Below, one piece after another: positions 1 through 64,000 of a stretch of 64,000 bases of DNA. Source of the DNA: an uncultured Bacteroidia bacterium (lineage in GTDB: Bacteria > Bacteroidota > Bacteroidia > Bacteroidales > UBA932); the NCBI GenBank assembly GCA_902779765.1, contig CACZCQ010000001.1, forward strand, positions 186,001-250,000, given 5' to 3'. Position 1 is the stretch's first letter; every line of letters starts with the position of its first letter. Made by a program: the position numbers and the translations under genes. The notes beneath the pieces were generated by a model that had not been told where the DNA came from, searched no databases, and worked only from the letters and a program-made list of their open reading frames with translations.

Positions 1-6
1 TCATTC

Positions 7-1239
7 TCAATCCAGGTGATATTTCTCTATCCAACGGTACAGGGTCCTCTCCGAGATACCCATCTCCTCGGCGGCCAGCTTGCGGTTGCCGTTGTGCTTT
101 TCCAGGGCCTTTACGATTATGTCCACCCTTGATTTCTTCAATGACAAGTCCTGTGCCGGGGGTTCTTCGTAATTGATATCGACCACCTTCCCGATATCCC
201 CGCTGCTGACCGGGGCGCCCTGCCCCTGCCATTCCGCTTCTTCGCGCTCTTCCCGGGTATCGGCGGCCTTGAGGACGTTGGGTGCGGAATGTGATGAATC
301 GATCCGTGCCCTGAGGTCGTCGACTTCCTGTTTCAGGTCCAGTATGGCCTTGATGATCATCTGCCTGTCCGAATCGGGCATCGACTCAGTCCTGGCCTCG
401 TTGGCCGCTACGGGGAGGAGTACCTCCTCGTGAGGCATGTACCTGGAGAGGGTCGCCGCATCGATTATGCATTTCCCTGAAGTCGGTGTCAGCTTCTCGG
501 ACTCGAGCGCTGTCACCGTTTCGGCGAGGTTCTTGAGCTGGCGGATGTTGCCGGGCCAGCGGTAGTTTATCAGCATGTCTATGGCGTCATTCGTCAGGGA
601 CACCCTGCCCATGCCGAACCTTTCCGAAAAGTCGGAAGAGAATTTCCTGAAGAAAAGATAGATGTCTTCCTTGCGGTCCCGCAGGGCAGGCATCTGGATC
701 TGGATGGCATTTAGCCTGTAATAGAGGTCCTCGCGGAACTTGCCCTTGCTGACCGAATACATCAGGTTGACGTTCGTGGCGGCTATCACCCTCACATCTG
801 TCTTTTCGACCTTGGAAGATCCTACCTTGATGAATTCCCCGCTCTGGAGTACCCTTAGGAGCTTCGCCTGCGACGAAAGCGGAAGCTCTCCGATCTCATC
901 CAGGAAAAGGGTGCCTCCGTTCGCCTCCTCGAAATAACCCTTGCGGGTTTCGATCGCTCCGGTGAACGAGCCTTTCTCGTGCCCGAACAGTTCCGAGTCT
1001 ATGGTTCCTTCCGGGATGGCTCCGCAGTTGACCGCGAAATACTTTCCGTTTTTCCTCAGGCTGTTCTGGTGTATGATCTTGGGAATGTTCTCCTTTCCTA
1101 CGCCGCTTTCACCCGTAATCAGCACGGTAAGGTCCGTAGGGGCGACTGCGACAGCCGTCTCAAGCGCCCTGTTCAAGGCGGCATCATTCCCTATGATGTC
1201 GTATTTGTTTTTCAGTCTCTGAAGCTCTTGTGAATCCAT
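7..1239 (-). CDS. Sigma-54-dependent AAA+ transcriptional activator, Fis-type HTH
   Basis: Cytoplasmic ATPase that remodels RNA polymerase-sigma-54 at -24/-12 promoters. In the 410-residue protein the Walker A motif GESGVGKE is at about residues 43-50, the sigma-54 contact loop reads GSFTGA (about 90-95, serine in place of the usual alanine of GAFTGA), Walker B is GTLFLDEIGEL, and a Fis-type helix-turn-helix (NRKLAAEEMGISERTLYRW) ends the protein. There is no receiver or other N-terminal sensory domain, so control must come through expression or a partner. A longer frame reaches back to 1311, but a -7 box on this strand (1261-1268) lies inside it, which favours the ATG at 1239. It is divergent from the lipoprotein gene at 1353. 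Target genes cannot be read from the window. Confidence 0.93.
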   Translation of the reverse strand: MDSQELQRLKNKYDIIGNDAALNRALETAVAVAPTDLTVLITGESGVGKENIPKIIHQNSLRKNGKYFAVNCGAIPEGTIDSELFGHEKGSFTGAIETRKGYFEEANGGTLFLDEIGELPLSSQAKLLRVLQSGEFIKVGSSKVEKTDVRVIAATNVNLMYSVSKGKFREDLYYRLNAIQIQMPALRDRKEDIYLFFRKFSSDFSERFGMGRVSLTNDAIDMLINYRWPGNIRQLKNLAETVTALESEKLTPTSGKCIIDAATLSRYMPHEEVLLPVAANEARTESMPDSDRQMIIKAILDLKQEVDDLRARIDSSHSAPNVLKAADTREEREEAEWQGQGAPVSSGDIGKVVDINYEEPPAQDLSLKKSRVDIIVKALEKHNGNRKLAAEEMGISERTLYRWIEKYHLD

Positions 1240-1255
1240 ACTATTTGCAAGATGG

Positions 1256-1289
1256 TTTGGCAAAGTTACGAAAATTATAGTTATATTTG
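1256..1289 (+). promoter_or_regulatory. Bacteroidota-type promoter for the TPR lipoprotein gene
   Basis: TTTG at 1256-1259, a 22-base spacer and TATATTTG at 1282-1289 match the Bacteroidota -33/-7 pattern. Transcription would start roughly 60 bases before the ATG at 1353. On the opposite strand TAACTTTG (1261-1268) can serve the sigma-54 activator gene, so the two promoters overlap back to back. Confidence 0.65.
1261..1268 (-). promoter_or_regulatory. -7 box for the sigma-54 activator gene
   Basis: Reading the minus strand, TAACTTTG fits TAnnTTTG and lies 22 bases before the ATG at 1239. No clear TTTG is seen at the expected upstream distance. Its position inside the longer frame decides the start codon. 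Confidence 0.5.
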
Positions 1290-1352
1290 TCCTGATTATG
1301 GGCTTGTCCAAACGAGCAAACTCTCAACAAATAAAAAACATAAATCAGAATC

Positions 1353-3002
1353 ATGAAGAAAGCAGTTAGAATTCTTGCAGCCGCGGTTCTCGTCCTGGGC
1401 GCCGTCGCTTGCTCCTCAGCCAAGAAGATGGCTGAACTTGCTGACAATGTGATTGTAAGTTGCAATCCTGCAGTCCTTGAGTGCATCGGTGGAAGCATCG
1501 ATCCCACTGTCACGGTAACCTATCCCGCCAACTATTTCCACCCGAAGGCTATCCTCGAGGTTACTCCTGTCATCGTATACGACGGTGGTGAGTCCAAGAT
1601 GGCTCCCCTCATGTATCAGGGTGAGAAGGTAAAGGATAATTACAAGGTGGTTCCCAAGGCCGGTGGTACCGTTTCCGAGAAGCTCCACTTCGATTTCGTC
1701 GATGGTATGGAGAAGTCACATCTCGAGCTCCGCGGTGTTGCCAAATACAAGAACAAATCCATCAAGCTCCCTACCAAGAAGGTTGCTGACGGTGTCAACA
1801 CCACCTATATGCTCGTCAAGGCCGGTGGAATCGTTCCTCTCCAGCCCGACGGATATGAGGCCATCCTGAAGCAGACCGCCGAAGGCCAGATCCTCTACAA
1901 GGTCAATTCCGCAGATGTCCGTAACAGCGAGCTCAAGGGACAGTCCATCAAGAACTTCCAGAATGCTCTCGATGAGATCAAGAACAATGAGAGGAAGACC
2001 CTCGTCGGAACCGAGGTCGTTGCTTACGCATCTCCTGAAGGTGGCGAGAAGCTCAACCGCAAGCTTTCCGACAACCGTTCCAAGACTGCTGACAAGGCTT
2101 GGGACAAGGTCGTCAAGGGCAAGGATGTCGCCGATCCCGAGGTCAGGAGCATCGGTCAGGACTGGGAAGGCTTCCAGGAGCTTGTCCAGAATTCCGATAT
2201 CCGCGACAAGGATCTCATCCTCCGCGTTCTCTCCATGTACAGCGATCCCGCTGTCCGTGAAAGCGAAATCAAGAACATGTCTTCCGTCTACACCGAGCTG
2301 AAGAACGATGTCCTTCCTGAACTCCGTCGTGCCAGGTTCATCGCCAATGTCGAGTTCAAGAACTACACCGCCGACGAGCTTGTCAAGATGATCGACGACG
2401 ATATCGATGTCCTCGACGAGCCTGCCCTCCTCCACGCCGCCACGCTCGTGAACGACCTTGACAAGCAGGTGAAGATCTACAACAAGGCTATCAACAAGTA
2501 TGACAGCGACAAGGCCAGGTTCAACCTCGGTGTCGCCTATCTCAACGCAGGTGACCTCCAGAACGCCTCCAAGGCTTTTGCCAAGGTTGAGAACAAGGAT
2601 GAGGACCTCAACAACGCCCTCGGTGTCATCGCCCTGCGCAACGGTGACTATGCGACAGCTACCAGCTACTTCAAGAAGGCCGGCACCAACATCGCAAAGG
2701 CCAACCAGGGTGTCATCGACATTCTCTCCGGCGACTACAACAAGGCCGTCGAGGATCTTAAGGATGCTCCCGGATGCTGCAACAACACCGTTCTCGCCTA
2801 CATCCTGACCAACCAGCTCGACAAGGCTTCCGCCGCTGCCAAGTGCAAGGACGCCAGGGTCAACTACCTGAGGGCTGTCATCGCCGCCCGCCAGGGCAAG
2901 ATGGATGAGGTCAAGACTTACCTCGACCAGGTTGCCAAGCAGGACAAGGCTCTTGCCGAGAGGGCTACCAAGGACGTCGAATTCGCAGAGTACTACAAGT
3001 AG
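1353..3002 (+). CDS. Abundant outer-envelope lipoprotein with OmpA-like segment and TPR repeats
   Basis: 549 residues with a lipoprotein signal (lipobox ending at Cys20, LGAVACSS). The middle has a degenerate OmpA-like stretch (YASPEGGEKLNRKLSDNRS, about residues 225-245), a region that in OmpA-family proteins belongs to the peptidoglycan-binding fold. The C-terminal third is built of tetratricopeptide-like helices (FNLGVAYLNAGDLQNASKAF and successors). Codon choice is strongly biased toward ctc/gtc/aag, as in the ribosomal genes further along, suggesting very high expression. It has its own promoter and a strong terminator, so it is monocistronic. The biochemical function is not known; a structural or scaffold role at the outer membrane-peptidoglycan interface is inference. 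Confidence 0.8.
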   Translation: MKKAVRILAAAVLVLGAVACSSAKKMAELADNVIVSCNPAVLECIGGSIDPTVTVTYPANYFHPKAILEVTPVIVYDGGESKMAPLMYQGEKVKDNYKVVPKAGGTVSEKLHFDFVDGMEKSHLELRGVAKYKNKSIKLPTKKVADGVNTTYMLVKAGGIVPLQPDGYEAILKQTAEGQILYKVNSADVRNSELKGQSIKNFQNALDEIKNNERKTLVGTEVVAYASPEGGEKLNRKLSDNRSKTADKAWDKVVKGKDVADPEVRSIGQDWEGFQELVQNSDIRDKDLILRVLSMYSDPAVRESEIKNMSSVYTELKNDVLPELRRARFIANVEFKNYTADELVKMIDDDIDVLDEPALLHAATLVNDLDKQVKIYNKAINKYDSDKARFNLGVAYLNAGDLQNASKAFAKVENKDEDLNNALGVIALRNGDYATATSYFKKAGTNIAKANQGVIDILSGDYNKAVEDLKDAPGCCNNTVLAYILTNQLDKASAAAKCKDARVNYLRAVIAARQGKMDEVKTYLDQVAKQDKALAERATKDVEFAEYYK

Positions 3003-3020
3003 ACTCCTGCGTTCTGAAGA

Positions 3021-3058
3021 AAAAGAGTCTTCCGGGTGACCGGAAGACTCTTTTCTTT
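3021..3058 (+). terminator. Rho-independent terminator after the TPR lipoprotein gene
   Basis: A perfect 15-bp stem (3021-3035 with 3040-3054), GTGA loop, followed by a T-rich run. The A-rich 5' side makes it usable in both directions, so it can also end transcription of the convergent glycerophosphodiesterase gene. Confidence 0.92.
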
Positions 3059-3081
3059 TATTCTGGATTAGCCTGCCGCGA

Positions 3082-3912
3082 TCAGTAGACGGCGTTCACC
3101 CAAGGAGCCTTTGCTGCCATGAATCCCTTCACTTCCACCGGGATGTCGGTGCAGAGGAAATCGGCTCCGAGATAGACACCCAGCATCGCATCTGCTGTGC
3201 TCTGCCCCGGCCACAGGCTGACGATAAGGCCCTGCTCGTGTGCCTTTTTGACTGCGGCGCGCGATGTCCCGTCCATCGTGGCTCCGAGCCTGTCGATTCC
3301 CATGGCCTTGCACAGGGCTATGGTCTCGTCGTTGCAAGGCTTGCCTGTGATAAGGAGCATCTGGACTCCGGGATGCTTTTGCTGGAGGTAGCGGAGACCG
3401 CGGTAATCGCCTGAGGTGAACAGGTATGTGGCTCCCTCCGGCTTGTTGCGCATTACCCTTTCATACAGTTTGTCGCAATACTCGCGGAGCCTTTCCTCAG
3501 GATAGAGGTCCACGGGAGTTGTCTTGAGTTCGAATTCCACGTAGGTCACGTCTCCCTTCGAGTCGAGCCAGTCCATAAGCTCGTCGAGGAACATGACCTT
3601 GTTGCCCTTCTTGGTCCTGGCCTTCCGGATCTGGGCTTCAGTCATCTGCTCCACCACGCCTTCGGTGTCGGTGGTACGGGTCAGGTTCGAATCGTGAAGG
3701 ATAACGAGTTTCCCGTCCTTGGTCATGCGTATGTCGGTCTCATATCCACGGTAGCCGGCCTTGTAGCTGGACTCGAAGGCGGGGATGGTGTTCTCGTCGA
3801 ATTCCATCCTGCCTCCCCTGTGCGAGAAAAACCGGACCTGCTGGTCCTGTGCGATAGCGGTTGCGGCCATAATTGAAGCCGCCAACAGCAATGTGGCTTT
3901 TTTAATATTCAT
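3082..3912 (-). CDS. Secreted glycerophosphodiester phosphodiesterase
   Basis: Hydrolyses deacylated phospholipid glycerophosphodiesters to glycerol-3-phosphate and an alcohol. The 276-residue protein has a cleavable signal peptide (residues 1-21, ending AIA-Q) and the GDPD family catalytic set: HR at 31-32, EN at 40-41, E58 and D60 in YETDIRMTKDG, and H73 in LHDSNLTRTTD; a later E-L-K (VEFELKTTP) also fits the TIM-barrel core. A -7 box lies 31 bases upstream. It is divergent from a secreted histidine acid phosphatase, so the pair looks like periplasmic phosphate-ester scavenging. Confidence 0.93.
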   Translation of the reverse strand: MNIKKATLLLAASIMAATAIAQDQQVRFFSHRGGRMEFDENTIPAFESSYKAGYRGYETDIRMTKDGKLVILHDSNLTRTTDTEGVVEQMTEAQIRKARTKKGNKVMFLDELMDWLDSKGDVTYVEFELKTTPVDLYPEERLREYCDKLYERVMRNKPEGATYLFTSGDYRGLRYLQQKHPGVQMLLITGKPCNDETIALCKAMGIDRLGATMDGTSRAAVKKAHEQGLIVSLWPGQSTADAMLGVYLGADFLCTDIPVEVKGFMAAKAPWVNAVY

Positions 3913-3942
3913 AAACGGAGATTATTAACATCCTTGGCTTAA

Positions 3943-3982
3943 CAAATATAGCCAAAAAATAACGGATAAATTGCTATCTTTG
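3943..3982. promoter_or_regulatory. Divergent promoter region of the phosphodiesterase and phosphatase genes
   Basis: TATATTTG on the minus strand (3943-3950) serves the gene starting at 3912; TATCTTTG on the plus strand (3975-3982) serves the gene at 3988. The plus-strand box ends only five bases before the ATG, which implies an mRNA with almost no leader if that box is the one used. The 75-bp gap holds no other visible signal. Confidence 0.55.
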
Positions 3983-3987
3983 ATTCC

Positions 3988-5283
3988 ATGAGTAAAACAA
4001 GATTCCCCATTTTCCTGACAGCGAGCCTGGTGGCTCTGCTGGCATTCGCATCCTCCGTTTCCGGACAGGTATATGACGTTCTGCAGATAGTGGCTTCCGA
4101 CAGGAACAAGAGCGCCGGCGTCGAGGGCCCCTACAGGTTCGATGCCGCACCGCTCACTCCGGCTCCCAAGGGATATGTCCCTTTCTACATCAGCCATTAC
4201 GGCCGTCACGGATCACGTTATGCCTGGAGCGCTTCCACATACACAAAGGTCAAGGACGTCCTGGATGCCGCGGCCGATGCCGGGGCCCTCACGCCCAGGG
4301 GAGAGAAGCTGCGCAAGGATTTCCTGGATTTCTACGAGATTCCGCTTATCAATATGGGTGACCTTACGGACCTCGGAAGGGAACAGCACAGCGAGATCGC
4401 AAGGATAATGTGCGAGCAGTTCCCTGAGGTGTTCAAGGACGGTGGGGCTGTACTCGCCCGCTCGTCCACGTCCCAGAGGGCGATAGTCAGCATGAATGCC
4501 TTCACGGTCAGCCTCCAGAAGCACGCCCCGAAGGTGGACATTGCGATGGACGCCCTGCACACGAGCCTGCTTTACACCAATCCCACCGCAGCTCCCAGGG
4601 GAATAGCCGAATTCTATGAAGGCGAGATCATCGTTCCCGAAAGCACGACGGATTTCCGCAACCGCATGACCGACTATGATGCGATCCTGGGCAGGCTGTT
4701 CAAGGACAGGGGTTTCATGGAAGAACTCGGGGGCAGGTTCGATTTCGTCTACCAGCTCTACACGCTTTGGTGCGGCTACAAGTACTATTGCGACGGTGAC
4801 TGGATGGAAGACATCTTTACTCCGGAACAGCTCCTGGCGGAGTGGGAGAGCGAGAACTATCTCCAGTACATAGGACACAGCAGGAACCGTTACAGGATGA
4901 TACCCATTGTCCGGGACATCATAGGCTGTGCCGACGAGGCGATCGCCACGGGGAACTACAAGGGACATTTCAGGTTCGGTCACGATACCGTATTCAATGC
5001 GCTGTGCCCCCTGCTTAACATCAACGGCGGCGGATTCGAGGCCACCAGGGCCGAGGATGTGAAATACTGGTTCCAGAACTACAACACCTCCAAGGCGGCC
5101 AATCTCCAGTTCGTGCTGTACCGCTCGAAGAAGAACCCCGAAATCCTGTTCAAGGTCCTCAGGAACGGCGAGGAGGTTTCACTCCCTCAGATCCAGGCCG
5201 TTGACGGCCCCTATTACAGATGGAATGATTTCAAGGCCTGGGCCGAAGAATTGTTCAGGAACCATCCAAGGGTCAACAGATAG
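3988..5283 (+). CDS. Secreted histidine-type (acid) phosphatase, phytase-like
   Basis: Branch-2 histidine phosphatase that removes phosphate from esters through a phosphohistidine intermediate; relatives include multiple inositol polyphosphate phosphatases. The 431-residue protein has an N-terminal signal peptide (to about residue 27), the nucleophile motif R73-H74-G75 in SHYGRHGSR, and the proton-donor motif HD near residue 332 (FRFGHDTVF). Its length is normal for the family. The substrate cannot be deduced from sequence; phytate is one possibility in a gut setting. It converges on the sulfatase gene with a 5-bp gap and no visible terminator. Confidence 0.9.
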   Translation: MSKTRFPIFLTASLVALLAFASSVSGQVYDVLQIVASDRNKSAGVEGPYRFDAAPLTPAPKGYVPFYISHYGRHGSRYAWSASTYTKVKDVLDAAADAGALTPRGEKLRKDFLDFYEIPLINMGDLTDLGREQHSEIARIMCEQFPEVFKDGGAVLARSSTSQRAIVSMNAFTVSLQKHAPKVDIAMDALHTSLLYTNPTAAPRGIAEFYEGEIIVPESTTDFRNRMTDYDAILGRLFKDRGFMEELGGRFDFVYQLYTLWCGYKYYCDGDWMEDIFTPEQLLAEWESENYLQYIGHSRNRYRMIPIVRDIIGCADEAIATGNYKGHFRFGHDTVFNALCPLLNINGGGFEATRAEDVKYWFQNYNTSKAANLQFVLYRSKKNPEILFKVLRNGEEVSLPQIQAVDGPYYRWNDFKAWAEELFRNHPRVNR

Positions 5284-5288
5284 AAACC

Positions 5289-6725
5289 TTATTCCCCTTT
5301 CAGAACGGGAAAGTCCGGGTTGGGGATGTGTGCCTCCCTCATGATGGCCTTCAGTTCCTCGACTTTGCCCGGATTGCTTCCTGACAGGTCATCGGTCTCT
5401 CCCGGATCGCTGTCCAGGTTGTACAGTTCGTATCTTGGACTGTCGCTGCGGATATCCATGTGTACAAGCTTCCAGGGACCCTGCCTGACGGCCTGGCGAC
5501 CGTTCAGCTCCTGGAATTCGAAATACAGCCAGTCATGTTCCTTCTGTCCCTTCGATCCCGTAAGCAGCGGCAGGATGCTGATGCCGTCCGTATCTCCCCC
5601 GGCCTTCGAGCCGGTCAGCTCCCGGAACGTGGGCATGAGGTCCCAGAAAGAACACATGAAATCCGTCTCTACCCCCTTGGCGATGTGCCCCGGCCAGGAA
5701 ACGATAAGGGGGACACGTATGCCGCCTTCGTAGACATCCCGTTTGTACCCTCTCCAGGGACCGTTGCTGTCGAAGAAGTCCGGATCGGCCCCTCCTTCCC
5801 TATGGGGTCCGTTATCGCTTGAGAAGATGATGATGGTGTTGTCATACAGCCCGTCTTCCTTCAACTTTGCGACAATCTCTCCGACATAGGCATCCAGCCT
5901 CGTTATCATCGCGGCGAAGGTCGCATGCGGCTCTTCCTGGGAGATATATCCTCCTTTCAGGAACCCGGGCATGCCGGGATCGGTGCCGTGGTAGGGAGTC
6001 TCGGGATAACGTCCCCTAAGCCTTTGGATGATGCTGTCCTGTGGCACAATCAGTTCGGCGTGGGGAATCGTAGTGGGATACCACATGAAGAAAGGCTTCC
6101 CGTCCTTTGCCGCCTGGTCCAGGAATCCGAGAGCCTGCTCGTGTATCAGGTCCGGTGCATAGGTCCCTTGACCGTAGGAACCGTCGTTCCGGTTGTCTTC
6201 CAGGACTATCCGCCTTTCGTTGTCCCACAGATGGTCAGGATAGTAGCTGTGTGCAAGGAGCTGGCAGTTGAATCCGAAGAACCTGTCCACTCCCTGTCTC
6301 CCGGGATCTCCCGTCGTGCCTACGAAACCAAGGCCCCATTTGCCGAAAGCCCCCGTAGTATAGCCCGCATCCTTGAAATCATGGAATATGGTACCGGCTC
6401 CCTCAGGAAGGGGGAGCTGTCCCTCGGGGTCCAGTTCCATATTCCCTCTGATGGGGGTGTGTCCGCTGTGTGTACCTGTCACAAGACAAGACCTGGATGG
6501 TGCGCTGACCGTGGTGCCGCTGTAGCATTGGGTGAAGCGCATCCCCTCGGAAGCCAGCCTGTCGATATTCGGCGTCTCGAAATTCCTTTGCCCATAGCAG
6601 CCCAGGTCACCCCAGCCCAGGTCATCCGCCAGGATGAACACCACGTTGGGAAGTTCCGTTTCTTGCACAGGGATGCACGAACCGGCGGCAAGCGCCGTTC
6701 CTGCCATCATAAGGATCCTTTTCAT
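5289..6725 (-). CDS. Sulfatase lipoprotein, serine-type formylglycine site
   Basis: Hydrolyses sulfate esters, probably of host or plant glycans, in the periplasm or at the cell surface. The 478-residue protein has a lipoprotein signal (Cys17 after TALAAGS), metal-binding ADD (33-35), and the maturation motif S74-A-P-S-R78. In this family the serine is oxidised to formylglycine by the anaerobic radical-SAM enzyme anSME, which is not in this window. Downstream motifs GAFGKWGLG and FSSDNGPH are typical of arylsulfatases. No SusC/SusD pair lies beside it. The exact glycan target is unknown. Confidence 0.93.
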   Translation of the reverse strand: MKRILMMAGTALAAGSCIPVQETELPNVVFILADDLGWGDLGCYGQRNFETPNIDRLASEGMRFTQCYSGTTVSAPSRSCLVTGTHSGHTPIRGNMELDPEGQLPLPEGAGTIFHDFKDAGYTTGAFGKWGLGFVGTTGDPGRQGVDRFFGFNCQLLAHSYYPDHLWDNERRIVLEDNRNDGSYGQGTYAPDLIHEQALGFLDQAAKDGKPFFMWYPTTIPHAELIVPQDSIIQRLRGRYPETPYHGTDPGMPGFLKGGYISQEEPHATFAAMITRLDAYVGEIVAKLKEDGLYDNTIIIFSSDNGPHREGGADPDFFDSNGPWRGYKRDVYEGGIRVPLIVSWPGHIAKGVETDFMCSFWDLMPTFRELTGSKAGGDTDGISILPLLTGSKGQKEHDWLYFEFQELNGRQAVRQGPWKLVHMDIRSDSPRYELYNLDSDPGETDDLSGSNPGKVEELKAIMREAHIPNPDFPVLKGE

Positions 6726-6749
6726 TTCAATGGCACTGATTCATCTGAA

Positions 6750-6781
6750 CAAAGATAGAAAAAAGAGTTTTACTATCTTTG
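6750..6781. promoter_or_regulatory. Divergent -7 boxes for sulfatase and PnuC-like genes
   Basis: Minus-strand TATCTTTG at 6750-6757 precedes the sulfatase; plus-strand TATCTTTG at 6774-6781 precedes the transporter. Both fit TAnnTTTG exactly. Neither has a clear TTTG at -33. Confidence 0.55.
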
Positions 6782-6796
6782 CAATCCTTACAGTTA

Positions 6797-7591
6797 ATGA
6801 CTATGACACCGACAGCAGAGAAAAGATTCAACCTTGCCTTCAACATATTCCTGGTCACGGGTATGCTCGTTGCCCTCGTAATCACGACGGTATTCAAGCT
6901 TCAGCAGCCCGGTGTCAAGACATTCATGCTGATCCTGGCATCATTCGGCGCCATGATGGGCATAGTCAACACGGTTCTGTCGGCCAACGGCCATATCCTG
7001 ACTTTCGTATTCGGATTGCTGGATGTCCTGGTCGCCACGATCGTGTATCTGGACAACGGGATCATGGGCAACTTCGCCCTGCACGCCTTCTATTTCCTCC
7101 CTATGCAGTTCATCGGTTTCTGGCAATGGCGGAAGAGGGGCGCGAAAGTCAAGGGGGCTGAAGGAGAAGACGCACGGGTCAATGCCAGAAGGCTCACGGG
7201 GAAGCAGTGGGCCTGGCTTGCCGCCGGTGTCCTTGCCGGAATCGCGGTGCTCTACCTGATCCTGCACGCGGTGGATGTCTCGAAGTTCCGTGCCGGGAAG
7301 ATATCCTCGGTCGACAATCCTAAGATACTCCTGGATGCTGTGGTGATGACACTGAATATCGCCGGGCAGGTCCTGCTGAGTTTCGCCTTCATGGAACAGT
7401 GGTATCTCTGGATACTCGTGAACATATCCTCCATATCCCTGTGGGCGGTCGCCCTTGCAAGCGGAACCGGTTCCGGCAATGCGGCCGTGATGCTCATCAA
7501 GTACATATTCTACCTGATGAATTCCCTGAACGGACTGAGGATATGGCTGAACCTGAGCAGAAGGAGGATTTCAAACGATTTGGAAAATTGA
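6797..7591 (+). CDS. pnuC: PnuC-family nicotinamide riboside/vitamin transporter
   Basis: Inner-membrane facilitator; PnuC relatives carry nicotinamide riboside or, in related subfamilies, thiamine, with intracellular phosphorylation trapping the substrate. About seven hydrophobic helices are visible, with the family-like segment W-Y-L-W-I-L-V-N near residue 204 and a long cytoplasmic loop around residues 110-135. The ATG at 6797 was chosen over a TTG eighteen bases upstream because the latter overlaps the -7 box; ATG 6803 is a further alternative. No kinase (nadR or thiamine kinase) is adjacent, so the vitamin is not fixed. Confidence 0.8.
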   Translation: MTMTPTAEKRFNLAFNIFLVTGMLVALVITTVFKLQQPGVKTFMLILASFGAMMGIVNTVLSANGHILTFVFGLLDVLVATIVYLDNGIMGNFALHAFYFLPMQFIGFWQWRKRGAKVKGAEGEDARVNARRLTGKQWAWLAAGVLAGIAVLYLILHAVDVSKFRAGKISSVDNPKILLDAVVMTLNIAGQVLLSFAFMEQWYLWILVNISSISLWAVALASGTGSGNAAVMLIKYIFYLMNSLNGLRIWLNLSRRRISNDLEN

Positions 7592-7610
7592 TGAATTATT
7601 CTTTACTTTG
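7579..7610 (+). promoter_or_regulatory. Promoter of acpP, inside the end of the pnuC reading frame
   Basis: TTTG at 7579-7582, a 20-base spacer and TTACTTTG at 7603-7610 (one mismatch to TAnnTTTG). It would give a leader of about 40 bases before the ATG at 7657. Confidence 0.6.
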
Positions 7611-7656
7611 CACGGTTATTGTGTAGAAATATCAAAACTATTTAATCCTTATAATT

Positions 7657-7911
7657 ATGACTGAAGAAGAAATCGTAAAGCAGGTCAAGGCGATTATCGT
7701 TGACAAGCTCGGCGTTGAAGAGTCCGAAGTTACTGAAACTGCTAACTTCACTAATGATCTTGGTGCTGATTCTCTCGATACCGTTGAACTTCTCATGGAG
7801 TTCGAGAGGGTGTTCGGAATTAAGATTCCCGATGAGGAGACCAGCACGATCGCTACCGTTAAGGACGCTATCGACAAGGTTCAGGAGAAACTCGCCGGAA
7901 AGGAAGAATAA
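7657..7911 (+). CDS. acpP: Acyl carrier protein
   Basis: Carries growing fatty acyl chains on a phosphopantetheine arm in type II fatty acid synthesis. The 84-residue acidic protein has the canonical attachment motif DSLDTVEL (serine about residue 38) and the four-helix signature GADSLD...FGIKIPDEE. It has its own promoter and terminator. In many Bacteroidota acpP is followed by fabF and rnc; here it is not, so it is transcribed alone. Confidence 0.98.
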
Positions 7912-7933
7912 TCCACGAGACTGCAAAACAATC

Positions 7934-7963
7934 AAGCCCCGGAAAAATCCGGGGCTTTTCTTT
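7934..7963 (+). terminator. Rho-independent terminator of acpP
   Basis: Perfect 10-bp stem (7934-7943 with 7948-7957), AAAA loop and a T-rich tail. It lies just before the stop codon of the convergent DUF4270 gene and may serve both. Confidence 0.92.
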
Positions 7964-7979
7964 TCCTTAATATGTATTG

Positions 7980-9617
7980 CTATTGCTTGGGCAAGGCGTA
8001 GGTGACCTTGAGCTTTGGCTTGCGGTCATCCGATCCGGGACCGATCAGGCAGCAGTTGTAATAACGGTCCTTGTCCAGTTCTGAACTGGAGGAAGTCTGG
8101 GTAGCGGCCGCAGATGCATACTGGGCCATCATCATGTAATTATAGTAATTGTTGTACCCGTAGCCGTATCCGCCATAGCCGCCATAACCTCCGTATCCGC
8201 CATAACCTCCGTATCCGCCGTAACCGCCATAACCGCCGTAGAGCTGGTTGTAGTAGGACATGTAGGCGACCTGCTGGTAATACTCGGCCATCTGGCTGGC
8301 TTCAGCATCGACGGAAGTCGTCTGCTCGCTCCACATGATCAGGAACCAGATGTCATAATCCGAGAGGTCATCATCGGTCTTCCTGATTATCTGCTGTACG
8401 TGGTGCGTGACATCCGGAGAATACTTGCAGAGCGAGCGGTTGATGTCGCCCTGGTTCTCCGTCGAGACGCTGGCATCGGTGAGTCCGGCGAAGGTGACGG
8501 TGGTGTCAGTGGATATCTTGACCGAAGGGCTCAGCACCTTCGGATAGAGGAACATGGTCTCGTAGTCATCCGGGAAGTCGAATGAAAGGTCTATGGTGGC
8601 CTTGGAGATCAGAGCCGTATTGGGGTCCCCTCCATGCGAAGCTATGTCAGAGTTGATGAGCCGCCTCATCTGGTCGGCGGGAATCATGGGCTTGAGTCCG
8701 CTTCCACCCTCAACGTAGATCTTGTCCGTTGCCTTGCCGGAAAGCTTGTCCGACTCATGGTAGTCGACGTTGAAGACGAACTGGTCCGGGACCGCCGTCA
8801 CACTGACAAGGGAATCCAGGTCCTGGAACTGAAGGGGACTGAAATAGAACATAAGGCTCGAATCCCTTCTTTCGCCGTTGTATATGCCGCTGTAATACAG
8901 GATCGCGTAATTGTCGGTTCTGGCAACATAAGCGGAAGAAGAAGCCTGCACGACCTCCAGGATGTTCATGTCGAACATGTTGAACCTGCCTCCGTTTCCG
9001 ACCGGGTCATCGGTGGTGATGAATATTCCGGGGAACTTCTTTGAGAACTTCTTCATGTCGGACAGGTCATCCTGGGTGATGTCCAGGTAACGCTTTCCGA
9101 AATCCTCGGTGAACTCGAACACGAGGGAATCCGAACCATTCACGACGGGAACGCCCTTGGTGATCCTGTCCGTGCCGTACTTGACTTCGGTCCTTGCGAA
9201 ATAGACATCCGGGTCAAGGGGCTCAGTGAGGGCATAGACATTGACGTTCTGGAGGATCCTGGCCTGGTTGGCGTCGGATACTGAAACGGAATCACTGCCG
9301 GCCTGGAACCTGAACCTCTTGAATATCGGATTGGAACCGAAATCCACGGTATCGAGCACCGGGACGAGCGAAAGTGCGCAGCATCTCTTGAAAAGGCCGT
9401 AGGTGTCGTCCCTGATGGCTCCGAAGTTGATCCTCCTGGAGGAATATGCCGAAAGGCTGTCCACCGGTTTCATCCAGACCTCGTCGAGGTCGAATTCCGC
9501 AGTGTAGAAATCATATTTCTGGTTGGTTGCGATGAAATCGCTACCAATGAGTTCGTTGACGTTTGTGCAAGAAAGCAGGGCCGTCGCAAGGACGATCGCC
9601 GCAAGAAGCTTTTTCAT
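7980..9617 (-). CDS. DUF4270 family lipoprotein with a GGY-repeat tail
   Basis: 545-residue lipoprotein (lipobox LLSC, Cys17) of the Bacteroidota DUF4270 family, whose function is unknown. It follows the glycogen synthase-like gene by three bases, the usual pairing in this phylum, and the two are probably one operon. The main body is beta-rich. Near the C-terminus an extreme low-complexity tract of about eight Gly-Gly-Tyr triplets, then GYGYNNYYNY and a Met/Ala-rich stretch, sits between YYNQLY and the conserved final segment (RKPKLKVTYALP). The tract replaces what is normally a short loop. Such Gly/Tyr tracts occur in adhesive or phase-separating proteins, but no function is shown here. Confidence 0.85.
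   Translation of the reverse strand: MKKLLAAIVLATALLSCTNVNELIGSDFIATNQKYDFYTAEFDLDEVWMKPVDSLSAYSSRRINFGAIRDDTYGLFKRCCALSLVPVLDTVDFGSNPIFKRFRFQAGSDSVSVSDANQARILQNVNVYALTEPLDPDVYFARTEVKYGTDRITKGVPVVNGSDSLVFEFTEDFGKRYLDITQDDLSDMKKFSKKFPGIFITTDDPVGNGGRFNMFDMNILEVVQASSSAYVARTDNYAILYYSGIYNGERRDSSLMFYFSPLQFQDLDSLVSVTAVPDQFVFNVDYHESDKLSGKATDKIYVEGGSGLKPMIPADQMRRLINSDIASHGGDPNTALISKATIDLSFDFPDDYETMFLYPKVLSPSVKISTDTTVTFAGLTDASVSTENQGDINRSLCKYSPDVTHHVQQIIRKTDDDLSDYDIWFLIMWSEQTTSVDAEASQMAEYYQQVAYMSYYNQLYGGYGGYGGYGGYGGYGGYGGYGGYGYGYNNYYNYMMMAQYASAAATQTSSSSELDKDRYYNCCLIGPGSDDRKPKLKVTYALPKQ
8150..8240 (-). repeat. Nine-base tandem repeat encoding (GGY)n inside the DUF4270 gene
   Basis: About eight 9-base units each encode Gly-Gly-Tyr on the minus strand; synonymous codons alternate (gcc/tcc/acc, gta/ata on the plus strand), so the array is not made of identical copies. 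Copy number could change by slippage without breaking the frame. Confidence 0.9.
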
Positions 9618-9620
9618 TAT

Positions 9621-10442
9621 CTACTTCAGCTGTTGATAAAAACTGTCGTATTCCTCGATGTAGCGCCCTGAGTTTATCGATTCTTCATCGAAAGGCAGGA
9701 CGGGGACATTGATCCCATCGCAGAACTTCACCAGTTCCTTGTCTACATCCGGGGCACCGATAATGATGCCGTCGGAATACATGGCAGCCAATTCCGCAAG
9801 ATTTATGCCAGTGGGGGTGTCAAGGATGGAGACATCTTCGGGCTTGATGGCGCCTGATGGAATGGCCTCCTTGAAGGTTTCAGGGAAACTTTCCGAGCTG
9901 ATGTCATTGTAGAGGGAAGTGACCACCTTGCTGCCACTGAATATCGGATCACCGTTATAGACTTTCTTGAGATAGAGGGGGACCAGATGGGAGATCCAAC
10001 CCTGACAATGGATGATGTCAGGAGCCCAGCGCAGTTTCTTGACGGTCTCGAGGACGCCCCTTGCAAAGAAGATGGCCCTCTGGCCGTTATCCTCGAAGAA
10101 CTTGCCGTCGGAATCGTATGTGATCTGCTTGCGGCGGAAGTAATCGTCATTGTCGATGAAATACACCTGGATCCTGGCGGACGTGATGGATGCGACCTTG
10201 ATCACCAGGGTCCTGTCCACGTCTCCGATGATGATGTTCATCCCGGACAACCGGATAACCTCGTGCAGCTGGTTCTTCCTTTCGTTGATGCAGCCGTATC
10301 GCGGCATGAATGCCCTTATCTCCCTCTTGCGCTCCTGGATGCCTTGCGGCAGGTAGCGCCCGATCCTTGAGATCGGAGTCTCGGGGAGGAATGGCATGAT
10401 CTCCGAATTGACGAACAATACTCTGTTGACGGGATTTCCCAT
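9621..10442 (-). CDS. Glycogen/starch synthase-like protein (GT5 N-terminal domain only)
   Basis: 273 residues that match the N-terminal Rossmann half of GT5 glycogen synthases (start VLFVNSEIMPFLPETPISRIG, later DIIHCQGWISHLVPLYLK). Full synthases are about 480-550 residues; the C-terminal nucleotide-sugar domain is absent, and the N-terminal KxGGL loop is not seen. This short form with an adjacent DUF4270 gene is common in Bacteroidota. Whether it has glycosyltransferase activity is doubtful. A minus-strand -7 box (10461-10468) gives a very short leader. Confidence 0.85.
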   Translation of the reverse strand: MGNPVNRVLFVNSEIMPFLPETPISRIGRYLPQGIQERKREIRAFMPRYGCINERKNQLHEVIRLSGMNIIIGDVDRTLVIKVASITSARIQVYFIDNDDYFRRKQITYDSDGKFFEDNGQRAIFFARGVLETVKKLRWAPDIIHCQGWISHLVPLYLKKVYNGDPIFSGSKVVTSLYNDISSESFPETFKEAIPSGAIKPEDVSILDTPTGINLAELAAMYSDGIIIGAPDVDKELVKFCDGINVPVLPFDEESINSGRYIEEYDSFYQQLK

Positions 10443-10460
10443 ATAATAATAATTGTCTTA

Positions 10461-10506
10461 CAAAGATAAGAATATTTTTTCATATTTTTATATTTCACTA
10501 TATTTG
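10461..10506. promoter_or_regulatory. Divergent promoters for the GT5-like gene and ftsX
   Basis: Minus-strand TATCTTTG at 10461-10468 and plus-strand TATATTTG at 10499-10506 both fit TAnnTTTG. The plus-strand box lies inside a longer frame that begins at 10453, so ftsX is taken to start at the ATG 10531. Confidence 0.55.
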
Positions 10507-10530
10507 AAACCAATTTGGAGTATTCCGCAC

Positions 10531-11409
10531 ATGTCAGCAGGTGAAAATAAATTGATCAGGAGGAGGCTTGCGGGGGCTTGGCTGTCAAGCGTCATAAGCA
10601 TCACCCTGGTCCTTCTTCTGGTCGGTGTCGCCAGTCTCCTGCTAGTCAATGCCAAGAGCGTCTCAGACTATTTCAAGGAGAATGTCCAGGTGTCCGTCCT
10701 GATGAAGCAGGAAGTCACCGAAGACGCCGCCATGGACTATGCCACCAAGCTGGATGCCCTGCCCTTCATCAAGGGGACCAGGTTCATCTCCAAGGAGGAG
10801 GGGACCCGTGACATGACAGACATGCTCGGCGAGGATTTCCTCAATGTTTTCGAGACGGCGCCGATCCCGGTCTCGGTCGACGTGACCCTCAAGGCGGAAT
10901 ATGTCAGCGCCGACAGTCTCGAGATGGTCAAGAAAGTGATAGGGGAGTCGCCGCTTGTGGACGAGGTGGTGTACCAGCAGTCCCTCGTGGACAAGCTCAA
11001 TACCAACCTGGGAAAGATATCCATGCTTCTGGGAGTGTTCATCATACTGCTTCTCTTCATCTCTTTCGTACTTATCAACAACACGGTGCGGCTGAATGTG
11101 TTCTCGAAGCGGTTCACCATCCACACGATGAAGCTGGTCGGTGCGACCAAGTCCTTCATCCGCGGGCCTTTCCTGGGCCAGGCAGTGTTCCAGGGGTTGT
11201 TTTCGGCCTTGCTGGCCATCCTGATGCTCCTCGGACTGCTGTTCGTCGTAAGGAGGGAGTTCTCCCAACTGTTCGAAGTGTTCAGCCTCGACCTGCTGCT
11301 CGTGGTTATCGGAATCGTGGTATTGTCGGGAATAGTCATCTGCCTCGTCAGCACCTATTTCGTGGTCGGCAGGCTGGTGTCGCTTTCCAAGGATGAATTG
11401 TATTATTAG
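10531..11409 (+). CDS. ftsX: Cell division protein FtsX
   Basis: Membrane half of the FtsEX complex that activates peptidoglycan hydrolases at the septum. The 292-residue protein has a short cytoplasmic N-terminus, TM1 (about residues 19-38), a periplasmic domain of about 130 residues, and three C-terminal helices with the FtsX/MacB-type segment FTIHTMKLVGATKSFI. ftsE is not adjacent, as is usual in Bacteroidota. It heads a plus-strand operon with a DUF3098 protein, uppP and an LpxH-like phosphatase, all envelope-related. Confidence 0.95.
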   Translation: MSAGENKLIRRRLAGAWLSSVISITLVLLLVGVASLLLVNAKSVSDYFKENVQVSVLMKQEVTEDAAMDYATKLDALPFIKGTRFISKEEGTRDMTDMLGEDFLNVFETAPIPVSVDVTLKAEYVSADSLEMVKKVIGESPLVDEVVYQQSLVDKLNTNLGKISMLLGVFIILLLFISFVLINNTVRLNVFSKRFTIHTMKLVGATKSFIRGPFLGQAVFQGLFSALLAILMLLGLLFVVRREFSQLFEVFSLDLLLVVIGIVVLSGIVICLVSTYFVVGRLVSLSKDELYY

Positions 11410-11423
11410 CTTGAATCAAGGAT

Positions 11424-11672
11424 ATGTCTGAAAACACAAAGATGGCCACAACGAAGAAGGGTATCAGGATGATCCTGATAGGCTTCCTGGTGATGGTCGC
11501 CGGTTTCATACTCATGATGGGGGGCGGAGTCAAGGATCCCCAGGTCTTCAATTGGGCCATGTTCGATTTCAGGAGGCTCGTCGCAGCACCTCTGGTGATC
11601 CTTTGCGGGGTCGTCATCGTGATCGTCGCCATCATGAAGCGTCCGGCGGAAACGGAAGATAACAGGAAGTAA
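11424..11672 (+). CDS. DUF3098 small membrane protein
   Basis: 82 residues with two hydrophobic helices (about 17-37 and 52-70) separated by the family segment GGGVKDPQVFNWAMFDFRR. DUF3098 proteins sit between ftsX and uppP in many Bacteroidota; no function is established. It lies 14 bp after ftsX and ends one base before uppP, so it is clearly co-transcribed. Confidence 0.9.
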   Translation: MSENTKMATTKKGIRMILIGFLVMVAGFILMMGGGVKDPQVFNWAMFDFRRLVAAPLVILCGVVIVIVAIMKRPAETEDNRK

Positions 11673-11673
11673 G

Positions 11674-12573
11674 ATGAACTGGCTGCAAGCTCTCCTTCTC
11701 GGCCTGATCCAGGGCCTTACCGAGTTCCTGCCCGTCAGTTCCAGCGGTCACCTCATGATAGTAAGGGAACTTCTCGGCGTGGATGCTGAAGGTTTCCTCG
11801 ATTTCACGGTCACGGTCCATCTGGCTACGGTCCTCAGCACCATAATAGTATTCTGGAAACCGATCTGCAGGCTTTTCGCCGGTCTGTTCAAGTTCAAGTA
11901 CAACGACGAGACCGACTATGTCTTCAAGCTCATCGTCTCCATGGTTCCCGTGGCTATCGTCGGTTTCCTCTTCAAGGACAAGGTCGAGGCGCTGTTCGGT
12001 GATTCTCTCACGACCGTCGCCGTCTGCCTCCTCATCACCGCCACCCTGCTTCTGCTTTCTGACTTCTTCGGGAAGGGGCAGGTCGGAAGGGGTTCCCCCT
12101 TTGCGACCATTTACCCGGTTAGGGAGCGAAGCGCAGGGAGAAAAGGGGGAACCCCTTCCGACCTTTCGGCCGATGTTCCGGAGGTTCGGAACGGTATCAA
12201 TTTCTGGCAGGCTTTCGTGGTCGGAATCGGCCAGGCGCTGGCTGTCGCCCCGGGGCTTTCCCGTTCCGGCACCACCATTGCGACCGGTCTGCTTTGCGGA
12301 GTGAAACGCAATGTGATGGCGCAGTTCTCGTTCCTTATGGTCCTTGTGCCAATCCTCGGTGAGCAGTTCCTGGATATCCTCAAGGCCGTGTCGGGCGAAG
12401 TCTCCCTTGGAGGAGACCTGAGCCCCGTCTGCCTTGCCGCCGGATTCGTGGCGGCATTCCTCGCGGGCCTCTTCGCCTGCAAGGCGATGGTGGCGCTCGT
12501 CAGGAAGGCAAAGCTCGGATGGTTCGCCCTCTACTGCCTCGTCGTGGCCGTCCTGATATTCATTCTTGCATAG
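11674..12573 (+). CDS. uppP: Undecaprenyl-diphosphatase with an in-frame palindromic insert
   Basis: Dephosphorylates undecaprenyl pyrophosphate to regenerate the lipid carrier for peptidoglycan and O-antigen synthesis; a polytopic inner-membrane enzyme. Family motifs are present: GLTEFLPVSSSGH (residues 14-26) and PGLSRSGTT. At 299 residues it is about 30 longer than usual. The excess is a hydrophilic stretch at about residues 137-173 (VGRGSPF...ERSAGRKGGTPSDL...), encoded by DNA with 23-bp perfect inverted repeats, between two membrane segments. The frame is open throughout, and both motifs flank the insert intact, so the enzyme is probably functional with an extra loop. Confidence 0.95.
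   Translation: MNWLQALLLGLIQGLTEFLPVSSSGHLMIVRELLGVDAEGFLDFTVTVHLATVLSTIIVFWKPICRLFAGLFKFKYNDETDYVFKLIVSMVPVAIVGFLFKDKVEALFGDSLTTVAVCLLITATLLLLSDFFGKGQVGRGSPFATIYPVRERSAGRKGGTPSDLSADVPEVRNGINFWQAFVVGIGQALAVAPGLSRSGTTIATGLLCGVKRNVMAQFSFLMVLVPILGEQFLDILKAVSGEVSLGGDLSPVCLAAGFVAAFLAGLFACKAMVALVRKAKLGWFALYCLVVAVLIFILA
12080..12192 (+). repeat. Palindromic element inserted in frame in uppP
   Basis: Perfect 23-bp inverted repeats at 12080-12102 and 12142-12164 flank a 39-base loop containing GGAGCGAAGCG and GCAGGGAG. A second smaller hairpin follows (GTTCCG 12175-12180 with CGGAAC 12187-12192). The right arm encodes KGGTPSDL. The loop core and encoded motif recur in the purL insert. Confidence 0.85.
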
Positions 12574-12576
12574 GAT

Positions 12577-13335
12577 ATGGCAGAAAGGACCCTGGTATAT
12601 TTCGTTTCCGATGTCCATCTCGGCCTGGATGTGAACGATCCAGCCGCGAGGGAGAAGCGGTTCGTCCGGTTCCTCCGGAGTATCCCTGCCGAGCGGACCC
12701 TGACTCTTTATTTGCTGGGGGACATCTGGGATTTCTGGTATGAGTACAGGGATCTCGTCCCGAAGGGATACGTCCGGGTGTTCTCCGTCCTTATGGACCT
12801 GATGGACGCCGGTGTGAAGGTCTGTTTCTTCCAGGGCAACCACGACATCTGGTGCTATCATTATTTCAAGGACATGGGGATCGAGATCCTTGAGCAGCCT
12901 TACCTTGTGGAACTGGGCGGCAAGGTCTTCTGCCTGGGTCACGGAGACGGCCTCGGACCGGGGGATTATTCCTACAAGGCCATGCGCTGGGCTTTCCACA
13001 ACAAGACCTTGCAGAAACTGTTCAGTTCGCTGCTCCACCCGACCCTGGCTTTCAAGATCGGCAAGGGATGGTCACGCAAGAGCCGTCTTGCGAGGAACGA
13101 GGAATATCATTTCAGGGGACAGGAAGAGCCGTTGTACAAGTTCGCGGCCAAGTTCGCCCGGAAGCACAAGGTCGATTATTTCATCTTCGGGCATTTCCAT
13201 ACGAAAGTGGACATGCCGTTGCCGGGAGGGGCCAGGCTGATCGTTCTCAGGGACTGGGTGCAGTCTCAGTCCTCGAACGCGATGGTCTTCGACTTGACCT
13301 CCGGATGCTTCGGCATTTCCCAGAATATCGAATAG
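12577..13335 (+). CDS. LpxH-like UDP-2,3-diacylglucosamine diphosphatase (metallophosphoesterase)
   Basis: Predicted calcineurin-like phosphoesterase that cleaves UDP-2,3-diacylglucosamine to lipid X in lipid A synthesis; Bacteroidota LpxH homologues look like this. The 252-residue protein shows all five metal-site blocks: SDVHLG (about 10-15), GDIWDFW (47-53), GNHD (88-91), GHGDGLG (about 124-130) and GHFHTK (about 206-211). It starts 3 bp after uppP and completes the envelope operon. Its last 70 bases overlap the convergent DUF4294 gene on the other strand. Another phosphodiester substrate cannot be excluded. Confidence 0.88.
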   Translation: MAERTLVYFVSDVHLGLDVNDPAAREKRFVRFLRSIPAERTLTLYLLGDIWDFWYEYRDLVPKGYVRVFSVLMDLMDAGVKVCFFQGNHDIWCYHYFKDMGIEILEQPYLVELGGKVFCLGHGDGLGPGDYSYKAMRWAFHNKTLQKLFSSLLHPTLAFKIGKGWSRKSRLARNEEYHFRGQEEPLYKFAAKFARKHKVDYFIFGHFHTKVDMPLPGGARLIVLRDWVQSQSSNAMVFDLTSGCFGISQNIE

Positions 13336-13970
13336 TACAGGGCGTCGAATTCGCCCCGTTTCCATTTCTCGACCAGGTATTCAGTCATCTTGTCGTCGCC
13401 GTTGGCGTCGTAGCGGCTCTTCAGGTCGTTGCCGAATATCTTGGCCACGCCCTGCCAGAAGCCTGCGGTGATCCCGCTCTTGTAGTCCTTGATGATCTTG
13501 AATGAGGATTTCCCGATCTCGCGGTCGATCAGCTTGATAAGGAGACGGCCCTGGGATATGCTCATCTTCTTCAAAGGCTCTTCATAGATGTTGAAGAGTT
13601 CCTTCTGCATTTGGTTGATGTATTTCTCCTTCTTCCTGCGCCGCAGGGAGTTCCCGGCGATATGGTCGTCCACCTGCTTGGTCAGGTCCCTGGCGAGGAG
13701 GGCGTAGGGATATACCTTGTTGAAATTGTAGACGAGTCGGTAATATTTCTTAAGGTCTCCGTTACCCCTTCGCCCGCGCGGGAATATCCAGATGGGATTG
13801 ATGCTGTCGTAATAGACGGTATCGCCCTTCTCGACACGGTATCCCATGTATCCCGCGCCGGTCCTTCCGGTGACCTGGGGCATGCCTTCCTCCTCCTGGG
13901 CGGCGGCATTCGTCGTCAGGAGTCCGGCCAGCAGGCACAGGGCGGATATTATCAGATACCGATGTTTCAT
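13266..13970 (-). CDS. DUF4294 family secreted protein
   Basis: 234 residues with a signal peptide (residues 1-23, ending NAAAQ). The conserved DUF4294 core runs from GDTVYYDSINPIWIFP to the end, with FNKVYPYALLARDL and a basic RRRKKEKYINQ stretch. Function unknown; the family is restricted to Bacteroidota. A longer frame continues to 14171, but a -7 box at 13993-14000 (minus strand) and the signal peptide at ATG 13970 set the start. The last 70 bp overlap the 3' end of the LpxH-like gene. Confidence 0.88.
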   Translation of the reverse strand: MKHRYLIISALCLLAGLLTTNAAAQEEEGMPQVTGRTGAGYMGYRVEKGDTVYYDSINPIWIFPRGRRGNGDLKKYYRLVYNFNKVYPYALLARDLTKQVDDHIAGNSLRRRKKEKYINQMQKELFNIYEEPLKKMSISQGRLLIKLIDREIGKSSFKIIKDYKSGITAGFWQGVAKIFGNDLKSRYDANGDDKMTEYLVEKWKRGEFDALYYSIFWEMPKHPEVKSKTIAFED

Positions 13971-14277
13971 ATACAACTCGCGAACGAGGTCGCAAATGTA
14001 CGAATTTGCTGAAAAATTCGTGCCTGAAAGATAAGTCTTATGAGTGGATGTCGAAACCGAGGGGTAAAAATTTCTTATCCTAAGCTTAAATGCTTGAAAA
14101 TAATGTATTTCACTTGTCGGAACCGTGGTCGAAAATGTTGAAATATTTTTCGAATAATGTTTGAAATCCACATTTTTTTGCTAACTTTGCAGTCCCAAAT
14201 TCCAGGGATTATAGACTTAAATAGTTGATAATCAGCGATTTGGAAAGTTTGGATATTTTATTTAAAGTAATACAGCA
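13971..14277. other. Intergenic region with divergent promoters and the rplP leader
   Basis: No gene is visible. It holds the minus-strand -7 box TACATTTG (13993-14000) for the DUF4294 gene and the strong ribosomal promoter at 14160-14189. About 85 AT-rich leader bases follow before rplP; I see no convincing long hairpin in them. Confidence 0.7.
14160..14189 (+). promoter_or_regulatory. Promoter of the rplP-rplQ ribosomal operon
   Basis: TTTG at 14160-14163, an 18-base spacer and TAACTTTG at 14182-14189 closely match the Bacteroidota consensus. It shows that rplP is the first gene of its transcript here. Confidence 0.8.
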
Positions 14278-14697
14278 ATGTTACAACCAAAGAAAACCAA
14301 GTACAGAAGGGAACAGAAGAACGTGATGAAGGGTAATGCCCAGAGGGGCAACCAGCTCGCGTTCGGTTCTTTCGGTCTCAAGACCCTCGAGAACTGCTGG
14401 ATCACAGCCCAGCAGATCGAGTCCGCCCGTCAGGCTATCTCACGTCGCATGAACCGTGAAGGACAGGTCTGGATCAGGATATTCCCTGTCAAGCCCTTCA
14501 CCAAGAAGCCTCTTGATACCCGTATGGGTAAGGGTAAGGGTGATCCCCAGGGTTTTGTCGCTCCCGTGACCCCCGGCCGTATCCTTTTCGAGGCTGACGG
14601 AGTTTCCCTCGCCACCGCGAAAGAGGCGATGCGCCTTGCGTCCCACAAGCTCCCTATCGCGACCAAGTTCGTCGTCCGCAGGGATTATGTTGAATAA
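14278..14697 (+). CDS. rplP: 50S ribosomal protein L16
   Basis: 139 residues, full length, starting [14 protein letters not shown] and keeping the family signature [17 protein letters not shown]. It binds 23S rRNA near the peptidyl-transferase centre. It is normally preceded by rpsC; here it directly follows a promoter and an unrelated divergent gene, so the S10-type genes must lie elsewhere. Confidence 0.98.
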
Positions 14698-14717
14698 TTT
14701 AATGGAGAAGAAAGGAT

Positions 14718-14915
14718 ATGAAAACATCTGAAGTTCGCGAAATGTCCATTGCAGACCTGCAGGACCGCATCCAGGTAGAAAGGAACAGGCTTGACACAAT
14801 GAAGCTCAACCATGCCATCTCTCCATTGGAGAACACATCGGAATTCAAGAAGATCAGGAAGGATATCGCTCGCATGATCACTATCCTCGCTGAAAAAGAA
14901 AAAGATCAGAAATAA
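14718..14915 (+). CDS. rpmC: 50S ribosomal protein L29
   Basis: 65-residue helical hairpin protein of normal size (MKTSEVREMSIADLQDRIQ, ending IRKDIARMITILAEKE). It sits beside the polypeptide exit tunnel and forms part of the signal recognition particle and trigger factor docking site. It follows rplP by 20 bp in the standard order. Confidence 0.97.
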   Translation: MKTSEVREMSIADLQDRIQVERNRLDTMKLNHAISPLENTSEFKKIRKDIARMITILAEKEKDQK

Positions 14916-14922
14916 TTAAGCC

Positions 14923-15177
14923 ATGGAAAGAAACCTTCGTAAGGAAAGAACAGGCATAGTGGTCAGCAACAAGATGGACAAGACCATCGTGGTTGCGGTC
15001 GAGACCAAGAAGATGCACCCTCTCTACGGAAAGTTCATCAAGCAGACGACCAAGTTCGTCGCCCAGGACGAGAAAAACGAGTGCAGTGAGGGAGATACCG
15101 TCCGCATCATGGAGACCCGTCCTCTGAGCAAGACCAAGAGGTGGAGATTAGTTGAAATCGTTGAAAAAGTTAAGTAA
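14923..15177 (+). CDS. rpsQ: 30S ribosomal protein S17
   Basis: 84 residues with the OB-fold family pattern [17 protein letters not shown] and [17 protein letters not shown]. It is a primary 16S rRNA binder of the small-subunit body. It lies 7 bp after rpmC. Confidence 0.98.
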
Positions 15178-15179
15178 TT

Positions 15180-15545
15180 ATGATACAGCAGGAAACACGT
15201 TTACAGGTTGCCGACAACAGCGGTGCTAAGGAGGTCCTTTGCATCCGTGTGCTTGGCGGTACCCATCATAGGTATGCGACAGTGGGTGACCAGATCGTGG
15301 TTGCGATCAAGAGCGCCATTCCCAGCGGCGACGCCAAGAAGGGCACGGTCTCCAAGGCTGTCGTAGTACGCACCAAGAAGGAAATCCGCAGGCAGGACGG
15401 ATCCTACATCCGTTTCGATGACAACGCCTGTGTCCTTCTGAACAACGCCGGCGAGCTCCGCGGAACACGTATCTTCGGCCCTGTGGCCAGGGAGCTGCGT
15501 GAGAATTACATGAAGATTGTTTCACTGGCACCTGAGGTCCTTTAA
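15180..15545 (+). CDS. rplN: 50S ribosomal protein L14
   Basis: 121 residues; starts [18 protein letters not shown] and ends [16 protein letters not shown] as in the family. It contributes to the subunit interface (bridge contacts) and to the ribosomal silencing factor site. It starts 2 bp after rpsQ. Confidence 0.98.
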
Positions 15546-15557
15546 TATCAGAGAATC

Positions 15558-15875
15558 ATGAAGAAGTTACATATAAAGAAAGGTGACACAGTGTATGTCA
15601 ACGCGGGAAACGACAAGGGAAAGACCGGAAAGGTCCTGACCGTCATCCCTGCGAAGGATAGGGTGATCGTTGAAGGCGTCAACGTCATCAGCAAGCACAC
15701 CAAGCCGAATGCAGCCCACCCTCAGGGAGGTATCATCAAGCAGGAAGCCGGAATCCACGTATCGAACGTCCAGCTCATCGACCCTGTCAGTAACAAGCCT
15801 ACCAGGGTTGGTTACAAGGTCGTCGACGGCAAGAAGATCCGCTACGCTAAGAAATCAGGAGAGGAGATCAAGTAA
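15558..15875 (+). CDS. rplX: 50S ribosomal protein L24
   Basis: 105 residues with the KOW motif near the start ([22 protein letters not shown]). It initiates large-subunit assembly and lines the exit tunnel rim. Standard position after rplN. Confidence 0.98.
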
Positions 15876-15877
15876 TC

Positions 15878-16477
15878 ATGGCAAAGAAAGCAGCAAAACC
15901 CGTAGAAGTCCAGGAACTTCCGAAGGATTATGTACCTTCACTCAAGAAGGTCTATAAAGAAGAGATCGTAGAGAAGCTCATGAAGCAGTTCTCCTATACG
16001 ACTGTAATGCAGGTTCCCAAGCTCGTGAAGATCACGATCAACGAGGGAATCGGTGACGCCACCCAGGACAAGAAGCTCGTCGAAGAGGCAGCTGAAGAGC
16101 TCGCCAAGATCGTCGGTCAGAAGGCTGTCCTCACTTCTTCCAGGAAGGACGTTTCCAACTTCCGTCTCCGTAAGGGCATGCCCATCGGTGTGAAGGTCAC
16201 CCTCCGTGACGTCAAGATGTACGAGTTCCTCGAGAGGCTCGTCCGCATCTCCCTTCCCCGAATCAGGGACTTCAACGGCATCGCCGAGAAGATGGACGGT
16301 AAGGGCAACTACACCCTTGGACTGAAGGAGCAGATCATCTTCCCCGAGGTCGACATCGACAAGAACCCCAGGATCCATGGTATGGAGATCACTTTCGTTA
16401 CCACGGCCAAGACAGACGAAGAGGCTCACGCCCTTCTCGCCGCCTTCGGTCTTCCTTTCAAGAAACATAACAACTAA
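15878..16477 (+). CDS. rplE: 50S ribosomal protein L5
   Basis: 199 residues, about 15 longer than typical homologues because of an N-terminal extension ([18 protein letters not shown]) before the conserved core that begins [17 protein letters not shown]. Core motifs ([51 protein letters not shown]) are intact. It binds 5S rRNA in the central protuberance. Starts 2 bp after rplX. Confidence 0.97.
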
Positions 16478-16482
16478 GGAAT

Positions 16483-16752
16483 ATGGCAAAGGAATCAATG
16501 AAAGCCCGCGAAGTAAAGCGCGCGAAGCTGGTAGCCAAGTATGCTGAAAAGAGGCAGGCCCTCAAGGAAGCAGGCGACTGGGCAGCTCTCGACAAGCTCC
16601 CCAAGAACTCTTCTCCCGTCCGTCTGCACAACCGCTGCTCCCTCACCGGTCGTCCGAAGGGATACATGAGGAAGTTCGGTCTCAGCAGGATCCAGTTCCG
16701 TGAGATGGCCAGCAACGGCCTCATCCCGGGTGTGAAGAAGGCAAGCTGGTAA
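16483..16752 (+). CDS. rpsN: 30S ribosomal protein S14 (zinc-independent form)
   Basis: 89 residues, the longer form without the CxxC zinc ribbon; the conserved block reads [23 protein letters not shown]. It belongs to the small-subunit head. An 82-bp gap, unusually long for this operon, follows before rpsH. Confidence 0.97.
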
Positions 16753-16834
16753 TAGAGCAAGCATATACATCTTATTATATTAACAATCGGATATCGGGCG
16801 TCCAACGGGCGTCGAACCAAAAACAAAAGAAACA

Positions 16835-17230
16835 ATGACTGATCCAATTGCAGATTTTCTCACCAGGATCCGCAACGCTTATCTGGCAGGAAAGAAGGTC
16901 GTAGAGATCCCGTCCTCCAAGATGAAGGTTGCAATGACAGAGATTCTTTGTGAGAAGGGTTACATCCTCAGCTACAAGGTGGTCGAGGGAACCCCGTACA
17001 ACACTATCAAGATCGCTCTGAAGTACCATCCTCAGACCAAGATGGCCGCCATCAAGAAGATCGAGCGTATCTCCACCCCGGGCCTCAGGGTCTACGCTGA
17101 TGTGGAGAATATGCCCAGGGTCCTCAATGGTCTCGGCATCGCGATCCTTTCCACGTCCAAGGGCATCATCACTGACAAGGAGGCCAAGAGTCTCAACGTC
17201 GGCGGCGAAGTTCTCTGCTATGTTTATTAA
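16835..17230 (+). CDS. rpsH: 30S ribosomal protein S8
   Basis: 131 residues starting MTDPIADFLTRIRNA and ending GGEVLCYVY, as expected. It binds helix 21 of 16S rRNA; in E. coli S8 also represses the spc operon by binding the mRNA. The 82-bp upstream gap contains a repeated GGGCGTC (two copies, four bases apart), but I could not recognise an S8-binding helix there. Confidence 0.98.
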   Translation: MTDPIADFLTRIRNAYLAGKKVVEIPSSKMKVAMTEILCEKGYILSYKVVEGTPYNTIKIALKYHPQTKMAAIKKIERISTPGLRVYADVENMPRVLNGLGIAILSTSKGIITDKEAKSLNVGGEVLCYVY

Positions 17231-17248
17231 TATTAAAAGTTAAGAATA

Positions 17249-17809
17249 ATGTCAAGAATTGGTAAATTACCTGTAAGCCTTCCGGACAAGGTGAGCGTCG
17301 AAGTTCTCCCTGGCAACGTGTTGAAGGTTAAAGGACCTCTTGGTGAACTCAGCCAGAAAGTCGATCCCGACATCAAGGTCACCGTCGAGGACAATGAAAT
17401 CAAGTTCGAGCGCCCTACCGACCAGCCTCGTCACCGTTCGATGCACGGCCTTTACCGCGCTCTCGTCAACAACATGGTGGAAGGCGTGTCCAAGGGTTTC
17501 CAGACAAAGCAGGAACTGGTAGGTGTCGGTTACCGCGTCGCTGCGCAGGGACAGCTCCTTACCTTCTCCCTTGGTTACTCCCACGAGATCCAGCTTATGC
17601 TTGCTCCCGAGGTCAAGGCCGAAGTTCCTGATGTGAAGAAGGGTGAGAATCCCGTCCTGATCCTCAAGAGCAACGACAAGCAGCTCCTCGGACAGGTCGC
17701 GGCTAAGGTTCGTTCACTCCGTAAGCCTGAACCTTACAAGGGCAAGGGTATCAAGTTCGCCGGCGAGCAGCTTCGCCGCAAGGCTGGCAAGACTGCTGCT
17801 GCTAAATAA
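17249..17809 (+). CDS. rplF: 50S ribosomal protein L6
   Basis: 186 residues with two related domains; starts MSRIGKLPVSLPDKV and contains the signature PEPYKGKGIKFAGE near the end. It binds 23S rRNA near the sarcin-ricin loop and factor-binding site. Confidence 0.98.
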   Translation: MSRIGKLPVSLPDKVSVEVLPGNVLKVKGPLGELSQKVDPDIKVTVEDNEIKFERPTDQPRHRSMHGLYRALVNNMVEGVSKGFQTKQELVGVGYRVAAQGQLLTFSLGYSHEIQLMLAPEVKAEVPDVKKGENPVLILKSNDKQLLGQVAAKVRSLRKPEPYKGKGIKFAGEQLRRKAGKTAAAK

Positions 17810-17825
17810 TTAGGAGGACACAGAT

Positions 17826-18188
17826 ATGGCATTGAATAAAATTGAAAGAAGAAGAAGGATCCATTACCGCATACGCAAGCATGTCAATGGAACCGCCGAG
17901 AGGCCCAGACTGGTTGTCTTCAGAAGCAACAAGCAGATCTATGCCCAGGTTATCGATGACGAGAAGGGTATGACCCTCGTGGCAGCCGCTTCAAACGACA
18001 AGGTTCTTGCCGCCGAGTGCAAGGGCAAGACCGGTATCGAGGCCGCCGCTATCGTCGGTAAGGCTATCGCCGAGCGCGCCAAGGAAAAGGGAATCGAGAT
18101 GGTCTCTTTCGACCGTGGAGGTTACCTCTATCACGGCAGGGTGAAGAGTTTGGCGGACGGTGCCCGCGAAGGTGGACTTATTTTCTAA
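17826..18188 (+). CDS. rplR: 50S ribosomal protein L18
   Basis: 120 residues, N-terminus rich in arginine ([15 protein letters not shown]), with core [18 protein letters not shown] and [24 protein letters not shown]. It binds 5S rRNA with L5. Standard order. Confidence 0.98.
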
Positions 18189-18200
18189 TTGAAGAAGACT

Positions 18201-18719
18201 ATGGCAAATACAAATGTTAAAAGAGTAAAGACCTCTGATCTTGAACTTAAGGACAGGTTGGTCGCCATCCAGAGAGTAACCAAGGTTACTAAGGGTGGTC
18301 GTCACTTCCGCTTCGCCGCTATCGTGGTGGTGGGTGACGAGAACGGCGTTGTTGGTTATGGTCTTGGAAAAGCCAATGAGGTAACTGCCGCCATCGCTAA
18401 AGGTGTCGAGGATGCCAAGAAGAATCTTGTGAAGATTCCTGTCATCAATACTACTATTCCCCACGAGCAGGTCGCCAAGTTCGGTGGCGCAGAGGTTTTC
18501 ATGAAGCCTGCAGCCCCCGGTACCGGTGTAAAGGCCGGAGGTGCCATGCGTGCCGTTTTCGAGTCCGCAGGTATCCAGAACGTCCTTGCGAAGTCCAAGG
18601 GTTCTTCCAACCCCCACAACCTCGTGAAGGCTACCGTTACCGCTCTCACCGAGATGAGGGACGCCTATACAGTGGCCGGTCTTCGTGGTATTCCCATGAA
18701 CAAAGTTTTTAACGGATAG
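18201..18719 (+). CDS. rpsE: 30S ribosomal protein S5
   Basis: 172 residues; double-stranded RNA-binding fold ([20 protein letters not shown]) then the S5 C-terminal domain. It influences decoding accuracy and mRNA unwinding. The ATG at 18201 was preferred over an in-frame TTG at 18189. Confidence 0.97.
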
Positions 18720-18731
18720 GAGGCTAAAGTT

Positions 18732-18914
18732 ATGGCAAAACTCAAGATAACCCAGGTCCGAAGCAAGAACGGAACAACCAAGAGGCAGCAGGACAACCTC
18801 CGCTCCCTCGGTATCCGCAGGATCCGCCAGACCGTCGTGGTCGAGAAGAACCCGGTGACAGAAGGCCAGCTCGCCAAGATCCGTCACCTTGTTGAAGTTG
18901 AAGAAGTGGACTAA
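18732..18914 (+). CDS. rpmD: 50S ribosomal protein L30
   Basis: 60-residue single-domain protein (KLKITQVRSKNG..., LGIRRIRQTVV), normal length. Part of the large-subunit assembly core near 5S rRNA. It lies 12 bp after rpsE. Confidence 0.97.
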   Translation: MAKLKITQVRSKNGTTKRQQDNLRSLGIRRIRQTVVVEKNPVTEGQLAKIRHLVEVEEVD

Positions 18915-18926
18915 GGAGGAAAGACG

Positions 18927-19379
18927 ATGAAACTATCAGAATTGAAACCCGCAAAGGGAGCTACTCATAACAGCAAGCGTATCGGCCGCGGCCAGGGTTC
19001 CGGTAAGGGTGGTACTGCCACACGTGGAACCAAGGGTGCGCAGGCTCGCGCAGGATACGAACACAAGATCGGTTTCGAGGGTGGCCAGATGCCTCTCCAG
19101 AGACGCGTTCCCAAGTTCGGATTCAAGAACCCCACCAGGGTCGAGTACAAGGCAGTCAACGTCTCTGCTCTCCAGGCCCTTTCCGAGAAACTCGGCAGGA
19201 CCGAGATCGGTCTCGACGACATCAAGTTAGCCGGCTTTGCCGATACCAAGGAGCTCGTGAAGGTCCTCGGTAACGGTGACATCACGGCCGCCCTCACGGT
19301 TACCGCCGATGCATTCTCCGCATCTGCCGTTTCCAAGATCGAGGCTGCCGGTGGCAAGGCAATCGTAATCGGCAGGTAA
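18927..19379 (+). CDS. rplO: 50S ribosomal protein L15
   Basis: 150 residues; glycine- and arginine-rich N-terminus (RIGRGQGSGKGG) that threads into 23S rRNA, then the globular domain with GFEGGQMPLQRRVPKFGF. It ends 2 bp before secY. Confidence 0.98.
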   Translation: MKLSELKPAKGATHNSKRIGRGQGSGKGGTATRGTKGAQARAGYEHKIGFEGGQMPLQRRVPKFGFKNPTRVEYKAVNVSALQALSEKLGRTEIGLDDIKLAGFADTKELVKVLGNGDITAALTVTADAFSASAVSKIEAAGGKAIVIGR

Positions 19380-19381
19380 AG

Positions 19382-20722
19382 ATGAAGAAGTTTATTGAAA
19401 CAATAAAGAACATCTTCAAGATCGAGGAACTCCGTACGAGACTCGGTTACACGTTCCTTCTCATCCTCATCTACAGGTTGGGTTGCTTCATCGTGCTGCC
19501 GGGTATCGATACGACCATGCTGGCCAAGCTCCAGAGCACGACCCAGCAGGGACTCGTCGGTCTGTTGAACATGTTCTCCGGCGGTGCCTTCGGTAACGCC
19601 TCCGTCTTTGCGCTGGGTGTGATGCCTTACATTTCGGCATCCATCGTCATCCAGCTCCTGGGCATGTTCGTTCCTTACTTCAGGAAACTCCAGATGGAAG
19701 GAGAGAGCGGCCGCAGGAAGATGAACCAGATCACCAGGTATCTCACCATCCTGATCCTCTGCATCCAGGGACCGGCTTACATCGCTTCGATCCACAGCCA
19801 GATCCCCGGTGCAGCTTTCATCGCTGAGACCCAGCTTGGATGGAGCAGGTTCGCTTACAACCTCGTCGCCACCATCATCCTGATGGCCGGTTCGATGTTC
19901 GTGATGTGGCTTGGTGAAAGGATCACCGACAGGGGTATCGGAAACGGTATCTCCCTGCTCATCATGATCGGTATCGTGGCACGTCTGCCTTACGCCCTCG
20001 TGGCTGAGGTAGGTACCAAGTTGTCCACCACTGCCGGCGGCGGTCCCATCGCCCTCATCGTCGAGCTCATCATCTGGTTCCTCGTGATCGTTGCCACGAT
20101 CGCCCTCGTGCAGGCTGTCAGGAAGGTTCCTGTGCAGTATGCCAAGAGGGTCATCGGCAACCGTCAGTACGGCGGAGTCCGTCAGTACATCCCTCTGAAG
20201 ATCAATGCTGCCGGCGTTATGCCTATCATCTTCGCCCAGGCCCTGATGCTGTTCCCGCTCCTCTTCTCCCGCTTTGACGCAACGAGGGGTATCGCAGCTT
20301 CCCTGAGCAACTACACCGGATTCTGGTACAACCTGATTTTCGGTCTTCTCGTCGTGATATTCACTTACTTCTACACTGCAGTCACTGTCAACCCGACCAT
20401 GATGGCTGAAGATATGAAGAAGAATGGCGGATTCATCCCCGGAGTCAAGCCTGGAAAGGCTACCGTCAATTACCTTGACGACATCATGTCCAAGGTGACC
20501 CTCCCCGGATCCATATTCCTTGCCATTATCGCCATCCTCCCGGCTTTCGCGAGGATCGCTGGTATCAACGACTCGTTCGCTAGCTTCTACGGCGGCACTT
20601 CGCTGCTGATTCTTGTGGGAGTTGTCCTTGACACTCTCCAGCAGGTGGAAAGCTATCTCCTGATGCGTCACTATGACGGTCTGATGAAGACCGGACGCCT
20701 CAGCGGACGCTCCGGAATGTAA
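19382..20722 (+). CDS. secY: Protein translocase subunit SecY
   Basis: 446 residues with ten transmembrane helices; forms the Sec channel with SecE and SecG. Family blocks GGAFGNASVFALGVMPYISASIVIQLL (helix 2 region), MWLGERITDRGIGNGISLLI and the cytoplasmic loop ending PGKATVNYLDDI are present. Placement between rplO and map is conserved in Bacteroidota. Confidence 0.99.
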   Translation: MKKFIETIKNIFKIEELRTRLGYTFLLILIYRLGCFIVLPGIDTTMLAKLQSTTQQGLVGLLNMFSGGAFGNASVFALGVMPYISASIVIQLLGMFVPYFRKLQMEGESGRRKMNQITRYLTILILCIQGPAYIASIHSQIPGAAFIAETQLGWSRFAYNLVATIILMAGSMFVMWLGERITDRGIGNGISLLIMIGIVARLPYALVAEVGTKLSTTAGGGPIALIVELIIWFLVIVATIALVQAVRKVPVQYAKRVIGNRQYGGVRQYIPLKINAAGVMPIIFAQALMLFPLLFSRFDATRGIAASLSNYTGFWYNLIFGLLVVIFTYFYTAVTVNPTMMAEDMKKNGGFIPGVKPGKATVNYLDDIMSKVTLPGSIFLAIIAILPAFARIAGINDSFASFYGGTSLLILVGVVLDTLQQVESYLLMRHYDGLMKTGRLSGRSGM

Positions 20723-20741
20723 TTTTGATCTTTGAAGGAAG

Positions 20742-21512
20742 ATGGTCAAGCCCAAGACAGAAGAAGAGATAGAGCTTTTGCGCGAGAATGCCATAATCGT
20801 CTCGAAGACGTTGGCGGAAGTCGGCAAGTGGGTCGCCCCTGGTGTGACAACTGCGAAGTTGAATGAGGTGGCCGAGACTTTCATCCGCGACCATGGCGCT
20901 ATTCCCAGCTTCCTTGGATTCGAGGGCTTCCCTGCAGCAACCTGCATGTCGGTCAACGACGTCGTCGTCCACGGTTTTCCGTCGGACTATGTCCTCAAGG
21001 AAGGCGACATCGTAAGCGCAGACATCGGTACGCTGTACAAGGGCTACAATGGTGATTCGGCATACACTTTCCCCGTCGGGGAAGTGGATGCCGCCACCAG
21101 GAAGCTCCTTGATGTCACCAAGGCTTCGCTCTACAAGGGCATCGAGGCTGCAGTGGCAGGGGCCAGGACCGGCGACATCGGATACGCGGTGCAATCGTAC
21201 GCGGAATCATTCGGCTTCTCCGTGGTTCGTGAGCTGGAAGGCCATGGACTCGGAAAGGAGATGCATGAGGCTCCGGGCGTTCCCAATTTCGGACGCAGGG
21301 GTCATGGCGCCAGGCTCGTCGAGGGCCTTGTGATATGCATCGAGCCGATGATCAACTCCGGTGGAAGGGGAGTGTATGTGGCCAGGAATGGCTGGGCTGT
21401 ACACACCTCCGACCACAGGAAGTCGGCTCACTACGAGCTTACGGTTGTTGTCCGTCGCGGCAAGGCTGAGCAACTGTCGACCTTCGATTATATAGAAAGT
21501 ACTGGCAAGTAA
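20742..21512 (+). CDS. map: Type I methionine aminopeptidase
   Basis: Removes the initiator methionine from nascent proteins. The 256-residue protein shows the pita-bread fold metal ligands: two aspartates in ADIGTLYKGYNGD, the histidine in GHGLGKEMHE, the glutamate in IEPMINSG and a final glutamate in SAHYELTVVV. It lies 19 bp after secY. Confidence 0.97.
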   Translation: MVKPKTEEEIELLRENAIIVSKTLAEVGKWVAPGVTTAKLNEVAETFIRDHGAIPSFLGFEGFPAATCMSVNDVVVHGFPSDYVLKEGDIVSADIGTLYKGYNGDSAYTFPVGEVDAATRKLLDVTKASLYKGIEAAVAGARTGDIGYAVQSYAESFGFSVVRELEGHGLGKEMHEAPGVPNFGRRGHGARLVEGLVICIEPMINSGGRGVYVARNGWAVHTSDHRKSAHYELTVVVRRGKAEQLSTFDYIESTGK

Positions 21513-21531
21513 ATTTTAAAGTGTTTTTTCA

Positions 21532-21750
21532 ATGTCCAAACAAGTAGCAATAGAACAAGACGGAAAGGTTATTGAGACTCTTCCCAACGCAATGTTCAAG
21601 GTGGAGCTCGAGAATGGCCACGTCCTTCTGTGCAACATCTCTGGGAAGATGAGAATGAACTTCATCCACATCCTCCTTGGAGACAAGGTTAGGGTTGAAA
21701 TCTCACCTTATGATTTGACTAAGGGAAGAATATCTTTCAGGTACAAATAA
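21532..21750 (+). CDS. infA: Translation initiation factor IF-1
   Basis: 72-residue S1/OB-fold protein ([28 protein letters not shown], ending [12 protein letters not shown]) that occupies the ribosomal A site during initiation. Normal length, expected location between map and rpmJ. Confidence 0.98.
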
Positions 21751-21764
21751 AAATAACACGCGAT

Positions 21765-21881
21765 ATGAAAGTCAAGACATCCATCAAGAAGCGCAGCGAT
21801 GATTGCAAGATCGTAAGACGCAAAGGTCGTCTTTATGTAATCTGCAAGAAGAACCCCAAGTTCAAGATGCGCCAGGGATAA
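21765..21881 (+). CDS. rpmJ: 50S ribosomal protein L36
   Basis: A 38-residue frame starting [20 protein letters not shown] and ending [11 protein letters not shown] matches L36. In zinc-binding L36 the ligands are three cysteines and a histidine; here the first cysteine is serine and the histidine is phenylalanine, leaving two cysteines, so it is the zinc-independent type common in Bacteroidota. It lies between infA and rpsM, as in relatives. Confidence 0.95.
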
Positions 21882-21915
21882 CAGTTCGTAAAACAAATAA
21901 AGTCTAAGATAAATT

Positions 21916-22293
21916 ATGGCAAGAATAGCCGGTGTTGATTTACCTAACAACAAACGTGGTGAGATAGGACTCACCTACATTTATGGAATCGGCCGCAGCA
22001 GTGCGCAGGAGATCCTCGACAAGTGCGGTATCGATTATAACATCAAGGTCGGTGACTGGAACGACGAGCAGGTGGCGCTGATCCGTAACCTCATCAACGA
22101 GGAGTACAAGATCGAGGGCGAGCTCCGTTCTTCCGTCCAGATGAACATCAAGCGACTGATGGATATCGGTTGCTACAGAGGAATCCGTCATCGTATCGGT
22201 CTGCCTGTCCGCGGTCAGAGCACCAAGAACAACGCCCGTACGAGGAAGGGAAAGAAGAAGACCGTTGCCAACAAGAAGAAGGCGACCAAGTAA
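21916..22293 (+). CDS. rpsM: 30S ribosomal protein S13
   Basis: 125 residues; helix-two-turn-helix core ([21 protein letters not shown]) and basic tail ([17 protein letters not shown]) reaching toward the P-site tRNA. Standard order before rpsK. Confidence 0.98.
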
Positions 22294-22306
22294 AAAAGGA
22301 TGAATT

Positions 22307-22693
22307 ATGGCAAAGAAAACATCATCATCGAAGAGAGTTGTCAAGGTTGAGGCTACGGGTCAGGCCCATATCTCATCAACCTTCAACAACGTGATCGTCT
22401 CCCTCACCAACAATCAGGGGCAGGTCATCAGTTGGTCCTCCGCAGGAAAGTGCGGCTTCCGTGGTTCTAAGAAGAATACTCCCTATGCCGCCCAGATGGC
22501 AGCTGAGGATGCTTCCAAGACCGCTTACGATGCCGGTCTCCGCAAGGTCAAAGTCTATGTCAAGGGTCCCGGAGCAGGACGTGAGTCCGCAATCAGGACT
22601 ATCAACAACGCTGGAATCGTCGTCACCGAGATCATCGACGTGACTCCGATGCCTCACAACGGATGCAGACCCAAGGGCCGTCGTAAAGTCTAA
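22307..22693 (+). CDS. rpsK: 30S ribosomal protein S11
   Basis: 128 residues with the family blocks [15 protein letters not shown] and [16 protein letters not shown]...[16 protein letters not shown]. Platform protein beside the mRNA exit. Confidence 0.98.
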
Positions 22694-22713
22694 TCATTTA
22701 ATCTGTAATTACC

Positions 22714-23316
22714 ATGGCAAGATATACTGGTCCTACCACCAAGATCGCCCGTAAGTTCGGCGAGCCTATTTTCGGAAGCGACAAGAATTTCGAGAAGAGA
22801 AACTATCCTCCGGGACAGCATGGTCTGGCATCCAAGCGCAAGAAACAGCGCGAGTATGGAATCCAGCTCAAGGAGAAGCAGAAGGTACGTTACATGTACG
22901 GCCTTCTCGAGCGTCAGTTCCACAACACCTATCTCAAGGCCTCCCGTATGGCCGGACAGAAGGGTGAGAACCTGCTCTTCCTCCTCGAGTCCAGGCTTGA
23001 CAATGTAGTCTACAGGATGGGTATCGCTCCTTCACGCGCCGCCGCCAGGCAGCTCGTGAGCCACGCCCATATCACCCTCAACGGCGAGGTTTGCAACATC
23101 CCGTCCGCACAGGTGAAGCCCGGTGACGTCGTCGCCGCCAGGGAACGTTCAAAGAGCCTGGAGGTCATCCAGAAGAGCGTTGCTTCCGCTTCCAAATACT
23201 CATGGATCGAGTTCGACCCCAAGGCTGTTTCCGGCAAGTTCCTGAACGTGCCTACAAGGGAGGACATTCCTGAGGCCATCAATGAGCAGCTCATAGTTGA
23301 CCTGTACTCCAAGTAA
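22714..23316 (+). CDS. rpsD: 30S ribosomal protein S4
   Basis: 200 residues; N-terminal region without the zinc-binding cysteines, then an S4 RNA-binding domain ([24 protein letters not shown]). Primary 16S rRNA binder; in E. coli it autoregulates the alpha operon through mRNA, but no such pseudoknot could be recognised here. Confidence 0.98.
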
Positions 23317-23341
23317 CGTAAACACCCCAAAAAGAATAATT

Positions 23342-24352
23342 ATGGCAATCTTGGCATTTCAGAAACCGGACAAGGTGATAATGCTCGAAGGCACCGATAC
23401 CGTCGGCCGTTTCGAATTCAGGCCCCTTGAGCCTGGATACGGACAGACGATCGGCAACGCGCTCCGCCGCATCCTCCTCGCCTCACTGGAAGGTTTTGCT
23501 ATCAGTCAGATCAAGATCTCCGGCGTGGATCAGGAATTCGCTACCATTCCCGGAGTGATCGAGGGTATGCAGGACATCATCCTCAACCTCAAGCAAGTGA
23601 GGTTCAAGAGAATGGTCGAGTCTGTGGACTCCGAGGTGGCAAACATCGTAGTCAGCGGCAAGAACGAATTCACCGCTGAGGATATCTCTAAAGGATTGTC
23701 TTCTTTCAAGGTGTTGAATCCCGAGCAGCATATCTGCTCGCTCGAGCCGTCAGTAACCATCGAGATTTCCCTGACCATTACCAAGGGCCGCGGCTTCGTT
23801 CCGGCCGAGGAGATGAGGGATGAGAACACTCCGATCGGTACCATTCCGGTCGACGCGGTCTATACCCCTATCCGCAAGGTCAACTGGACAGTCGAGAACT
23901 GGCGTGTCGAGCAAAAGACCGACTACGAGAAGCTCAACCTTGAGATCATCACTGATGGCTCGATTTCTCCCAACCTGGCTCTCCAGGAGGCGGCAAACAT
24001 CCTTATCTATCATTTCAAGCTTTTCACAGATGACAAGAAGATCTCCCTCGAGAGCGCTGTCGAGTCCGATTCCAAGGAACTGGACGAAGAGAGCCTCAGG
24101 ATGAGACATCTCCTTCTCACCAAGCTTTCGGACATGGGTCTTTCAGTCAGGGCATACAACTGCCTGAAGGCCGCCGACATCGACACCTTCGCCGACCTGG
24201 TATCCTATTCCAGGAACGAACTCATGAAGTTCCGCAACTTCGGCAAGAAGTCCTTGAACGAAATCGACCAGCTGGTTGAAAAGATGAAGCTCCAGTTCGG
24301 TATGGATGTGAGAAAGTATAATATTGAACCCAAGAAAAAGAACAACGTATAG
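23342..24352 (+). CDS. rpoA: DNA-directed RNA polymerase subunit alpha
   Basis: 336 residues: assembly domain with [21 protein letters not shown], a flexible linker, and the DNA/activator-binding C-terminal domain ([29 protein letters not shown]). ATG 23342 begins [12 protein letters not shown]; a frame extension upstream to 23297 overlaps rpsD and is not used. Confidence 0.98.
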
Positions 24353-24354
24353 CA

Positions 24355-24855
24355 ATGAGGCACAATAAAGCAATCAATCACCTTGGCCGCAAGAGCGGTC
24401 ACCGCAAGGCGCTGATGGCCAACATGGCTTCTTCCCTGATCAAGCACAAGAGGATTGAGACCACCGTGGCAAAGGCAAAGGCCCTTAAGACATACGTGGA
24501 GCCCCTCATCACCAAGTGCAAGGAAGACACCACCCACTCCCGCCGTGTAGTTTTCAGCTACCTCAAGGACAAGGATGCTGTCAAGGAACTCTTCGGTGTG
24601 ATCGCTCCTAAGGTAGCCGACCGCCCCGGCGGATATACCCGTGTACTCCACACCGGTTTCCGTCTTGGTGACGGTGCCGACATGGCCCTGATCGAACTCG
24701 TCGACTTCAACGAGGCAGCCCTCGCTTCCGCCAAGAAGGAAGAGAAGAAGGCAACCCGCCGCAGCCGCGCCAAGAAGGCAGAGCCCAAGGCAGAAGCCGC
24801 TCCCGCCGAGCCCGCAGCAGCACCTGAGGCCGAAGAAGCACCCAAGGCTGAATAA
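24355..24855 (+). CDS. rplQ: 50S ribosomal protein L17 with an Ala/Glu/Lys-rich tail
   Basis: The conserved L17 domain ([20 protein letters not shown] to about residue 120) is followed by a low-complexity tail of roughly 45 residues ([20 protein letters not shown]). Extended tails are frequent in Bacteroidota L17. It is the last gene of the operon; a hairpin and a terminator follow. Confidence 0.97.
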
Positions 24856-24864
24856 AACCTTATT

Positions 24865-24932
24865 GATAATCTTCGGGATTATCGGTAAATTTGTTCCTGA
24901 CGGAATCACTTTCCGTCGGGAACATTTTTTTT
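24865..24932 (+). terminator. Tandem hairpin and rho-independent terminator of the ribosomal operon
   Basis: A 7-bp hairpin (24865-24871 with 24877-24883, TTCGG loop) precedes a 14-bp stem (24892-24905 with 24911-24924, one G-T pair) followed by eight T residues. Confidence 0.9.
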
Positions 24933-24963
24933 ATGATAATCAATGACCAATAATCCCATAAAG

Positions 24964-26832
24964 ATGAAACGCACTTTTTTGTCCCTGGCTATGATCTTCC
25001 TGGCCGTATCCGCATTGGTTTCCTGCGGCGGGAAGAAGGATGCCAACCTGAAGATGATCACCCCGGTCAAGTTCTCGGAGGTGAAGATAGACGATGGATT
25101 CTGGTCCCCGCGTCTCCAGAGCCATAAGGACGTGACCCTCAAGGTCTGCATCGACCAGATCGAGAACCAGACCGGCCGTATCCGCAATTTCGAGAATGCT
25201 GCCAAGGGAGAAGGTGAGCATTCGGGAATATTCTTTGACGATTCCGATGTCTACAAGGCGCTCGAAGGCATGGCTTATTCCCTGCAGAACAATCCGGATC
25301 CGGTACTTGAGGCCAAATGCGACGAGTGGATAGACAAGTTCGCCGCAGCCCAGCAGGAAGACGGATATATCAATACCTATTATACCCTTACCGGCCTTGA
25401 GAACCGCTGGGACAATATGGACAAGCACGAGATGTACTGTGCCGGCCATATGATAGAGGCCGGTGTTGCATATTACAATGTCACGGGTAAACGCAAGTTG
25501 CTGGACGTCTGCATCCGGATGGCTGACCATATGATGACCGTCTTCGGCCCCGGCAAGCGTCACTGGGTGCCCGGGCACGAGGAGATTGAGCTTGCCCTGG
25601 TGAAACTGTTCGAGACCACCGGTGAGAGGAAGTATCTTGAATTCGCCGACTGGCTTCTGGACCAGCGCGGACACGGATACGGGTCCTATGGCAAGTTGAT
25701 CGACAGGCCCTGGCCGCCGCAATACTACCAGGACGAAGTCCCCGTACGTGAGATGGCCGAGATTTCCGGTCATGCGGTCCGTTCGATGTACCTGTACTGC
25801 GGAATGTCCGATGTGGCTTCCTATACCGGTGACCAGGGGTATACGGATGCATTGAACCGTCTCTGGGACGACGTTGTGCTCAGGAACATGTACATAACGG
25901 GAGGTATCGGTCAGAGTTCGAGCAACGAAGGTTTTTCGGAGGATTATTCCCTCCCGAACCTGACCGCATACTGCGAGACCTGCGCTTCCGTGGGAATGGT
26001 CCTCTGGAACTGGAGGATGAACCAGGCCACCGGGGACGCCAAATATGCCGACGTGATGGAACGCTCGATGTACAACGGAGCCCTGGCCGGAATATCCCTT
26101 GCGGGAGATACTTTCTTCTATGTCAATCCTCTTGAATCCCTGGGCAATCATCACCGCCAGGAGTGGTACGGCTGTGCCTGCTGCCCCAGCCAGATATGCC
26201 GTTTCCTGCCTTCGATCGGCAACTATATCTATGGCGTTTCCGACAATGCGGTCTGGGTGAACCTGTATATGGGCAATACTGCTGAATTCAAGGTCGGGAA
26301 CAAGGATGTAACCCTCGTCCAGGAGACCAGGTATCCCTGGGAAGGCGCGGTGGAACTCCGGGTCGGGCTCAAGGGAAGCCTCAAGACCCAGGTCCGCCTC
26401 CGCATCCCGGGCTGGTGCAAGGACTATTCGCTGTCAGTCAACGGTGAGACCTTAGATGCCCCGGTCGAGAAGGGATATGCGGTCATAGACAGGAAATGGA
26501 ATGGCGGAGACGTGGTCGAAATCAACTTCGACATGCCCGTAGAGGTTGTCGCTGCCGATCCCAGGGTGAAGGAAGACGTGGGTATGCGTGCAGTCCAGCG
26601 CGGACCTCTCGTATATTGCATCGAAGAAGCCGACAACAAGGTGGACTTCGATGACCTCCGTATCTCCGAGGATGCCGCCTTCGACGCAGCCTTCGAACCA
26701 GAGAAGCTGCGTGGAATAGTGAGCCTGGCAGCCCACGTCGGGGACCGGACCCTCAATTACATCCCTTATTATGCATGGGACAACCGCGAGGCTGGAAAGA
26801 TGAAGGTCTGGGTCCCTCTTGTGGGTGAATAA
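24964..26832 (+). CDS. GH127 family beta-L-arabinofuranosidase-like lipoprotein
   Basis: 622 residues, lipoprotein signal (lipobox ALVSC, Cys near 21), then a DUF1680/GH127 (alpha/alpha)6-barrel. The family catalytic cysteine/glutamate chemistry is represented by CETCASVG (Cys-Glu-x-Cys) and CACCPSQICR. In GH127 a zinc-coordinated cysteine acts as nucleophile to release beta-L-arabinofuranose. ATG 24964 gives the signal peptide; an upstream ATG at 24943 is less likely. It starts 31 bp after the ribosomal terminator and is followed after 12 bp by a second enzyme of the same superfamily. The substrate is probably plant arabinan or arabinosylated protein, by family inference. Confidence 0.9.
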   Translation: MKRTFLSLAMIFLAVSALVSCGGKKDANLKMITPVKFSEVKIDDGFWSPRLQSHKDVTLKVCIDQIENQTGRIRNFENAAKGEGEHSGIFFDDSDVYKALEGMAYSLQNNPDPVLEAKCDEWIDKFAAAQQEDGYINTYYTLTGLENRWDNMDKHEMYCAGHMIEAGVAYYNVTGKRKLLDVCIRMADHMMTVFGPGKRHWVPGHEEIELALVKLFETTGERKYLEFADWLLDQRGHGYGSYGKLIDRPWPPQYYQDEVPVREMAEISGHAVRSMYLYCGMSDVASYTGDQGYTDALNRLWDDVVLRNMYITGGIGQSSSNEGFSEDYSLPNLTAYCETCASVGMVLWNWRMNQATGDAKYADVMERSMYNGALAGISLAGDTFFYVNPLESLGNHHRQEWYGCACCPSQICRFLPSIGNYIYGVSDNAVWVNLYMGNTAEFKVGNKDVTLVQETRYPWEGAVELRVGLKGSLKTQVRLRIPGWCKDYSLSVNGETLDAPVEKGYAVIDRKWNGGDVVEINFDMPVEVVAADPRVKEDVGMRAVQRGPLVYCIEEADNKVDFDDLRISEDAAFDAAFEPEKLRGIVSLAAHVGDRTLNYIPYYAWDNREAGKMKVWVPLVGE

Positions 26833-26844
26833 CAGATATTTACT

Positions 26845-28863
26845 ATGAAACGATCCTTGATCCTGACAGGTATGATCCTGCTCTCGCTGGTCCAGGCCGC
26901 GGCCCAGGACTATATCTCCAACAGGGCTCCGCTGCTTGAAAGCCGCTACATGGAGCTGCCGCTGGGCGCAATCAAGCCAGAAGGCTGGCTGAAGTTGCAG
27001 ATGCTCTCCCAGGTGACCGGCCTCACCGGCCATCTCGACGAGGTCTATCCAAACGTCGTGGGTGCCAGGAATGCCTGGCTCGGCGGTGACGGGGATGCCT
27101 GGGAGAGGGGACCGTACTGGATTGACGGCCTCCTTCCACTGGCCTATATACTTGACGACGATGACCTGAAGGCAAAGGCGCAGGTCTGGGTGGAAGCCAT
27201 CCTGGGTTCCCAGAAGGAAGACGGATATTTCGGCCCGGATACGGACCGCGATCCCGAACCCGGTCTCCAGAGGAACAACTCCCATGACTGGTGGCCGAAG
27301 ATGGTCGCCCTGAAGATCCTCAAGCAGTACTACATGGCGACACGCGACAGCAGGGTCGTCCCTTTCCTGGACAGGTATTTCCGATACCAGCTGAAGATGC
27401 TGCCGCAGTACCATCTGGACAACTGGACCTTCTGGGGTGCCCAGCGCGGCGGTGACAACCTGGAGGTGGTCCTTTGGCTCTATAACCTGACCGGTGAGAA
27501 GTACCTCCTCGAACTCGGAGAACTGATCCACAGCCAGAGCACCAGGTGGAGCGAGTACTTCCTCGACGGTGAGATACTCCGGACCCCGAATACCCTCCAT
27601 TGCGTCAATCTCGGGCAGGGGTTCAAGGAGCCGGTGATATATTACCAGCAGAAGAAGGATCCCATGCTGCTCGAAGCCATGCGCAGGGGAGAGAAGGTTA
27701 TCCATGACTACCTCGGCCTGCCTACGGGACTCTGGGCCGGAGACGAACTCATCAACTACGCCGATCCTTCCCGGGGGTCGGAGCTGTGCACGGCTGTCGA
27801 GATGATGTTCTCACTGGAGGAGATGCTCAGGATTACCGGAGACACCCACTGGGCCGACTATCTTGAGAGGGTGGCCTACAACGCCCTACCAACCCAGGTG
27901 ACGGACGATTTTACCGCCCGCCAGTATTTCCAGCAGGTCAACCAGATCGAGTGCACGCGCAACACAATGCGCAATTTCTCAACCCCGCATGACGATACCG
28001 ACCAGGTATTCGGTATACTTAACGGTTATCCCTGCTGCACCTGCAACATGCATCAGGGTTGGCCGAAATTCACCCAGAACCTCTGGTATGCGACTGATGA
28101 CGGAGGCCTTGCCGCACTGGTATTCGCTCCTTCCAACGTCGAGGCCATCGTCGCCGACGGGGTGAAGGTGAACGTAAAGGAGGAGACCTTCTATCCCTTC
28201 GATGAGGAGGTACGGCTAACGGTTTCCTTCCCGGACAGGAAGGTGAAAGGAGCCTTTTTCCCGGTCAAGTTCCGTATTCCGTCCTGGTGTTCCGAACCTG
28301 TGGTCAAGGTGAACGGATCTCCGGTAGACCTGACCATGGCTGCGGGAGAGATAGTTTCCCTCAGGAGAAACTGGACCAAGGGTGACGTGGTGACCATCGA
28401 ATTGCCTATGAAGGTTTCTTGCGGAGAGTGGTACGACCGTGCCGCGGTGATCGAGAGGGGCCCGCTCGTCTATGCGCTGAAGATGCAGGAGAACTGGACA
28501 AGGAAGGAATTCAAGCCCGAAGAAAGGGTCAGGTACGGAGAGTGGTACTATGAAGTCACCTCTCCTTCCAAGTGGAATTACTGCCTTTCCCGCCGGGATG
28601 TCTCCGCCGGGGACCCTGACGGGGTGTTCAAAGTCGAGCGCACCGGAGCGGACCGGAACCTGTACCCATGGAACGTCGCCAATGCCCCCCTGGTGATCAG
28701 ATGCAGGGCACGTGAAATGCTTGACTGGACGGCATATCGCGGTTCCGCAGGCCAGATTCCCTATTTCACCCAGCAGGGAAGCAACCTTGGCGGGGAAGAG
28801 ACCATTGAGCTGATCCCATACGGATGCACGACCCTGAGGATCGCCGAATTCCCGGTCAGATAA
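26845..28863 (+). CDS. Second GH127-type (DUF1680) glycoside hydrolase
   Basis: 672 residues with a cleavable signal peptide (ends AAAQ). The barrel includes GPYWIDGLLPLAYILDD, GSQKEDGYFGP and NSHDWWPKMVALK; the cysteine cluster is GYPCCTCNMHQGWP. It differs from the preceding GH127 enzyme in both sequence and length, so it likely attacks a different linkage of the same polysaccharide. The two genes form an operon. A hairpin after the stop (28904-28920) with eight or more T residues can terminate it. Confidence 0.87.
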   Translation: MKRSLILTGMILLSLVQAAAQDYISNRAPLLESRYMELPLGAIKPEGWLKLQMLSQVTGLTGHLDEVYPNVVGARNAWLGGDGDAWERGPYWIDGLLPLAYILDDDDLKAKAQVWVEAILGSQKEDGYFGPDTDRDPEPGLQRNNSHDWWPKMVALKILKQYYMATRDSRVVPFLDRYFRYQLKMLPQYHLDNWTFWGAQRGGDNLEVVLWLYNLTGEKYLLELGELIHSQSTRWSEYFLDGEILRTPNTLHCVNLGQGFKEPVIYYQQKKDPMLLEAMRRGEKVIHDYLGLPTGLWAGDELINYADPSRGSELCTAVEMMFSLEEMLRITGDTHWADYLERVAYNALPTQVTDDFTARQYFQQVNQIECTRNTMRNFSTPHDDTDQVFGILNGYPCCTCNMHQGWPKFTQNLWYATDDGGLAALVFAPSNVEAIVADGVKVNVKEETFYPFDEEVRLTVSFPDRKVKGAFFPVKFRIPSWCSEPVVKVNGSPVDLTMAAGEIVSLRRNWTKGDVVTIELPMKVSCGEWYDRAAVIERGPLVYALKMQENWTRKEFKPEERVRYGEWYYEVTSPSKWNYCLSRRDVSAGDPDGVFKVERTGADRNLYPWNVANAPLVIRCRAREMLDWTAYRGSAGQIPYFTQQGSNLGGEETIELIPYGCTTLRIAEFPVR

Positions 28864-28886
28864 TGGAAATTATCAGCATTTTTTCT

Positions 28887-28894
28887 TACATTTG
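28887..28894 (+). promoter_or_regulatory. -7 box of the hppA promoter
   Basis: TACATTTG matches TAnnTTTG, 68 bases before the hppA ATG. It lies inside a longer hppA frame (from 28824), which argues for the start at 28962. A terminator-like hairpin begins ten bases downstream. Confidence 0.5.
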
Positions 28895-28903
28895 TCCCTT
28901 GGC

Positions 28904-28926
28904 AAGGTCCGAGGGACCTTTTTTTT
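28904..28926 (+). terminator. Terminator-like hairpin between the GH127 operon and hppA
   Basis: A 7-bp stem AAGGTCC/GGACCTT (28904-28910 with 28914-28920), three-base loop, then a T run. An alternative pairing GTCCCT (28894-28899) with AGGGAC (28912-28917) would disrupt it, so it could be either the plain end of the upstream operon or an attenuator in the hppA leader. Confidence 0.65.
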
Positions 28927-28961
28927 ACTGTAATAATCTAAATCGTTATATAGATTCTGCT

Positions 28962-31154
28962 ATGGACAATCTGTTCTATATGGTGCCTGTTGCATCCGTG
29001 CTGGCCCTGTTTTTCGCTTGGTATTTCTACAACCAGATGAAGAAGGAGAGTGAAGGCACCCCTACCATGAAAGAAATCGCACAATATGTCAGGGACGGCG
29101 CCATGGCCTACCTCAAACAGCAGTACAAAGTTGTCGGGATAGTATTCATCGTCCTCGCCCTGCTGTTCGCTTTCATGGCGTATGTCCTTCATGTCCAGAA
29201 CGGCTGGGTTCCTTTCGCTTTCCTTACGGGAGGATTCTTCTCGGCACTTGCCGGTTATATAGGAATGAGGACCGCCACGTATGCTTCCGCCAGGACGGCG
29301 AACGCTGTCAGCAGGTCCCTTAACTCGGGCCTGAAGCTGGCTTTCCGTTCCGGAGCAGTCATGGGTCTCACGGTGGTCGGTCTGGGCCTGCTTGACATTT
29401 CGATCTGGTGGTTGATCCTCAATGCATGCATAGACAGTCCTGACGTGTCCCAGAAGCTTGTTGTCATCACTACGACGATGCTTACTTTCGGAATGGGAGC
29501 TTCAACCCAGGCGCTTTTCGCCAGGGTCGGTGGTGGAATTTACACCAAGGCCGCTGACGTAGGAGCGGATATCGTGGGAAAGGTGGAGCAGGACATTCCT
29601 GAAGACGACCCCCGCAATCCCGCCACCATAGCTGACAATGTGGGTGACAATGTGGGTGACGTTGCCGGAATGGGTGCCGACCTCTATGAGTCATATTGCG
29701 GGTCCATACTTGCCACCATGGCCCTTGGAGCCTCCGCTTTCTTCAGTGCCGGAGTAGAGAGCCAGATGAAGGCCATCCTGGCCCCCATGATGATCGCCGC
29801 CATCGGAGTGGTCCTTTCCATTATCGGAATATATGCGGTGCGGACCAAGGAGGGCGCAGGCCTCATGCAGCTGCTGAAGTCCCTCAGTGTGGGTACGAAC
29901 CTTTCAGCCTGCCTCATAGCGCTGGTGACTTTCGGGGTATTCTATGTCCTCGGTTTCCCTAACTGGTGGCAGCTCAGCCTCTCGGTCATCTCAGGACTTC
30001 TCGCTGGCGTGATCATCGGCAAGGCTACGGAGTATTACACTTCACACTCATACAAACCTACCCAGAAGCTCGCCGAAAGTTCCCAGACAGGACCCGCTAC
30101 CATAATCATAAAGGGTATCGGACTCGGAATGGTTTCAACCTGCATTCCTGTGGTGACTATCGTGGTTGCCATCCTCCTGTCCTATCTCTTCGCCACCGGC
30201 TTCACATTCGATCCTTCGAAGATCAGCTTCGGACTCTACGGAATCAGCATCGCTGCCGTCGGAATGCTTTCCACCCTTGGAATAACCCTGGCAACCGATG
30301 CCTACGGCCCCATCGCGGACAATGCCGGAGGAAATGCCCAGATGAGTGAACTCGACCCCGAGGTACGCCACCGCACCGACACCCTCGATGCCCTGGGTAA
30401 CACCACGGCTGCGACAGGCAAGGGCTTTGCCATCGGTTCGGCCGCCCTTACCGCACTTGCCCTCCTCGCATCATATATCGAAGAGATCAAGATCGGCCTC
30501 CAGCATGTGGGTACAACTGCCCTGAATATCGGAGGCAAGATGGTCGACGTTGCACAGGCGACCATTCCCGACCTGGTTGAATATTATCAGGTCAACCTCA
30601 TGAATCCCCGCGTCCTGGCCGGAGTCTTCATCGGTGCGATGATGGCTTTCCTGTTCTGCGGTATGACCATGGATGCGGTCGGAAGGGCTGCCGAGAAGAT
30701 GGTCGTCGAGGTGCGCCGCCAGTTCCGTGAGATCGCCGGCATCCTTGAAGGAAAGAAGAGGCCGGATTACAAGCGCTGCGTGGAGATTTCCACAAAGGCT
30801 GCCCAGCATGAGATGATCACTCCCGCAATCACCGCCATAATCGTCCCCATACTGGTCGGTGTGCTGCTTGGAGAATCGGGTGTGATGGGACTTCTCATCG
30901 GAGGACTCGGCGCCGGATTCATACTGGCTATCTTCCTTGCGAACTCGGGCGGAGCCTGGGACAATGCCAAGAAATATGTCGAAGACGGACATTTCGGCGG
31001 CAAGAATTCAACCAACCACCATGCAACCGTGGTCGGGGATACGGTAGGAGATCCTTTCAAGGATACTTCAGGACCTTCCCTCAATATCCTCATCAAGCTG
31101 ATGAGCATGGTCTCCATCGTGATGGCCGGGCTTATCGTAATGCTGCATGGTTAG
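28962..31154 (+). CDS. hppA: Membrane-bound ion-translocating pyrophosphatase
   Basis: Couples pyrophosphate hydrolysis to Na+ and/or H+ export across the inner membrane. The 730-residue protein has about 16 membrane helices and the catalytic loops [55 protein letters not shown] and [14 protein letters not shown]. The segment [10 protein letters not shown] carries alanine where K+-independent enzymes have lysine, so it should be K+-dependent; Bacteroidota members are usually Na+ pumps. It recycles pyrophosphate energy from biosynthesis. It lies between glycosidase genes and a LacI regulator without obvious functional linkage. Confidence 0.96.
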
Positions 31155-31191
31155 GCGGATCATAAACGAACTAACAAATAACGACAAGAAG

Positions 31192-32244
31192 ATGAAGAAA
31201 GTAACTATCAGGGATGTTGCCAGGGAGGCGGGTGTTTCCGTTACCCTGGTCTCCTTTGTGATGAATGCCAAGATGGGGAAGGACGGACGTCTGGACTGCC
31301 CTGTCAATCCTGTTACCGCCGCAAGGGTGCTGGATGTGGCGAAAAGGCTGGGATACAGGAGGAACAACGCTGCCGCTTCCTTAAGGAGCGGAAGGTCCCA
31401 TTCCATAGCTGTGATCGTTTCCGATATCGCTAATCCTTTCTTTGCTGATATATGCAGAAGCCTTGAAAGGTTTGCCGACAAGGAAGGGTACACAGCCATA
31501 TTCACGTCTTCAGAAGAGGATCCCCAGAAGCTTTCCCGCCTGGTCGAAACCATGGTTGGATATAATGTGGAAGGCTTGATCGTGGCTCCCTGTCTGGGTG
31601 GTGAGAATGCGCTCTCGCATGCTACGAGCATAGGTATCCCTACCGTCCTTATAGACAGGGATATCCCCGGAGATGAGTTCGGAAGGGTCCTGGTCGACAA
31701 CGTCGATGCCGGTTATGTCGCGACGAAGTACCTGATCCACCAGGGATTCGGCAAGATAGAGATGCTGTCCTACAAGCTTGGTGTCACCAGCCTTACCGAT
31801 AGGGAGACGGGTTACTTCAAGGCTATGGAGGAAGCCGGGCTCAAGGATGAGATCGTCCTGCACAGGATCGATTACGATGCCGATGCAGCCAGGAAGGATG
31901 TGATAGAGATTTTCCGCGATGCCGCAAGGAGAGGTACCGAGGCTTTCATCATCCCGACCAAGAAGATCGCGATTTACGGATTCAACGCCCTGAATGTCCT
32001 TGGACTGAACCTGCCCAAGGATTTCTCCTTCGTCTGCTTCGACGAGAGCGACATATACGACCTCAACAAGCCGTTCGTCCCTCACATGGTACAGCCTATG
32101 GCCGAGATCGGTGAGAAATCTTTCGAGTTGCTCTGCAAGATGATAGAAGGGAAGGCTACGGAAGAAGACAAGAATGTCTCCCTGAAGTCCAAACTGGTCC
32201 TGGGCAGCCGCTTCGGAGCGGAGCCTACCGAAGCGAGTTTCTGA
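31192..32244 (+). CDS. LacI family transcriptional regulator
   Basis: 350 residues: N-terminal helix-turn-helix (VTIRDVAREAGVSVTLVSFVMN), hinge (NNAAASLRSGRSHSIAVIVSDI), then a periplasmic-binding-protein-like sugar sensor. ATG 31192 is preferred over one at 31147, which overlaps hppA. It precedes the DUF5060/GH140-like enzyme by 2 bp and follows two GH127 enzymes, so it plausibly controls a plant polysaccharide regulon; no operator palindrome was recognised. Confidence 0.93.
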   Translation: MKKVTIRDVAREAGVSVTLVSFVMNAKMGKDGRLDCPVNPVTAARVLDVAKRLGYRRNNAAASLRSGRSHSIAVIVSDIANPFFADICRSLERFADKEGYTAIFTSSEEDPQKLSRLVETMVGYNVEGLIVAPCLGGENALSHATSIGIPTVLIDRDIPGDEFGRVLVDNVDAGYVATKYLIHQGFGKIEMLSYKLGVTSLTDRETGYFKAMEEAGLKDEIVLHRIDYDADAARKDVIEIFRDAARRGTEAFIIPTKKIAIYGFNALNVLGLNLPKDFSFVCFDESDIYDLNKPFVPHMVQPMAEIGEKSFELLCKMIEGKATEEDKNVSLKSKLVLGSRFGAEPTEASF

Positions 32245-32246
32245 TA

Positions 32247-33962
32247 ATGCCGTTTGTAAGAAGATTCATCCACACATTGGCCATCCTGTCATCGCTGGCC
32301 GCCTGTACACCTGAATCTTTTTTCAATCAAGGAGGAATCCATACCTGGATGATGGCCGAACAAGGGTTCGAGTCATCCAACGATTATTCATCCGGAGGGG
32401 CGGACTCCGTGATGATGGATGTCGTTTTTACTCATAAGCGGAGCGGCGAGACCCTGGTCCGTCCGGCTTTCTGGGACGGCGGGAACGTTTTCCTGGTCCG
32501 TTTCGCCCCGACTCGTCCCGGAAAATGGAAATGGAAGTCTTCCTGTCAGCAGGACGTGTCGCTTGACGGCCTTGAAGGAACTTTCCGCTGCAAGAAGTAT
32601 GAAGGAGACCTTCAGATATACCGGCATGGCTTCCTGAAGGCCGAACCTGGAAGGAAGTACTTGACCTACGCTGACGGCACCCCGTTTTTCTATCTTGGCG
32701 ACACGCACTGGGGGATGTACACGGAAGAGTTCGATGCTCCCGGTCCCTATGCAGGCGACACCGGAGCCGGATCCCATTTCAAATACATAGTCGACAGGCG
32801 TGTCGCACAGGGTTTTACAGTATATCAGAGTGAACCCATCGGAGCCGGCTTCAACCTGGCGGACGGTAAGGTCGACTCCGAGGATATCCCCGGATTCCGT
32901 GCCGCTGACGGGTATTACAAGTACATAGCAGGAGCCGGTTTGGTCCATGCCAATTCGGAGTTTTTCTTCGCCGGTTCGATGCGTTCCTTCGTAGGCTCTG
33001 ACGGAGCGGCCTTGAAGGCCCTGTCCCGTTACTGGGTGGCCCGTTTCGGCGCTTTCCCTGTATTGTGGACCCTTGGCCAGGAAATAGACAACAATTTCTA
33101 CGGCGTATTCGATGTCTCGGACAATCCCTGGGTCAGGGCCGCCGAATATATCCATGGATATGACGCATATGGTCATCCCTTGTCCGGGCATCAGGAGAAT
33201 GCCTGGCATACGACGGTGACCGGTCGCGGCACCGGAGATGAAAGGCGGGATGCCGGCGGGGTGTCGGTATTCGCGTCGCAGGAAACAGCTGCGAAGACCG
33301 GCCACAACTGGTGGGCCGTACAGTGGAGCCCTTCACTGACCAGTCCGGTAGCCCCTGGACTCGTCAGGGACTATTGGGAGGATCCGCGCCCGGCTATCAA
33401 TTATGAGGGCCGGTATTGCGGCCTGTGGACGAAGGATTTCGGATCGAGGGCCCAGGGCTGGATATCCTTCCTTTCCGGATTCTCCGGCTATGGCTACGGG
33501 GCAATAGATATCTGGCTTTACAGGAGCGATTATGATGTGAAGACCGTGTCTTTCGACGGCGTGGAGCATATAACTCCTGAAGATAAACTCAAACCCTGGT
33601 CGGAATCCATAGAGTATCCAAGCGCTGTCCAGATGGGGTATCTGCGCTCCTTCATGGAGTCCTTCGACTGGTGGAACCTGAAGCCGGTCCTGTCGGACGA
33701 TAAGGCTTTCAAGGCTGCCTCTCCCGCATACGTATATGCCCGGACCGATGATGTCCACGTACTGTATTTCTTTTCCAAGGACAAGTCAACCGGAGTGATT
33801 ACAGATATTCCGGCGGACAGGGCTGTAGATGCCCGTTGGTTCAACCCCCGAAGCGGGGAGTGGACCGAGGTGGCCGGATTGTCCTCAAGCCAGGGCGTGG
33901 GGCTGACCCTTCCAGAAAAGCCGGACGACAGGGACTGGGTGCTGATGATTTCTCACACTTAG
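32247..33962 (+). CDS. DUF5060/DUF4038 lipoprotein, GH140-like glycosidase
   Basis: 571 residues with a lipoprotein signal (Cys20 in SLAACTPE). An N-terminal beta-sandwich DUF5060 domain (about 25-125) is followed by a DUF4038 TIM barrel (about 130-480; YLTYADGTPFFYLGDTHW, VLWTLGQEIDNNF) and a small C-terminal beta domain. DUF4038 proteins include apiosidases (GH140) acting on rhamnogalacturonan II, and other arabinose/apiose-type enzymes. Its last four bases overlap the convergent CDF gene. The specific linkage is not deducible. Confidence 0.82.
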   Translation: MPFVRRFIHTLAILSSLAACTPESFFNQGGIHTWMMAEQGFESSNDYSSGGADSVMMDVVFTHKRSGETLVRPAFWDGGNVFLVRFAPTRPGKWKWKSSCQQDVSLDGLEGTFRCKKYEGDLQIYRHGFLKAEPGRKYLTYADGTPFFYLGDTHWGMYTEEFDAPGPYAGDTGAGSHFKYIVDRRVAQGFTVYQSEPIGAGFNLADGKVDSEDIPGFRAADGYYKYIAGAGLVHANSEFFFAGSMRSFVGSDGAALKALSRYWVARFGAFPVLWTLGQEIDNNFYGVFDVSDNPWVRAAEYIHGYDAYGHPLSGHQENAWHTTVTGRGTGDERRDAGGVSVFASQETAAKTGHNWWAVQWSPSLTSPVAPGLVRDYWEDPRPAINYEGRYCGLWTKDFGSRAQGWISFLSGFSGYGYGAIDIWLYRSDYDVKTVSFDGVEHITPEDKLKPWSESIEYPSAVQMGYLRSFMESFDWWNLKPVLSDDKAFKAASPAYVYARTDDVHVLYFFSKDKSTGVITDIPADRAVDARWFNPRSGEWTEVAGLSSSQGVGLTLPEKPDDRDWVLMISHT

Positions 33963-34861
33963 ACGTCCACCCCGGCGGTTTTTGCCGGTTCCATGTGCAG
34001 CGTGACAATCGTCCCGTTGCCGAACCTTCCTTTAAGCTGACTCTCGATCGCAGAAGTGAGTTCATGTGCCTGGAGCAGGGTCAGGTTCCCGTCCATCCGG
34101 ATATGCGCTTCTATCGCTATCCGGTTTCCAATCCGTCTTGTGCGGAGGTTATGCGGCTCCGAGATTTCAGGGAACGAGCATATGATCCCCATTATCTCTT
34201 CTTCGGTCTTGTCAGGAAGGGATTCGTCGGTCAGTTCTCCCATGCTGTTCCGCATTATCTCCCAGGCGACCTTAAGGAGCATCGCACCCACAACGATGGA
34301 GGCCAGTGGATCCAGGACGGTCCACCTGCCTCCGAGAATGAGCGCACCGCCGATTCCTATGGCTGCCGCTATTGAAGAGAGGGCGTCGCTCCTGTGGTGC
34401 CAGGCATTGGCTTTCAGGGCGGGGGAGGACAGTTCACGGCCTTTCTTCTCCGTGATCCGGAACATTATTTCCTTAATCAATATCGACAGAAAAGCTACCC
34501 AGAGTGCAAGGGCGCGCGGGGTGCCAAGGTCAGCTCCCTGGAGCCAGGAAGCCAGTTTCAATGCTCCGGACACGATGATGCCTATGGAAGCACCTACCAG
34601 GGCCAGGCCGATGAACAGGGTGGCCATCGTCTCGAACTTCCCGTGACCATAGTCGTGGGAACTGTCCTGGGGCCTGGCGCTTATGCCCACGAATACCAGC
34701 ACTATGATGTCCGTGAGGAAATCCGACAGGGAATGGACGGCGTCCGCTATCATCGCGGAACTGCGCCCAAGGATTCCCGCGATGAACTTGACGATGACCA
34801 GGAGCACGTTTCCGGCGCTCCCTAGCAAGGTTATCCTGTATATCTGTTTTTCCCTTTCCAT
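33959..34861 (-). CDS. Cation diffusion facilitator (zinc/iron exporter)
   Basis: 300 residues: six membrane helices with metal-site motifs HSLSD (helix 2) and HRSDALSS (helix 5), then a cytoplasmic ferredoxin-like domain (RTRRIGNRIAIEAHIRMDGN). CDF antiporters export Zn2+, Fe2+, Mn2+ or Co2+ in exchange for protons. A -7 box TAAATTTG at 34884-34891 (minus strand) gives a short leader. Metal specificity cannot be stated. Confidence 0.94.
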   Translation of the reverse strand: MEREKQIYRITLLGSAGNVLLVIVKFIAGILGRSSAMIADAVHSLSDFLTDIIVLVFVGISARPQDSSHDYGHGKFETMATLFIGLALVGASIGIIVSGALKLASWLQGADLGTPRALALWVAFLSILIKEIMFRITEKKGRELSSPALKANAWHHRSDALSSIAAAIGIGGALILGGRWTVLDPLASIVVGAMLLKVAWEIMRNSMGELTDESLPDKTEEEIMGIICSFPEISEPHNLRTRRIGNRIAIEAHIRMDGNLTLLQAHELTSAIESQLKGRFGNGTIVTLHMEPAKTAGVDV

Positions 34862-34909
34862 CGTTCTTCTGCTTGATTCAAAACAAATTTACAAAATATT
34901 ACGGAAAAA

Positions 34910-34995
34910 TTTGGTTTATATTATAAACTTGTTTACATTTACAATGGAGTTAAGGTGGTATGCGCAGCCTCGCTTGGCTCCGAAAACAATGTAAA
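34910..34995 (+). promoter_or_regulatory. Promoter and candidate operator of the membrane protein/regulator pair
   Basis: TTTG at 34910-34913, a 20-base spacer and TACATTTA at 34934-34941 (one mismatch). An inverted repeat TTTACATT (34932-34939) / AATGTAAA (34988-34995) overlaps the -7 box and ends 11 bases before the ATG; it could be the operator of the winged-helix regulator encoded downstream. Confidence 0.45.
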
Positions 34996-35006
34996 TAATT
35001 GATATC

Positions 35007-35624
35007 ATGGAACAAAACAAAGAAATGACGGCGAGTGAGAGCCTGGCTCTCATTACCGAGACGCTGAATAACAACCGTAAGGAAATCACCCGCAGGGGAG
35101 GGAAGTTCTTCATCCTCTGGGGAATCCTTCTGGCTTTCTTCTCATTGTTGGTATACGCCCTTTGGAAATCGACCGGACATGCTTACTGGAATAACCTTTG
35201 GTTCGCCTTGCCGCTTGTGGGCTATCCTTTGGCCAGGATGATCCGTTCCAAAGAAGAACCTGCGGTGGCGACTAATGTTGTCAGCAGGATCGTTTCGGGG
35301 ATATGGACATCATTCGGAGTATTCGCCTGTTCCGTCGCTGCATTCACAGTCCTTTTCACCACTGTGGGTGACCACCCTCTTGCAGCCATAGTTGCAGGTG
35401 CCGGTCTTACTGTGAACATAGTTCTTCTTTTCGGTCTGGCAGAGACCATCACCGGGGTGGCTTTGAAGAATTGGGCAATCAAGATCGCCGGTTTCGTCAC
35501 CGGCATTGGCAGCGTGGCCATCTATTACCTTACAGGAGCAACCAAGGAACAGATGTTCATCTTCACCTTTGCGGGACTCGTCCTGGTGGCTACGGGCCTC
35601 ATTGTAAAATACCAGAACCGATAG
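35007..35624 (+). CDS. Uncharacterised six-helix membrane protein
   Basis: 205 residues; a hydrophilic N-terminus (about 35) followed by five to six membrane helices in pairs. No catalytic motif recognised. It is coupled (3-bp gap) to a winged-helix regulator; the same pairing of a small membrane protein with a MarR/PadR-like regulator occurs in other Bacteroidota. Role unknown, possibly a stress-responsive membrane factor controlled by its partner. Confidence 0.75.
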   Translation: MEQNKEMTASESLALITETLNNNRKEITRRGGKFFILWGILLAFFSLLVYALWKSTGHAYWNNLWFALPLVGYPLARMIRSKEEPAVATNVVSRIVSGIWTSFGVFACSVAAFTVLFTTVGDHPLAAIVAGAGLTVNIVLLFGLAETITGVALKNWAIKIAGFVTGIGSVAIYYLTGATKEQMFIFTFAGLVLVATGLIVKYQNR

Positions 35625-35627
35625 ACC

Positions 35628-35909
35628 ATGTTCCCGAAACTTGACCCGGTACTTCATTCGGAGCTGAGGCTTGCCGTCGTTTCCCTGCTTGCGGGAGTGG
35701 AGTCAGCCGACTTCACCTACATCAAGAAACAAACGGGAGCGACTTCCGGCAACCTCAGCGTCCAGATAGACAAACTCTCGGCCGCCGGGTACATAACGGT
35801 CGAGAAAGGATTCAAGGGCAAGATGCCCTGCACCACCTGCCGCCTCACAGAAACCGGCCTCGAGGCCTTCAGGAACTACGTCACCGCCCTCAAGGAATAC
35901 ATTTCCTGA
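35628..35909 (+). CDS. Small winged-helix transcriptional regulator
   Basis: 93 residues, a single winged-helix domain (LRLAVVSLLAGVESADFTYIKKQTG, TSGNLSVQIDKLSAAGYITVEKGF), with no effector domain. The fold resembles MarR/ArsR-type regulators of the transcriptional regulator family found next to small membrane proteins. It probably regulates its own operon through the inverted repeat upstream of 35007. It contains CTTC but no clear metal site. Confidence 0.85.
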   Translation: MFPKLDPVLHSELRLAVVSLLAGVESADFTYIKKQTGATSGNLSVQIDKLSAAGYITVEKGFKGKMPCTTCRLTETGLEAFRNYVTALKEYIS

Positions 35910-35926
35910 ACCTTGGTACCGTCGGG

Positions 35927-36931
35927 CTAGTACTTGATCTTGTACTGGTTGCAGAAGTCGATGGCGGGCTGGTAGCCGCAGCGGGCGGCAAGGGAACAGC
36001 GGGACTCTGTCTTCTGGACCTTGCCTTCAGCGGCGTACAGCCTGCCCAGGCGGTAGAGGGTGGCTCCCAGATTCTCGTCGTGGAAATTCCCGGCCTTGAT
36101 CCCCTTCTCTGAAGTGTTGAAGAGTTGGTAGTAGGTCAAGGCCGCTTTTTCATAACTTTCGATCGCCTTTTCATTATCCTTCAGGCGGGCGTATGCAGCA
36201 CCCAGACCGTTGTGGATCCAGTAATCCATGGTGAGGGACTTGCCACTGTTGGATGCGAGCCAGTCCTCCGAAACTGCGATGTTCTCCTTATCCCTGCCGA
36301 GCAGGTTGAGGACCACCGCATACTGGTACTGGGTAAGCATATTCAAGGCTCCCTTTTCCTGCAACGAGCTGAAGCAGGAAGCGGCTCCCGGATAATCCTC
36401 GGCATCCAGGCAAGCCTGGGCCGCAAGCCTCAGGCTGTCCACGGGATCGACGACGTCCGCCAGGGATTCGACAGACTCGAGGTCTCCGATTATGATCCTG
36501 TTCCCTTCACGCGCAACGTCACCCAGGCTGGTGAAAGTCGAACTGCCGATGAGGAGCGGTACGGTCTGTTTCTTTATGACGAAGGCCGGGATGTCGGTGA
36601 TCATGACCTTGTCCCCGACCTTAAGCTTCCTGATTACGAACGAGGCGGACTTGGTGCTGGATCCGTCAGGCATCTTCAGGGTGGTCAGACCCTTGACATC
36701 ATCGTCGTGGATGTATCCGTTCTCATAGAGGAACAGGTAGGTGGTCGTGGACATGCTCACGAACCAGTTTTCCTCCGTGTAGTAGGTAAGCACCCCCACT
36801 CCGTTGACCGATGTCTGGATGGTGTATTTACCATCCTCTGCAGTGTCCTGGAGGGTGATTACGCTCTGGGCGTTGGCGAAGGATGCCGCAAGGAGCAGGC
36901 TTCCGACGGCGGCAAGCAGGCGGGCGTTCAT
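35927..36931 (-). CDS. Secreted TPR protein of unknown function
   Basis: 334 residues with a signal peptide (ends ANAQ). The N-terminal half (about 25-150) is beta-rich and vaguely recalls retropepsin-like secreted proteins, though no catalytic DTG/DSG is present; the C-terminal half has tetratricopeptide repeats (GLGAAYARLKDNEKAIESYEKA) and ends in a Sel1-like motif (AARCGYQPAIDFC). It starts 2 bp after purE and closes the smpB-miaA-purE operon. Function not recognised. Confidence 0.75.
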   Translation of the reverse strand: MNARLLAAVGSLLLAASFANAQSVITLQDTAEDGKYTIQTSVNGVGVLTYYTEENWFVSMSTTTYLFLYENGYIHDDDVKGLTTLKMPDGSSTKSASFVIRKLKVGDKVMITDIPAFVIKKQTVPLLIGSSTFTSLGDVAREGNRIIIGDLESVESLADVVDPVDSLRLAAQACLDAEDYPGAASCFSSLQEKGALNMLTQYQYAVVLNLLGRDKENIAVSEDWLASNSGKSLTMDYWIHNGLGAAYARLKDNEKAIESYEKAALTYYQLFNTSEKGIKAGNFHDENLGATLYRLGRLYAAEGKVQKTESRCSLAARCGYQPAIDFCNQYKIKY

Positions 36932-36933
36932 GG

Positions 36934-37401
36934 CTAAATGACAGTGTTACGGATCTTCTCTGCCTGGGCCTCCCTGTAGGCGTCCAGTTTGTCGGAAATG
37001 GCCTTGTCCCCAAGGGCTAGGATCTCCGCTGCCAGTATGGCGGCGTTCTTCGCGCCTCCGATGGCAACTGTCGCCACCGGGATTCCGGTAGGCATCTGGA
37101 CCATGGACAGGAGGGAATCCAGACCTCCGAGGTTCTTGGTCGCCATCGGGACGGCAATCACGGGGAGGGTGGTAAGTCCGGCGGCTACCCCCGCAAGGTG
37201 GGCTGCTCCTCCGGCTCCGGCGATCACGACACCGAAACCTCTGTCTTTAAGGGCTTTCGTATATTCGAACATCAGCTCCGGAGTCCGGTGGGCGCTGATG
37301 ACCCTTTTCTCATATTCGATTCCGAAGTCTTCGAGGATTCCGAATGCCCCTGACATGACTTCCAGGTCGCTGGTGGACCCCATGATGATGGATACTTTCA
37401 T
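36934..37401 (-). CDS. purE: N5-carboxyaminoimidazole ribonucleotide mutase, class I PurE
   Basis: 155 residues; converts N5-CAIR to CAIR in purine synthesis. The family signature [10 protein letters not shown] and [14 protein letters not shown] (catalytic His and Ser) are intact. It lies 13 bp after miaA; purK is not in the window. Confidence 0.97.
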
Positions 37402-37414
37402 GATCTATGATTAT

Positions 37415-38419
37415 TTACACGTTTGTCCAGTGAATCTTGAAACCGTCCTTCTCCATTCCGCGGAACCAGGTCATCTGCCTCTTTGCGAACTGGTGGATGG
37501 CGTTTCCCAGCAGCAGGCGCATCTCGTCGTAGGAGAGGATGCCCAGCACGTGCTGGGTCACGAACTTGTATTCAAGGCCGTAGTACATCAGGTCCTCTGG
37601 CCTTATCCCGCTGTCCAGCAAGCCTTTGACTTCCTCGATGAGGCCGCCTTGAAGCCTGGCGTCCAGCCTTGCGTCTATCCTGGCGTTCCTTTCCTCCCTG
37701 CTGACCAGGGTGCCGATGCAATAGGGTTTCTTAGGCATGAAGGAACTGTCCTTGACAGGATGGTCGCGCTTGTAAAGGGCAACTTCCAGGGCCCTTATCA
37801 CTCGGCGCTTGCTCTGCATCACGCCTTCGTCCGGAAGGGGACCGAGTTCCGCCAGCTTCTCCCGGAGCTCCTCGATGTCGAACTGTTCCAGTTCGGCACG
37901 GAGTCCTTCATCCGGCGGGACCTGCGGCAATGAATATCCGCTCGTGGCAGCCTGGATATAGAGGCCGGTGCCGCCGCAGAGGATAGGGATGCTGCCGCGT
38001 GAGCGGATGTCCCTGTAGGCTTCCTCGAAGGCCTGCTGCCATTGGTACAGGTCGAACCTCGTCCCGGCCGGGACTATGTCGATGAGGTGATATGGGACGT
38101 CGCCGTACTCCTCAAGGTCCTTCCCGGTTCCGATGTCCATTCCCCTGTAGACCTGCCTGCTGTCCGCGGATATTATCTCCGCTATGATGCCAGAGGGGAC
38201 ACCTCCCTCTGTCGTGAGGGTGGAAAAAATCCTGGCCAGGTCGACGGCGTAGCGGGTTTTGCCGGAGGCGGTGGGGCCGAGGACGACGACCAGGTCGATG
38301 GCGCCGGAAACATATTCATTGAAGACGGAGGCGACATCTATCGTCTCCGGGTCCGGCAGTGGAGCCGGCGGAGGGATGGGAATAGCTTCCCGAAGCCTGT
38401 TCTGACGGTTCCTTCCCAT
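37415..38419 (-). CDS. miaA: tRNA dimethylallyltransferase with N-terminal extension and palindromic insert
   Basis: Adds dimethylallyl to A37 of tRNAs reading UNN codons. P-loop GPTASGKT and the substrate motif ISADSRQVYRGMDIGTGKD are present. Two departures from normal: a roughly 40-residue proline-rich N-terminal extension (IPIPPPAPLPDPETID) before the P-loop, and about 15 extra residues (TLTTEGGVPSGII) between the P-loop helix and the ISADSRQ strand, encoded by a perfect 7-bp-arm hairpin. ATG 38419 follows the smpB stop by one base; an in-frame GTG at 38428 is an alternative. Confidence 0.94.
   Translation of the reverse strand: MGRNRQNRLREAIPIPPPAPLPDPETIDVASVFNEYVSGAIDLVVVLGPTASGKTRYAVDLARIFSTLTTEGGVPSGIIAEIISADSRQVYRGMDIGTGKDLEEYGDVPYHLIDIVPAGTRFDLYQWQQAFEEAYRDIRSRGSIPILCGGTGLYIQAATSGYSLPQVPPDEGLRAELEQFDIEELREKLAELGPLPDEGVMQSKRRVIRALEVALYKRDHPVKDSSFMPKKPYCIGTLVSREERNARIDARLDARLQGGLIEEVKGLLDSGIRPEDLMYYGLEYKFVTQHVLGILSYDEMRLLLGNAIHQFAKRQMTWFRGMEKDGFKIHWTNV
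38191..38211 (-). repeat. Short palindromic insert in miaA
   Basis: CAGAGGG (38191-38197) and CCCTCTG (38205-38211) with a 7-base loop. On the coding strand it encodes TEGGVPSG, matching the frame and composition of the motif KGGTPS in the uppP insert and RGTPL in the purL insert. Confidence 0.65.
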
Positions 38420-38420
38420 G

Positions 38421-38876
38421 TCATTCACCCCGCTCCATTTCGCGGCGTATATCCTTTTCCTTGATGGTGGCCCTCTTGTCGAATACCTTCTTTCCTCTGG
38501 CCAGTGCTATGACAAGCTTCGCGTAGCCTTCGTCGTTGATGAAGATCTTGACGGCAACGATCGTGAGTCCCTTCTCCTTGACTGCTTGGTGGAGGTGGCG
38601 CAGCTCTCGCTTGGTCAGGAGCAGTTTCCTGTCGCGGAGCGGCTCATGCTGACCCCAGGACCCCCAGAAGTATTTAGCCACGTTCATCCCCTTGACGAAC
38701 AGCTCGTTTCCGACGAAATAGCAGAAAGAATCGACAAGCGAAACCTTTCCCATCCTTATGGACTTGATTTCGGTGCCGACAAGTACGATACCGGCTTCGT
38801 ACGTCTCGAGAAACTCGTAATCGAACGAAGCTTTCTTGTTGCGGATCTCCACTTTGTGAGCCTTCTGCTTAGCCAT
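38421..38876 (-). CDS. smpB: SsrA-binding protein
   Basis: 151 residues; OB-fold protein that brings tmRNA to stalled ribosomes. Signature blocks [37 protein letters not shown] and a basic C-terminal tail are intact. First gene of its operon, behind a -7 box at 38897-38904. Confidence 0.97.
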
Positions 38877-38896
38877 ATTCCTATACTCGTATTCTA

Positions 38897-38943
38897 CAAA
38901 TATACCACTTTTTTGGTGTTGCTATGAAAATTGTTTAAGTTTG
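38897..38943. promoter_or_regulatory. Divergent promoters of smpB and the M16 peptidase gene
   Basis: Minus-strand TATATTTG at 38897-38904 for smpB. On the plus strand TTTG (38912-38915), a 20-base spacer and TAAGTTTG (38936-38943), an exact consensus match, for the peptidase at 38969. Confidence 0.75.
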
Positions 38944-38968
38944 TCCCCCCTAAGTTATTGAAAGAAGA

Positions 38969-41881
38969 ATGAAAAGATTCATCATTGCGGCGTTGGCCGC
39001 GGTCGCAGTGCTCTCGATGGCCTCCTGCGCCAAGTACAAGTACAAGTATGAGACTGTGAAGGGAGATCCCCTCAAGACGAAGATCTATACCCTCGACAAC
39101 GGACTGAAGGTCTATATGACAGTCAATAAGGAGACCCCCCGCCTCCAGACCTATATCGCCGTTCGTGTTGGCAGCAAGAACGACCCCCACGAGACCACCG
39201 GTCTCTCCCACTATCTCGAGCATCTTATGTTCAAGGGTACGGAGAGCTTCGGTACCGCGGACTATGCTGCCGAAAAACCGATGCTGGACCAGATCAGGGA
39301 CCTTTTCGAGGTCTACAGGACCAAGACCGACCCTGCCGAAAGGCTGGCCATATACCACCAGATCGACTCCGTCAGCTACGAGGCGTCCAAGATCGCCATT
39401 CCCAATGAATATGACAAGCTGATGTCCGTCATCGGAGCCAAGGGTACCAACGCCTTCACGTCCAACGACATGACGGTCTACCAGGAGGATATTCCTTCCA
39501 ACGAGATCGACAACTGGGCGAAGATCGAGGCAGACAGGTTCAGGCATCCCGTCATCCGCGGTTTCCACACCGAGCTTGAGACTGTATACGAGGAGAAGAA
39601 CATGAGCCTTACCGAGGATGACTCCAAGGCAATGGAGGCAATCGACTCCGTCCTGTTCGCCCGTCATCCCTACGGCCTCCAGACCACTCTCGGAACCCAG
39701 GAGCACCTGAAGAACCCTTCGATCATCAACATCGAGAACCACAGGAACAATTTCTATGTGCCCAACAACATCGCCATCTGCGTATCCGGTGATTTCGATC
39801 CCGACACTTTCGTGGAGACCATAGAGAAGTACTTCGGTGACTGGGAGCCCAACCCGGACATCAAGACCCTCGAGTACGAACCTGAGCAGCCGATCACCAG
39901 CCCGGTTGAAAAGACCGTCTACGGTCTCGATGCCGAGTTCGTCATGGTAGGCTGGAGGACTCCCGGGGATAAGGACATCCTCAGGAGCGAGGTCGGAGAA
40001 CTCGTCAGTTCCATCCTGTACAACGGCAAGGCCGGTCTGGCCGACCTGGACCTTATCCAGGCCCAGAAGATCGGATCCTTCTATGGCTTCAACTACAGCC
40101 GTCCTGACTATGGTGAATTCCTCCTGGTCGGTTATCCCCGTGAGGGACAGACCCTTGAGGAGGCACGCGACCTGATGCTCGGGGAAATCGCCAAGCTTCG
40201 CAGCGGAGACTTTGATGAGAACCTCATCAAGTCCACCATCAACAACTTCAAGCTCAGCCAGATGTCCAGCCTTGCGAATAACGGCAGCAGGGCCATGCAG
40301 TTCGTGAACTCTTTCATCAGCGGTCATGAATGGAAGGATGACGCCCTCCAGCTCGGCCGTCTCGAGAAGGTCAGCAAGCAGCAGATCGTGGACTGGGCCA
40401 ACGAGTATCTCGGAGCCAAGAGCTATGTGGTTGCATTCAAGAGGATAGGAGAGGACAAGGGTATCGAGAAGATCGCTGCTCCGGCCATCACTCCTATCGA
40501 GACCAACCGTGGTGTCCAGAGCGCCTTCCTGACCGAAGTACAGCAGACGGAGGTCGCTCCCATCGAGCCGGTGTTCACTGATTTCTCCAAGGACATGGCG
40601 AAGGGCGAGCTCAAGGGTGGCGTCGAACTCCTTTATAAGAAGAACGAACTGAACGATATCTCAACCGTCGACTTCGTTTTCGACCGCGGCACCAATGCCG
40701 ATCCGAGGCTCTCCCTGGCATTCAGCTACCTCGATTATCTCGGAACTCCTACCAGGAGTGCGGAGGAAATCAAGAAGGAGATGTACTCACTGGCCTGCCG
40801 GAATGTCTTCTTACCCGGAGGAACCCAGTCTACGATAACAGTAACCGGCCTGGATGAGAACATCGGAGCAGCCGTGGATATCGTCGAGGACCTCATTTTC
40901 AATGCGGTTCCCGATACGGCCATCCTTTCTGCCCTCAAGGCTGACATACTGAAGGACCGTGCAGACAGCAAGCTGAGCCAGAGTGCCTGCTTCTCTGCCC
41001 TGCAGAGCTATATTTTCTATGGACCGGAGTACATCTACAAGACCACGCTGCCCAATGAGAAGGTGCTTTCCCTTACTTCCGAGGAACTTCTCGGAGCTGT
41101 CAGGGATCTTTTCTCCAAGAAGCACGAGGTCATGTATTATGGCCCGGCGGAAGAGGCGGCCGTTGAGAATATGCTTGCCGAGCATCATACTATCGAGGAC
41201 AATCCCCAGCCTTTGGTAAAGGAGCGTCCCGCAAGGAGGCAGGTCGCCGAAAGCGAGGTGTTCATCGCTCCATACGATGCCAACCAGTTCTATTACATAC
41301 AGTATTCCGACAGGGGAGAGAAGTTCGATGTCGCCAACGATCCTGCCATCTCGATGTACAACAGCTACTTCGGCAGCGGTATGAATGCCATCGTCTTCCA
41401 GGAGATGCGCGAAGCCAGGGGCCTTGCCTACTCGGCCAGCGCCTTCCTTTCCTCTCCGCCCTATGCCGACGATGACTATATGTTCTATGCATTCATTGCG
41501 TCCCAGAACGACAAGCTGAAGGATGCCGTCGAGGCTTTCGACCAGATCATAAACAACATGCCCGAGTCGGAGGAGGCATTCCAGGTTGCCAAGACATCCA
41601 TTCTTTCCAGGCTTCGTACCAGCCGTACGACCGGGATGGGCGTCCTGAACAAATATGTGGCGTTGAGGGATCTGGGGCTTTCCGAGGACCGTGACAAGGC
41701 TATCTTTGAGAAGATCCAGAACATGACCCTGGCCGATGTCAAGGCCTTCCAGGAGAAGTGGATCAAGGACCGCAGCTACGCATACGGACTGCTTGGACGC
41801 GAGAGCGATTTCGACATGGACTTCGCCCGCTCCCTCGGCCCCGTCACCAGCCTCACCCTCGAGGAGATATTCGGATACTAG
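38969..41881 (+). CDS. M16 family zinc metallopeptidase (insulinase/pitrilysin-like) lipoprotein
   Basis: 970 residues with a lipoprotein signal (Cys20 in LSMASCAKY). The active N-terminal half carries the inverted zinc motif HYLEH (about residue 80) and a downstream glutamate region (ELETVYEEKNMS); a second, inactive M16 domain forms the other half, giving the full two-lobed clamshell in one chain. It degrades peptides in the periplasm or at the outer membrane. Monocistronic behind a near-consensus promoter. Confidence 0.94.
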   Translation: MKRFIIAALAAVAVLSMASCAKYKYKYETVKGDPLKTKIYTLDNGLKVYMTVNKETPRLQTYIAVRVGSKNDPHETTGLSHYLEHLMFKGTESFGTADYAAEKPMLDQIRDLFEVYRTKTDPAERLAIYHQIDSVSYEASKIAIPNEYDKLMSVIGAKGTNAFTSNDMTVYQEDIPSNEIDNWAKIEADRFRHPVIRGFHTELETVYEEKNMSLTEDDSKAMEAIDSVLFARHPYGLQTTLGTQEHLKNPSIINIENHRNNFYVPNNIAICVSGDFDPDTFVETIEKYFGDWEPNPDIKTLEYEPEQPITSPVEKTVYGLDAEFVMVGWRTPGDKDILRSEVGELVSSILYNGKAGLADLDLIQAQKIGSFYGFNYSRPDYGEFLLVGYPREGQTLEEARDLMLGEIAKLRSGDFDENLIKSTINNFKLSQMSSLANNGSRAMQFVNSFISGHEWKDDALQLGRLEKVSKQQIVDWANEYLGAKSYVVAFKRIGEDKGIEKIAAPAITPIETNRGVQSAFLTEVQQTEVAPIEPVFTDFSKDMAKGELKGGVELLYKKNELNDISTVDFVFDRGTNADPRLSLAFSYLDYLGTPTRSAEEIKKEMYSLACRNVFLPGGTQSTITVTGLDENIGAAVDIVEDLIFNAVPDTAILSALKADILKDRADSKLSQSACFSALQSYIFYGPEYIYKTTLPNEKVLSLTSEELLGAVRDLFSKKHEVMYYGPAEEAAVENMLAEHHTIEDNPQPLVKERPARRQVAESEVFIAPYDANQFYYIQYSDRGEKFDVANDPAISMYNSYFGSGMNAIVFQEMREARGLAYSASAFLSSPPYADDDYMFYAFIASQNDKLKDAVEAFDQIINNMPESEEAFQVAKTSILSRLRTSRTTGMGVLNKYVALRDLGLSEDRDKAIFEKIQNMTLADVKAFQEKWIKDRSYAYGLLGRESDFDMDFARSLGPVTSLTLEEIFGY

Positions 41882-41897
41882 CCTGATTCCTTCTCCC

Positions 41898-41921
41898 GGG
41901 CCCTGAGTTTGTCGAGGGGCC
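41898..41921. repeat. REP-like motif CCCTGAGTTTGTCGAGGGG
   Basis: Close to the widespread short palindromic motif CCCTGAGC-TTGTCGAAGGG found in intergenic repeats of many bacteria. It is flanked by GG/CC that can extend the stem. Only one copy was noticed in this window. Confidence 0.4.
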
Positions 41922-41954
41922 AGTGTGGAGACAGAATGGAATTGAGCATCAACT

Positions 41955-42004
41955 ACTTAAGCATTTATGTTCGGCCAAAAACCGATAATCATAAATGCTT
42001 AAGT
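41955..42004. terminator. Long intergenic hairpin between convergent genes
   Basis: Perfect 15-bp inverted repeats (41955-41969 and 41990-42004) with an inner stem TCGG/CCGA (41971-41974 with 41982-41985), then a T run on the plus strand. It is a plausible bidirectional terminator for the peptidase and metK genes, though its AT-rich arms and nested structure would also fit a repeat element. Confidence 0.6.
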
Positions 42005-42048
42005 TTTTGTATATCAAAATGATTGTGTCTCCCCCAAGCCGGCTCGTT

Positions 42049-43302
42049 CTACCCCTGTATTCCGAAAGCTTTCCGGATATCTTCCACGGAGTCGAGTTTT
42101 TCCCAGCCGAAGAACTGTACTTCCTTCTCGTAGGGCTGGTCGCCACGGTACAGGGTGACTTTCCTGACAAAGGGGTCGCGTCCGAAATGGCCGTAGGTGG
42201 CGGTAGGGGAGTAGATGGGGTTCTTGAGTCCGAAACGGCGGATGATAGCTGCAGGACGCAGGTCGAACAACTGGCCGATCCTGAAGGCGATTTCGGCGTC
42301 CGGAATCAGGCCGGTACCCCAGGTGTTTACGAATATGCTGACGGGTCTGGCTACACCTATGGCATAGGCCAGCTGTACCATCATCCTGTCAGCCACTCCT
42401 GCTGCAACCATATTCTTGGCGATATACCTGGCAGCATAGGCCGCGCTGCGGTCGACCTTGGAAGGATCCTTCCCGGAGAAAGCTCCGCCGCCATGGGCTG
42501 AATGGCCTCCGTAGGTGTCCACGATAATCTTCCTTCCGGTCAGGCCGGTATCTCCGGCAGGGCCGCCGATCACGAATTTCCCGGTAGGGTTGACGTGCAG
42601 GATGAAATCTCCTTTGAAGAGCGAGGCTGTGGCCGGGTCGAGCTGGGCTTTTACCTTGGGCAGCAGGATGTTGCGTACATCGTTCTCTATCCTGGAGTGC
42701 ATCGCTTCATCGGTGTCGAATTCGTCGTGCTGGGTGGAGAGGACTATCGTATGGATGCGCAGGGGTTTCCCGTCTTCTGAATATTCGATCGTGTACTGAG
42801 ACTTGGAATCAGGCCTGAGATACGGCATCAGTTCAGGTTCCTTGTGACGGATCTGCGCAAGGGTCCAGAGGGTGAGGTGCGAAAGATAGAGTGCTAGCGG
42901 CATGTAGCTTTCGGTATCCTTGCAGGCGAAACCGAACATCATGCCCTGGTCGCCGGCACCCTGCTCATCGGGATCTTCCCGGGAGACGCCGCGGTTGATG
43001 TCCTGGCTCTGCTCGTGGATCTCGGAAAGGACTCCGCACGAATTGGCGTCGAACATATACTCGGCCTTGTTGTAACCGATACGGCTGATTACGTCGCGGA
43101 CAGTACCCTGGATGTCGACATAAGCATCAGTGCGGACCTCGCCGCCTACTATCACCAGACCGGTGGAACAGAAAGTCTCGCAAGCGACCTTGGATTCGGG
43201 GTCGCGGCGGAGGAATTCGTCGAGGATAGCGTCTGAAATCTGGTCGGCCACCTTATCAGGATGGCCCTCGGAGACTGACTCCGAAGTAAAAAGATAATTC
43301 AT
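42049..43302 (-). CDS. metK: S-adenosylmethionine synthase
   Basis: 417 residues; makes SAM from methionine and ATP. The N-terminus [21 protein letters not shown] and the motifs [12 protein letters not shown] and [19 protein letters not shown] are diagnostic. A frame continues to 43413, but the promoter and a predicted riboswitch lie inside it, so ATG 43302 is the start. Expression is probably repressed by SAM through the SAM-II-like element ending at the start codon. Confidence 0.98.
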
Positions 43303-43357
43303 TTCTTTAGCATTTTTTTGACCGGGGTTGCAAGCGGTGCAAATCCTTCCCCGGAAG
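43303..43357 (-). promoter_or_regulatory. Probable SAM-II riboswitch in the metK leader
   Basis: The minus-strand leader folds with stem CCGGGG (43354-43349) and CCCCGG (43327-43322). The loop holds GATTTGCACCGCTTGCA, and the 3' tail, A-rich then TGCTAAAG, runs into the ATG. SAM-II aptamers have the same layout: a stem, an ATTT...CCG...TTGCA loop and a conserved GCTAAA tail that pairs back to form a pseudoknot masking the ribosome site. UUUGCA in the loop can pair with UGC(U)AAA in the tail. The location before metK fits. Confidence 0.7.
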
Positions 43358-43367
43358 TTTAGCGTTG

Positions 43368-43375
43368 CAAAGGTA
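43368..43375 (-). promoter_or_regulatory. -7 box of metK
   Basis: TACCTTTG on the minus strand fits TAnnTTTG and would start transcription a few bases before the riboswitch stem, leaving a leader of about 60 bases that is entirely riboswitch. Confidence 0.65.
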
Positions 43376-43495
43376 GGACAATTTTCGTAATGATTGAAAT
43401 AAAATTTTAGCAACCCGATTATTTGTATTATTTTCGTAGGTTAAAATAATGTAAATAAAAGTTAATTCATTAATATTTTATTACTTAACAAATCT

Positions 43496-46400
43496 ATGGT
43501 TCAATCGATCAAGAGAGGATTCGCCGCTTTGCTGGCAATCTTTATCGGAGTAGCGGCCTTCGCCCAGGTCACTACCTCCAGTCTCGCCGGAAACATCAAG
43601 GATGAGAACGGCGAGCCCCTGACAGGTGCAGCCGTGGTGGCTGTCCACCTTCCTTCAGGTACGCAGTATGCTGCCGTAGCCAACCAGGATGGTTACTACG
43701 TGATCAACGGTATGCGTGTCGGTGGCCCTTACAAAGTGACCATCACTTTCCTGGGTTATCAGACCCTCGAGTACACCGATGTCACCCTTCAGCTCGCTGA
43801 GACCTTCAATCTCAATGCCCAGGTCAATCCTGACAACGAGATGCTTCAGTCAGCGGTCGTGACCACATCCGCCGCCAGCAAATTCGCTGTCGAGAAGACC
43901 GGAGCCGCCACCAACATCAACAAACAGCAGATTGCCAATCTGCCCACCGTTTCCAGGAGCATCACTGATGTCACCAGGCTTTCCCCTTACGGAGGAAACG
44001 GAATGAGTTTCGCTGGTTCCGACGGCCGTACCGCCAACTTCACCGTGGACGGTGCCAACTTCAACAACAACTTCGGACTGAATGACAACCTTCCCGGCGG
44101 TGGCAATCCTATCTCGATTGACGCCATTGAAGAGCTTCAGGTCGTTATCTCCCCTTATGATGTCCGCCAGACCAACTTCATCGGCGGTGGAGTGAACGCT
44201 ATCACCAAGTCCGGTACCAATACCTTCAGGGGTACGGCTTACGTCTATCACCGCAACGAGAACATGCGCGGTGACTCCATCGAGGGCGAGCAGATCCCGG
44301 GTGTACGCGAGAAGGACCGCAATACCACCTATGGCTTCACTTTAGGTGGCCCTATCATCAAGAACAAGCTCTTCTTCTTTGTCAATGCCGAGCAGTCCAA
44401 GATCCCTACGGTGGTCAACCGTTGGCGTGGCTCGAACAATGGAGTTGCAGATCCCGACAATTACATCTCCCGCACCAGGCTTTCAGACCTCAAGACCGTC
44501 TCTGATTTCGTAAAGAGCAAATACGGCTACGATACCGGTTCATGGACTGATTTCCCCGCAAACGAGGACAACTCCAAACTCCTCGCCCGCCTCGACTGGA
44601 ACATCAATGACAAGAATCATCTTGCCGTCCGTTACAACTACACCCTGAACAACTATTGGGTTTCCCCGAATGCGACCTCGATGGACGGTGGTACCCGTAT
44701 GTCCGGAGCCCGTATGTCCCAGTATTCCATGTCTTTCGCGAACTCGATGTACTCCATGCAGAACATCGTAAGCACCTGGTCGGTCGATCTGAACAGCCGG
44801 ATCTCGGACAAACTGTCCAACCAGTTCCTGGCCACCTACTCCAAGCTTGACGACGTCCGTGGAACCAACTCTGAAGAATTCCCGTTCATCGACATCCTCG
44901 ACGATGAGGGCGCGAACAACTATATGGCCCTCGGTTACGAGCTGTTCACCTGGAACAACGCCGTCCACAATACCGTAGCCAACGTTAAGGACGACCTTAC
45001 TTATTACGCGGGAGCCCACAAGGTCACCGGAGGCGTCAGCTACGAGTATCAGATGGCTGACAACCAGTATATGCGTAACGGTAGCGGCTATTATCGCTAC
45101 AGCAGCCTGAATGACTTCCTCACCGGAGCTGCCCCTGAGGTCGTGTGCTTGACTTACGGATATGACGGGGAGCAGAAGCCTGCAGCACGTGTCCGCTTCA
45201 ACAAGCTTGGAATCTATGTCCAGGACGAGTGGAGCATGACTCCCAACTTCAAGCTAACCGCCGGACTCCGTCTTGACGGCCTGTTCTTCGACAACCAGGA
45301 CCTGATGACCAACGAGGCCATCAAGAACCTCACCTATTATCCCAAGACTCATAACTACGAGGAGACCCACATCGACACCGGCAAATGGCCAACTTCCAAC
45401 GTGACCCTGTCGCCCCGTATCGGTTTCTCCTGGGACGTCCTCGGAGACAAGAGCCTGAAGGTGCGCGGCGGTACCGGTTTCTTCTCCGGCCGTCTGCCTC
45501 TGGTGTTCTTCACCAACATGCCTACCAACGGCGGTCTCGTCCAGTACCAGGCTCAGATCAATGCCAAGAATGCAGCCGCCAAGGGCTTCTCCATGGACAC
45601 CTTCGCCGGAGGTCTCGTGACCGATTCCCAGGGTAAGGCCACCGTGGATGCCCTCTACAACAAGCTTGTTTCACTCGGTTATCCGAGCACCGTCAGCCCG
45701 AAGGATGGAACGGTTCCTTCCTCCATCAGCGCCGTTGATCCCGGATTCAAGATGCCTCAGGTTTGGAAGACCTCCCTCGCTATCGATTATGCCTTCCCGA
45801 CCGTATTCCCTATGAGCATCACTGCTGAAGGAATATTCAACAAGACGATCAACGCAGTCTGCATCTCCGACTGGAGCATGAACAATGTCGGTGGCTTCGC
45901 CCGTTTCAACGGAGCTGACAACCGCCCGATCTATCCCAAGAACTTCCGCAATACTACCAAGGCATTCGTCCTTGAGAATACCAACCAGGGTTATGGATGG
46001 TCCGGTAACATTACCTTCAACATCCGTCCTATCGAGAGCCTGAGCTTCATGGCCGCTTACACCCACACTGTCAGCAAGGAGATCACCGGTATGCCCGGAT
46101 CTGCTGCCGAGTCGGCTTTCACCTATGTCCCTACGAGCGAAGGTCCCAACTACATCAAGCTGCACAACTCCCAGTATGTAACTCCTGACCGTATTGTCGC
46201 ATCCCTTACCCATCACGACAACAGCGGCAACCACTACAGCTTCATCTATGAGACCTGGCAGGGTGGATACAAGGAGTCCTACATGCTCACCAACGACATG
46301 AACAATGACGGTTATGCCTATGATGCTATCTATATCCCTACTGATGAGGAGGTTTCTTCCAACAAGTTCCGTTTCATCAATGCTGACAGCCGTGACCGCT

Positions 46401-46798
46401 TCATGGATTATGTCCATAACAGCAAGTACCTGAGCAAGCACCAGGGCCAGTATGCCGAGGGTTACAGCGTTTACTCACCTTGGGTCCACAGGATCGATTT
46501 CAGCTACAAGCACGACTTTACCGTGAAGGTGGGCAACACCAAGAACACCCTTCAGGTCGGCTTCGACCTCAAGAACGCACTCAACCTGTTCAATTCCAAT
46601 TGGGGCGTCAGCAAGTACCTGAACCCTGCAATCGGTTCAGAGGCACGTATCCTCAAGTATGAGGGAGTCGATGCAGAAGGTTTCGCCACCTTCTCCACTC
46701 CTTCCTCCATCAAGGGCGACACCCAGACCTTCGTACCGTTCCACTCGATCGGTCAGTGCTGGTTCGCTTCCATCGGCCTCAAATATCTGTTCAACTAA
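43496..46798 (+). CDS. Oar-like TonB-dependent outer-membrane receptor
   Basis: 1100 residues: signal peptide (ends AFAQ), an N-terminal carboxypeptidase-regulatory/CNA-B-like domain (about 25-110; GNIKDENGEPLTGAAVVAV), a plug domain (about 125-240; NFTVDGANFNNNFG), then a 22-strand barrel. No SusD partner lies next to it, so it belongs to the Oar-like rather than SusC class. It is followed after 16 bp by an OB-fold lipoprotein that is likely its surface partner. The ligand is unknown; the neighbours suggest phospho-compounds or nucleic-acid-like material, which is inference. The 193-bp gap upstream is AT-rich with one imperfect -7 box (43429-43436). Confidence 0.93.
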   Translation: MVQSIKRGFAALLAIFIGVAAFAQVTTSSLAGNIKDENGEPLTGAAVVAVHLPSGTQYAAVANQDGYYVINGMRVGGPYKVTITFLGYQTLEYTDVTLQLAETFNLNAQVNPDNEMLQSAVVTTSAASKFAVEKTGAATNINKQQIANLPTVSRSITDVTRLSPYGGNGMSFAGSDGRTANFTVDGANFNNNFGLNDNLPGGGNPISIDAIEELQVVISPYDVRQTNFIGGGVNAITKSGTNTFRGTAYVYHRNENMRGDSIEGEQIPGVREKDRNTTYGFTLGGPIIKNKLFFFVNAEQSKIPTVVNRWRGSNNGVADPDNYISRTRLSDLKTVSDFVKSKYGYDTGSWTDFPANEDNSKLLARLDWNINDKNHLAVRYNYTLNNYWVSPNATSMDGGTRMSGARMSQYSMSFANSMYSMQNIVSTWSVDLNSRISDKLSNQFLATYSKLDDVRGTNSEEFPFIDILDDEGANNYMALGYELFTWNNAVHNTVANVKDDLTYYAGAHKVTGGVSYEYQMADNQYMRNGSGYYRYSSLNDFLTGAAPEVVCLTYGYDGEQKPAARVRFNKLGIYVQDEWSMTPNFKLTAGLRLDGLFFDNQDLMTNEAIKNLTYYPKTHNYEETHIDTGKWPTSNVTLSPRIGFSWDVLGDKSLKVRGGTGFFSGRLPLVFFTNMPTNGGLVQYQAQINAKNAAAKGFSMDTFAGGLVTDSQGKATVDALYNKLVSLGYPSTVSPKDGTVPSSISAVDPGFKMPQVWKTSLAIDYAFPTVFPMSITAEGIFNKTINAVCISDWSMNNVGGFARFNGADNRPIYPKNFRNTTKAFVLENTNQGYGWSGNITFNIRPIESLSFMAAYTHTVSKEITGMPGSAAESAFTYVPTSEGPNYIKLHNSQYVTPDRIVASLTHHDNSGNHYSFIYETWQGGYKESYMLTNDMNNDGYAYDAIYIPTDEEVSSNKFRFINADSRDRFMDYVHNSKYLSKHQGQYAEGYSVYSPWVHRIDFSYKHDFTVKVGNTKNTLQVGFDLKNALNLFNSNWGVSKYLNPAIGSEARILKYEGVDAEGFATFSTPSSIKGDTQTFVPFHSIGQCWFASIGLKYLFN

Positions 46799-46814
46799 TT
46801 AATAGGGAAATCTT

Positions 46815-49046
46815 ATGAAAGCTAAATATATCTTTACTTCCCTGATTGCCGCTCTCGGTCTCCTTATGACCGCTTGCGTGGAGGAGGCCGACCACTTCCT
46901 TGATGAGGTCCAGGTTTCATCCTCATACGTTACATTCTCCGCCGGCGGCGGCTCCGTTCCCGTGGAATTGACGGCAACAGGCTCATGGACGGTTTCCAAC
47001 CTCCCCTCCTGGGTTACCGTCAGTCCTTCTACCGGTGGTGCCGGAAAGACCACCGTTACTTTCACAGCCCCCGCTGCCGATGATACACGTGAGGCTACCG
47101 CTACGATCGAGTGCGGAGGCAAGACACAGAATATCAATCTCCTTCAGGTAACCCAGAAATCCGAGCCCGTCACGATGACGGTCAAGCAGGCCCTTGAGGT
47201 TATCGCTCCGCTCGCTGACCAGGAAGTGGCCGGCGGAACCTACCGTGTGAAGGGTATAGTCTGCAAGATAGATGATCTGAGCAAGCAGTATGGCAACGCT
47301 ACTTACTACCTGTCAGATGACGGTTCGTTCACCGCTGGTTCCTGGCTTGAGGTCTATCGTGGCCTTTGGCTCAACGGTGCGGCTATCACGACCGGTGACG
47401 AGTTCTCGGTAGGTGATGAACTCACTATCGAAGGTTCCCTCATGAACTACAAGGGAACTCCCGAGACCAAGGAGAAGACCGCTATCGTCGTTGCTTTCAA
47501 AAAGTCCCTTATCAGCGTCGATGCTTTGGATTTCGATAAGCTTCCTTGCATTGACACGACTTTCAACCTTGTGGTTACCGCAAAGGAAAGCCCGCTTCTT
47601 GTGACCTGCGATGCCGATTGGCTCCAGATTACCGACGTGAACAAGGACGGGAGCTATAAACTCCATGCGGATGAGAACACCCGCACAGCCGAGCGTAAGG
47701 CTGCGATCACCATCAAGGGCCCCACAGCTCTCAAGACTATCGAGATTACCCAGGCCGGTACTCCTGCGACCGGTATGTCCGTGACCGAGATCATAGCTGC
47801 TGCAGACAAGGATAAGGTCCAGACCCTGCCTTCAACCGTGGTAGTGGCCCTTACGACCAGGGGAGCAGTCCTTTCCGATGGAGAGAACTGCATCTACGCC
47901 TACGGCGACAAGGCTGCCGCCCTGAAGGTTGGTGACGGAGTCAAGTTGTCCGCTACCAAGACTACCTACTACGGAGTTCCCGAACTTACATTCTCAGACA
48001 CCGATGAGGTATTCGTCGACAGCGAAGGCAATGCCGTTGTCCATCCTGAAGCTACCGACATTACTGCGAAGGCTGCAGAGTATTCCTCGGCCGTTGCTGA
48101 ATATGTCAAGCTGTCCGGAGTCCTTAAAGTTTCCGGTAACTACTATAACATGGAGATCGACGGAATCGATCCCGAGGTTCTCCAGGGTAGCATCAATTAC
48201 CCTGTGGATGCGCTCGACGCAAAGAGCTTCGACGGAAAGAAGATCACCGTGACCGGCTACTTCAACGGAACCAACGTCAACAAGAATACTGGTGTCAAGT
48301 ATGTCAATGTGATCGCCACCAAGATTGCCGAGTTCGTCGATAACCCCAAGGGAACCCTCAAGAACCCGTACGAGGCCACTGAACTTGCTGAACTCCTCAA
48401 GTCCGGCACAGTCCCCGAGGGTAATGTCTATGCCCGTGGTATCATCAACAAGATCGACAATGTCAGCACCCAGTATGGTAATGCCCAGTATTGGCTCTCT
48501 ACTGACGGTTCCGCTGCCGATCTTGAGGTTTACCGTGGCTTCTATTATGGTGGAGAAAAGTTTACTGAAGAGACTGCCGAGGCCATCAAGGTCGGTGACG
48601 AAGTCGTGGTTTACGGTAAGGTTAAGGTTTATGGTGAAACCCCTGAGTTTGATGCCAACAATTATCTGGTGACTATCAATGGCAAGGCTGCTCCTTCCGG
48701 AAGCGGTACTGCCGAGGATCCTTACAACATCACCAAGCTTGCAGACTTGCTCCTCTCCGGCGAGACCGTCGAGGGTGAAGTCTATGCCAAGGGTATCATC
48801 TCCCAGATTGACAATGTCAGCATCCAGTACGGAAATGCCCAGTACTGGCTTTCCGATGACGGAAGCAAGAAGTATCAGCTTGAGGTTTACCGCGGCTTAT
48901 GGTTCGGTGGTGCCAAGTTCACCTCCGAGGACCAGATAGCACTTGGTGACGAGGTCGTCGTCTGTGGAAAGGTGAAAGTTTACAACGGAACACCGGAGTT
49001 CGACGCCAACAACAAGATCATCTCCCTGAACGGAAAGACCGAATAG
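46815..49046 (+). CDS. BACON/OB-fold repeat lipoprotein
   Basis: 743 residues with a lipoprotein signal (Cys21 in LLMTACVEE). Domains in order: a BACON-like beta-sandwich (about 30-115), an OB-fold repeat (KQYGNATYYLSDDGS...LEVYRGLWLNG), a second BACON-like segment, a divergent OB fold (about 325-500), then two near-identical OB-fold repeats (QYGNAQYWLS...LEVYRG...GTPEFDANN). The repeats resemble DUF5689-type OB modules often found near secreted nucleases and TonB receptors. It is co-transcribed with the receptor and ends at a strong terminator. It probably captures ligand at the surface. Confidence 0.82.
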   Translation: MKAKYIFTSLIAALGLLMTACVEEADHFLDEVQVSSSYVTFSAGGGSVPVELTATGSWTVSNLPSWVTVSPSTGGAGKTTVTFTAPAADDTREATATIECGGKTQNINLLQVTQKSEPVTMTVKQALEVIAPLADQEVAGGTYRVKGIVCKIDDLSKQYGNATYYLSDDGSFTAGSWLEVYRGLWLNGAAITTGDEFSVGDELTIEGSLMNYKGTPETKEKTAIVVAFKKSLISVDALDFDKLPCIDTTFNLVVTAKESPLLVTCDADWLQITDVNKDGSYKLHADENTRTAERKAAITIKGPTALKTIEITQAGTPATGMSVTEIIAAADKDKVQTLPSTVVVALTTRGAVLSDGENCIYAYGDKAAALKVGDGVKLSATKTTYYGVPELTFSDTDEVFVDSEGNAVVHPEATDITAKAAEYSSAVAEYVKLSGVLKVSGNYYNMEIDGIDPEVLQGSINYPVDALDAKSFDGKKITVTGYFNGTNVNKNTGVKYVNVIATKIAEFVDNPKGTLKNPYEATELAELLKSGTVPEGNVYARGIINKIDNVSTQYGNAQYWLSTDGSAADLEVYRGFYYGGEKFTEETAEAIKVGDEVVVYGKVKVYGETPEFDANNYLVTINGKAAPSGSGTAEDPYNITKLADLLLSGETVEGEVYAKGIISQIDNVSIQYGNAQYWLSDDGSKKYQLEVYRGLWFGGAKFTSEDQIALGDEVVVCGKVKVYNGTPEFDANNKIISLNGKTE
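47277..49043 (+). repeat. Three internal OB-fold repeats in the lipoprotein gene
   Basis: Protein repeats beginning near 47265, 48450 and 48810 share K/QIDxxSxQYGNAxYxLSxDGS and LEVYRG. The last two are much closer to each other, suggesting a recent duplication within the gene. Confidence 0.8.
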
Positions 49047-49071
49047 GTCGGACTTTGACCAGATATCATCC

Positions 49072-49108
49072 GGGGCCGGTTCAATTGAACCGGCCTCGCT
49101 TTTTTTTG
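49072..49108 (+). terminator. Rho-independent terminator after the OB-fold lipoprotein gene
   Basis: A perfect 11-bp palindromic stem (49074-49084 with 49085-49095) followed, after four bases, by a run of eight T residues. Confidence 0.9.
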
Positions 49109-49134
49109 TTATCTTTACGGAAGAGTCATCCGGA

Positions 49135-52089
49135 ATGATCATGAGACACTATTCTTTCATCGTCGCGACAATAGCCTTGTTGCTTATGTTTGCCGGCTGC
49201 GGCAAGGATTTGGAACCTGTCGATTATGTCAACCCCTATGCCGGGAACATCAGCCATCTGCTGGTACCTACCTATCCTACGGTCCAGCTCCCGAATTCTA
49301 TGCTGAGGGTTTACCCCGAGCGTTCGGACTACACTTCAGAGTATCTGCGGGGACTGCCCGTGATCGTAACCAACCACAGGGAGCGTTCGGCGTTCAAACT
49401 GTCGGTGGTCCGACAGGCCGACCAGACTGCCGTAGGGCCGGTCGTCTCAATGCCTTACGACAATGAGCATCTGACTCCGTATTCCTATGACGTTACCCTT
49501 TGGGACGGGGCAATTCAGGCAAAGTACGCCCTTTCGCATCAGAGTGCGGTTTATTTATTGGAGTCCGGAGAACCATTCAAGGTGATTCTGTCCGGCAGGG
49601 GAGGAGAAATCACCTGGAACGGTGAGGCTTTGGAAGGATGGCAGACCGTTGAAGGCGAGACCAGGGTATATGTATTCATGGAGCCGGAAATGATGCCGTC
49701 CAAGGTGGATACGGTCAGCAGGGGGAACAACAGCTGGGTGACCCTCAGTTTCAGGGAACCGGTGGTAAGGCTCCGTTACGGTGTCTCGTTCATCGACGTC
49801 GCGCAGGCCAGGGCGAATCTCCGGAGGGAGATTTCCGGCTATGACGTGGATGCTCTGGCAGCCGAAGGACGAAGGATCTGGAACGAAAACCTCGGGAGGA
49901 TCCGGGTAAAGGGAGACGAAAAACGCAAGATAGTTTTTTACACATCCTACTACAGGACTTTCGAGAGGCCCGTATGCCTCAGCGAGGACGGACGTTACTG
50001 GAGCGCCTATGACAATAAGGTCCATGAGGACGGAGGCACTCCGTTCTATACCGATGACTGGATCTGGGATACCTACAGGGCGGCCCATCCGCTCAGGACC
50101 CTTATGGACCAGTCTCTGGAAGAGAATATACTCGCTTCTTTCCTGAGGATGGCGGACCAGATGGGAACCGGATGGATGCCGACGTTCCCGGAAGTGACCG
50201 GGGATTCAAGAAGGATGAACAGCAACCACGGTATCCCTGCTTTCGCCGACGCCATGGCAAAGGGGCTCAAGGTCGATGCGAAGGCGGCTTTCGAGGCAGG
50301 GAAGAAGGCATTGACGGAGAAGACGCTGGTTCCATGGTCCGGGAATCCGGCCGGAGAGATTGACGGTTTCTATTGGGAACACGGATATATCCCCGCCCTC
50401 CGTGACGGGGAAGTAGAGACGGATCCCAATGTCGGTTGGGAGAACCGCCAGCCGGTGGCGGTCAGCCTTGGTACGGCATACGATAGCTGGGCTCTGTCCA
50501 AACTTGCGGAAGCGGCTGGAAATAAGGAAGATGCGGAATATTTCCGGGAATGGTCGAAGAATTATGCCCTCCTTTTCAATCCGGAGACACTGTTCTTCCA
50601 TCCCAAGGACAAGGAAGGAAACTTCATACCTGACCTCGACTACAATTTCCCGGGAGGGATGGGTGCCCGCGAGTATTATGACGAGAACAACGCCTGGGTG
50701 TACCGCTGGGACGTCCAGCACGACATCCCCGGACTTGTAGTCCTGATGGGAGGTCCCGAGCGCTTCTGCATGGAGCTCGACAGGATGTTCGCCACGCCTC
50801 TGGGGAGGAGCAAATATTCATTCTACGCCAAGCTTCCGGACCATACCGGCAATGTCGGCCAGTTCTCGATGGCCAACGAACCGTCGTTGCATATACCTTA
50901 TCTCTATAATTACGCCGGAGCCCCCTGGAAGACCCAGAAGCGGGTGCGCCAGATGCTTGACACCTGGTTCCGCGACGACCTGATGGGCGTTCCCGGCGAC
51001 GAGGACGGGGGCGGAATGACCTCGTTCGTGGTCTTCTCATCCCTCGGTCTCTATCCTGTTACCCCCGGAGAACCGGTATACACCATAGGCAGCCCGGTTT
51101 TCTCGGATGCCAGCCTGAAGGTTTCAAGCGGAAAGGTTTTCCGTATCGTTGCCAAGGACGTGTCCGATGACAACAAGTACATCCAGAACGCCACCCTGAA
51201 CGGGAAGCCTCTGGAGGGCCCCTGGATCAGCCATGATGAGATTATGGCCGGAGGGACCCTGACTCTCGTGATGGGACCTCTTCCGAACAGGGAATGGGGT
51301 GCGGTCAGCCCCTCCGACAAGAAGGAATGGGATGCGGCAGGATGGGAATGGAAACCTGTCGGGGATAATGCCGAATGGACCTATGCCCAGTTCCCGTTCA
51401 GGGGGACTACCCAGAGTATCAGCATCGTGAGATATCCTGCATCCAAGCGGGCGACTGCCTTGGTCCATGCTCCTGGAGAGATGGCCAACACCACGGATTC
51501 CATAGCACGCAGGGAGGGCGCCCGTATCGCCTTGAACGGCAGTTTCTTCAACATGAGGAGACTTATCCCCCACACCTTCTTCTGCATCGACGGCGAGGTC
51601 TTGGGACAGACTCCGGCCTCCGGAGAGTCACGCTCCGACGGAGTCCTGGCCATCAAGGACCGTGAAGGCCATCAGCTGGAGCTCCTCCAGTACGACAGTA
51701 CCAAGGTCGAATCATACAGGACAGGGTATCATTCAGCCCTGGCCTCGGGCCCTGTCCTGAGGCTTGACGGCAAGGCTCCTGCATTCGATAATGGGGCTTC
51801 CTTCAATTACATGCGCCATCCCAGGACCGTCATAGGCTGGGATGATAAAGGAGAGGTCTATATGATTGTCGTTGACGGCCGGTTCCCGGGGCAGGCCGAC
51901 GGAATGAGCATCACGGAACTCGCCGCCGTAGCCAGGATGCTGGGACTCAAGGATGCCTTGAACCTCGACGGAGGCGGCTCATCGACCCTGTGGACCGATG
52001 CCACCGGTATAATCAATTTCCCTTACGACAACAGGAAGTTCGACCACGAGGGCGCCCGGAAGGTCCCGAATATCGTGATCGTCAAGTGA
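49135..52089 (+). CDS. GH92 alpha-mannosidase fused to a phosphodiester glycosidase domain
   Basis: 984 residues, lipoprotein signal (Cys22 in LLMFAGCGK). Residues about 30-725 are a GH92 calcium-dependent exo-alpha-mannosidase: N-terminal sandwich domain, then (alpha/alpha)6 barrel with NEPSLHIPYLYNYAGAPWKTQ and GDEDGGGMTSFVVFSSLGLYPV. Residues about 775-984 are a NAGPA-type domain (ALNGSFFN, SGPVLRLDG, HPRTVIGWDDKGEVYMIVVDGR, ALNLDGGGSSTLW), the family of the mammalian enzyme that removes GlcNAc from GlcNAc-phospho-mannose. The fusion suggests an enzyme for phosphorylated or phosphodiester-capped mannans. The start could be ATG 49135 or 49141. Confidence 0.9.
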   Translation: MIMRHYSFIVATIALLLMFAGCGKDLEPVDYVNPYAGNISHLLVPTYPTVQLPNSMLRVYPERSDYTSEYLRGLPVIVTNHRERSAFKLSVVRQADQTAVGPVVSMPYDNEHLTPYSYDVTLWDGAIQAKYALSHQSAVYLLESGEPFKVILSGRGGEITWNGEALEGWQTVEGETRVYVFMEPEMMPSKVDTVSRGNNSWVTLSFREPVVRLRYGVSFIDVAQARANLRREISGYDVDALAAEGRRIWNENLGRIRVKGDEKRKIVFYTSYYRTFERPVCLSEDGRYWSAYDNKVHEDGGTPFYTDDWIWDTYRAAHPLRTLMDQSLEENILASFLRMADQMGTGWMPTFPEVTGDSRRMNSNHGIPAFADAMAKGLKVDAKAAFEAGKKALTEKTLVPWSGNPAGEIDGFYWEHGYIPALRDGEVETDPNVGWENRQPVAVSLGTAYDSWALSKLAEAAGNKEDAEYFREWSKNYALLFNPETLFFHPKDKEGNFIPDLDYNFPGGMGAREYYDENNAWVYRWDVQHDIPGLVVLMGGPERFCMELDRMFATPLGRSKYSFYAKLPDHTGNVGQFSMANEPSLHIPYLYNYAGAPWKTQKRVRQMLDTWFRDDLMGVPGDEDGGGMTSFVVFSSLGLYPVTPGEPVYTIGSPVFSDASLKVSSGKVFRIVAKDVSDDNKYIQNATLNGKPLEGPWISHDEIMAGGTLTLVMGPLPNREWGAVSPSDKKEWDAAGWEWKPVGDNAEWTYAQFPFRGTTQSISIVRYPASKRATALVHAPGEMANTTDSIARREGARIALNGSFFNMRRLIPHTFFCIDGEVLGQTPASGESRSDGVLAIKDREGHQLELLQYDSTKVESYRTGYHSALASGPVLRLDGKAPAFDNGASFNYMRHPRTVIGWDDKGEVYMIVVDGRFPGQADGMSITELAAVARMLGLKDALNLDGGGSSTLWTDATGIINFPYDNRKFDHEGARKVPNIVIVK

Positions 52090-52094
52090 CATGA

Positions 52095-53615
52095 TTATTC
52101 GATCGTCCACTCGGCACCGTCCTTGGTATCCTTCACGGTGATGCCGAGGGCTTTCAGGTGGTCACGGATCGCATCGCTCAACGCCCAGTCCTTGGCGGCC
52201 TTGGCCTTGGCCCTTTCTTCGAGGACCATGTCCATGAGTCCGGAGATGACTTCCTGACCCTTGCCGCTTTCCCCTGCAGCTTCATCCCTGAGTCCAAGGA
52301 CACCGAATACGATGTCGTCAAAGATCTGTGCCAGGGCTACCCGGTCGTTTGCTGTCAGCTTGACCGAACCTGACTTGGCGGAATTGATGATCCTTACGGC
52401 CTCGAATATGTGCGACAGTGCGACAGGAGTGTTGAGGTCATCGCAGAGGGCATCGTAGACGCCGTCGAAGATTGCCTTGATTTCAGGGGAATCTGCAACG
52501 CAGTTGTCAGGTGCTGTCGCGTTGGACAGTTCACCGTACGGCAGTGGTTCGGCAGGTTCACCAACCAGGTCCTTGTAGGCCTGGAGTACCCTCTTGAGAG
52601 CCTTCTCCGAAGCCTGGAGGGCTTCGTTGCTGAAGTCAAGGGTGCCGCGGTAGTGCGCCTGGAGAATGAAGAACCGTACGGTCATCGGGGAATAAGCCTG
52701 CTCGAGCTTCGGGTGGTTTCCGGAGAACAGCTCCGGAAGGGTGATGAAGTTCCCGAGAGACTTGCCCATCTTCTGGCCGTTGATCGTGATCATGTTGTTA
52801 TGGACCCAGTAACGTACGCCCTGAGTGCCTCTCCACGCCACGTTCTGGGCAATCTCGCATTCGTGATGCGGGAACATCAGGTCCATTCCGCCTCCGTGGA
52901 TGTCGAATTCCTCTCCAAGATACTTCTCACCCATCACCGAGCACTCCAGATGCCAGCCCGGGAAACCCTCGCTCCAGGGACTCGGCCAATGCATTATGTG
53001 CTCAGGCTCCGCCTTTTTCCAAAGCGCGAAATCATAAGGAGCCCTTTTGTCACTCTGTCCGTCCAGCGAACGGGTGCCTTCAAGGGTGTCGTCGAGATTG
53101 CGTCCTGAAAGGATGCCGTAGTGATGCTTCTCGTTGTATTTCTGGACGTCGAAGTAGACGGAACCATTTGAGATATAGGCATATCCGGCCTCAAGGATTT
53201 TCTTGATGGTCTCTATCTGCTCGATGATGTGCCCGGAGGCCCTGGGCTCGATCGAAGGGGGAGCGACGTTCAGAAGCCTCATGGCCTCGTGGTATCTGAA
53301 AGTATAGCTCTGGACCACTTCCATGGGTTCGAGCTGCTCCAGGCGCGCCTTCTTGCTTATCTTGTCCTCACCTTCATCCGCATCGTGCTCGAGATGGCCC
53401 ACGTCAGTGATGTTGCGGACATAACGAACCTTGTAACCCAGATGCCTCAGGAGTTTGAACAGTACATCGTAGGTCACTCCCGGCCTGGCGTGGCCCAGAT
53501 GGGCGTCGCCGTATACGGTCGGGCCGCAGACATACATGCCCACATGGCCTTCATGGACCGGTTTGAAAAGTTCCTTGTTCTTGGTAAGGGTGTTCGTCAG
53601 ATAAAGATTCCTCAT
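52095..53615 (-). CDS. cysS: Cysteinyl-tRNA synthetase
   Basis: 506 residues; class I synthetase with the HIGH-type motif HLGHA (about 40) and KMSKS-type motif KMGKS (about 281), and zinc ligands including the cysteine in MYVCGPTVY and the HHECE motif. Full length. A -7 box TACATTTG lies at 53641-53648 on the minus strand. It converges with the mannosidase fusion gene, 5 bp apart. Confidence 0.98.
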
Positions 53616-53640
53616 CTCAAATGATTCTGTTTACAAAATC

Positions 53641-53648
53641 CAAATGTA
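53641..53648 (-). promoter_or_regulatory. -7 box of cysS
   Basis: TACATTTG on the minus strand, 26 bases before the cysS ATG and just beyond the rubredoxin stop codon. Confidence 0.5.
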
Positions 53649-53680
53649 CGCCTTTTTGGCGGAAAATGGAAATCAAGGCT

Positions 53681-53842
53681 TTATTCCGCCGGGGAGAAAT
53701 CCTCTTTTCCGACTCCGCAAAGAGGGCATACCCAATCCTCGGGGAGGTCTTCGAAGGCTGTTCCGGGAGCGATTCCGTTTTCCGGATCGCCGGCTGCGGG
53801 ATCATATTCGTATCCGCAGACATCGCAAGTGTACTTTTTCAT
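53681..53842 (-). CDS. Rubredoxin
   Basis: 53 residues, a single iron bound by two CxxC loops ([12 protein letters not shown] and [13 protein letters not shown]). Small soluble electron carrier. The longer frame runs into the upstream MFS gene; ATG 53842 gives the normal protein. It lies 24 bp after the MFS gene at the end of the corrinoid cluster and may be co-transcribed, so it could donate electrons for reactivating oxidised cobalamin. Rubredoxins also act with rubrerythrin in oxidative stress, so this link is inference. Confidence 0.95.
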
Positions 53843-53865
53843 AATAGTGTTGATTGATAATGTTG

Positions 53866-55323
53866 TCAGGTCTTTACAGGCCTGTATTTCGGTACAAGAG
53901 ATATCATTACGGTCCAGGACAGTAGATAGGCCAGACCGCAATAACAGAATATGATGAAATAACCGGCCGGCTTGCCTTCGAATCCGAGGAAGCGGAAGGA
54001 ACTGCCCGCCTTTTCAGCGAATGTGAAAAGGTTGCCGGCGATTTTCTGCAGGGCCATGGTGGAGATGCCTCCTGCTAGGGAACTCAGGCCTGTCATCGTG
54101 GCTATGGTGCTCTTTGGAAAGAGATCACTGATTACGCTGTACTGGTTGGCGGCCCAGGCGGAATGACCGGCAGCTGCCAGTCCGATAAGGACCGCAGGCC
54201 ACCAGGGGGTGTTGAACCAGGCCCCCATGGGTTGGGCAAGCAGGGAGAACAACGGAAACAACGCGAATATGAACATTGACTTCATGCGGGCGTCGTACGG
54301 ATGCATTCCTTTCTTTTCGACGAAATACTTGGGGACATATCCTCCGAAGATGGACAGGACGGAACAGATGGCGTAGAGCGTGATGAGCAGCAGCTTGCCC
54401 GTCGTCGAACTGGCCTTTGACCCGAACTGTGTGTCGAAATATGACGGTGCCCAGAACAGGAAGAACCACCAGACGCAGTCAGAGATGAACTTGCCCAGGA
54501 TTACGCACCAGGCCTGGCGGTATTTCAGGCACTCCCGGAGGGGAATGCTTTTTTCCTCCGCCGATGCGGCCCGCCGGATTTCTTCTTCGGCATCGTCCTG
54601 GTGGATATATTCAAGTTCCTTACCGTTCACGTGCCTGCTGTCTTCCGGCCTGTCGTACAGGAATATCCAGAAGAATACCCAGATGAAGCCGATCGCTCCT
54701 ATGATGATGAAGGCCATCTCCCAGCCGTAATGCTTGGCGAGGGCGGGGATGCATAGCGGGGCTGTAAGGGCCCCCACGGATGCTCCGGCGTTGAATATGG
54801 TGGTGGCGAAGGCGCGGTCCTTCTTCGGGAAATACTCTGCAGTTACCTTGATCGCGGAAGGGAAGTTGCCGGCCTCTCCCAAAGCCAGCACACCCCTGCA
54901 GAACATGAACAGGTAGACCGAAGTGGTCGATACGGCGAGCGCCACGTTGCTGCCTGCTTCCACAGCCTTGAGTGCGGAGGCTGAGCCGAGCCCTGTCAGT
55001 GATGCAGTCATCCATCCCGTGGCCGCATGAAGGCACGCTCCAGCCGACCAGATGAGGATGGAGACAAGATAGCCGCGCTTCACTCCTATCCAATCTATGA
55101 ACTTGCCTGCAAAGAGGCAGCACACTGCATAGAAGATGCTGAAGAATCCGGTCACGGTACCATATTCAGCATCGGTCCAGTGGAATTCCGGTTTGATGAA
55201 TTCTTCGTAGGTGAGCGACAGGACCTGACGGTCCAGGTAGTTGACGGTCGTGGCGAAGAAAAGGAGCGCGCACATCCACCAACGGAACGAGGTCATCGAT
55301 GAAGCGTAGTCAATCCTTTTCAT
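53866..55323 (-). CDS. MFS transporter, hexuronate/anion:cation symporter type
   Basis: 485 residues, twelve membrane helices. The start [24 protein letters not shown] is characteristic of the ACS family (ExuT, GudP and relatives), which import sugar acids and other organic anions. It overlaps the end of the second UroD-type gene by 14 bp, so it belongs to the corrinoid methyltransferase operon and probably imports the methylated substrate or exports the demethylated product. Confidence 0.9.
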
Positions 55324-56287
55324 TGTAGTCGGAAAGGGCTTGGTAGAATGCCTGGATGTTCACGACAGGGGTGCGGGGCGGTACGTCGCATCCGGTCGAT
55401 AGGATGAAATTGCCGAAACCTGCCGTCTTGCCAAGAAGCTCGGATACAGCGGCATATACCTGTTCGGGAGAAGCCTGCTGCATAACGGTCACGGGATCGA
55501 TGTTTCCCATCACCGGAAGCTCCGGCGGGCAGGTTTTCAGGGCTTCCACCATATCCGCACGGTTGCCGAAATGGAGTGCCGAGGCTCCGGAACGGATCAT
55601 GGCGTCGGTACAGTGCCCGGTGTTGCCGCAGTTGTGCAGCACGATAGAGAAACCGTCATCCTGGACCGCATCGACGATTCTCCTGACATAGACCGATGAG
55701 TACAGGTAGCAGTCGTCGTTGGAAACGAGTCCGGAGGCCGGTTCGGCGAGTATCACTCCGTCGATTCCGGTCCCTTTCATCGCAAGCAGGTAGGAAGTGA
55801 TGAAAGCCGTACACTTCTCAAGGAGCATCGTGACAGTCTCCGGTTCGATGTACATCGCCATCATCAGCTCCGAGAGGTCGAAAAGCCTGCCGGCCAGGGA
55901 AAATGGACCTATGCAGCCGCCGAAAACCTTCTTGTCCTTGATACGTGAAGCTACGATCCGGTTGGCCTTGAGATACTCGGGTATCCTTCCCTTGTCCAGC
56001 GAGGGGACTTCAAGTCCGGCCACCGATCCTGCATCATGGACAAGCCTTCCGAGAATGCTCGGAATCTCATTCTCTGAGAACCTTATCTGTGCGCCGAAAG
56101 CCTCTGCTTCAACAGTCAGGTCCATGATAGCGGTAACTGCATCGGCCGGGAACCGGTCGTTGAGAGCGCATATGGCGTCTGCGTGTGCCTGCCCGTCTGT
56201 CACCGCCTTCAGGACCGTACTTCCGCAAAGCTCGATCCCCGGATGAGTCATGATGGGGATGGCTAGGCGTTTCTTCTTTTGAAGCAT
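55310..56287 (-). CDS. UroD-family corrinoid methyltransferase (MtaA/CmuA-like)
   Basis: 325 residues of the uroporphyrinogen-decarboxylase superfamily, in the subset that moves methyl groups to or from corrinoid proteins. Zinc-ligand pattern HNC (LHNCGNTGHC) with a distal cysteine in LSTGCDVPP matches MtaA-type enzymes rather than true HemE. ATG 56287 gives the family start (MLQKKKRLAIPIMTHPG). It overlaps the reactivation-protein gene by 25 bp. It is likely the second methyltransferase, passing the methyl from the corrinoid to an acceptor, perhaps tetrahydrofolate. Confidence 0.85.
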   Translation of the reverse strand: MLQKKKRLAIPIMTHPGIELCGSTVLKAVTDGQAHADAICALNDRFPADAVTAIMDLTVEAEAFGAQIRFSENEIPSILGRLVHDAGSVAGLEVPSLDKGRIPEYLKANRIVASRIKDKKVFGGCIGPFSLAGRLFDLSELMMAMYIEPETVTMLLEKCTAFITSYLLAMKGTGIDGVILAEPASGLVSNDDCYLYSSVYVRRIVDAVQDDGFSIVLHNCGNTGHCTDAMIRSGASALHFGNRADMVEALKTCPPELPVMGNIDPVTVMQQASPEQVYAAVSELLGKTAGFGNFILSTGCDVPPRTPVVNIQAFYQALSDYNEKD

Positions 56288-56925
56288 TTCGTGTTCTTGC
56301 AGATTTGACAATGATATGGCTGCCGCTGCAGGGTTTCCCCAAGTGCGAAGAAGCCGCTGACGGATTTTTCCGGTGTCATAAGGGAAGACTCCGAAAGGAT
56401 GATGCCGCAAGGGCGCTCCGGGAACAGGGAAAAGAGGATGTGCTGTTCACGTATGTCCCAGTTGCAGTAGCCAGGGCTGTAAGGCATGGAGATGGTCTCT
56501 TTCCCTACGTAGTCCTGTTCAATCCTGGCCACGGTCATTTCGGCCAGGACCGAACCTATGGAGTCGGCGATGAAATCGGCCACGATGTCGTCTTTGGCTT
56601 TGAGGGCTTCTTTCGCCCTGTCGAACTCCCATCCGGCCGATCCGATGAATAGAAGCGCGTGGGTCATCCCTTGAAGGTATGAACAGATGATTCCTTCAGG
56701 GGTGAAGGTCTTGCCGGCCATGCGCACCTGCCTGGGCGAAAGCTTTTCTGCCTCGACCACCTGGTAGATGTACCGCAGGGTAGCCTTTGGCACGAGTTCG
56801 CAGATAAGTTCACGGACCATCCCCCGTATCCGTTCTTCCGGTACGGAATCCTTATAACCCATCGCGAACCACACTTCTTTTTCGGGCAGTTCCTCAGGGC
56901 TTATCTGGAAAGCCCTCTCGACCAT
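56263..56925 (-). CDS. MetH-like activation domain protein (corrinoid reactivation)
   Basis: 220 residues homologous to the B12-dependent methionine synthase activation domain, standing alone. Key segments: YSPGYCNWDIREQHILFSL (SAM-binding region) and LMTPEKSVSGFFALG, and a C-terminal cysteine cluster (CQICKNTKC). In MetH this domain binds SAM and reductively remethylates oxidised cobalamin. It starts one base from the corrinoid protein's stop and so probably reactivates that protein. Confidence 0.87.
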   Translation of the reverse strand: MVERAFQISPEELPEKEVWFAMGYKDSVPEERIRGMVRELICELVPKATLRYIYQVVEAEKLSPRQVRMAGKTFTPEGIICSYLQGMTHALLFIGSAGWEFDRAKEALKAKDDIVADFIADSIGSVLAEMTVARIEQDYVGKETISMPYSPGYCNWDIREQHILFSLFPERPCGIILSESSLMTPEKSVSGFFALGETLQRQPYHCQICKNTKCFKRRNA

Positions 56926-57542
56926 CAGGAAAGAAGTTTTTTGGCGACCTGGACAGCTTCGTTTGCATTGGAACTGTAGCCGTCGGCCCCGATCGAGGCC
57001 GCGAATTCCGCATTCAGAGGGGCTCCGCCGACCATGACCTTGATATCCAGTCCGTCGGCCCGTACCGCTTCGACTACTTCCTTCATGTAGTCCATCGTGG
57101 TGGTCAGGAGGGCTGACAGGCAGATTATGTCGGCATTGTTCTCCTTGGCCGCCTCGATGAAGCGCTCCTTGGATACGTCGGTTCCCAAGTTGATCACCTT
57201 GAAACCACGGCCCTCGAGCATGGATGCGACCAGATTCTTGCCGATGTCATGAAGGTCTCCCTTGACTGTTCCGATCACCACCGTACCCAAAGTCGTAGTC
57301 TGTCCCGCTATCATAAGCGGTTTCAGGATATCCAGGGCGGATTTCATGGCCCTCGCACTGAGCAGGAGGTTCGGTACGAACACCCTGCCTGCCTCGAATT
57401 CCTGTCCGATCGCCTCCATCGCAGGAATCATCGACTCGTCGATGATGTCCTGGGGAGTCTTGCCGTTGTCGAGTGATTCCTGGACAGCGGTTTTTGCCAA
57501 GGGTGCAAGTCCCTTGAAAATGGCTTGGTACAGATTATCCAT
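56925..57542 (-). CDS. Corrinoid (cobalamin-binding) methyl-carrier protein
   Basis: 205 residues: N-terminal helical cap domain (about 1-85) and a Rossmann-like B12-binding domain with the base-off ligand motif DLHDIGKNLV (about 115-124), then LGTDVSKERF and VGGAPLNAEFAASIGADGY. This is the MtaC/MtbC/MtgC-type methyl carrier. Two UroD-type genes and a reactivation gene flank it. Confidence 0.95.
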   Translation of the reverse strand: MDNLYQAIFKGLAPLAKTAVQESLDNGKTPQDIIDESMIPAMEAIGQEFEAGRVFVPNLLLSARAMKSALDILKPLMIAGQTTTLGTVVIGTVKGDLHDIGKNLVASMLEGRGFKVINLGTDVSKERFIEAAKENNADIICLSALLTTTMDYMKEVVEAVRADGLDIKVMVGGAPLNAEFAASIGADGYSSNANEAVQVAKKLLS

Positions 57543-57543
57543 A

Positions 57544-58803
57544 TTATGAACGAATTTCTTTCAATGTGTCCATCAGGGCGATTACGTTCTCCACGGGGAC
57601 GTTCGCCTGGATGTTGTGGACGGTATTGTAGACGAATCCACCGTCTTTCCCGAATATGTCGCAGAGCCTGAGGACTTCCTCGCGGACTTGTGCGGGCGTT
57701 CCGAAGGGGAGTGTCTTCTGGGTGTCCACACCGCCGCCCCAGAATGTGACCCGGTCCCCGAATTCATCCTTGAGCCTTTGCGGGTCCATGTCCTTAGCCG
57801 CGATTTGGACAGGGTTGATGATGTCGAACCCGGCGTCGATCAGGCTGTCAAGCAAGGGATATATGGCACCGCAGCAGTGCTTGAAAGTCTTCCACTGGGT
57901 GTGCTGGTGGATCCAGTCGTTCATCCTCTTGTAGTATGGGACATACAGTTCGTTGAGGGTTTCCACCGACATGAACTGGCTTGTCTGGGTGCCGAAATCT
58001 GCACCGCACACATAGACGACATCCACATTCTCCCCGACGACCGAATGGATTTTCTCAAGATTCCTGACAGCCAGAGCCGAGATCCGGTCGAACAGCTCCT
58101 TGATGTAGTCGGGACGGCAGACTGTCGACATATACCATTCAGCGACGCTGCGGATGCCGCGCGGCTCGCGGATGGCCGGCGAGATGATGCGGGCGACATC
58201 GCCCAGGGCCATCCCTCCGAATCCAGCCACCACGGCACGCCCTGTACTGGCTGCCCGGTCGGTAACCGTCTTCCAATAGGCGAGGGTTTCGTCGTCGATG
58301 TCTCCATATTCCTGGAGATTGTCCTCCACGTTGAGGTTGTCGTCGTCTATCTCGCCCTGCTGGCGTTCGATCGAATCGAAGAAATAGCAACGCTCCGGCA
58401 TATGCCCGGACGGCGGCAGTGAACGGTCTCCTTCCGGATAGGTGTAGAGTCCGCCGTCTTTCTCCGTGAAAGAATCGACCATCTTGGCGGGCAGCATCAC
58501 CACCTGACCCCAAGGCATCCTGTATTCCTTCCAGTCCTTGTTCCAGACTCCGATTGAATTCTTGGGCGCAAAGCATCCGGCGGTATCCGTCCCGAGCGCT
58601 TCGGCTAGATCGTCTTCTATGTAACCGAGCATCTGACCGGGTTCGTGGACATAGACGGGATGGTCATCCAGGCCGTAGTGCCTGCGAAGAGCCTCCACGA
58701 CCTTGCAATGGATTCCGGTGACCGGCGTGGTGCCGAAGTCCACCGCCAGCCTGTCCGCGTTCCTGTGCTCCAGTACGGTCCTGATCCTCTCTTTCCCGGT
58801 CAT
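57544..58803 (-). CDS. UroD-family methyltransferase, probable substrate demethylase (MT1)
   Basis: 419 residues, longer than MtaA-type enzymes, in the UroD superfamily. The zinc-site block reads FKHCCGAIYPLL and a distal FVYNTVHNIQANVP carries histidine in place of the usual cysteine. Its coding start overlaps the purL stop (ATGA), and the corrinoid protein follows immediately. As the divergent partner of the set it is the best candidate for the enzyme that removes a methyl group from the growth substrate (methoxy compound, methylamine, betaine or methylated acid; not determinable). Confidence 0.82.
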   Translation of the reverse strand: MTGKERIRTVLEHRNADRLAVDFGTTPVTGIHCKVVEALRRHYGLDDHPVYVHEPGQMLGYIEDDLAEALGTDTAGCFAPKNSIGVWNKDWKEYRMPWGQVVMLPAKMVDSFTEKDGGLYTYPEGDRSLPPSGHMPERCYFFDSIERQQGEIDDDNLNVEDNLQEYGDIDDETLAYWKTVTDRAASTGRAVVAGFGGMALGDVARIISPAIREPRGIRSVAEWYMSTVCRPDYIKELFDRISALAVRNLEKIHSVVGENVDVVYVCGADFGTQTSQFMSVETLNELYVPYYKRMNDWIHQHTQWKTFKHCCGAIYPLLDSLIDAGFDIINPVQIAAKDMDPQRLKDEFGDRVTFWGGGVDTQKTLPFGTPAQVREEVLRLCDIFGKDGGFVYNTVHNIQANVPVENVIALMDTLKEIRS

Positions 58804-61800
58804 GACTGTTTCTTGAAATACCTTACCGCATTATCGAAGAGCGGCTGCTCGAGATCTGCCTCTATGTTCTTGAACAGGCCATCCTCGAAGCGTTCGCTGT
58901 GCCCCATCTTGCCCAGGATCTGGCCGTCCTTGCTGATAATTCCCTCGATGGCGTAATATGACCCGTTGGGATTGTAAGGAGACTCCATGGTAGGTTCGTC
59001 CGTGATAGGATCCACATACTGGAAAGCCACCTGGCCGTTGGCGAAGAGTTCACGGGCGAGTTCCTCGTTCACGACGAACTTGCCTTCACCGTGGCTCACG
59101 GCTATCGTGTGCTCGTCTCCGACGGACATTCCGCGCAGCCAGGGGGAATTGGTGGTCGAAACCCTCGTGGTAACCATCTGGGAGATGTGCCTGTTGATGT
59201 CGTTGCGGAAGAGTGTGGGGGAATCCTTGGTGACCTTGCCCAATTCGCCATAGGGCAGCAGACCCGACTTGACCAGGGCCTGGAAACCGTTGCAAATACC
59301 AAGGATCAGACCTCCCCTGGAGAGCAATCCCTCGATTGCTGAGGCTATCTTTCCGTTGTTCAGCACGTTGGCTATGAACTTGCCGCTTCCGTCAGGCTCG
59401 TCTCCGGCGGAGAACCCACCGGCGAGCATCAGTATCTGGCACTCGTCGATATTCCCCTTCATCTCGTCGATGGAATCGAACACATCCTTGTCTGACAGAT
59501 TGCGGAATACGCTCGTGCGTACCTCCGCCCCTGCCTTCCTGAAGGCCTTTGCGGAGTCATAGTCGCAGTTCGTGCCCGGGAATACGGGAATATACGCAAT
59601 GACCTTGTCCACCGCCGGTCCCTTGTATTCGAGGTCGGCCTTCCTGGCCTTATATGGCTTGACCCCTTCAAGGCCGCGGGGCAGAAGTCTATTGTTGGCA
59701 GGTTCGCTGACGGCGGGATAGACCTTCTCGAAGAGGGAACCGTTGAAGTCCATCAGTTCGAATATCGAGACGGAGGTCCCGTTCACCCGGACGTTGCCGT
59801 CTTCTCCGGAGGTCACTTCGCCCAGGAGTACTGCGTTGTCGAAATCGACCTCACCGTCGGTTTCTATGACTATCGAACCGTAGGAAAGATTGAAGAGGTC
59901 TTCCTCATCGATCCTGACATCGAACCCGAAGGCATTGCCGAAACTCATCTTGCAGAGGGCTTCAGCCACGCCGCCGAATCCGACTGCCCAAGCGGCCACG
60001 ATGGTTCCGTCCTCGATTCTGGCATGGATGTTATTCCAGTTTTTCTTGAGCTGCTCTACATTCGGCATACGGTTCTCGAGCGGAGTGTGCCTGACCAGAT
60101 ACAGCCTGTCTCCTTCCCATTTGAATTCGGGTGAAATCACGTTGTCCACCTTCACGGGGGTGATTCCGAAGGCGATAAGTGTCGGAGGAACGTGGATCGG
60201 ACCATGTTCGGTTTCGAAAGATCCGCTCATCGAATCCTTTCCGCCGATGGACGGCAGGCCGAAGGCTTCCTGCATCTTGAGGGCGCCTAGAAGCGCTGCC
60301 GCGGGCTTGCCCCAGGTATGGAAGTCCGAAGTCATCCTCTCGAAGTACTCCTGGCAGGAGAAGCGCATCGTGCGCCAGTCTCCTCCGGCGGCGACAACCT
60401 TGCTGCAGGCCTCGACGAATGAATATGCGGCACCATGGTACGGACTCCACTCGCACATGTCGGGATTGAAACCGAAAGCCATCATGCTGGCGGTGCCGGT
60501 GAATCCGTCGACAGGGAGTTTCTGGACGGAGACCTGTGTTTCGGTGGTCTGGAGTTCTCCTCCGAACGGCATGAGGACCGTCGAGCGGCCGATGGTCGAA
60601 TCGAACATCTCGATCAGACCTTTCTGGCTGGTTACGTTGGGATCCTGGAGATTGGCGAACATCTTCTCCTTCAGGTCCTTCCCGGGGATATCCCTGTAGA
60701 AGGGATCGGTCCCGTCCACGGATCCGATGACCGCCTTCGAATAGTGCTTCGCTCCGGCGCTGTCGATGAAGTCGCGCCTGAGGTCGACTACCAGCTTCCC
60801 TCCGTTGTACATACGCATCCTTTCGGTGTCGGTGACGTCCGCGACGTGTGTGACCTCGATATTCTCGGAGTGGCAATATTCCTTGAAGAGTTCCTCGTCC
60901 TTGGCTTCGATGACCACGGACATCCTCTCCTGTGATTCGCTGATCGCCAGTTCGGTGGAATTCATTCCGCTGTACTTCACAGGCACCCTGTCAAGATAGA
61001 TGTCCAGTCCTGCCGTGAGTTCGCCGATGGCGACGCTCACTCCGCCGGCTCCGAAGTCATTCGATTTCTTTATAAGTTTAGTGACCTCGGGCCTTCTGAA
61101 CAGTCTTTCAAGCTTCCTTTCCTCCGGAGGATTACCCTTCTGGACTTCGCTTCCGCATGTTTCAAGGGATTCCTCCGTATGCTCCTTTGACGACCCTGTC
61201 GCACCGCCGATACCGTCGCGGCCGGTCCGTCCGCCGAGCATCAGCACCACATCTCCGGGCTTCGGGCTCTCACGCCTTACGTGGTCCGCCTTGACCGCAC
61301 CCACTACAGCTCCGACCTCCATCCTCTTGGCCGTATAGCCTTCGTGGAATATCTCGCGGACATGGGTTGTCGCAAGACCTATCTGGTTGCCGTAACTTGA
61401 ATAACCCTGTGCCGCCTTCCTGGTGATGACCTTCTGCGGGAGCTTCCCGGGAATGGTCTGGGAAACGGGTTTGTAGATGTCTCCTGCACCGGTAACGCGC
61501 ATTGCCTGATAGACATAGGAACGTCCGGAAAGGGGATCCCTTATGGCTCCGCCCAGGCAGGTCGCCGCTCCTCCGAAAGGTTCGATCTCGGTAGGGTGGT
61601 TGTGGGTCTCGTTCTTGAACATCAGGAGCCAACGTTCCGTTGTCTCCTGATGTTCATCCACCCCCCTGCACCCCCCGGGGGGATTGAGGGGCGTTCCCCT
61701 CAAACTCCCTGCGTCGCTTCGCTCCGAGTCGCCAGAAACGAAGGGAGTGACATCGACGTCGATGAATATGCTGCAGGCGTTGTTCTCCTCGCTGACCTCC

Positions 61801-62657
61801 ATGTCGTCCAGCTTTCCGGCCTTCCTGAGGTAGCGGGCACCTATCGTGGCCATGTCCATGAGGTTCAGCCCCTTGTTCTCACGGCCGAGTTCCCTGCGCA
61901 TCTTGAGATAGAGGTTCATCGTTCCCTGGATGTCCTCCTTTATGAAGGAATCCTCGATGGTGATGTCCTCAAGTTCGGTGGTGAAGGTGGTATGGCGGCA
62001 GTGGTCGCTCCAGTAGGTATCCAGGATCCTCAGTTCAGTCTCGTTGGGGTCCCTGCCTTCTTCGGTGAAATACCTGACGACTTCATTAAGGTCGTCCTCG
62101 TTCATGGCGAGGCCCATCCGTTTGCAGAAATCCTTCAGTTCTCCGCCTTTCATGTCCCTGAATCCCGTAAGCACCGGTACTGGCTTCACGGCAGCATTCT
62201 CGGTATCCGAAAGCTTGCCGAGATCCTTGACCCTGGATTCGACGGGGTTGATGACATAATGGCGGATCTTGTCCAGAACCTCTTCAGTCGCATTTTCGTC
62301 CACGATCAGGAGTTTGGAACTCTTGATGTTGATCTTCGCTTTCGGATCGATCAGGTGGACACAGTCCACAGCCGATGCCGCCCTCTGGTCGAATTGCCCG
62401 GGAAGATATTCCACAGCGATGTATTTTGCGCCTTCAAGGTCGAGGCTGTCGGTCACGAGGTCGGTGACCACTTCACCGAATACGCTGTAGCGGCTCTTCT
62501 CCAGGAGCTCGGGGGTGAAGCCGAAAAGATCGTAAACGTTAAGCAGCCGGAGCGTACGGAGCTTCAGCTGCAGATTCTCGTTAAGTTCAGCGAGGAGGCT
62601 TTTGGCTTCCACCTGGAACTCGGGATATTTTTCAACGAAAATGCGGTAGTTGTTCAT
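58800..62657 (-). CDS. purL: Phosphoribosylformylglycinamidine synthase with an in-frame insert
   Basis: 1285 residues, the large fused PurL with synthetase and glutaminase domains. Conserved blocks KNETHNHPTEIEPFGGAATCLGG, GRTGRDGIGGATGSSKEHTEE and the glutaminase GICNGFQAL with a later HGEGKF are intact. Residues about 305-342 (PFVSGDSERSDAGSLRGTPLNPPGGC and following) have no counterpart in normal PurL, where the strand before WLLMFKNETHNHP is continuous; the DNA there is a set of hairpins. The frame stays open. It catalyses the fourth step of purine synthesis. Confidence 0.96.
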   Translation of the reverse strand: MNNYRIFVEKYPEFQVEAKSLLAELNENLQLKLRTLRLLNVYDLFGFTPELLEKSRYSVFGEVVTDLVTDSLDLEGAKYIAVEYLPGQFDQRAASAVDCVHLIDPKAKINIKSSKLLIVDENATEEVLDKIRHYVINPVESRVKDLGKLSDTENAAVKPVPVLTGFRDMKGGELKDFCKRMGLAMNEDDLNEVVRYFTEEGRDPNETELRILDTYWSDHCRHTTFTTELEDITIEDSFIKEDIQGTMNLYLKMRRELGRENKGLNLMDMATIGARYLRKAGKLDDMEVSEENNACSIFIDVDVTPFVSGDSERSDAGSLRGTPLNPPGGCRGVDEHQETTERWLLMFKNETHNHPTEIEPFGGAATCLGGAIRDPLSGRSYVYQAMRVTGAGDIYKPVSQTIPGKLPQKVITRKAAQGYSSYGNQIGLATTHVREIFHEGYTAKRMEVGAVVGAVKADHVRRESPKPGDVVLMLGGRTGRDGIGGATGSSKEHTEESLETCGSEVQKGNPPEERKLERLFRRPEVTKLIKKSNDFGAGGVSVAIGELTAGLDIYLDRVPVKYSGMNSTELAISESQERMSVVIEAKDEELFKEYCHSENIEVTHVADVTDTERMRMYNGGKLVVDLRRDFIDSAGAKHYSKAVIGSVDGTDPFYRDIPGKDLKEKMFANLQDPNVTSQKGLIEMFDSTIGRSTVLMPFGGELQTTETQVSVQKLPVDGFTGTASMMAFGFNPDMCEWSPYHGAAYSFVEACSKVVAAGGDWRTMRFSCQEYFERMTSDFHTWGKPAAALLGALKMQEAFGLPSIGGKDSMSGSFETEHGPIHVPPTLIAFGITPVKVDNVISPEFKWEGDRLYLVRHTPLENRMPNVEQLKKNWNNIHARIEDGTIVAAWAVGFGGVAEALCKMSFGNAFGFDVRIDEEDLFNLSYGSIVIETDGEVDFDNAVLLGEVTSGEDGNVRVNGTSVSIFELMDFNGSLFEKVYPAVSEPANNRLLPRGLEGVKPYKARKADLEYKGPAVDKVIAYIPVFPGTNCDYDSAKAFRKAGAEVRTSVFRNLSDKDVFDSIDEMKGNIDECQILMLAGGFSAGDEPDGSGKFIANVLNNGKIASAIEGLLSRGGLILGICNGFQALVKSGLLPYGELGKVTKDSPTLFRNDINRHISQMVTTRVSTTNSPWLRGMSVGDEHTIAVSHGEGKFVVNEELARELFANGQVAFQYVDPITDEPTMESPYNPNGSYYAIEGIISKDGQILGKMGHSERFEDGLFKNIEADLEQPLFDNAVRYFKKQS
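61617..61750 (-). repeat. Palindromic element inserted in frame in purL
   Basis: Four hairpins in about 130 bp. An 18-bp stem with one mismatch (61617-61634 with 61638-61655) has one arm in native coding sequence. CCCCCCGGGGGG follows (61671-61682), then TTGAGGGG/CCCCTCAA (61684-61691 with 61696-61703), then ACTCCCT (61704-61710) with AGGGAGT (61742-61748). On the coding strand GGAGCGAAGCG and GCAGGGAG are shared with the uppP insert. Confidence 0.8.
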
Positions 62658-62679
62658 TTGTTTGTCAAGAATGGATGTC

Positions 62680-63207
62680 CTAGAAGTTTAATGACAGTCC
62701 CAGTCCGCCGGACCTTGTCGGGCCCAGGTTTATGGAATAATTACGCCTCACTGTCGGGTCGGAGTTGTATGTATCCGCCAGATTGCCCAGCTTGAGCCAT
62801 CCTCCGAAATCCATAGACCCGCCGATCAAAGTGCATACTCCTCCGATGATGAACGAAGGATCCTTCAGGATATTCCTGTCATAGTTGTATACCAGGGAAT
62901 ATATCATGTCGCTGGCCATATAGGAAAGGCCGAGCGTCCAGATGTATCTTCCCCAGTCCTGAATCCTCTGGGCGTTGTAATACTTTTTCCAAAAGTCATT
63001 GGTAACATCATTCGCGGACAGGTAGCGGTTGTTTTCCGTGAACATCAGCTTGCCATGGAACCTTTCCAACCGGCCGTTGCCCTCTGCCGTGATGGTCGTG
63101 ACTTTCGGGGAATACAGGTCCTGATAATCTACGGAACCCTTGTCTTGGGCAAGGGTTCCGGTTAATGAAGCGAACAGCAGCGTTGCAGCCAGCAGCAGTC
63201 TGTTCAT
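62680..63207 (-). CDS. Secreted/outer-envelope protein, unknown family
   Basis: 175 residues with a signal peptide (MNRLLLAATLLFASLTGTLAQ). No recognised domain; it contains amphipathic segments and a short hydrophobic stretch (FIIGGVCTLIGGSMDFGGWL) and ends in an aromatic residue (GLGLSLNF), as small beta-barrel outer-membrane proteins do. A longer frame to 63402 overlaps the upstream gene. It lies 22 bp before purL and 8 bp after the gene at 63216. Confidence 0.7.
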   Translation of the reverse strand: MNRLLLAATLLFASLTGTLAQDKGSVDYQDLYSPKVTTITAEGNGRLERFHGKLMFTENNRYLSANDVTNDFWKKYYNAQRIQDWGRYIWTLGLSYMASDMIYSLVYNYDRNILKDPSFIIGGVCTLIGGSMDFGGWLKLGNLADTYNSDPTVRRNYSINLGPTRSGGLGLSLNF

Positions 63208-63215
63208 ATCAAAGA

Positions 63216-63797
63216 CTAGAACTTGGGGATATCGAACACCTGCGGCAGCACCATGGCACCCTCGTCGAACTCGAGAGCCTTGGCGACTATCTTCATTCCG
63301 CTGACTTCGGTCTCCTGCTTCAGGCCGAGGCCTTTGTAAGCCCAAACCTTGATCGCGGCCTTCATTCCCTGGGCCTCGTTCTCCATCGTGTAGACGGTGC
63401 ATTCCTTGCCCAGGTATTCGTCCTTCCCGACTTCCTTGATGTTGTACTTCTTTATGTCATCTTCGGAAAGCTCGGAGAAGTTGGGTTGGCTTACAGGATT
63501 CTCCTGAACGGTCTTCATGGCATAGTTGACAGCCCAGGACTTGCCTTCCTTGGTGATGACCGCGGTCTCCATCTCGCCCATTCCGGGGACGCTGACCTTG
63601 ACCTTCTGGCATTCCTTCGCACCGAATTCATCGATGTAGGTGGTGGATTCGATACCCTGTCCCATCACCTCGGTGGTATACTTCACGATGGCGGATTTGA
63701 AACCATATCTCTTTGCAGGCTCCTTGCCTTCTTCCTGGGCGTAGAGGCCTAATGTTGCCAGCATGAGCAGGCTGGTGAACAAAAACTTGATTTTCAT
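63216..63797 (-). CDS. Secreted protein of unknown function, DUF4412-like
   Basis: 193 residues with a signal peptide (ends LYAQ). The body alternates beta strands with KECxxVxV and GKECTVYTMENEAQGMKAAIKVWAYKGLGLKQE, which recall periplasmic beta-rich DUF4412-like proteins. No catalytic residues recognised. It is 18 bp after the partial gene and 8 bp before the next, so part of the same run. Confidence 0.7.
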   Translation of the reverse strand: MKIKFLFTSLLMLATLGLYAQEEGKEPAKRYGFKSAIVKYTTEVMGQGIESTTYIDEFGAKECQKVKVSVPGMGEMETAVITKEGKSWAVNYAMKTVQENPVSQPNFSELSEDDIKKYNIKEVGKDEYLGKECTVYTMENEAQGMKAAIKVWAYKGLGLKQETEVSGMKIVAKALEFDEGAMVLPQVFDIPKF

Positions 63798-63815
63798 GAT
63801 GCTATTTGTTAAGGG

Positions 63816-64000
63816 TTATTTGTTTTCTGCTTCCTCGACCGCCTTGAAGTAGCGGTATGAATTGACTTTCAGTTCTCCTGCCGCAGGTTCGTCAAGTACG
63901 ACGATTCCGTTCTCATGAAGCTGCAGGGCGGAAAGGGTTACATAGTGGCTGACAGGGCCTTCGACTGCCTGGGCGACTACCCTGGCCTTCTTGCTTCCGA
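63816..64000 (-). CDS. 3' end of a gene cut by the window edge
   Basis: The last 61 codons are open, ending ...HYVTLSALQLHENGIVVLDEPAAGELKVNSYRYFKAVEEAENK before a TAA. The protein continues beyond the window and I could not identify it. It sits at the upstream side of the minus-strand run that includes purL. Confidence 0.75.
   Translation of the reverse strand, partial: GSKKARVVAQAVEGPVSHYVTLSALQLHENGIVVLDEPAAGELKVNSYRYFKAVEEAENK

What the first reader, a model, noticed from the sequence alone, without database searches (positions are those of the whole stretch)
12080..61750. Three inserts define one candidate family of protein-coding palindromic elements
In three unrelated conserved genes the inserted DNA is purine-rich, self-complementary and read in the same frame, giving G-(G)-T/V-P-S/L. 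Uniform frame use across sites suggests selection for an orientation and phase that lacks stop codons, which is the hallmark of elements adapted to live inside genes. This could be an undescribed mobile or expanding repeat system; the mobilising activity would be elsewhere in the genome.
Basis: inference. Interest (0 to 1): 0.85.

Follow-up and report, generated by a model that had tools for sequence, protein, structure and literature searches.

The report
Flipping hairpin inserts inside bacterial genes
Short hairpin-forming DNA pieces are scattered through conserved genes of rumen bacteria, read through as extra protein sequence, and differ between relatives in presence and direction, which matters as a little-known way that genes may gain new coding sequence.

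Summary
The uppP insert is real and belongs to a dispersed family (A): a 36-base core in the loop of a hairpin with arms of about 23 bases. Arms differ from copy to copy yet stay paired. In 151 genomes of the genus, 8 carry the core at up to 3 mismatches (3 copies in the window's genome, 19 and 21 in two others). Of 147 copies gathered, 112 lie in long open frames, spread over five frames, so the "uniform frame" claim fails. At 18 of 31 sites shared between species the core occurs in both directions. Some sites are empty in near relatives. The three inserts are not shown to be one family: purL carries a REP-like family (B) whose end is an inverted copy of native purL codons, and the miaA insert looks like the scar of a third hairpin, larger in the nearest relative. 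Best explanation, partly inferred: mobile hairpin elements whose arms and orientation are remade by template switching during replication. The mobiliser is unknown; none of 12 Y1 transposase loci inspected carries the core. I class it as a new variant of protein-coding palindromic elements, known from Rickettsia.

The parts
11674..12573 (+). uppP (BacA) gene that carries insert 1 in frame
   Evidence: Pfam BacA match at aa 6-294 of 299
12080..12102 (+). left arm of the family A hairpin
   Evidence: perfect 23-base inverted repeat; DNA fold z -7.5
12105..12140 (+). conserved 36-base core of family A in the hairpin loop
   Evidence: two further copies in the genome, 8 of 151 genus genomes
12142..12164 (+). 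right arm of the family A hairpin
   Evidence: complement of 12080-12102
61638..61739 (-). insert 2 in purL (family B, REP-like) including its inverted-copy end
   Evidence: 12 of 14 orthologues compared lack it, G089 has it; body pattern in 7 of 18 genomes
61638..61656 (-). inverted copy (18 of 19 bases) of native purL codons at the 3' end of insert 2
   Evidence: complement of 61616-61634; absent in the 12 empty orthologues
61616..61634 (-). native purL codons (within ERWLLMFKN) that serve as the other arm
   Evidence: the protein stretch is conserved in the 14 orthologues compared
38190..38211 (-). insert 3 in miaA: palindromic scar, likely remnant of a family D hairpin
   Evidence: G143 has similar arms around about 95 more bases; related inserts in G041 and G071, another in G017

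Best explanation
The uppP insert is one copy of a mobile hairpin element of about 82 bases (family A). Shown: a conserved 36-base core sits at the tip of a stem of about 23 bp whose sequence differs between copies but stays paired; copies lie within conserved genes and also between genes; shared sites often carry the core in opposite directions; near relatives can be empty at a site or hold a different element. Inferred: the hairpin is copied to new sites as a folded single strand, or by a polymerase jumping template at short homology, and template switching between the two arms then (a) rewrites one arm to match the other, (b) flips the spacer, and (c) sometimes copies host flank into the opposite arm. 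The insert is tolerated in genes because the common core leaves four of six frames open, five in some variants. Insert 2 and the relatives of insert 3 are other hairpin families with similar behaviour. The source of mobility is unknown.
For: Dispersal. Arms: 50 of 53 copies score at or above the 99th percentile of 2756 mismatched pairs. Pairing in 94 arm-distinct copies: Watson-Crick in 0.50-0.83 at stem positions -2 to -18, above all 200 shuffles at 16 of 17 positions (not at -7), shuffled means 0.27-0.61; core pair 3/33 is C-G 49, G-C 24. Stable folds in three copies, z -6.6 to -7.8. In genes: 112 of 147; 16 of 16 host ORFs that I chose among family A sites have a Pfam match over cut-off, including methionyl-tRNA synthetase, a PP-loop (TilS-like) protein and NAD synthase. 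Flips: 44 of 120 orthologous pairs, 18 of 31 site clusters; in 36 of 44 flipped pairs both copies are in long ORFs. Flip between the same outer arms: L034/L265; between nearly the same arms: L042/L045, L023/L025. Turnover: G151 lacks the element at 5 of 20 queried G089 sites. Inverted copies of native sequence: purL, and miaA of G071 against empty G089; in purL the copied arm follows synonymous differences between G000 and G089. For family A, L046 against L222 is a likely case and L067 against L229 a possible one. Template switching homogenises arms and inverts spacers in yeast genes (PMC8604942, abstract).
Against: Arm length is tight (median 23 each; element 71-120 bases, n = 124), which open-ended copying does not predict. 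For family A, a copied host flank was seen at 2 of 22 loci compared and neither is clean: at L046 the copy is imperfect (a 2-base bulge), and at L067 the supposed native arm is missing in G152 (L263), so it may be a leftover arm. At other loci, for example L042/L254 and L003/L239-L240, neither arm is in the empty site. Some opposite-direction pairs may be independent insertions at a hotspot: at uppP, G089 and G151 hold different core subtypes at 93% flank identity. Orthologous stem differences include more single pair-breaking cells (623) than double pair-keeping ones (290) over 158 non-independent pairs. No mobilising gene was linked. Copies were gathered by core patterns, so core invariance is partly imposed.
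Confidence: 0.5

Rival explanations
1. A dedicated enzyme (a Y1/RAYT-type transposase or another recombinase) moves the whole hairpin as single-stranded DNA, and a site-specific invertase or the same enzyme flips the core. Arms vary because recognition is by structure.
For: Y1_Tnp matches in 14 of 14 genomes with the core that were tested (and in 11 of 16 without it by the pattern). Tight arm length and a structured core suit recognition by shape. No excess of flanking direct repeats: 8 of 124 copies with 5 or more bases against 9.7% in shuffled pairs, as expected of Y1 elements (recalled).
Against: None of 12 Y1 loci inspected carries the core within the fetched flank; only 6 of the 12 lie in genomes that have the core, so this is a weak test. 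The gene is also common in genomes without the core. It does not by itself explain arms that copy native sequence.
Confidence: 0.28
2. The hairpin is a functional RNA or DNA structure kept by selection at each site (for example for mRNA stability or pausing), so arms covary by compensatory selection.
For: Strong pairing and covariation and stable RNA folds.
Against: Copies are in unrelated genes, on either strand, in five frames and between genes, sites are empty in relatives, and no Rfam family fits.
Confidence: 0.09
3. Old, immobile insertions whose loops are kept alike by gene conversion between copies while arms drift.
For: Many sites are shared across species at 72-97% flank identity, and cores are alike despite different arms.
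Against: Copy number ranges from 0 to about 20 between genus members and relatives are empty at some sites; arms stay paired, which drift alone does not give.
Confidence: 0.1
4. Assembly or library artefact.
For: The titled records that I saw with the core are draft MAGs or uncultured-bacterium assemblies (80 of 117 rows shown).
Against: The same sites recur in separately assembled series (RUG, RGIG, RUI), and reading frames stay open across the inserts.
Confidence: 0.02

Closest known systems
Rickettsia palindromic elements (RPE) and other protein-coding palindromes
   Same: palindromic inserts in frame in ORFs that likely encode functional proteins (PMC3733652, passages)
   Different: here the loop core is conserved while arms vary and covary, and the core flips; sequence kinship with RPE not tested
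CGTC- and GTAG-tagged REPs (PMC3733652, passages)
   Same: short hairpin repeats, some intragenic, CGTC type reported in Bacteroidetes and Chlorobi
   Different: REP stems are 5-13 bp with loops of 2-20 bases and a terminal tag; family A has stems of about 23 bp and a 36-base loop core without that tag
Repeat units RU-1 to RU-3 of enterobacteria, also found intragenically (PMC2759123, title and start of abstract in a search listing)
   Same: small mobile sequences within genes
   Different: units of 103-168 bp; variable paired arms are not mentioned in what I saw
Template switching at inverted repeats (PMC8604942 abstract; PMC8794818 start of abstract in a listing)
   Same: arm homogenisation and spacer inversion in coding DNA
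   Different: a mutational process at existing repeats, not a dispersed repeat family
Invertons (PMC11892184, start of abstract in a listing)
   Same: segment between inverted repeats found in both directions
   Different: flips here were seen between species, not within a population; spacer of about 40 bases inside reading frames

Membership tests
Protein-coding palindromic elements of the RPE kind | palindromic insert read through in frame in otherwise conserved genes | tested here: met
   112 of 147 copies in long ORFs; 16 of 16 chosen host ORFs with a Pfam match
Protein-coding palindromic elements of the RPE kind | sequence homology to a named RPE family | not tested
   no RPE sequence was fetched or compared
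CGTC/GTAG REP | short stem with small loop and unpaired CGTC or GTAG tag at one end | tested here: not met
   family A: arms median 23 bases, loop core 36 bases, core starts mostly GAC/GAG/GGA; criteria from PMC3733652 passages
GTAG REP with RAYT gene (REPtron) | Y1 transposase gene flanked by the element | tested here: inconclusive
   0 of 12 inspected Y1 loci carry the family A core; 12 of 70 Y1 places inspected, only 6 of them in genomes with the core
MITE | conserved terminal inverted repeats | tested here: not met
   arms differ between copies with the same core
MITE | target-site duplication | tested here: not met
   no excess of direct repeats outside arms, 8 of 124 against 9.7% control
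Inverton | spacer between inverted repeats found in both orientations | tested here: met
   18 of 31 shared sites across species; some may be independent insertions
Inverton | both orientations within one strain, with an invertase | not testable with these tools
   needs reads or culture
Known structured RNA | match to an Rfam family | tested here: not met
   17 loci at E up to 5: the only match over its gathering score is a tmRNA beside a family B copy (L020); weak sub-threshold hits otherwise; in the window only a SAM-II riboswitch elsewhere

The most novel reading that the evidence does not exclude
A class of mobile element defined by its loop alone: the core enters a target at short homology, the growing strand folds back and copies the host's own flank as the second arm, so each insertion builds a target-specific hairpin. 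In genes it then works as an invertible peptide cassette, and several hairpin families (A, B, D) share this mode.
Probability: 0.2. Interest if true: 0.87.

Novelty: new variant of a known kind. Interest (0 to 1): 0.7.

Why it matters
If right, short hairpins add and rewrite coding sequence in conserved genes (a tRNA synthetase, NAD synthase, purL, uppP) of gut bacteria, and paired changes usually read as selection for RNA structure can arise here by mutation alone. It offers many natural replicates, since the same sites are empty, filled, flipped or re-armed in related species, for measuring template switching in bacteria.

Tried and rejected
Rejected or not borne out: one family for all three inserts; one frame; a known Rfam RNA; phage carriage (no exact match of one pattern in viral contigs) and plasmid carriage (no match of the uppP insert); target-site duplication. 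A RAYT gene flanked by the core was not found at 12 of 70 Y1 places, a weak test. A GAGCGAAGCGA motif as shared key of all families: forward plus reverse against reversed control, G089 73/13, G041 82/34, G071 52/16, G151 37/19, G096 25/5, G145 24/12, G000 11/10, G066 11/5, G043 6/2, G013 3/2, so it is not enriched in the window's own genome. The stem rows used a register off by one; one search replaces them, while the core rows stand. L111 and L143 (Chlorobi titles) and L118 (Oscillospiraceae title) have no arms and are likely not this element; L111 and L118 are still among the 147, as are tandem and truncated copies. One search treated the first 80 of the 117 loci: 71 of 88 matches scored above 24 for arms. 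Literature: seven searches listed no report that I recognised as this element; the library lacks most subscription papers.

Full report
What was checked. The window is part of a 2.48 Mb, 31-contig genome. Of 117 contig stretches with the core pattern, the 80 rows shown are nearly all Bacteroidales/Bacteroidia assemblies, some with ruminant-stomach labels. The finding names inserts in uppP, miaA and purL; Pfam confirms all three hosts.

Insert 1. In uppP, 23-base arms (12080-12102 and 12142-12164) enclose a core at 12105-12140. BLAST of 141 bases found two more copies of the core in the genome, one in a serine-dehydratase-like gene (L003, 464-aa ORF) and one outside a long ORF (L002, longest ORF 92 aa). 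At both, the core is again enclosed by inverted repeats, of other sequence. A 36-base pattern with up to 3 mismatches hit 8 of 151 genus genomes: G000 3, G020 1, G041 1, G048 4, G071 3, G089 19, G092 2, G145 21; the reversed pattern hit none. These 54 places give 53 distinct loci (one near-identical pair merged); 50 of 53 have arms scoring 24 or more, 24 being the 99th percentile of 2756 mismatched left-right pairs.

Anatomy. With all loci pooled there are 147 copies (up to 2 substitutions in the pattern, 60 bases of flank needed; tandem, truncated and two doubtful records not removed). In 94 copies distinct by their arms, pairs between position -i and 35+i are Watson-Crick in 0.50-0.83 of copies from -2 to -18, above all 200 shuffles at 16 of 17 positions (not at -7); shuffled means are 0.27-0.61, and most positions use several pair types. 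Inside the core, pair 3/33 swaps C-G (49) for G-C (24), 0.80 paired against at most 0.55 in shuffles; 2/34 and 1/35 are mostly A.G and G.A (74 and 83 of 94). Three copies fold into the long stem with small inner hairpins, z -6.6 to -7.5 as DNA and -7.1 to -7.8 as RNA. Arms have a median of 23 bases, the whole element 82 (71-120), n = 124; no excess of direct repeats flanks it. Core conservation is partly imposed by pattern-based collection; arm pairing is not.

In genes, any open frame. 112 of 147 copies meet a strict ORF rule (at least 200 aa, 30 aa each side, 1.5 times the next frame); random positions on the same loci meet it in 1868 of 2696. Frames: +1 23, +2 20, +0 12, -1 22, -2 35, -0 none. 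I chose 16 family A host ORFs, uppP included, for Pfam; all 16 have a match above cut-off, and in some the core lies inside the matched stretch (L056, L068, L070, uppP).

Comparison between species. At the uppP loop, 30 loci (of 147 genomes with a match) show no insert, family A, or other inserts, some also palindromic (L084, L088). Among 120 pairs of copies at orthologous positions (both with arms, different loci), 76 have the core in the same direction and 44 the opposite; by site, 18 of 31 clusters hold both directions, with consistent assignment; 2 of 11 pairs at 90% flank identity or more are opposite. L034 and L265 share outer arms with the inner part inverted; L042/L045 and L023/L025 have nearly the same arms and opposite cores. 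Some opposite pairs can be independent events: at uppP, G089 and G151 carry different core subtypes at 93% flank identity. G151 lacks the element at 5 of 20 queried G089 sites (L042, L176, L044, L069, and L067, where it has a plain hairpin); at four sites read it is filled (L068, L070, L034, and uppP with another subtype); the rest were judged only from match gaps or not seen.

Where the arms come from. 22 family A loci were set against orthologous stretches (17, 5 more). At L046 the outer right arm looks like an inverted copy, with a 2-base bulge, of left flank present in empty G145. At L067 the right arm also occurs, unpaired, in G145, and the left arm is its inverted copy; but G152 (L263) lacks that stretch, so it may itself be a leftover arm. 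In others neither arm is in the empty site (for example L042/L254, L003/L239-L240). Better evidence comes from the other families. In purL, the end of the family B insert is an inverted copy (18 of 19 bases) of native codons within ERWLLMFKN; 12 of 14 orthologues compared lack it. G000 and G089 share the insert, their native codons differ synonymously, and the copied arm differs to match. In miaA, G071 has an inverted copy of a left flank that G089 holds once, at a site of the same length as in G092, G082 and G020. These are the signs expected of template switching, which in yeast genes homogenises arms and inverts spacers (PMC8604942, abstract read). Against this, orthologous stem differences over 158 pairs (tandem neighbours included, pairs not independent) include more single pair-breaking cells (623) than double pair-keeping ones (290), and arm length is tight.

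Inserts 2 and 3. The family B body has 11 exact-pattern copies in G000 and occurs in 7 of 18 genomes searched. It shares GGAGCGAAGCG and CAGGGAG with the uppP core, so a distant tie is open. The miaA insert is a 22-base palindrome; G143 has similar arms around about 95 more bases (family D), related inserts lie in G041 and, reversed, in G071; G017 has another; the other eight of 13 loci compared have a short native stretch. It is best read as a scar.

Mobiliser. Y1_Tnp (PF01797) matches occur in 25 of 30 genomes: 14 of 14 with the core and 11 of 16 without it by the pattern. Of 70 places, 12 loci were inspected, 6 of them in genomes with the core; none carries the core, one carries family B. 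No link is shown or excluded.

Comparison with the known. It works like the palindromic elements of Rickettsia, described as in frame in ORFs in PMC3733652 (passages read; the original papers are recalled, not read). Family A fails the tests for tagged REPs and for MITEs listed in the membership table. Seven literature searches listed no description that I recognised as this element. I therefore call it a new variant of a known kind.

Noticed in passing
43297-43358 (-): SAM-II riboswitch at the start of the S-adenosylmethionine synthetase-like ORF.
   Followed up: no
48361-48508 and 48715-48862: 148-base direct repeat, 72% identical, inside one long ORF.
   Followed up: no
7980-9617 (-): ORF with a long GGYGGYGGY run towards its C-terminus.
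   Followed up: no
L246, L252, L067 left flank, L088: Another palindromic repeat (AGATTCTTCGCTTCGCTCAGAATGACA type, resembling a TGTC-tagged REP) sits at or beside the same landing sites.
   Followed up: partly
L306, L307, L308, L309 (miaA of G143, G041, G071, G017): Large hairpin inserts at one miaA site, with different arms and one reversed core.
   Followed up: partly
L113 from 389, L117 from 6564, L149 from 4965; L115 from 1635 and L216 from 1379 counted on the reverse strand: Tandem half-copies of family A, left arm plus core repeated head to tail.
   Followed up: no
L229 and L263: Core sits in the loop of what is a plain terminator-like hairpin in G151, G154 and G156 (L259, L262, L271).
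   Followed up: partly
L279 about 316-360: Family B hairpin within about 1.2 kb of a Y1 transposase match.
   Followed up: no
L016 around 1500-1650: A second in-frame family B copy in an RND-type transporter gene of the same genome, also ending in a hairpin; no relatives compared.
   Followed up: no
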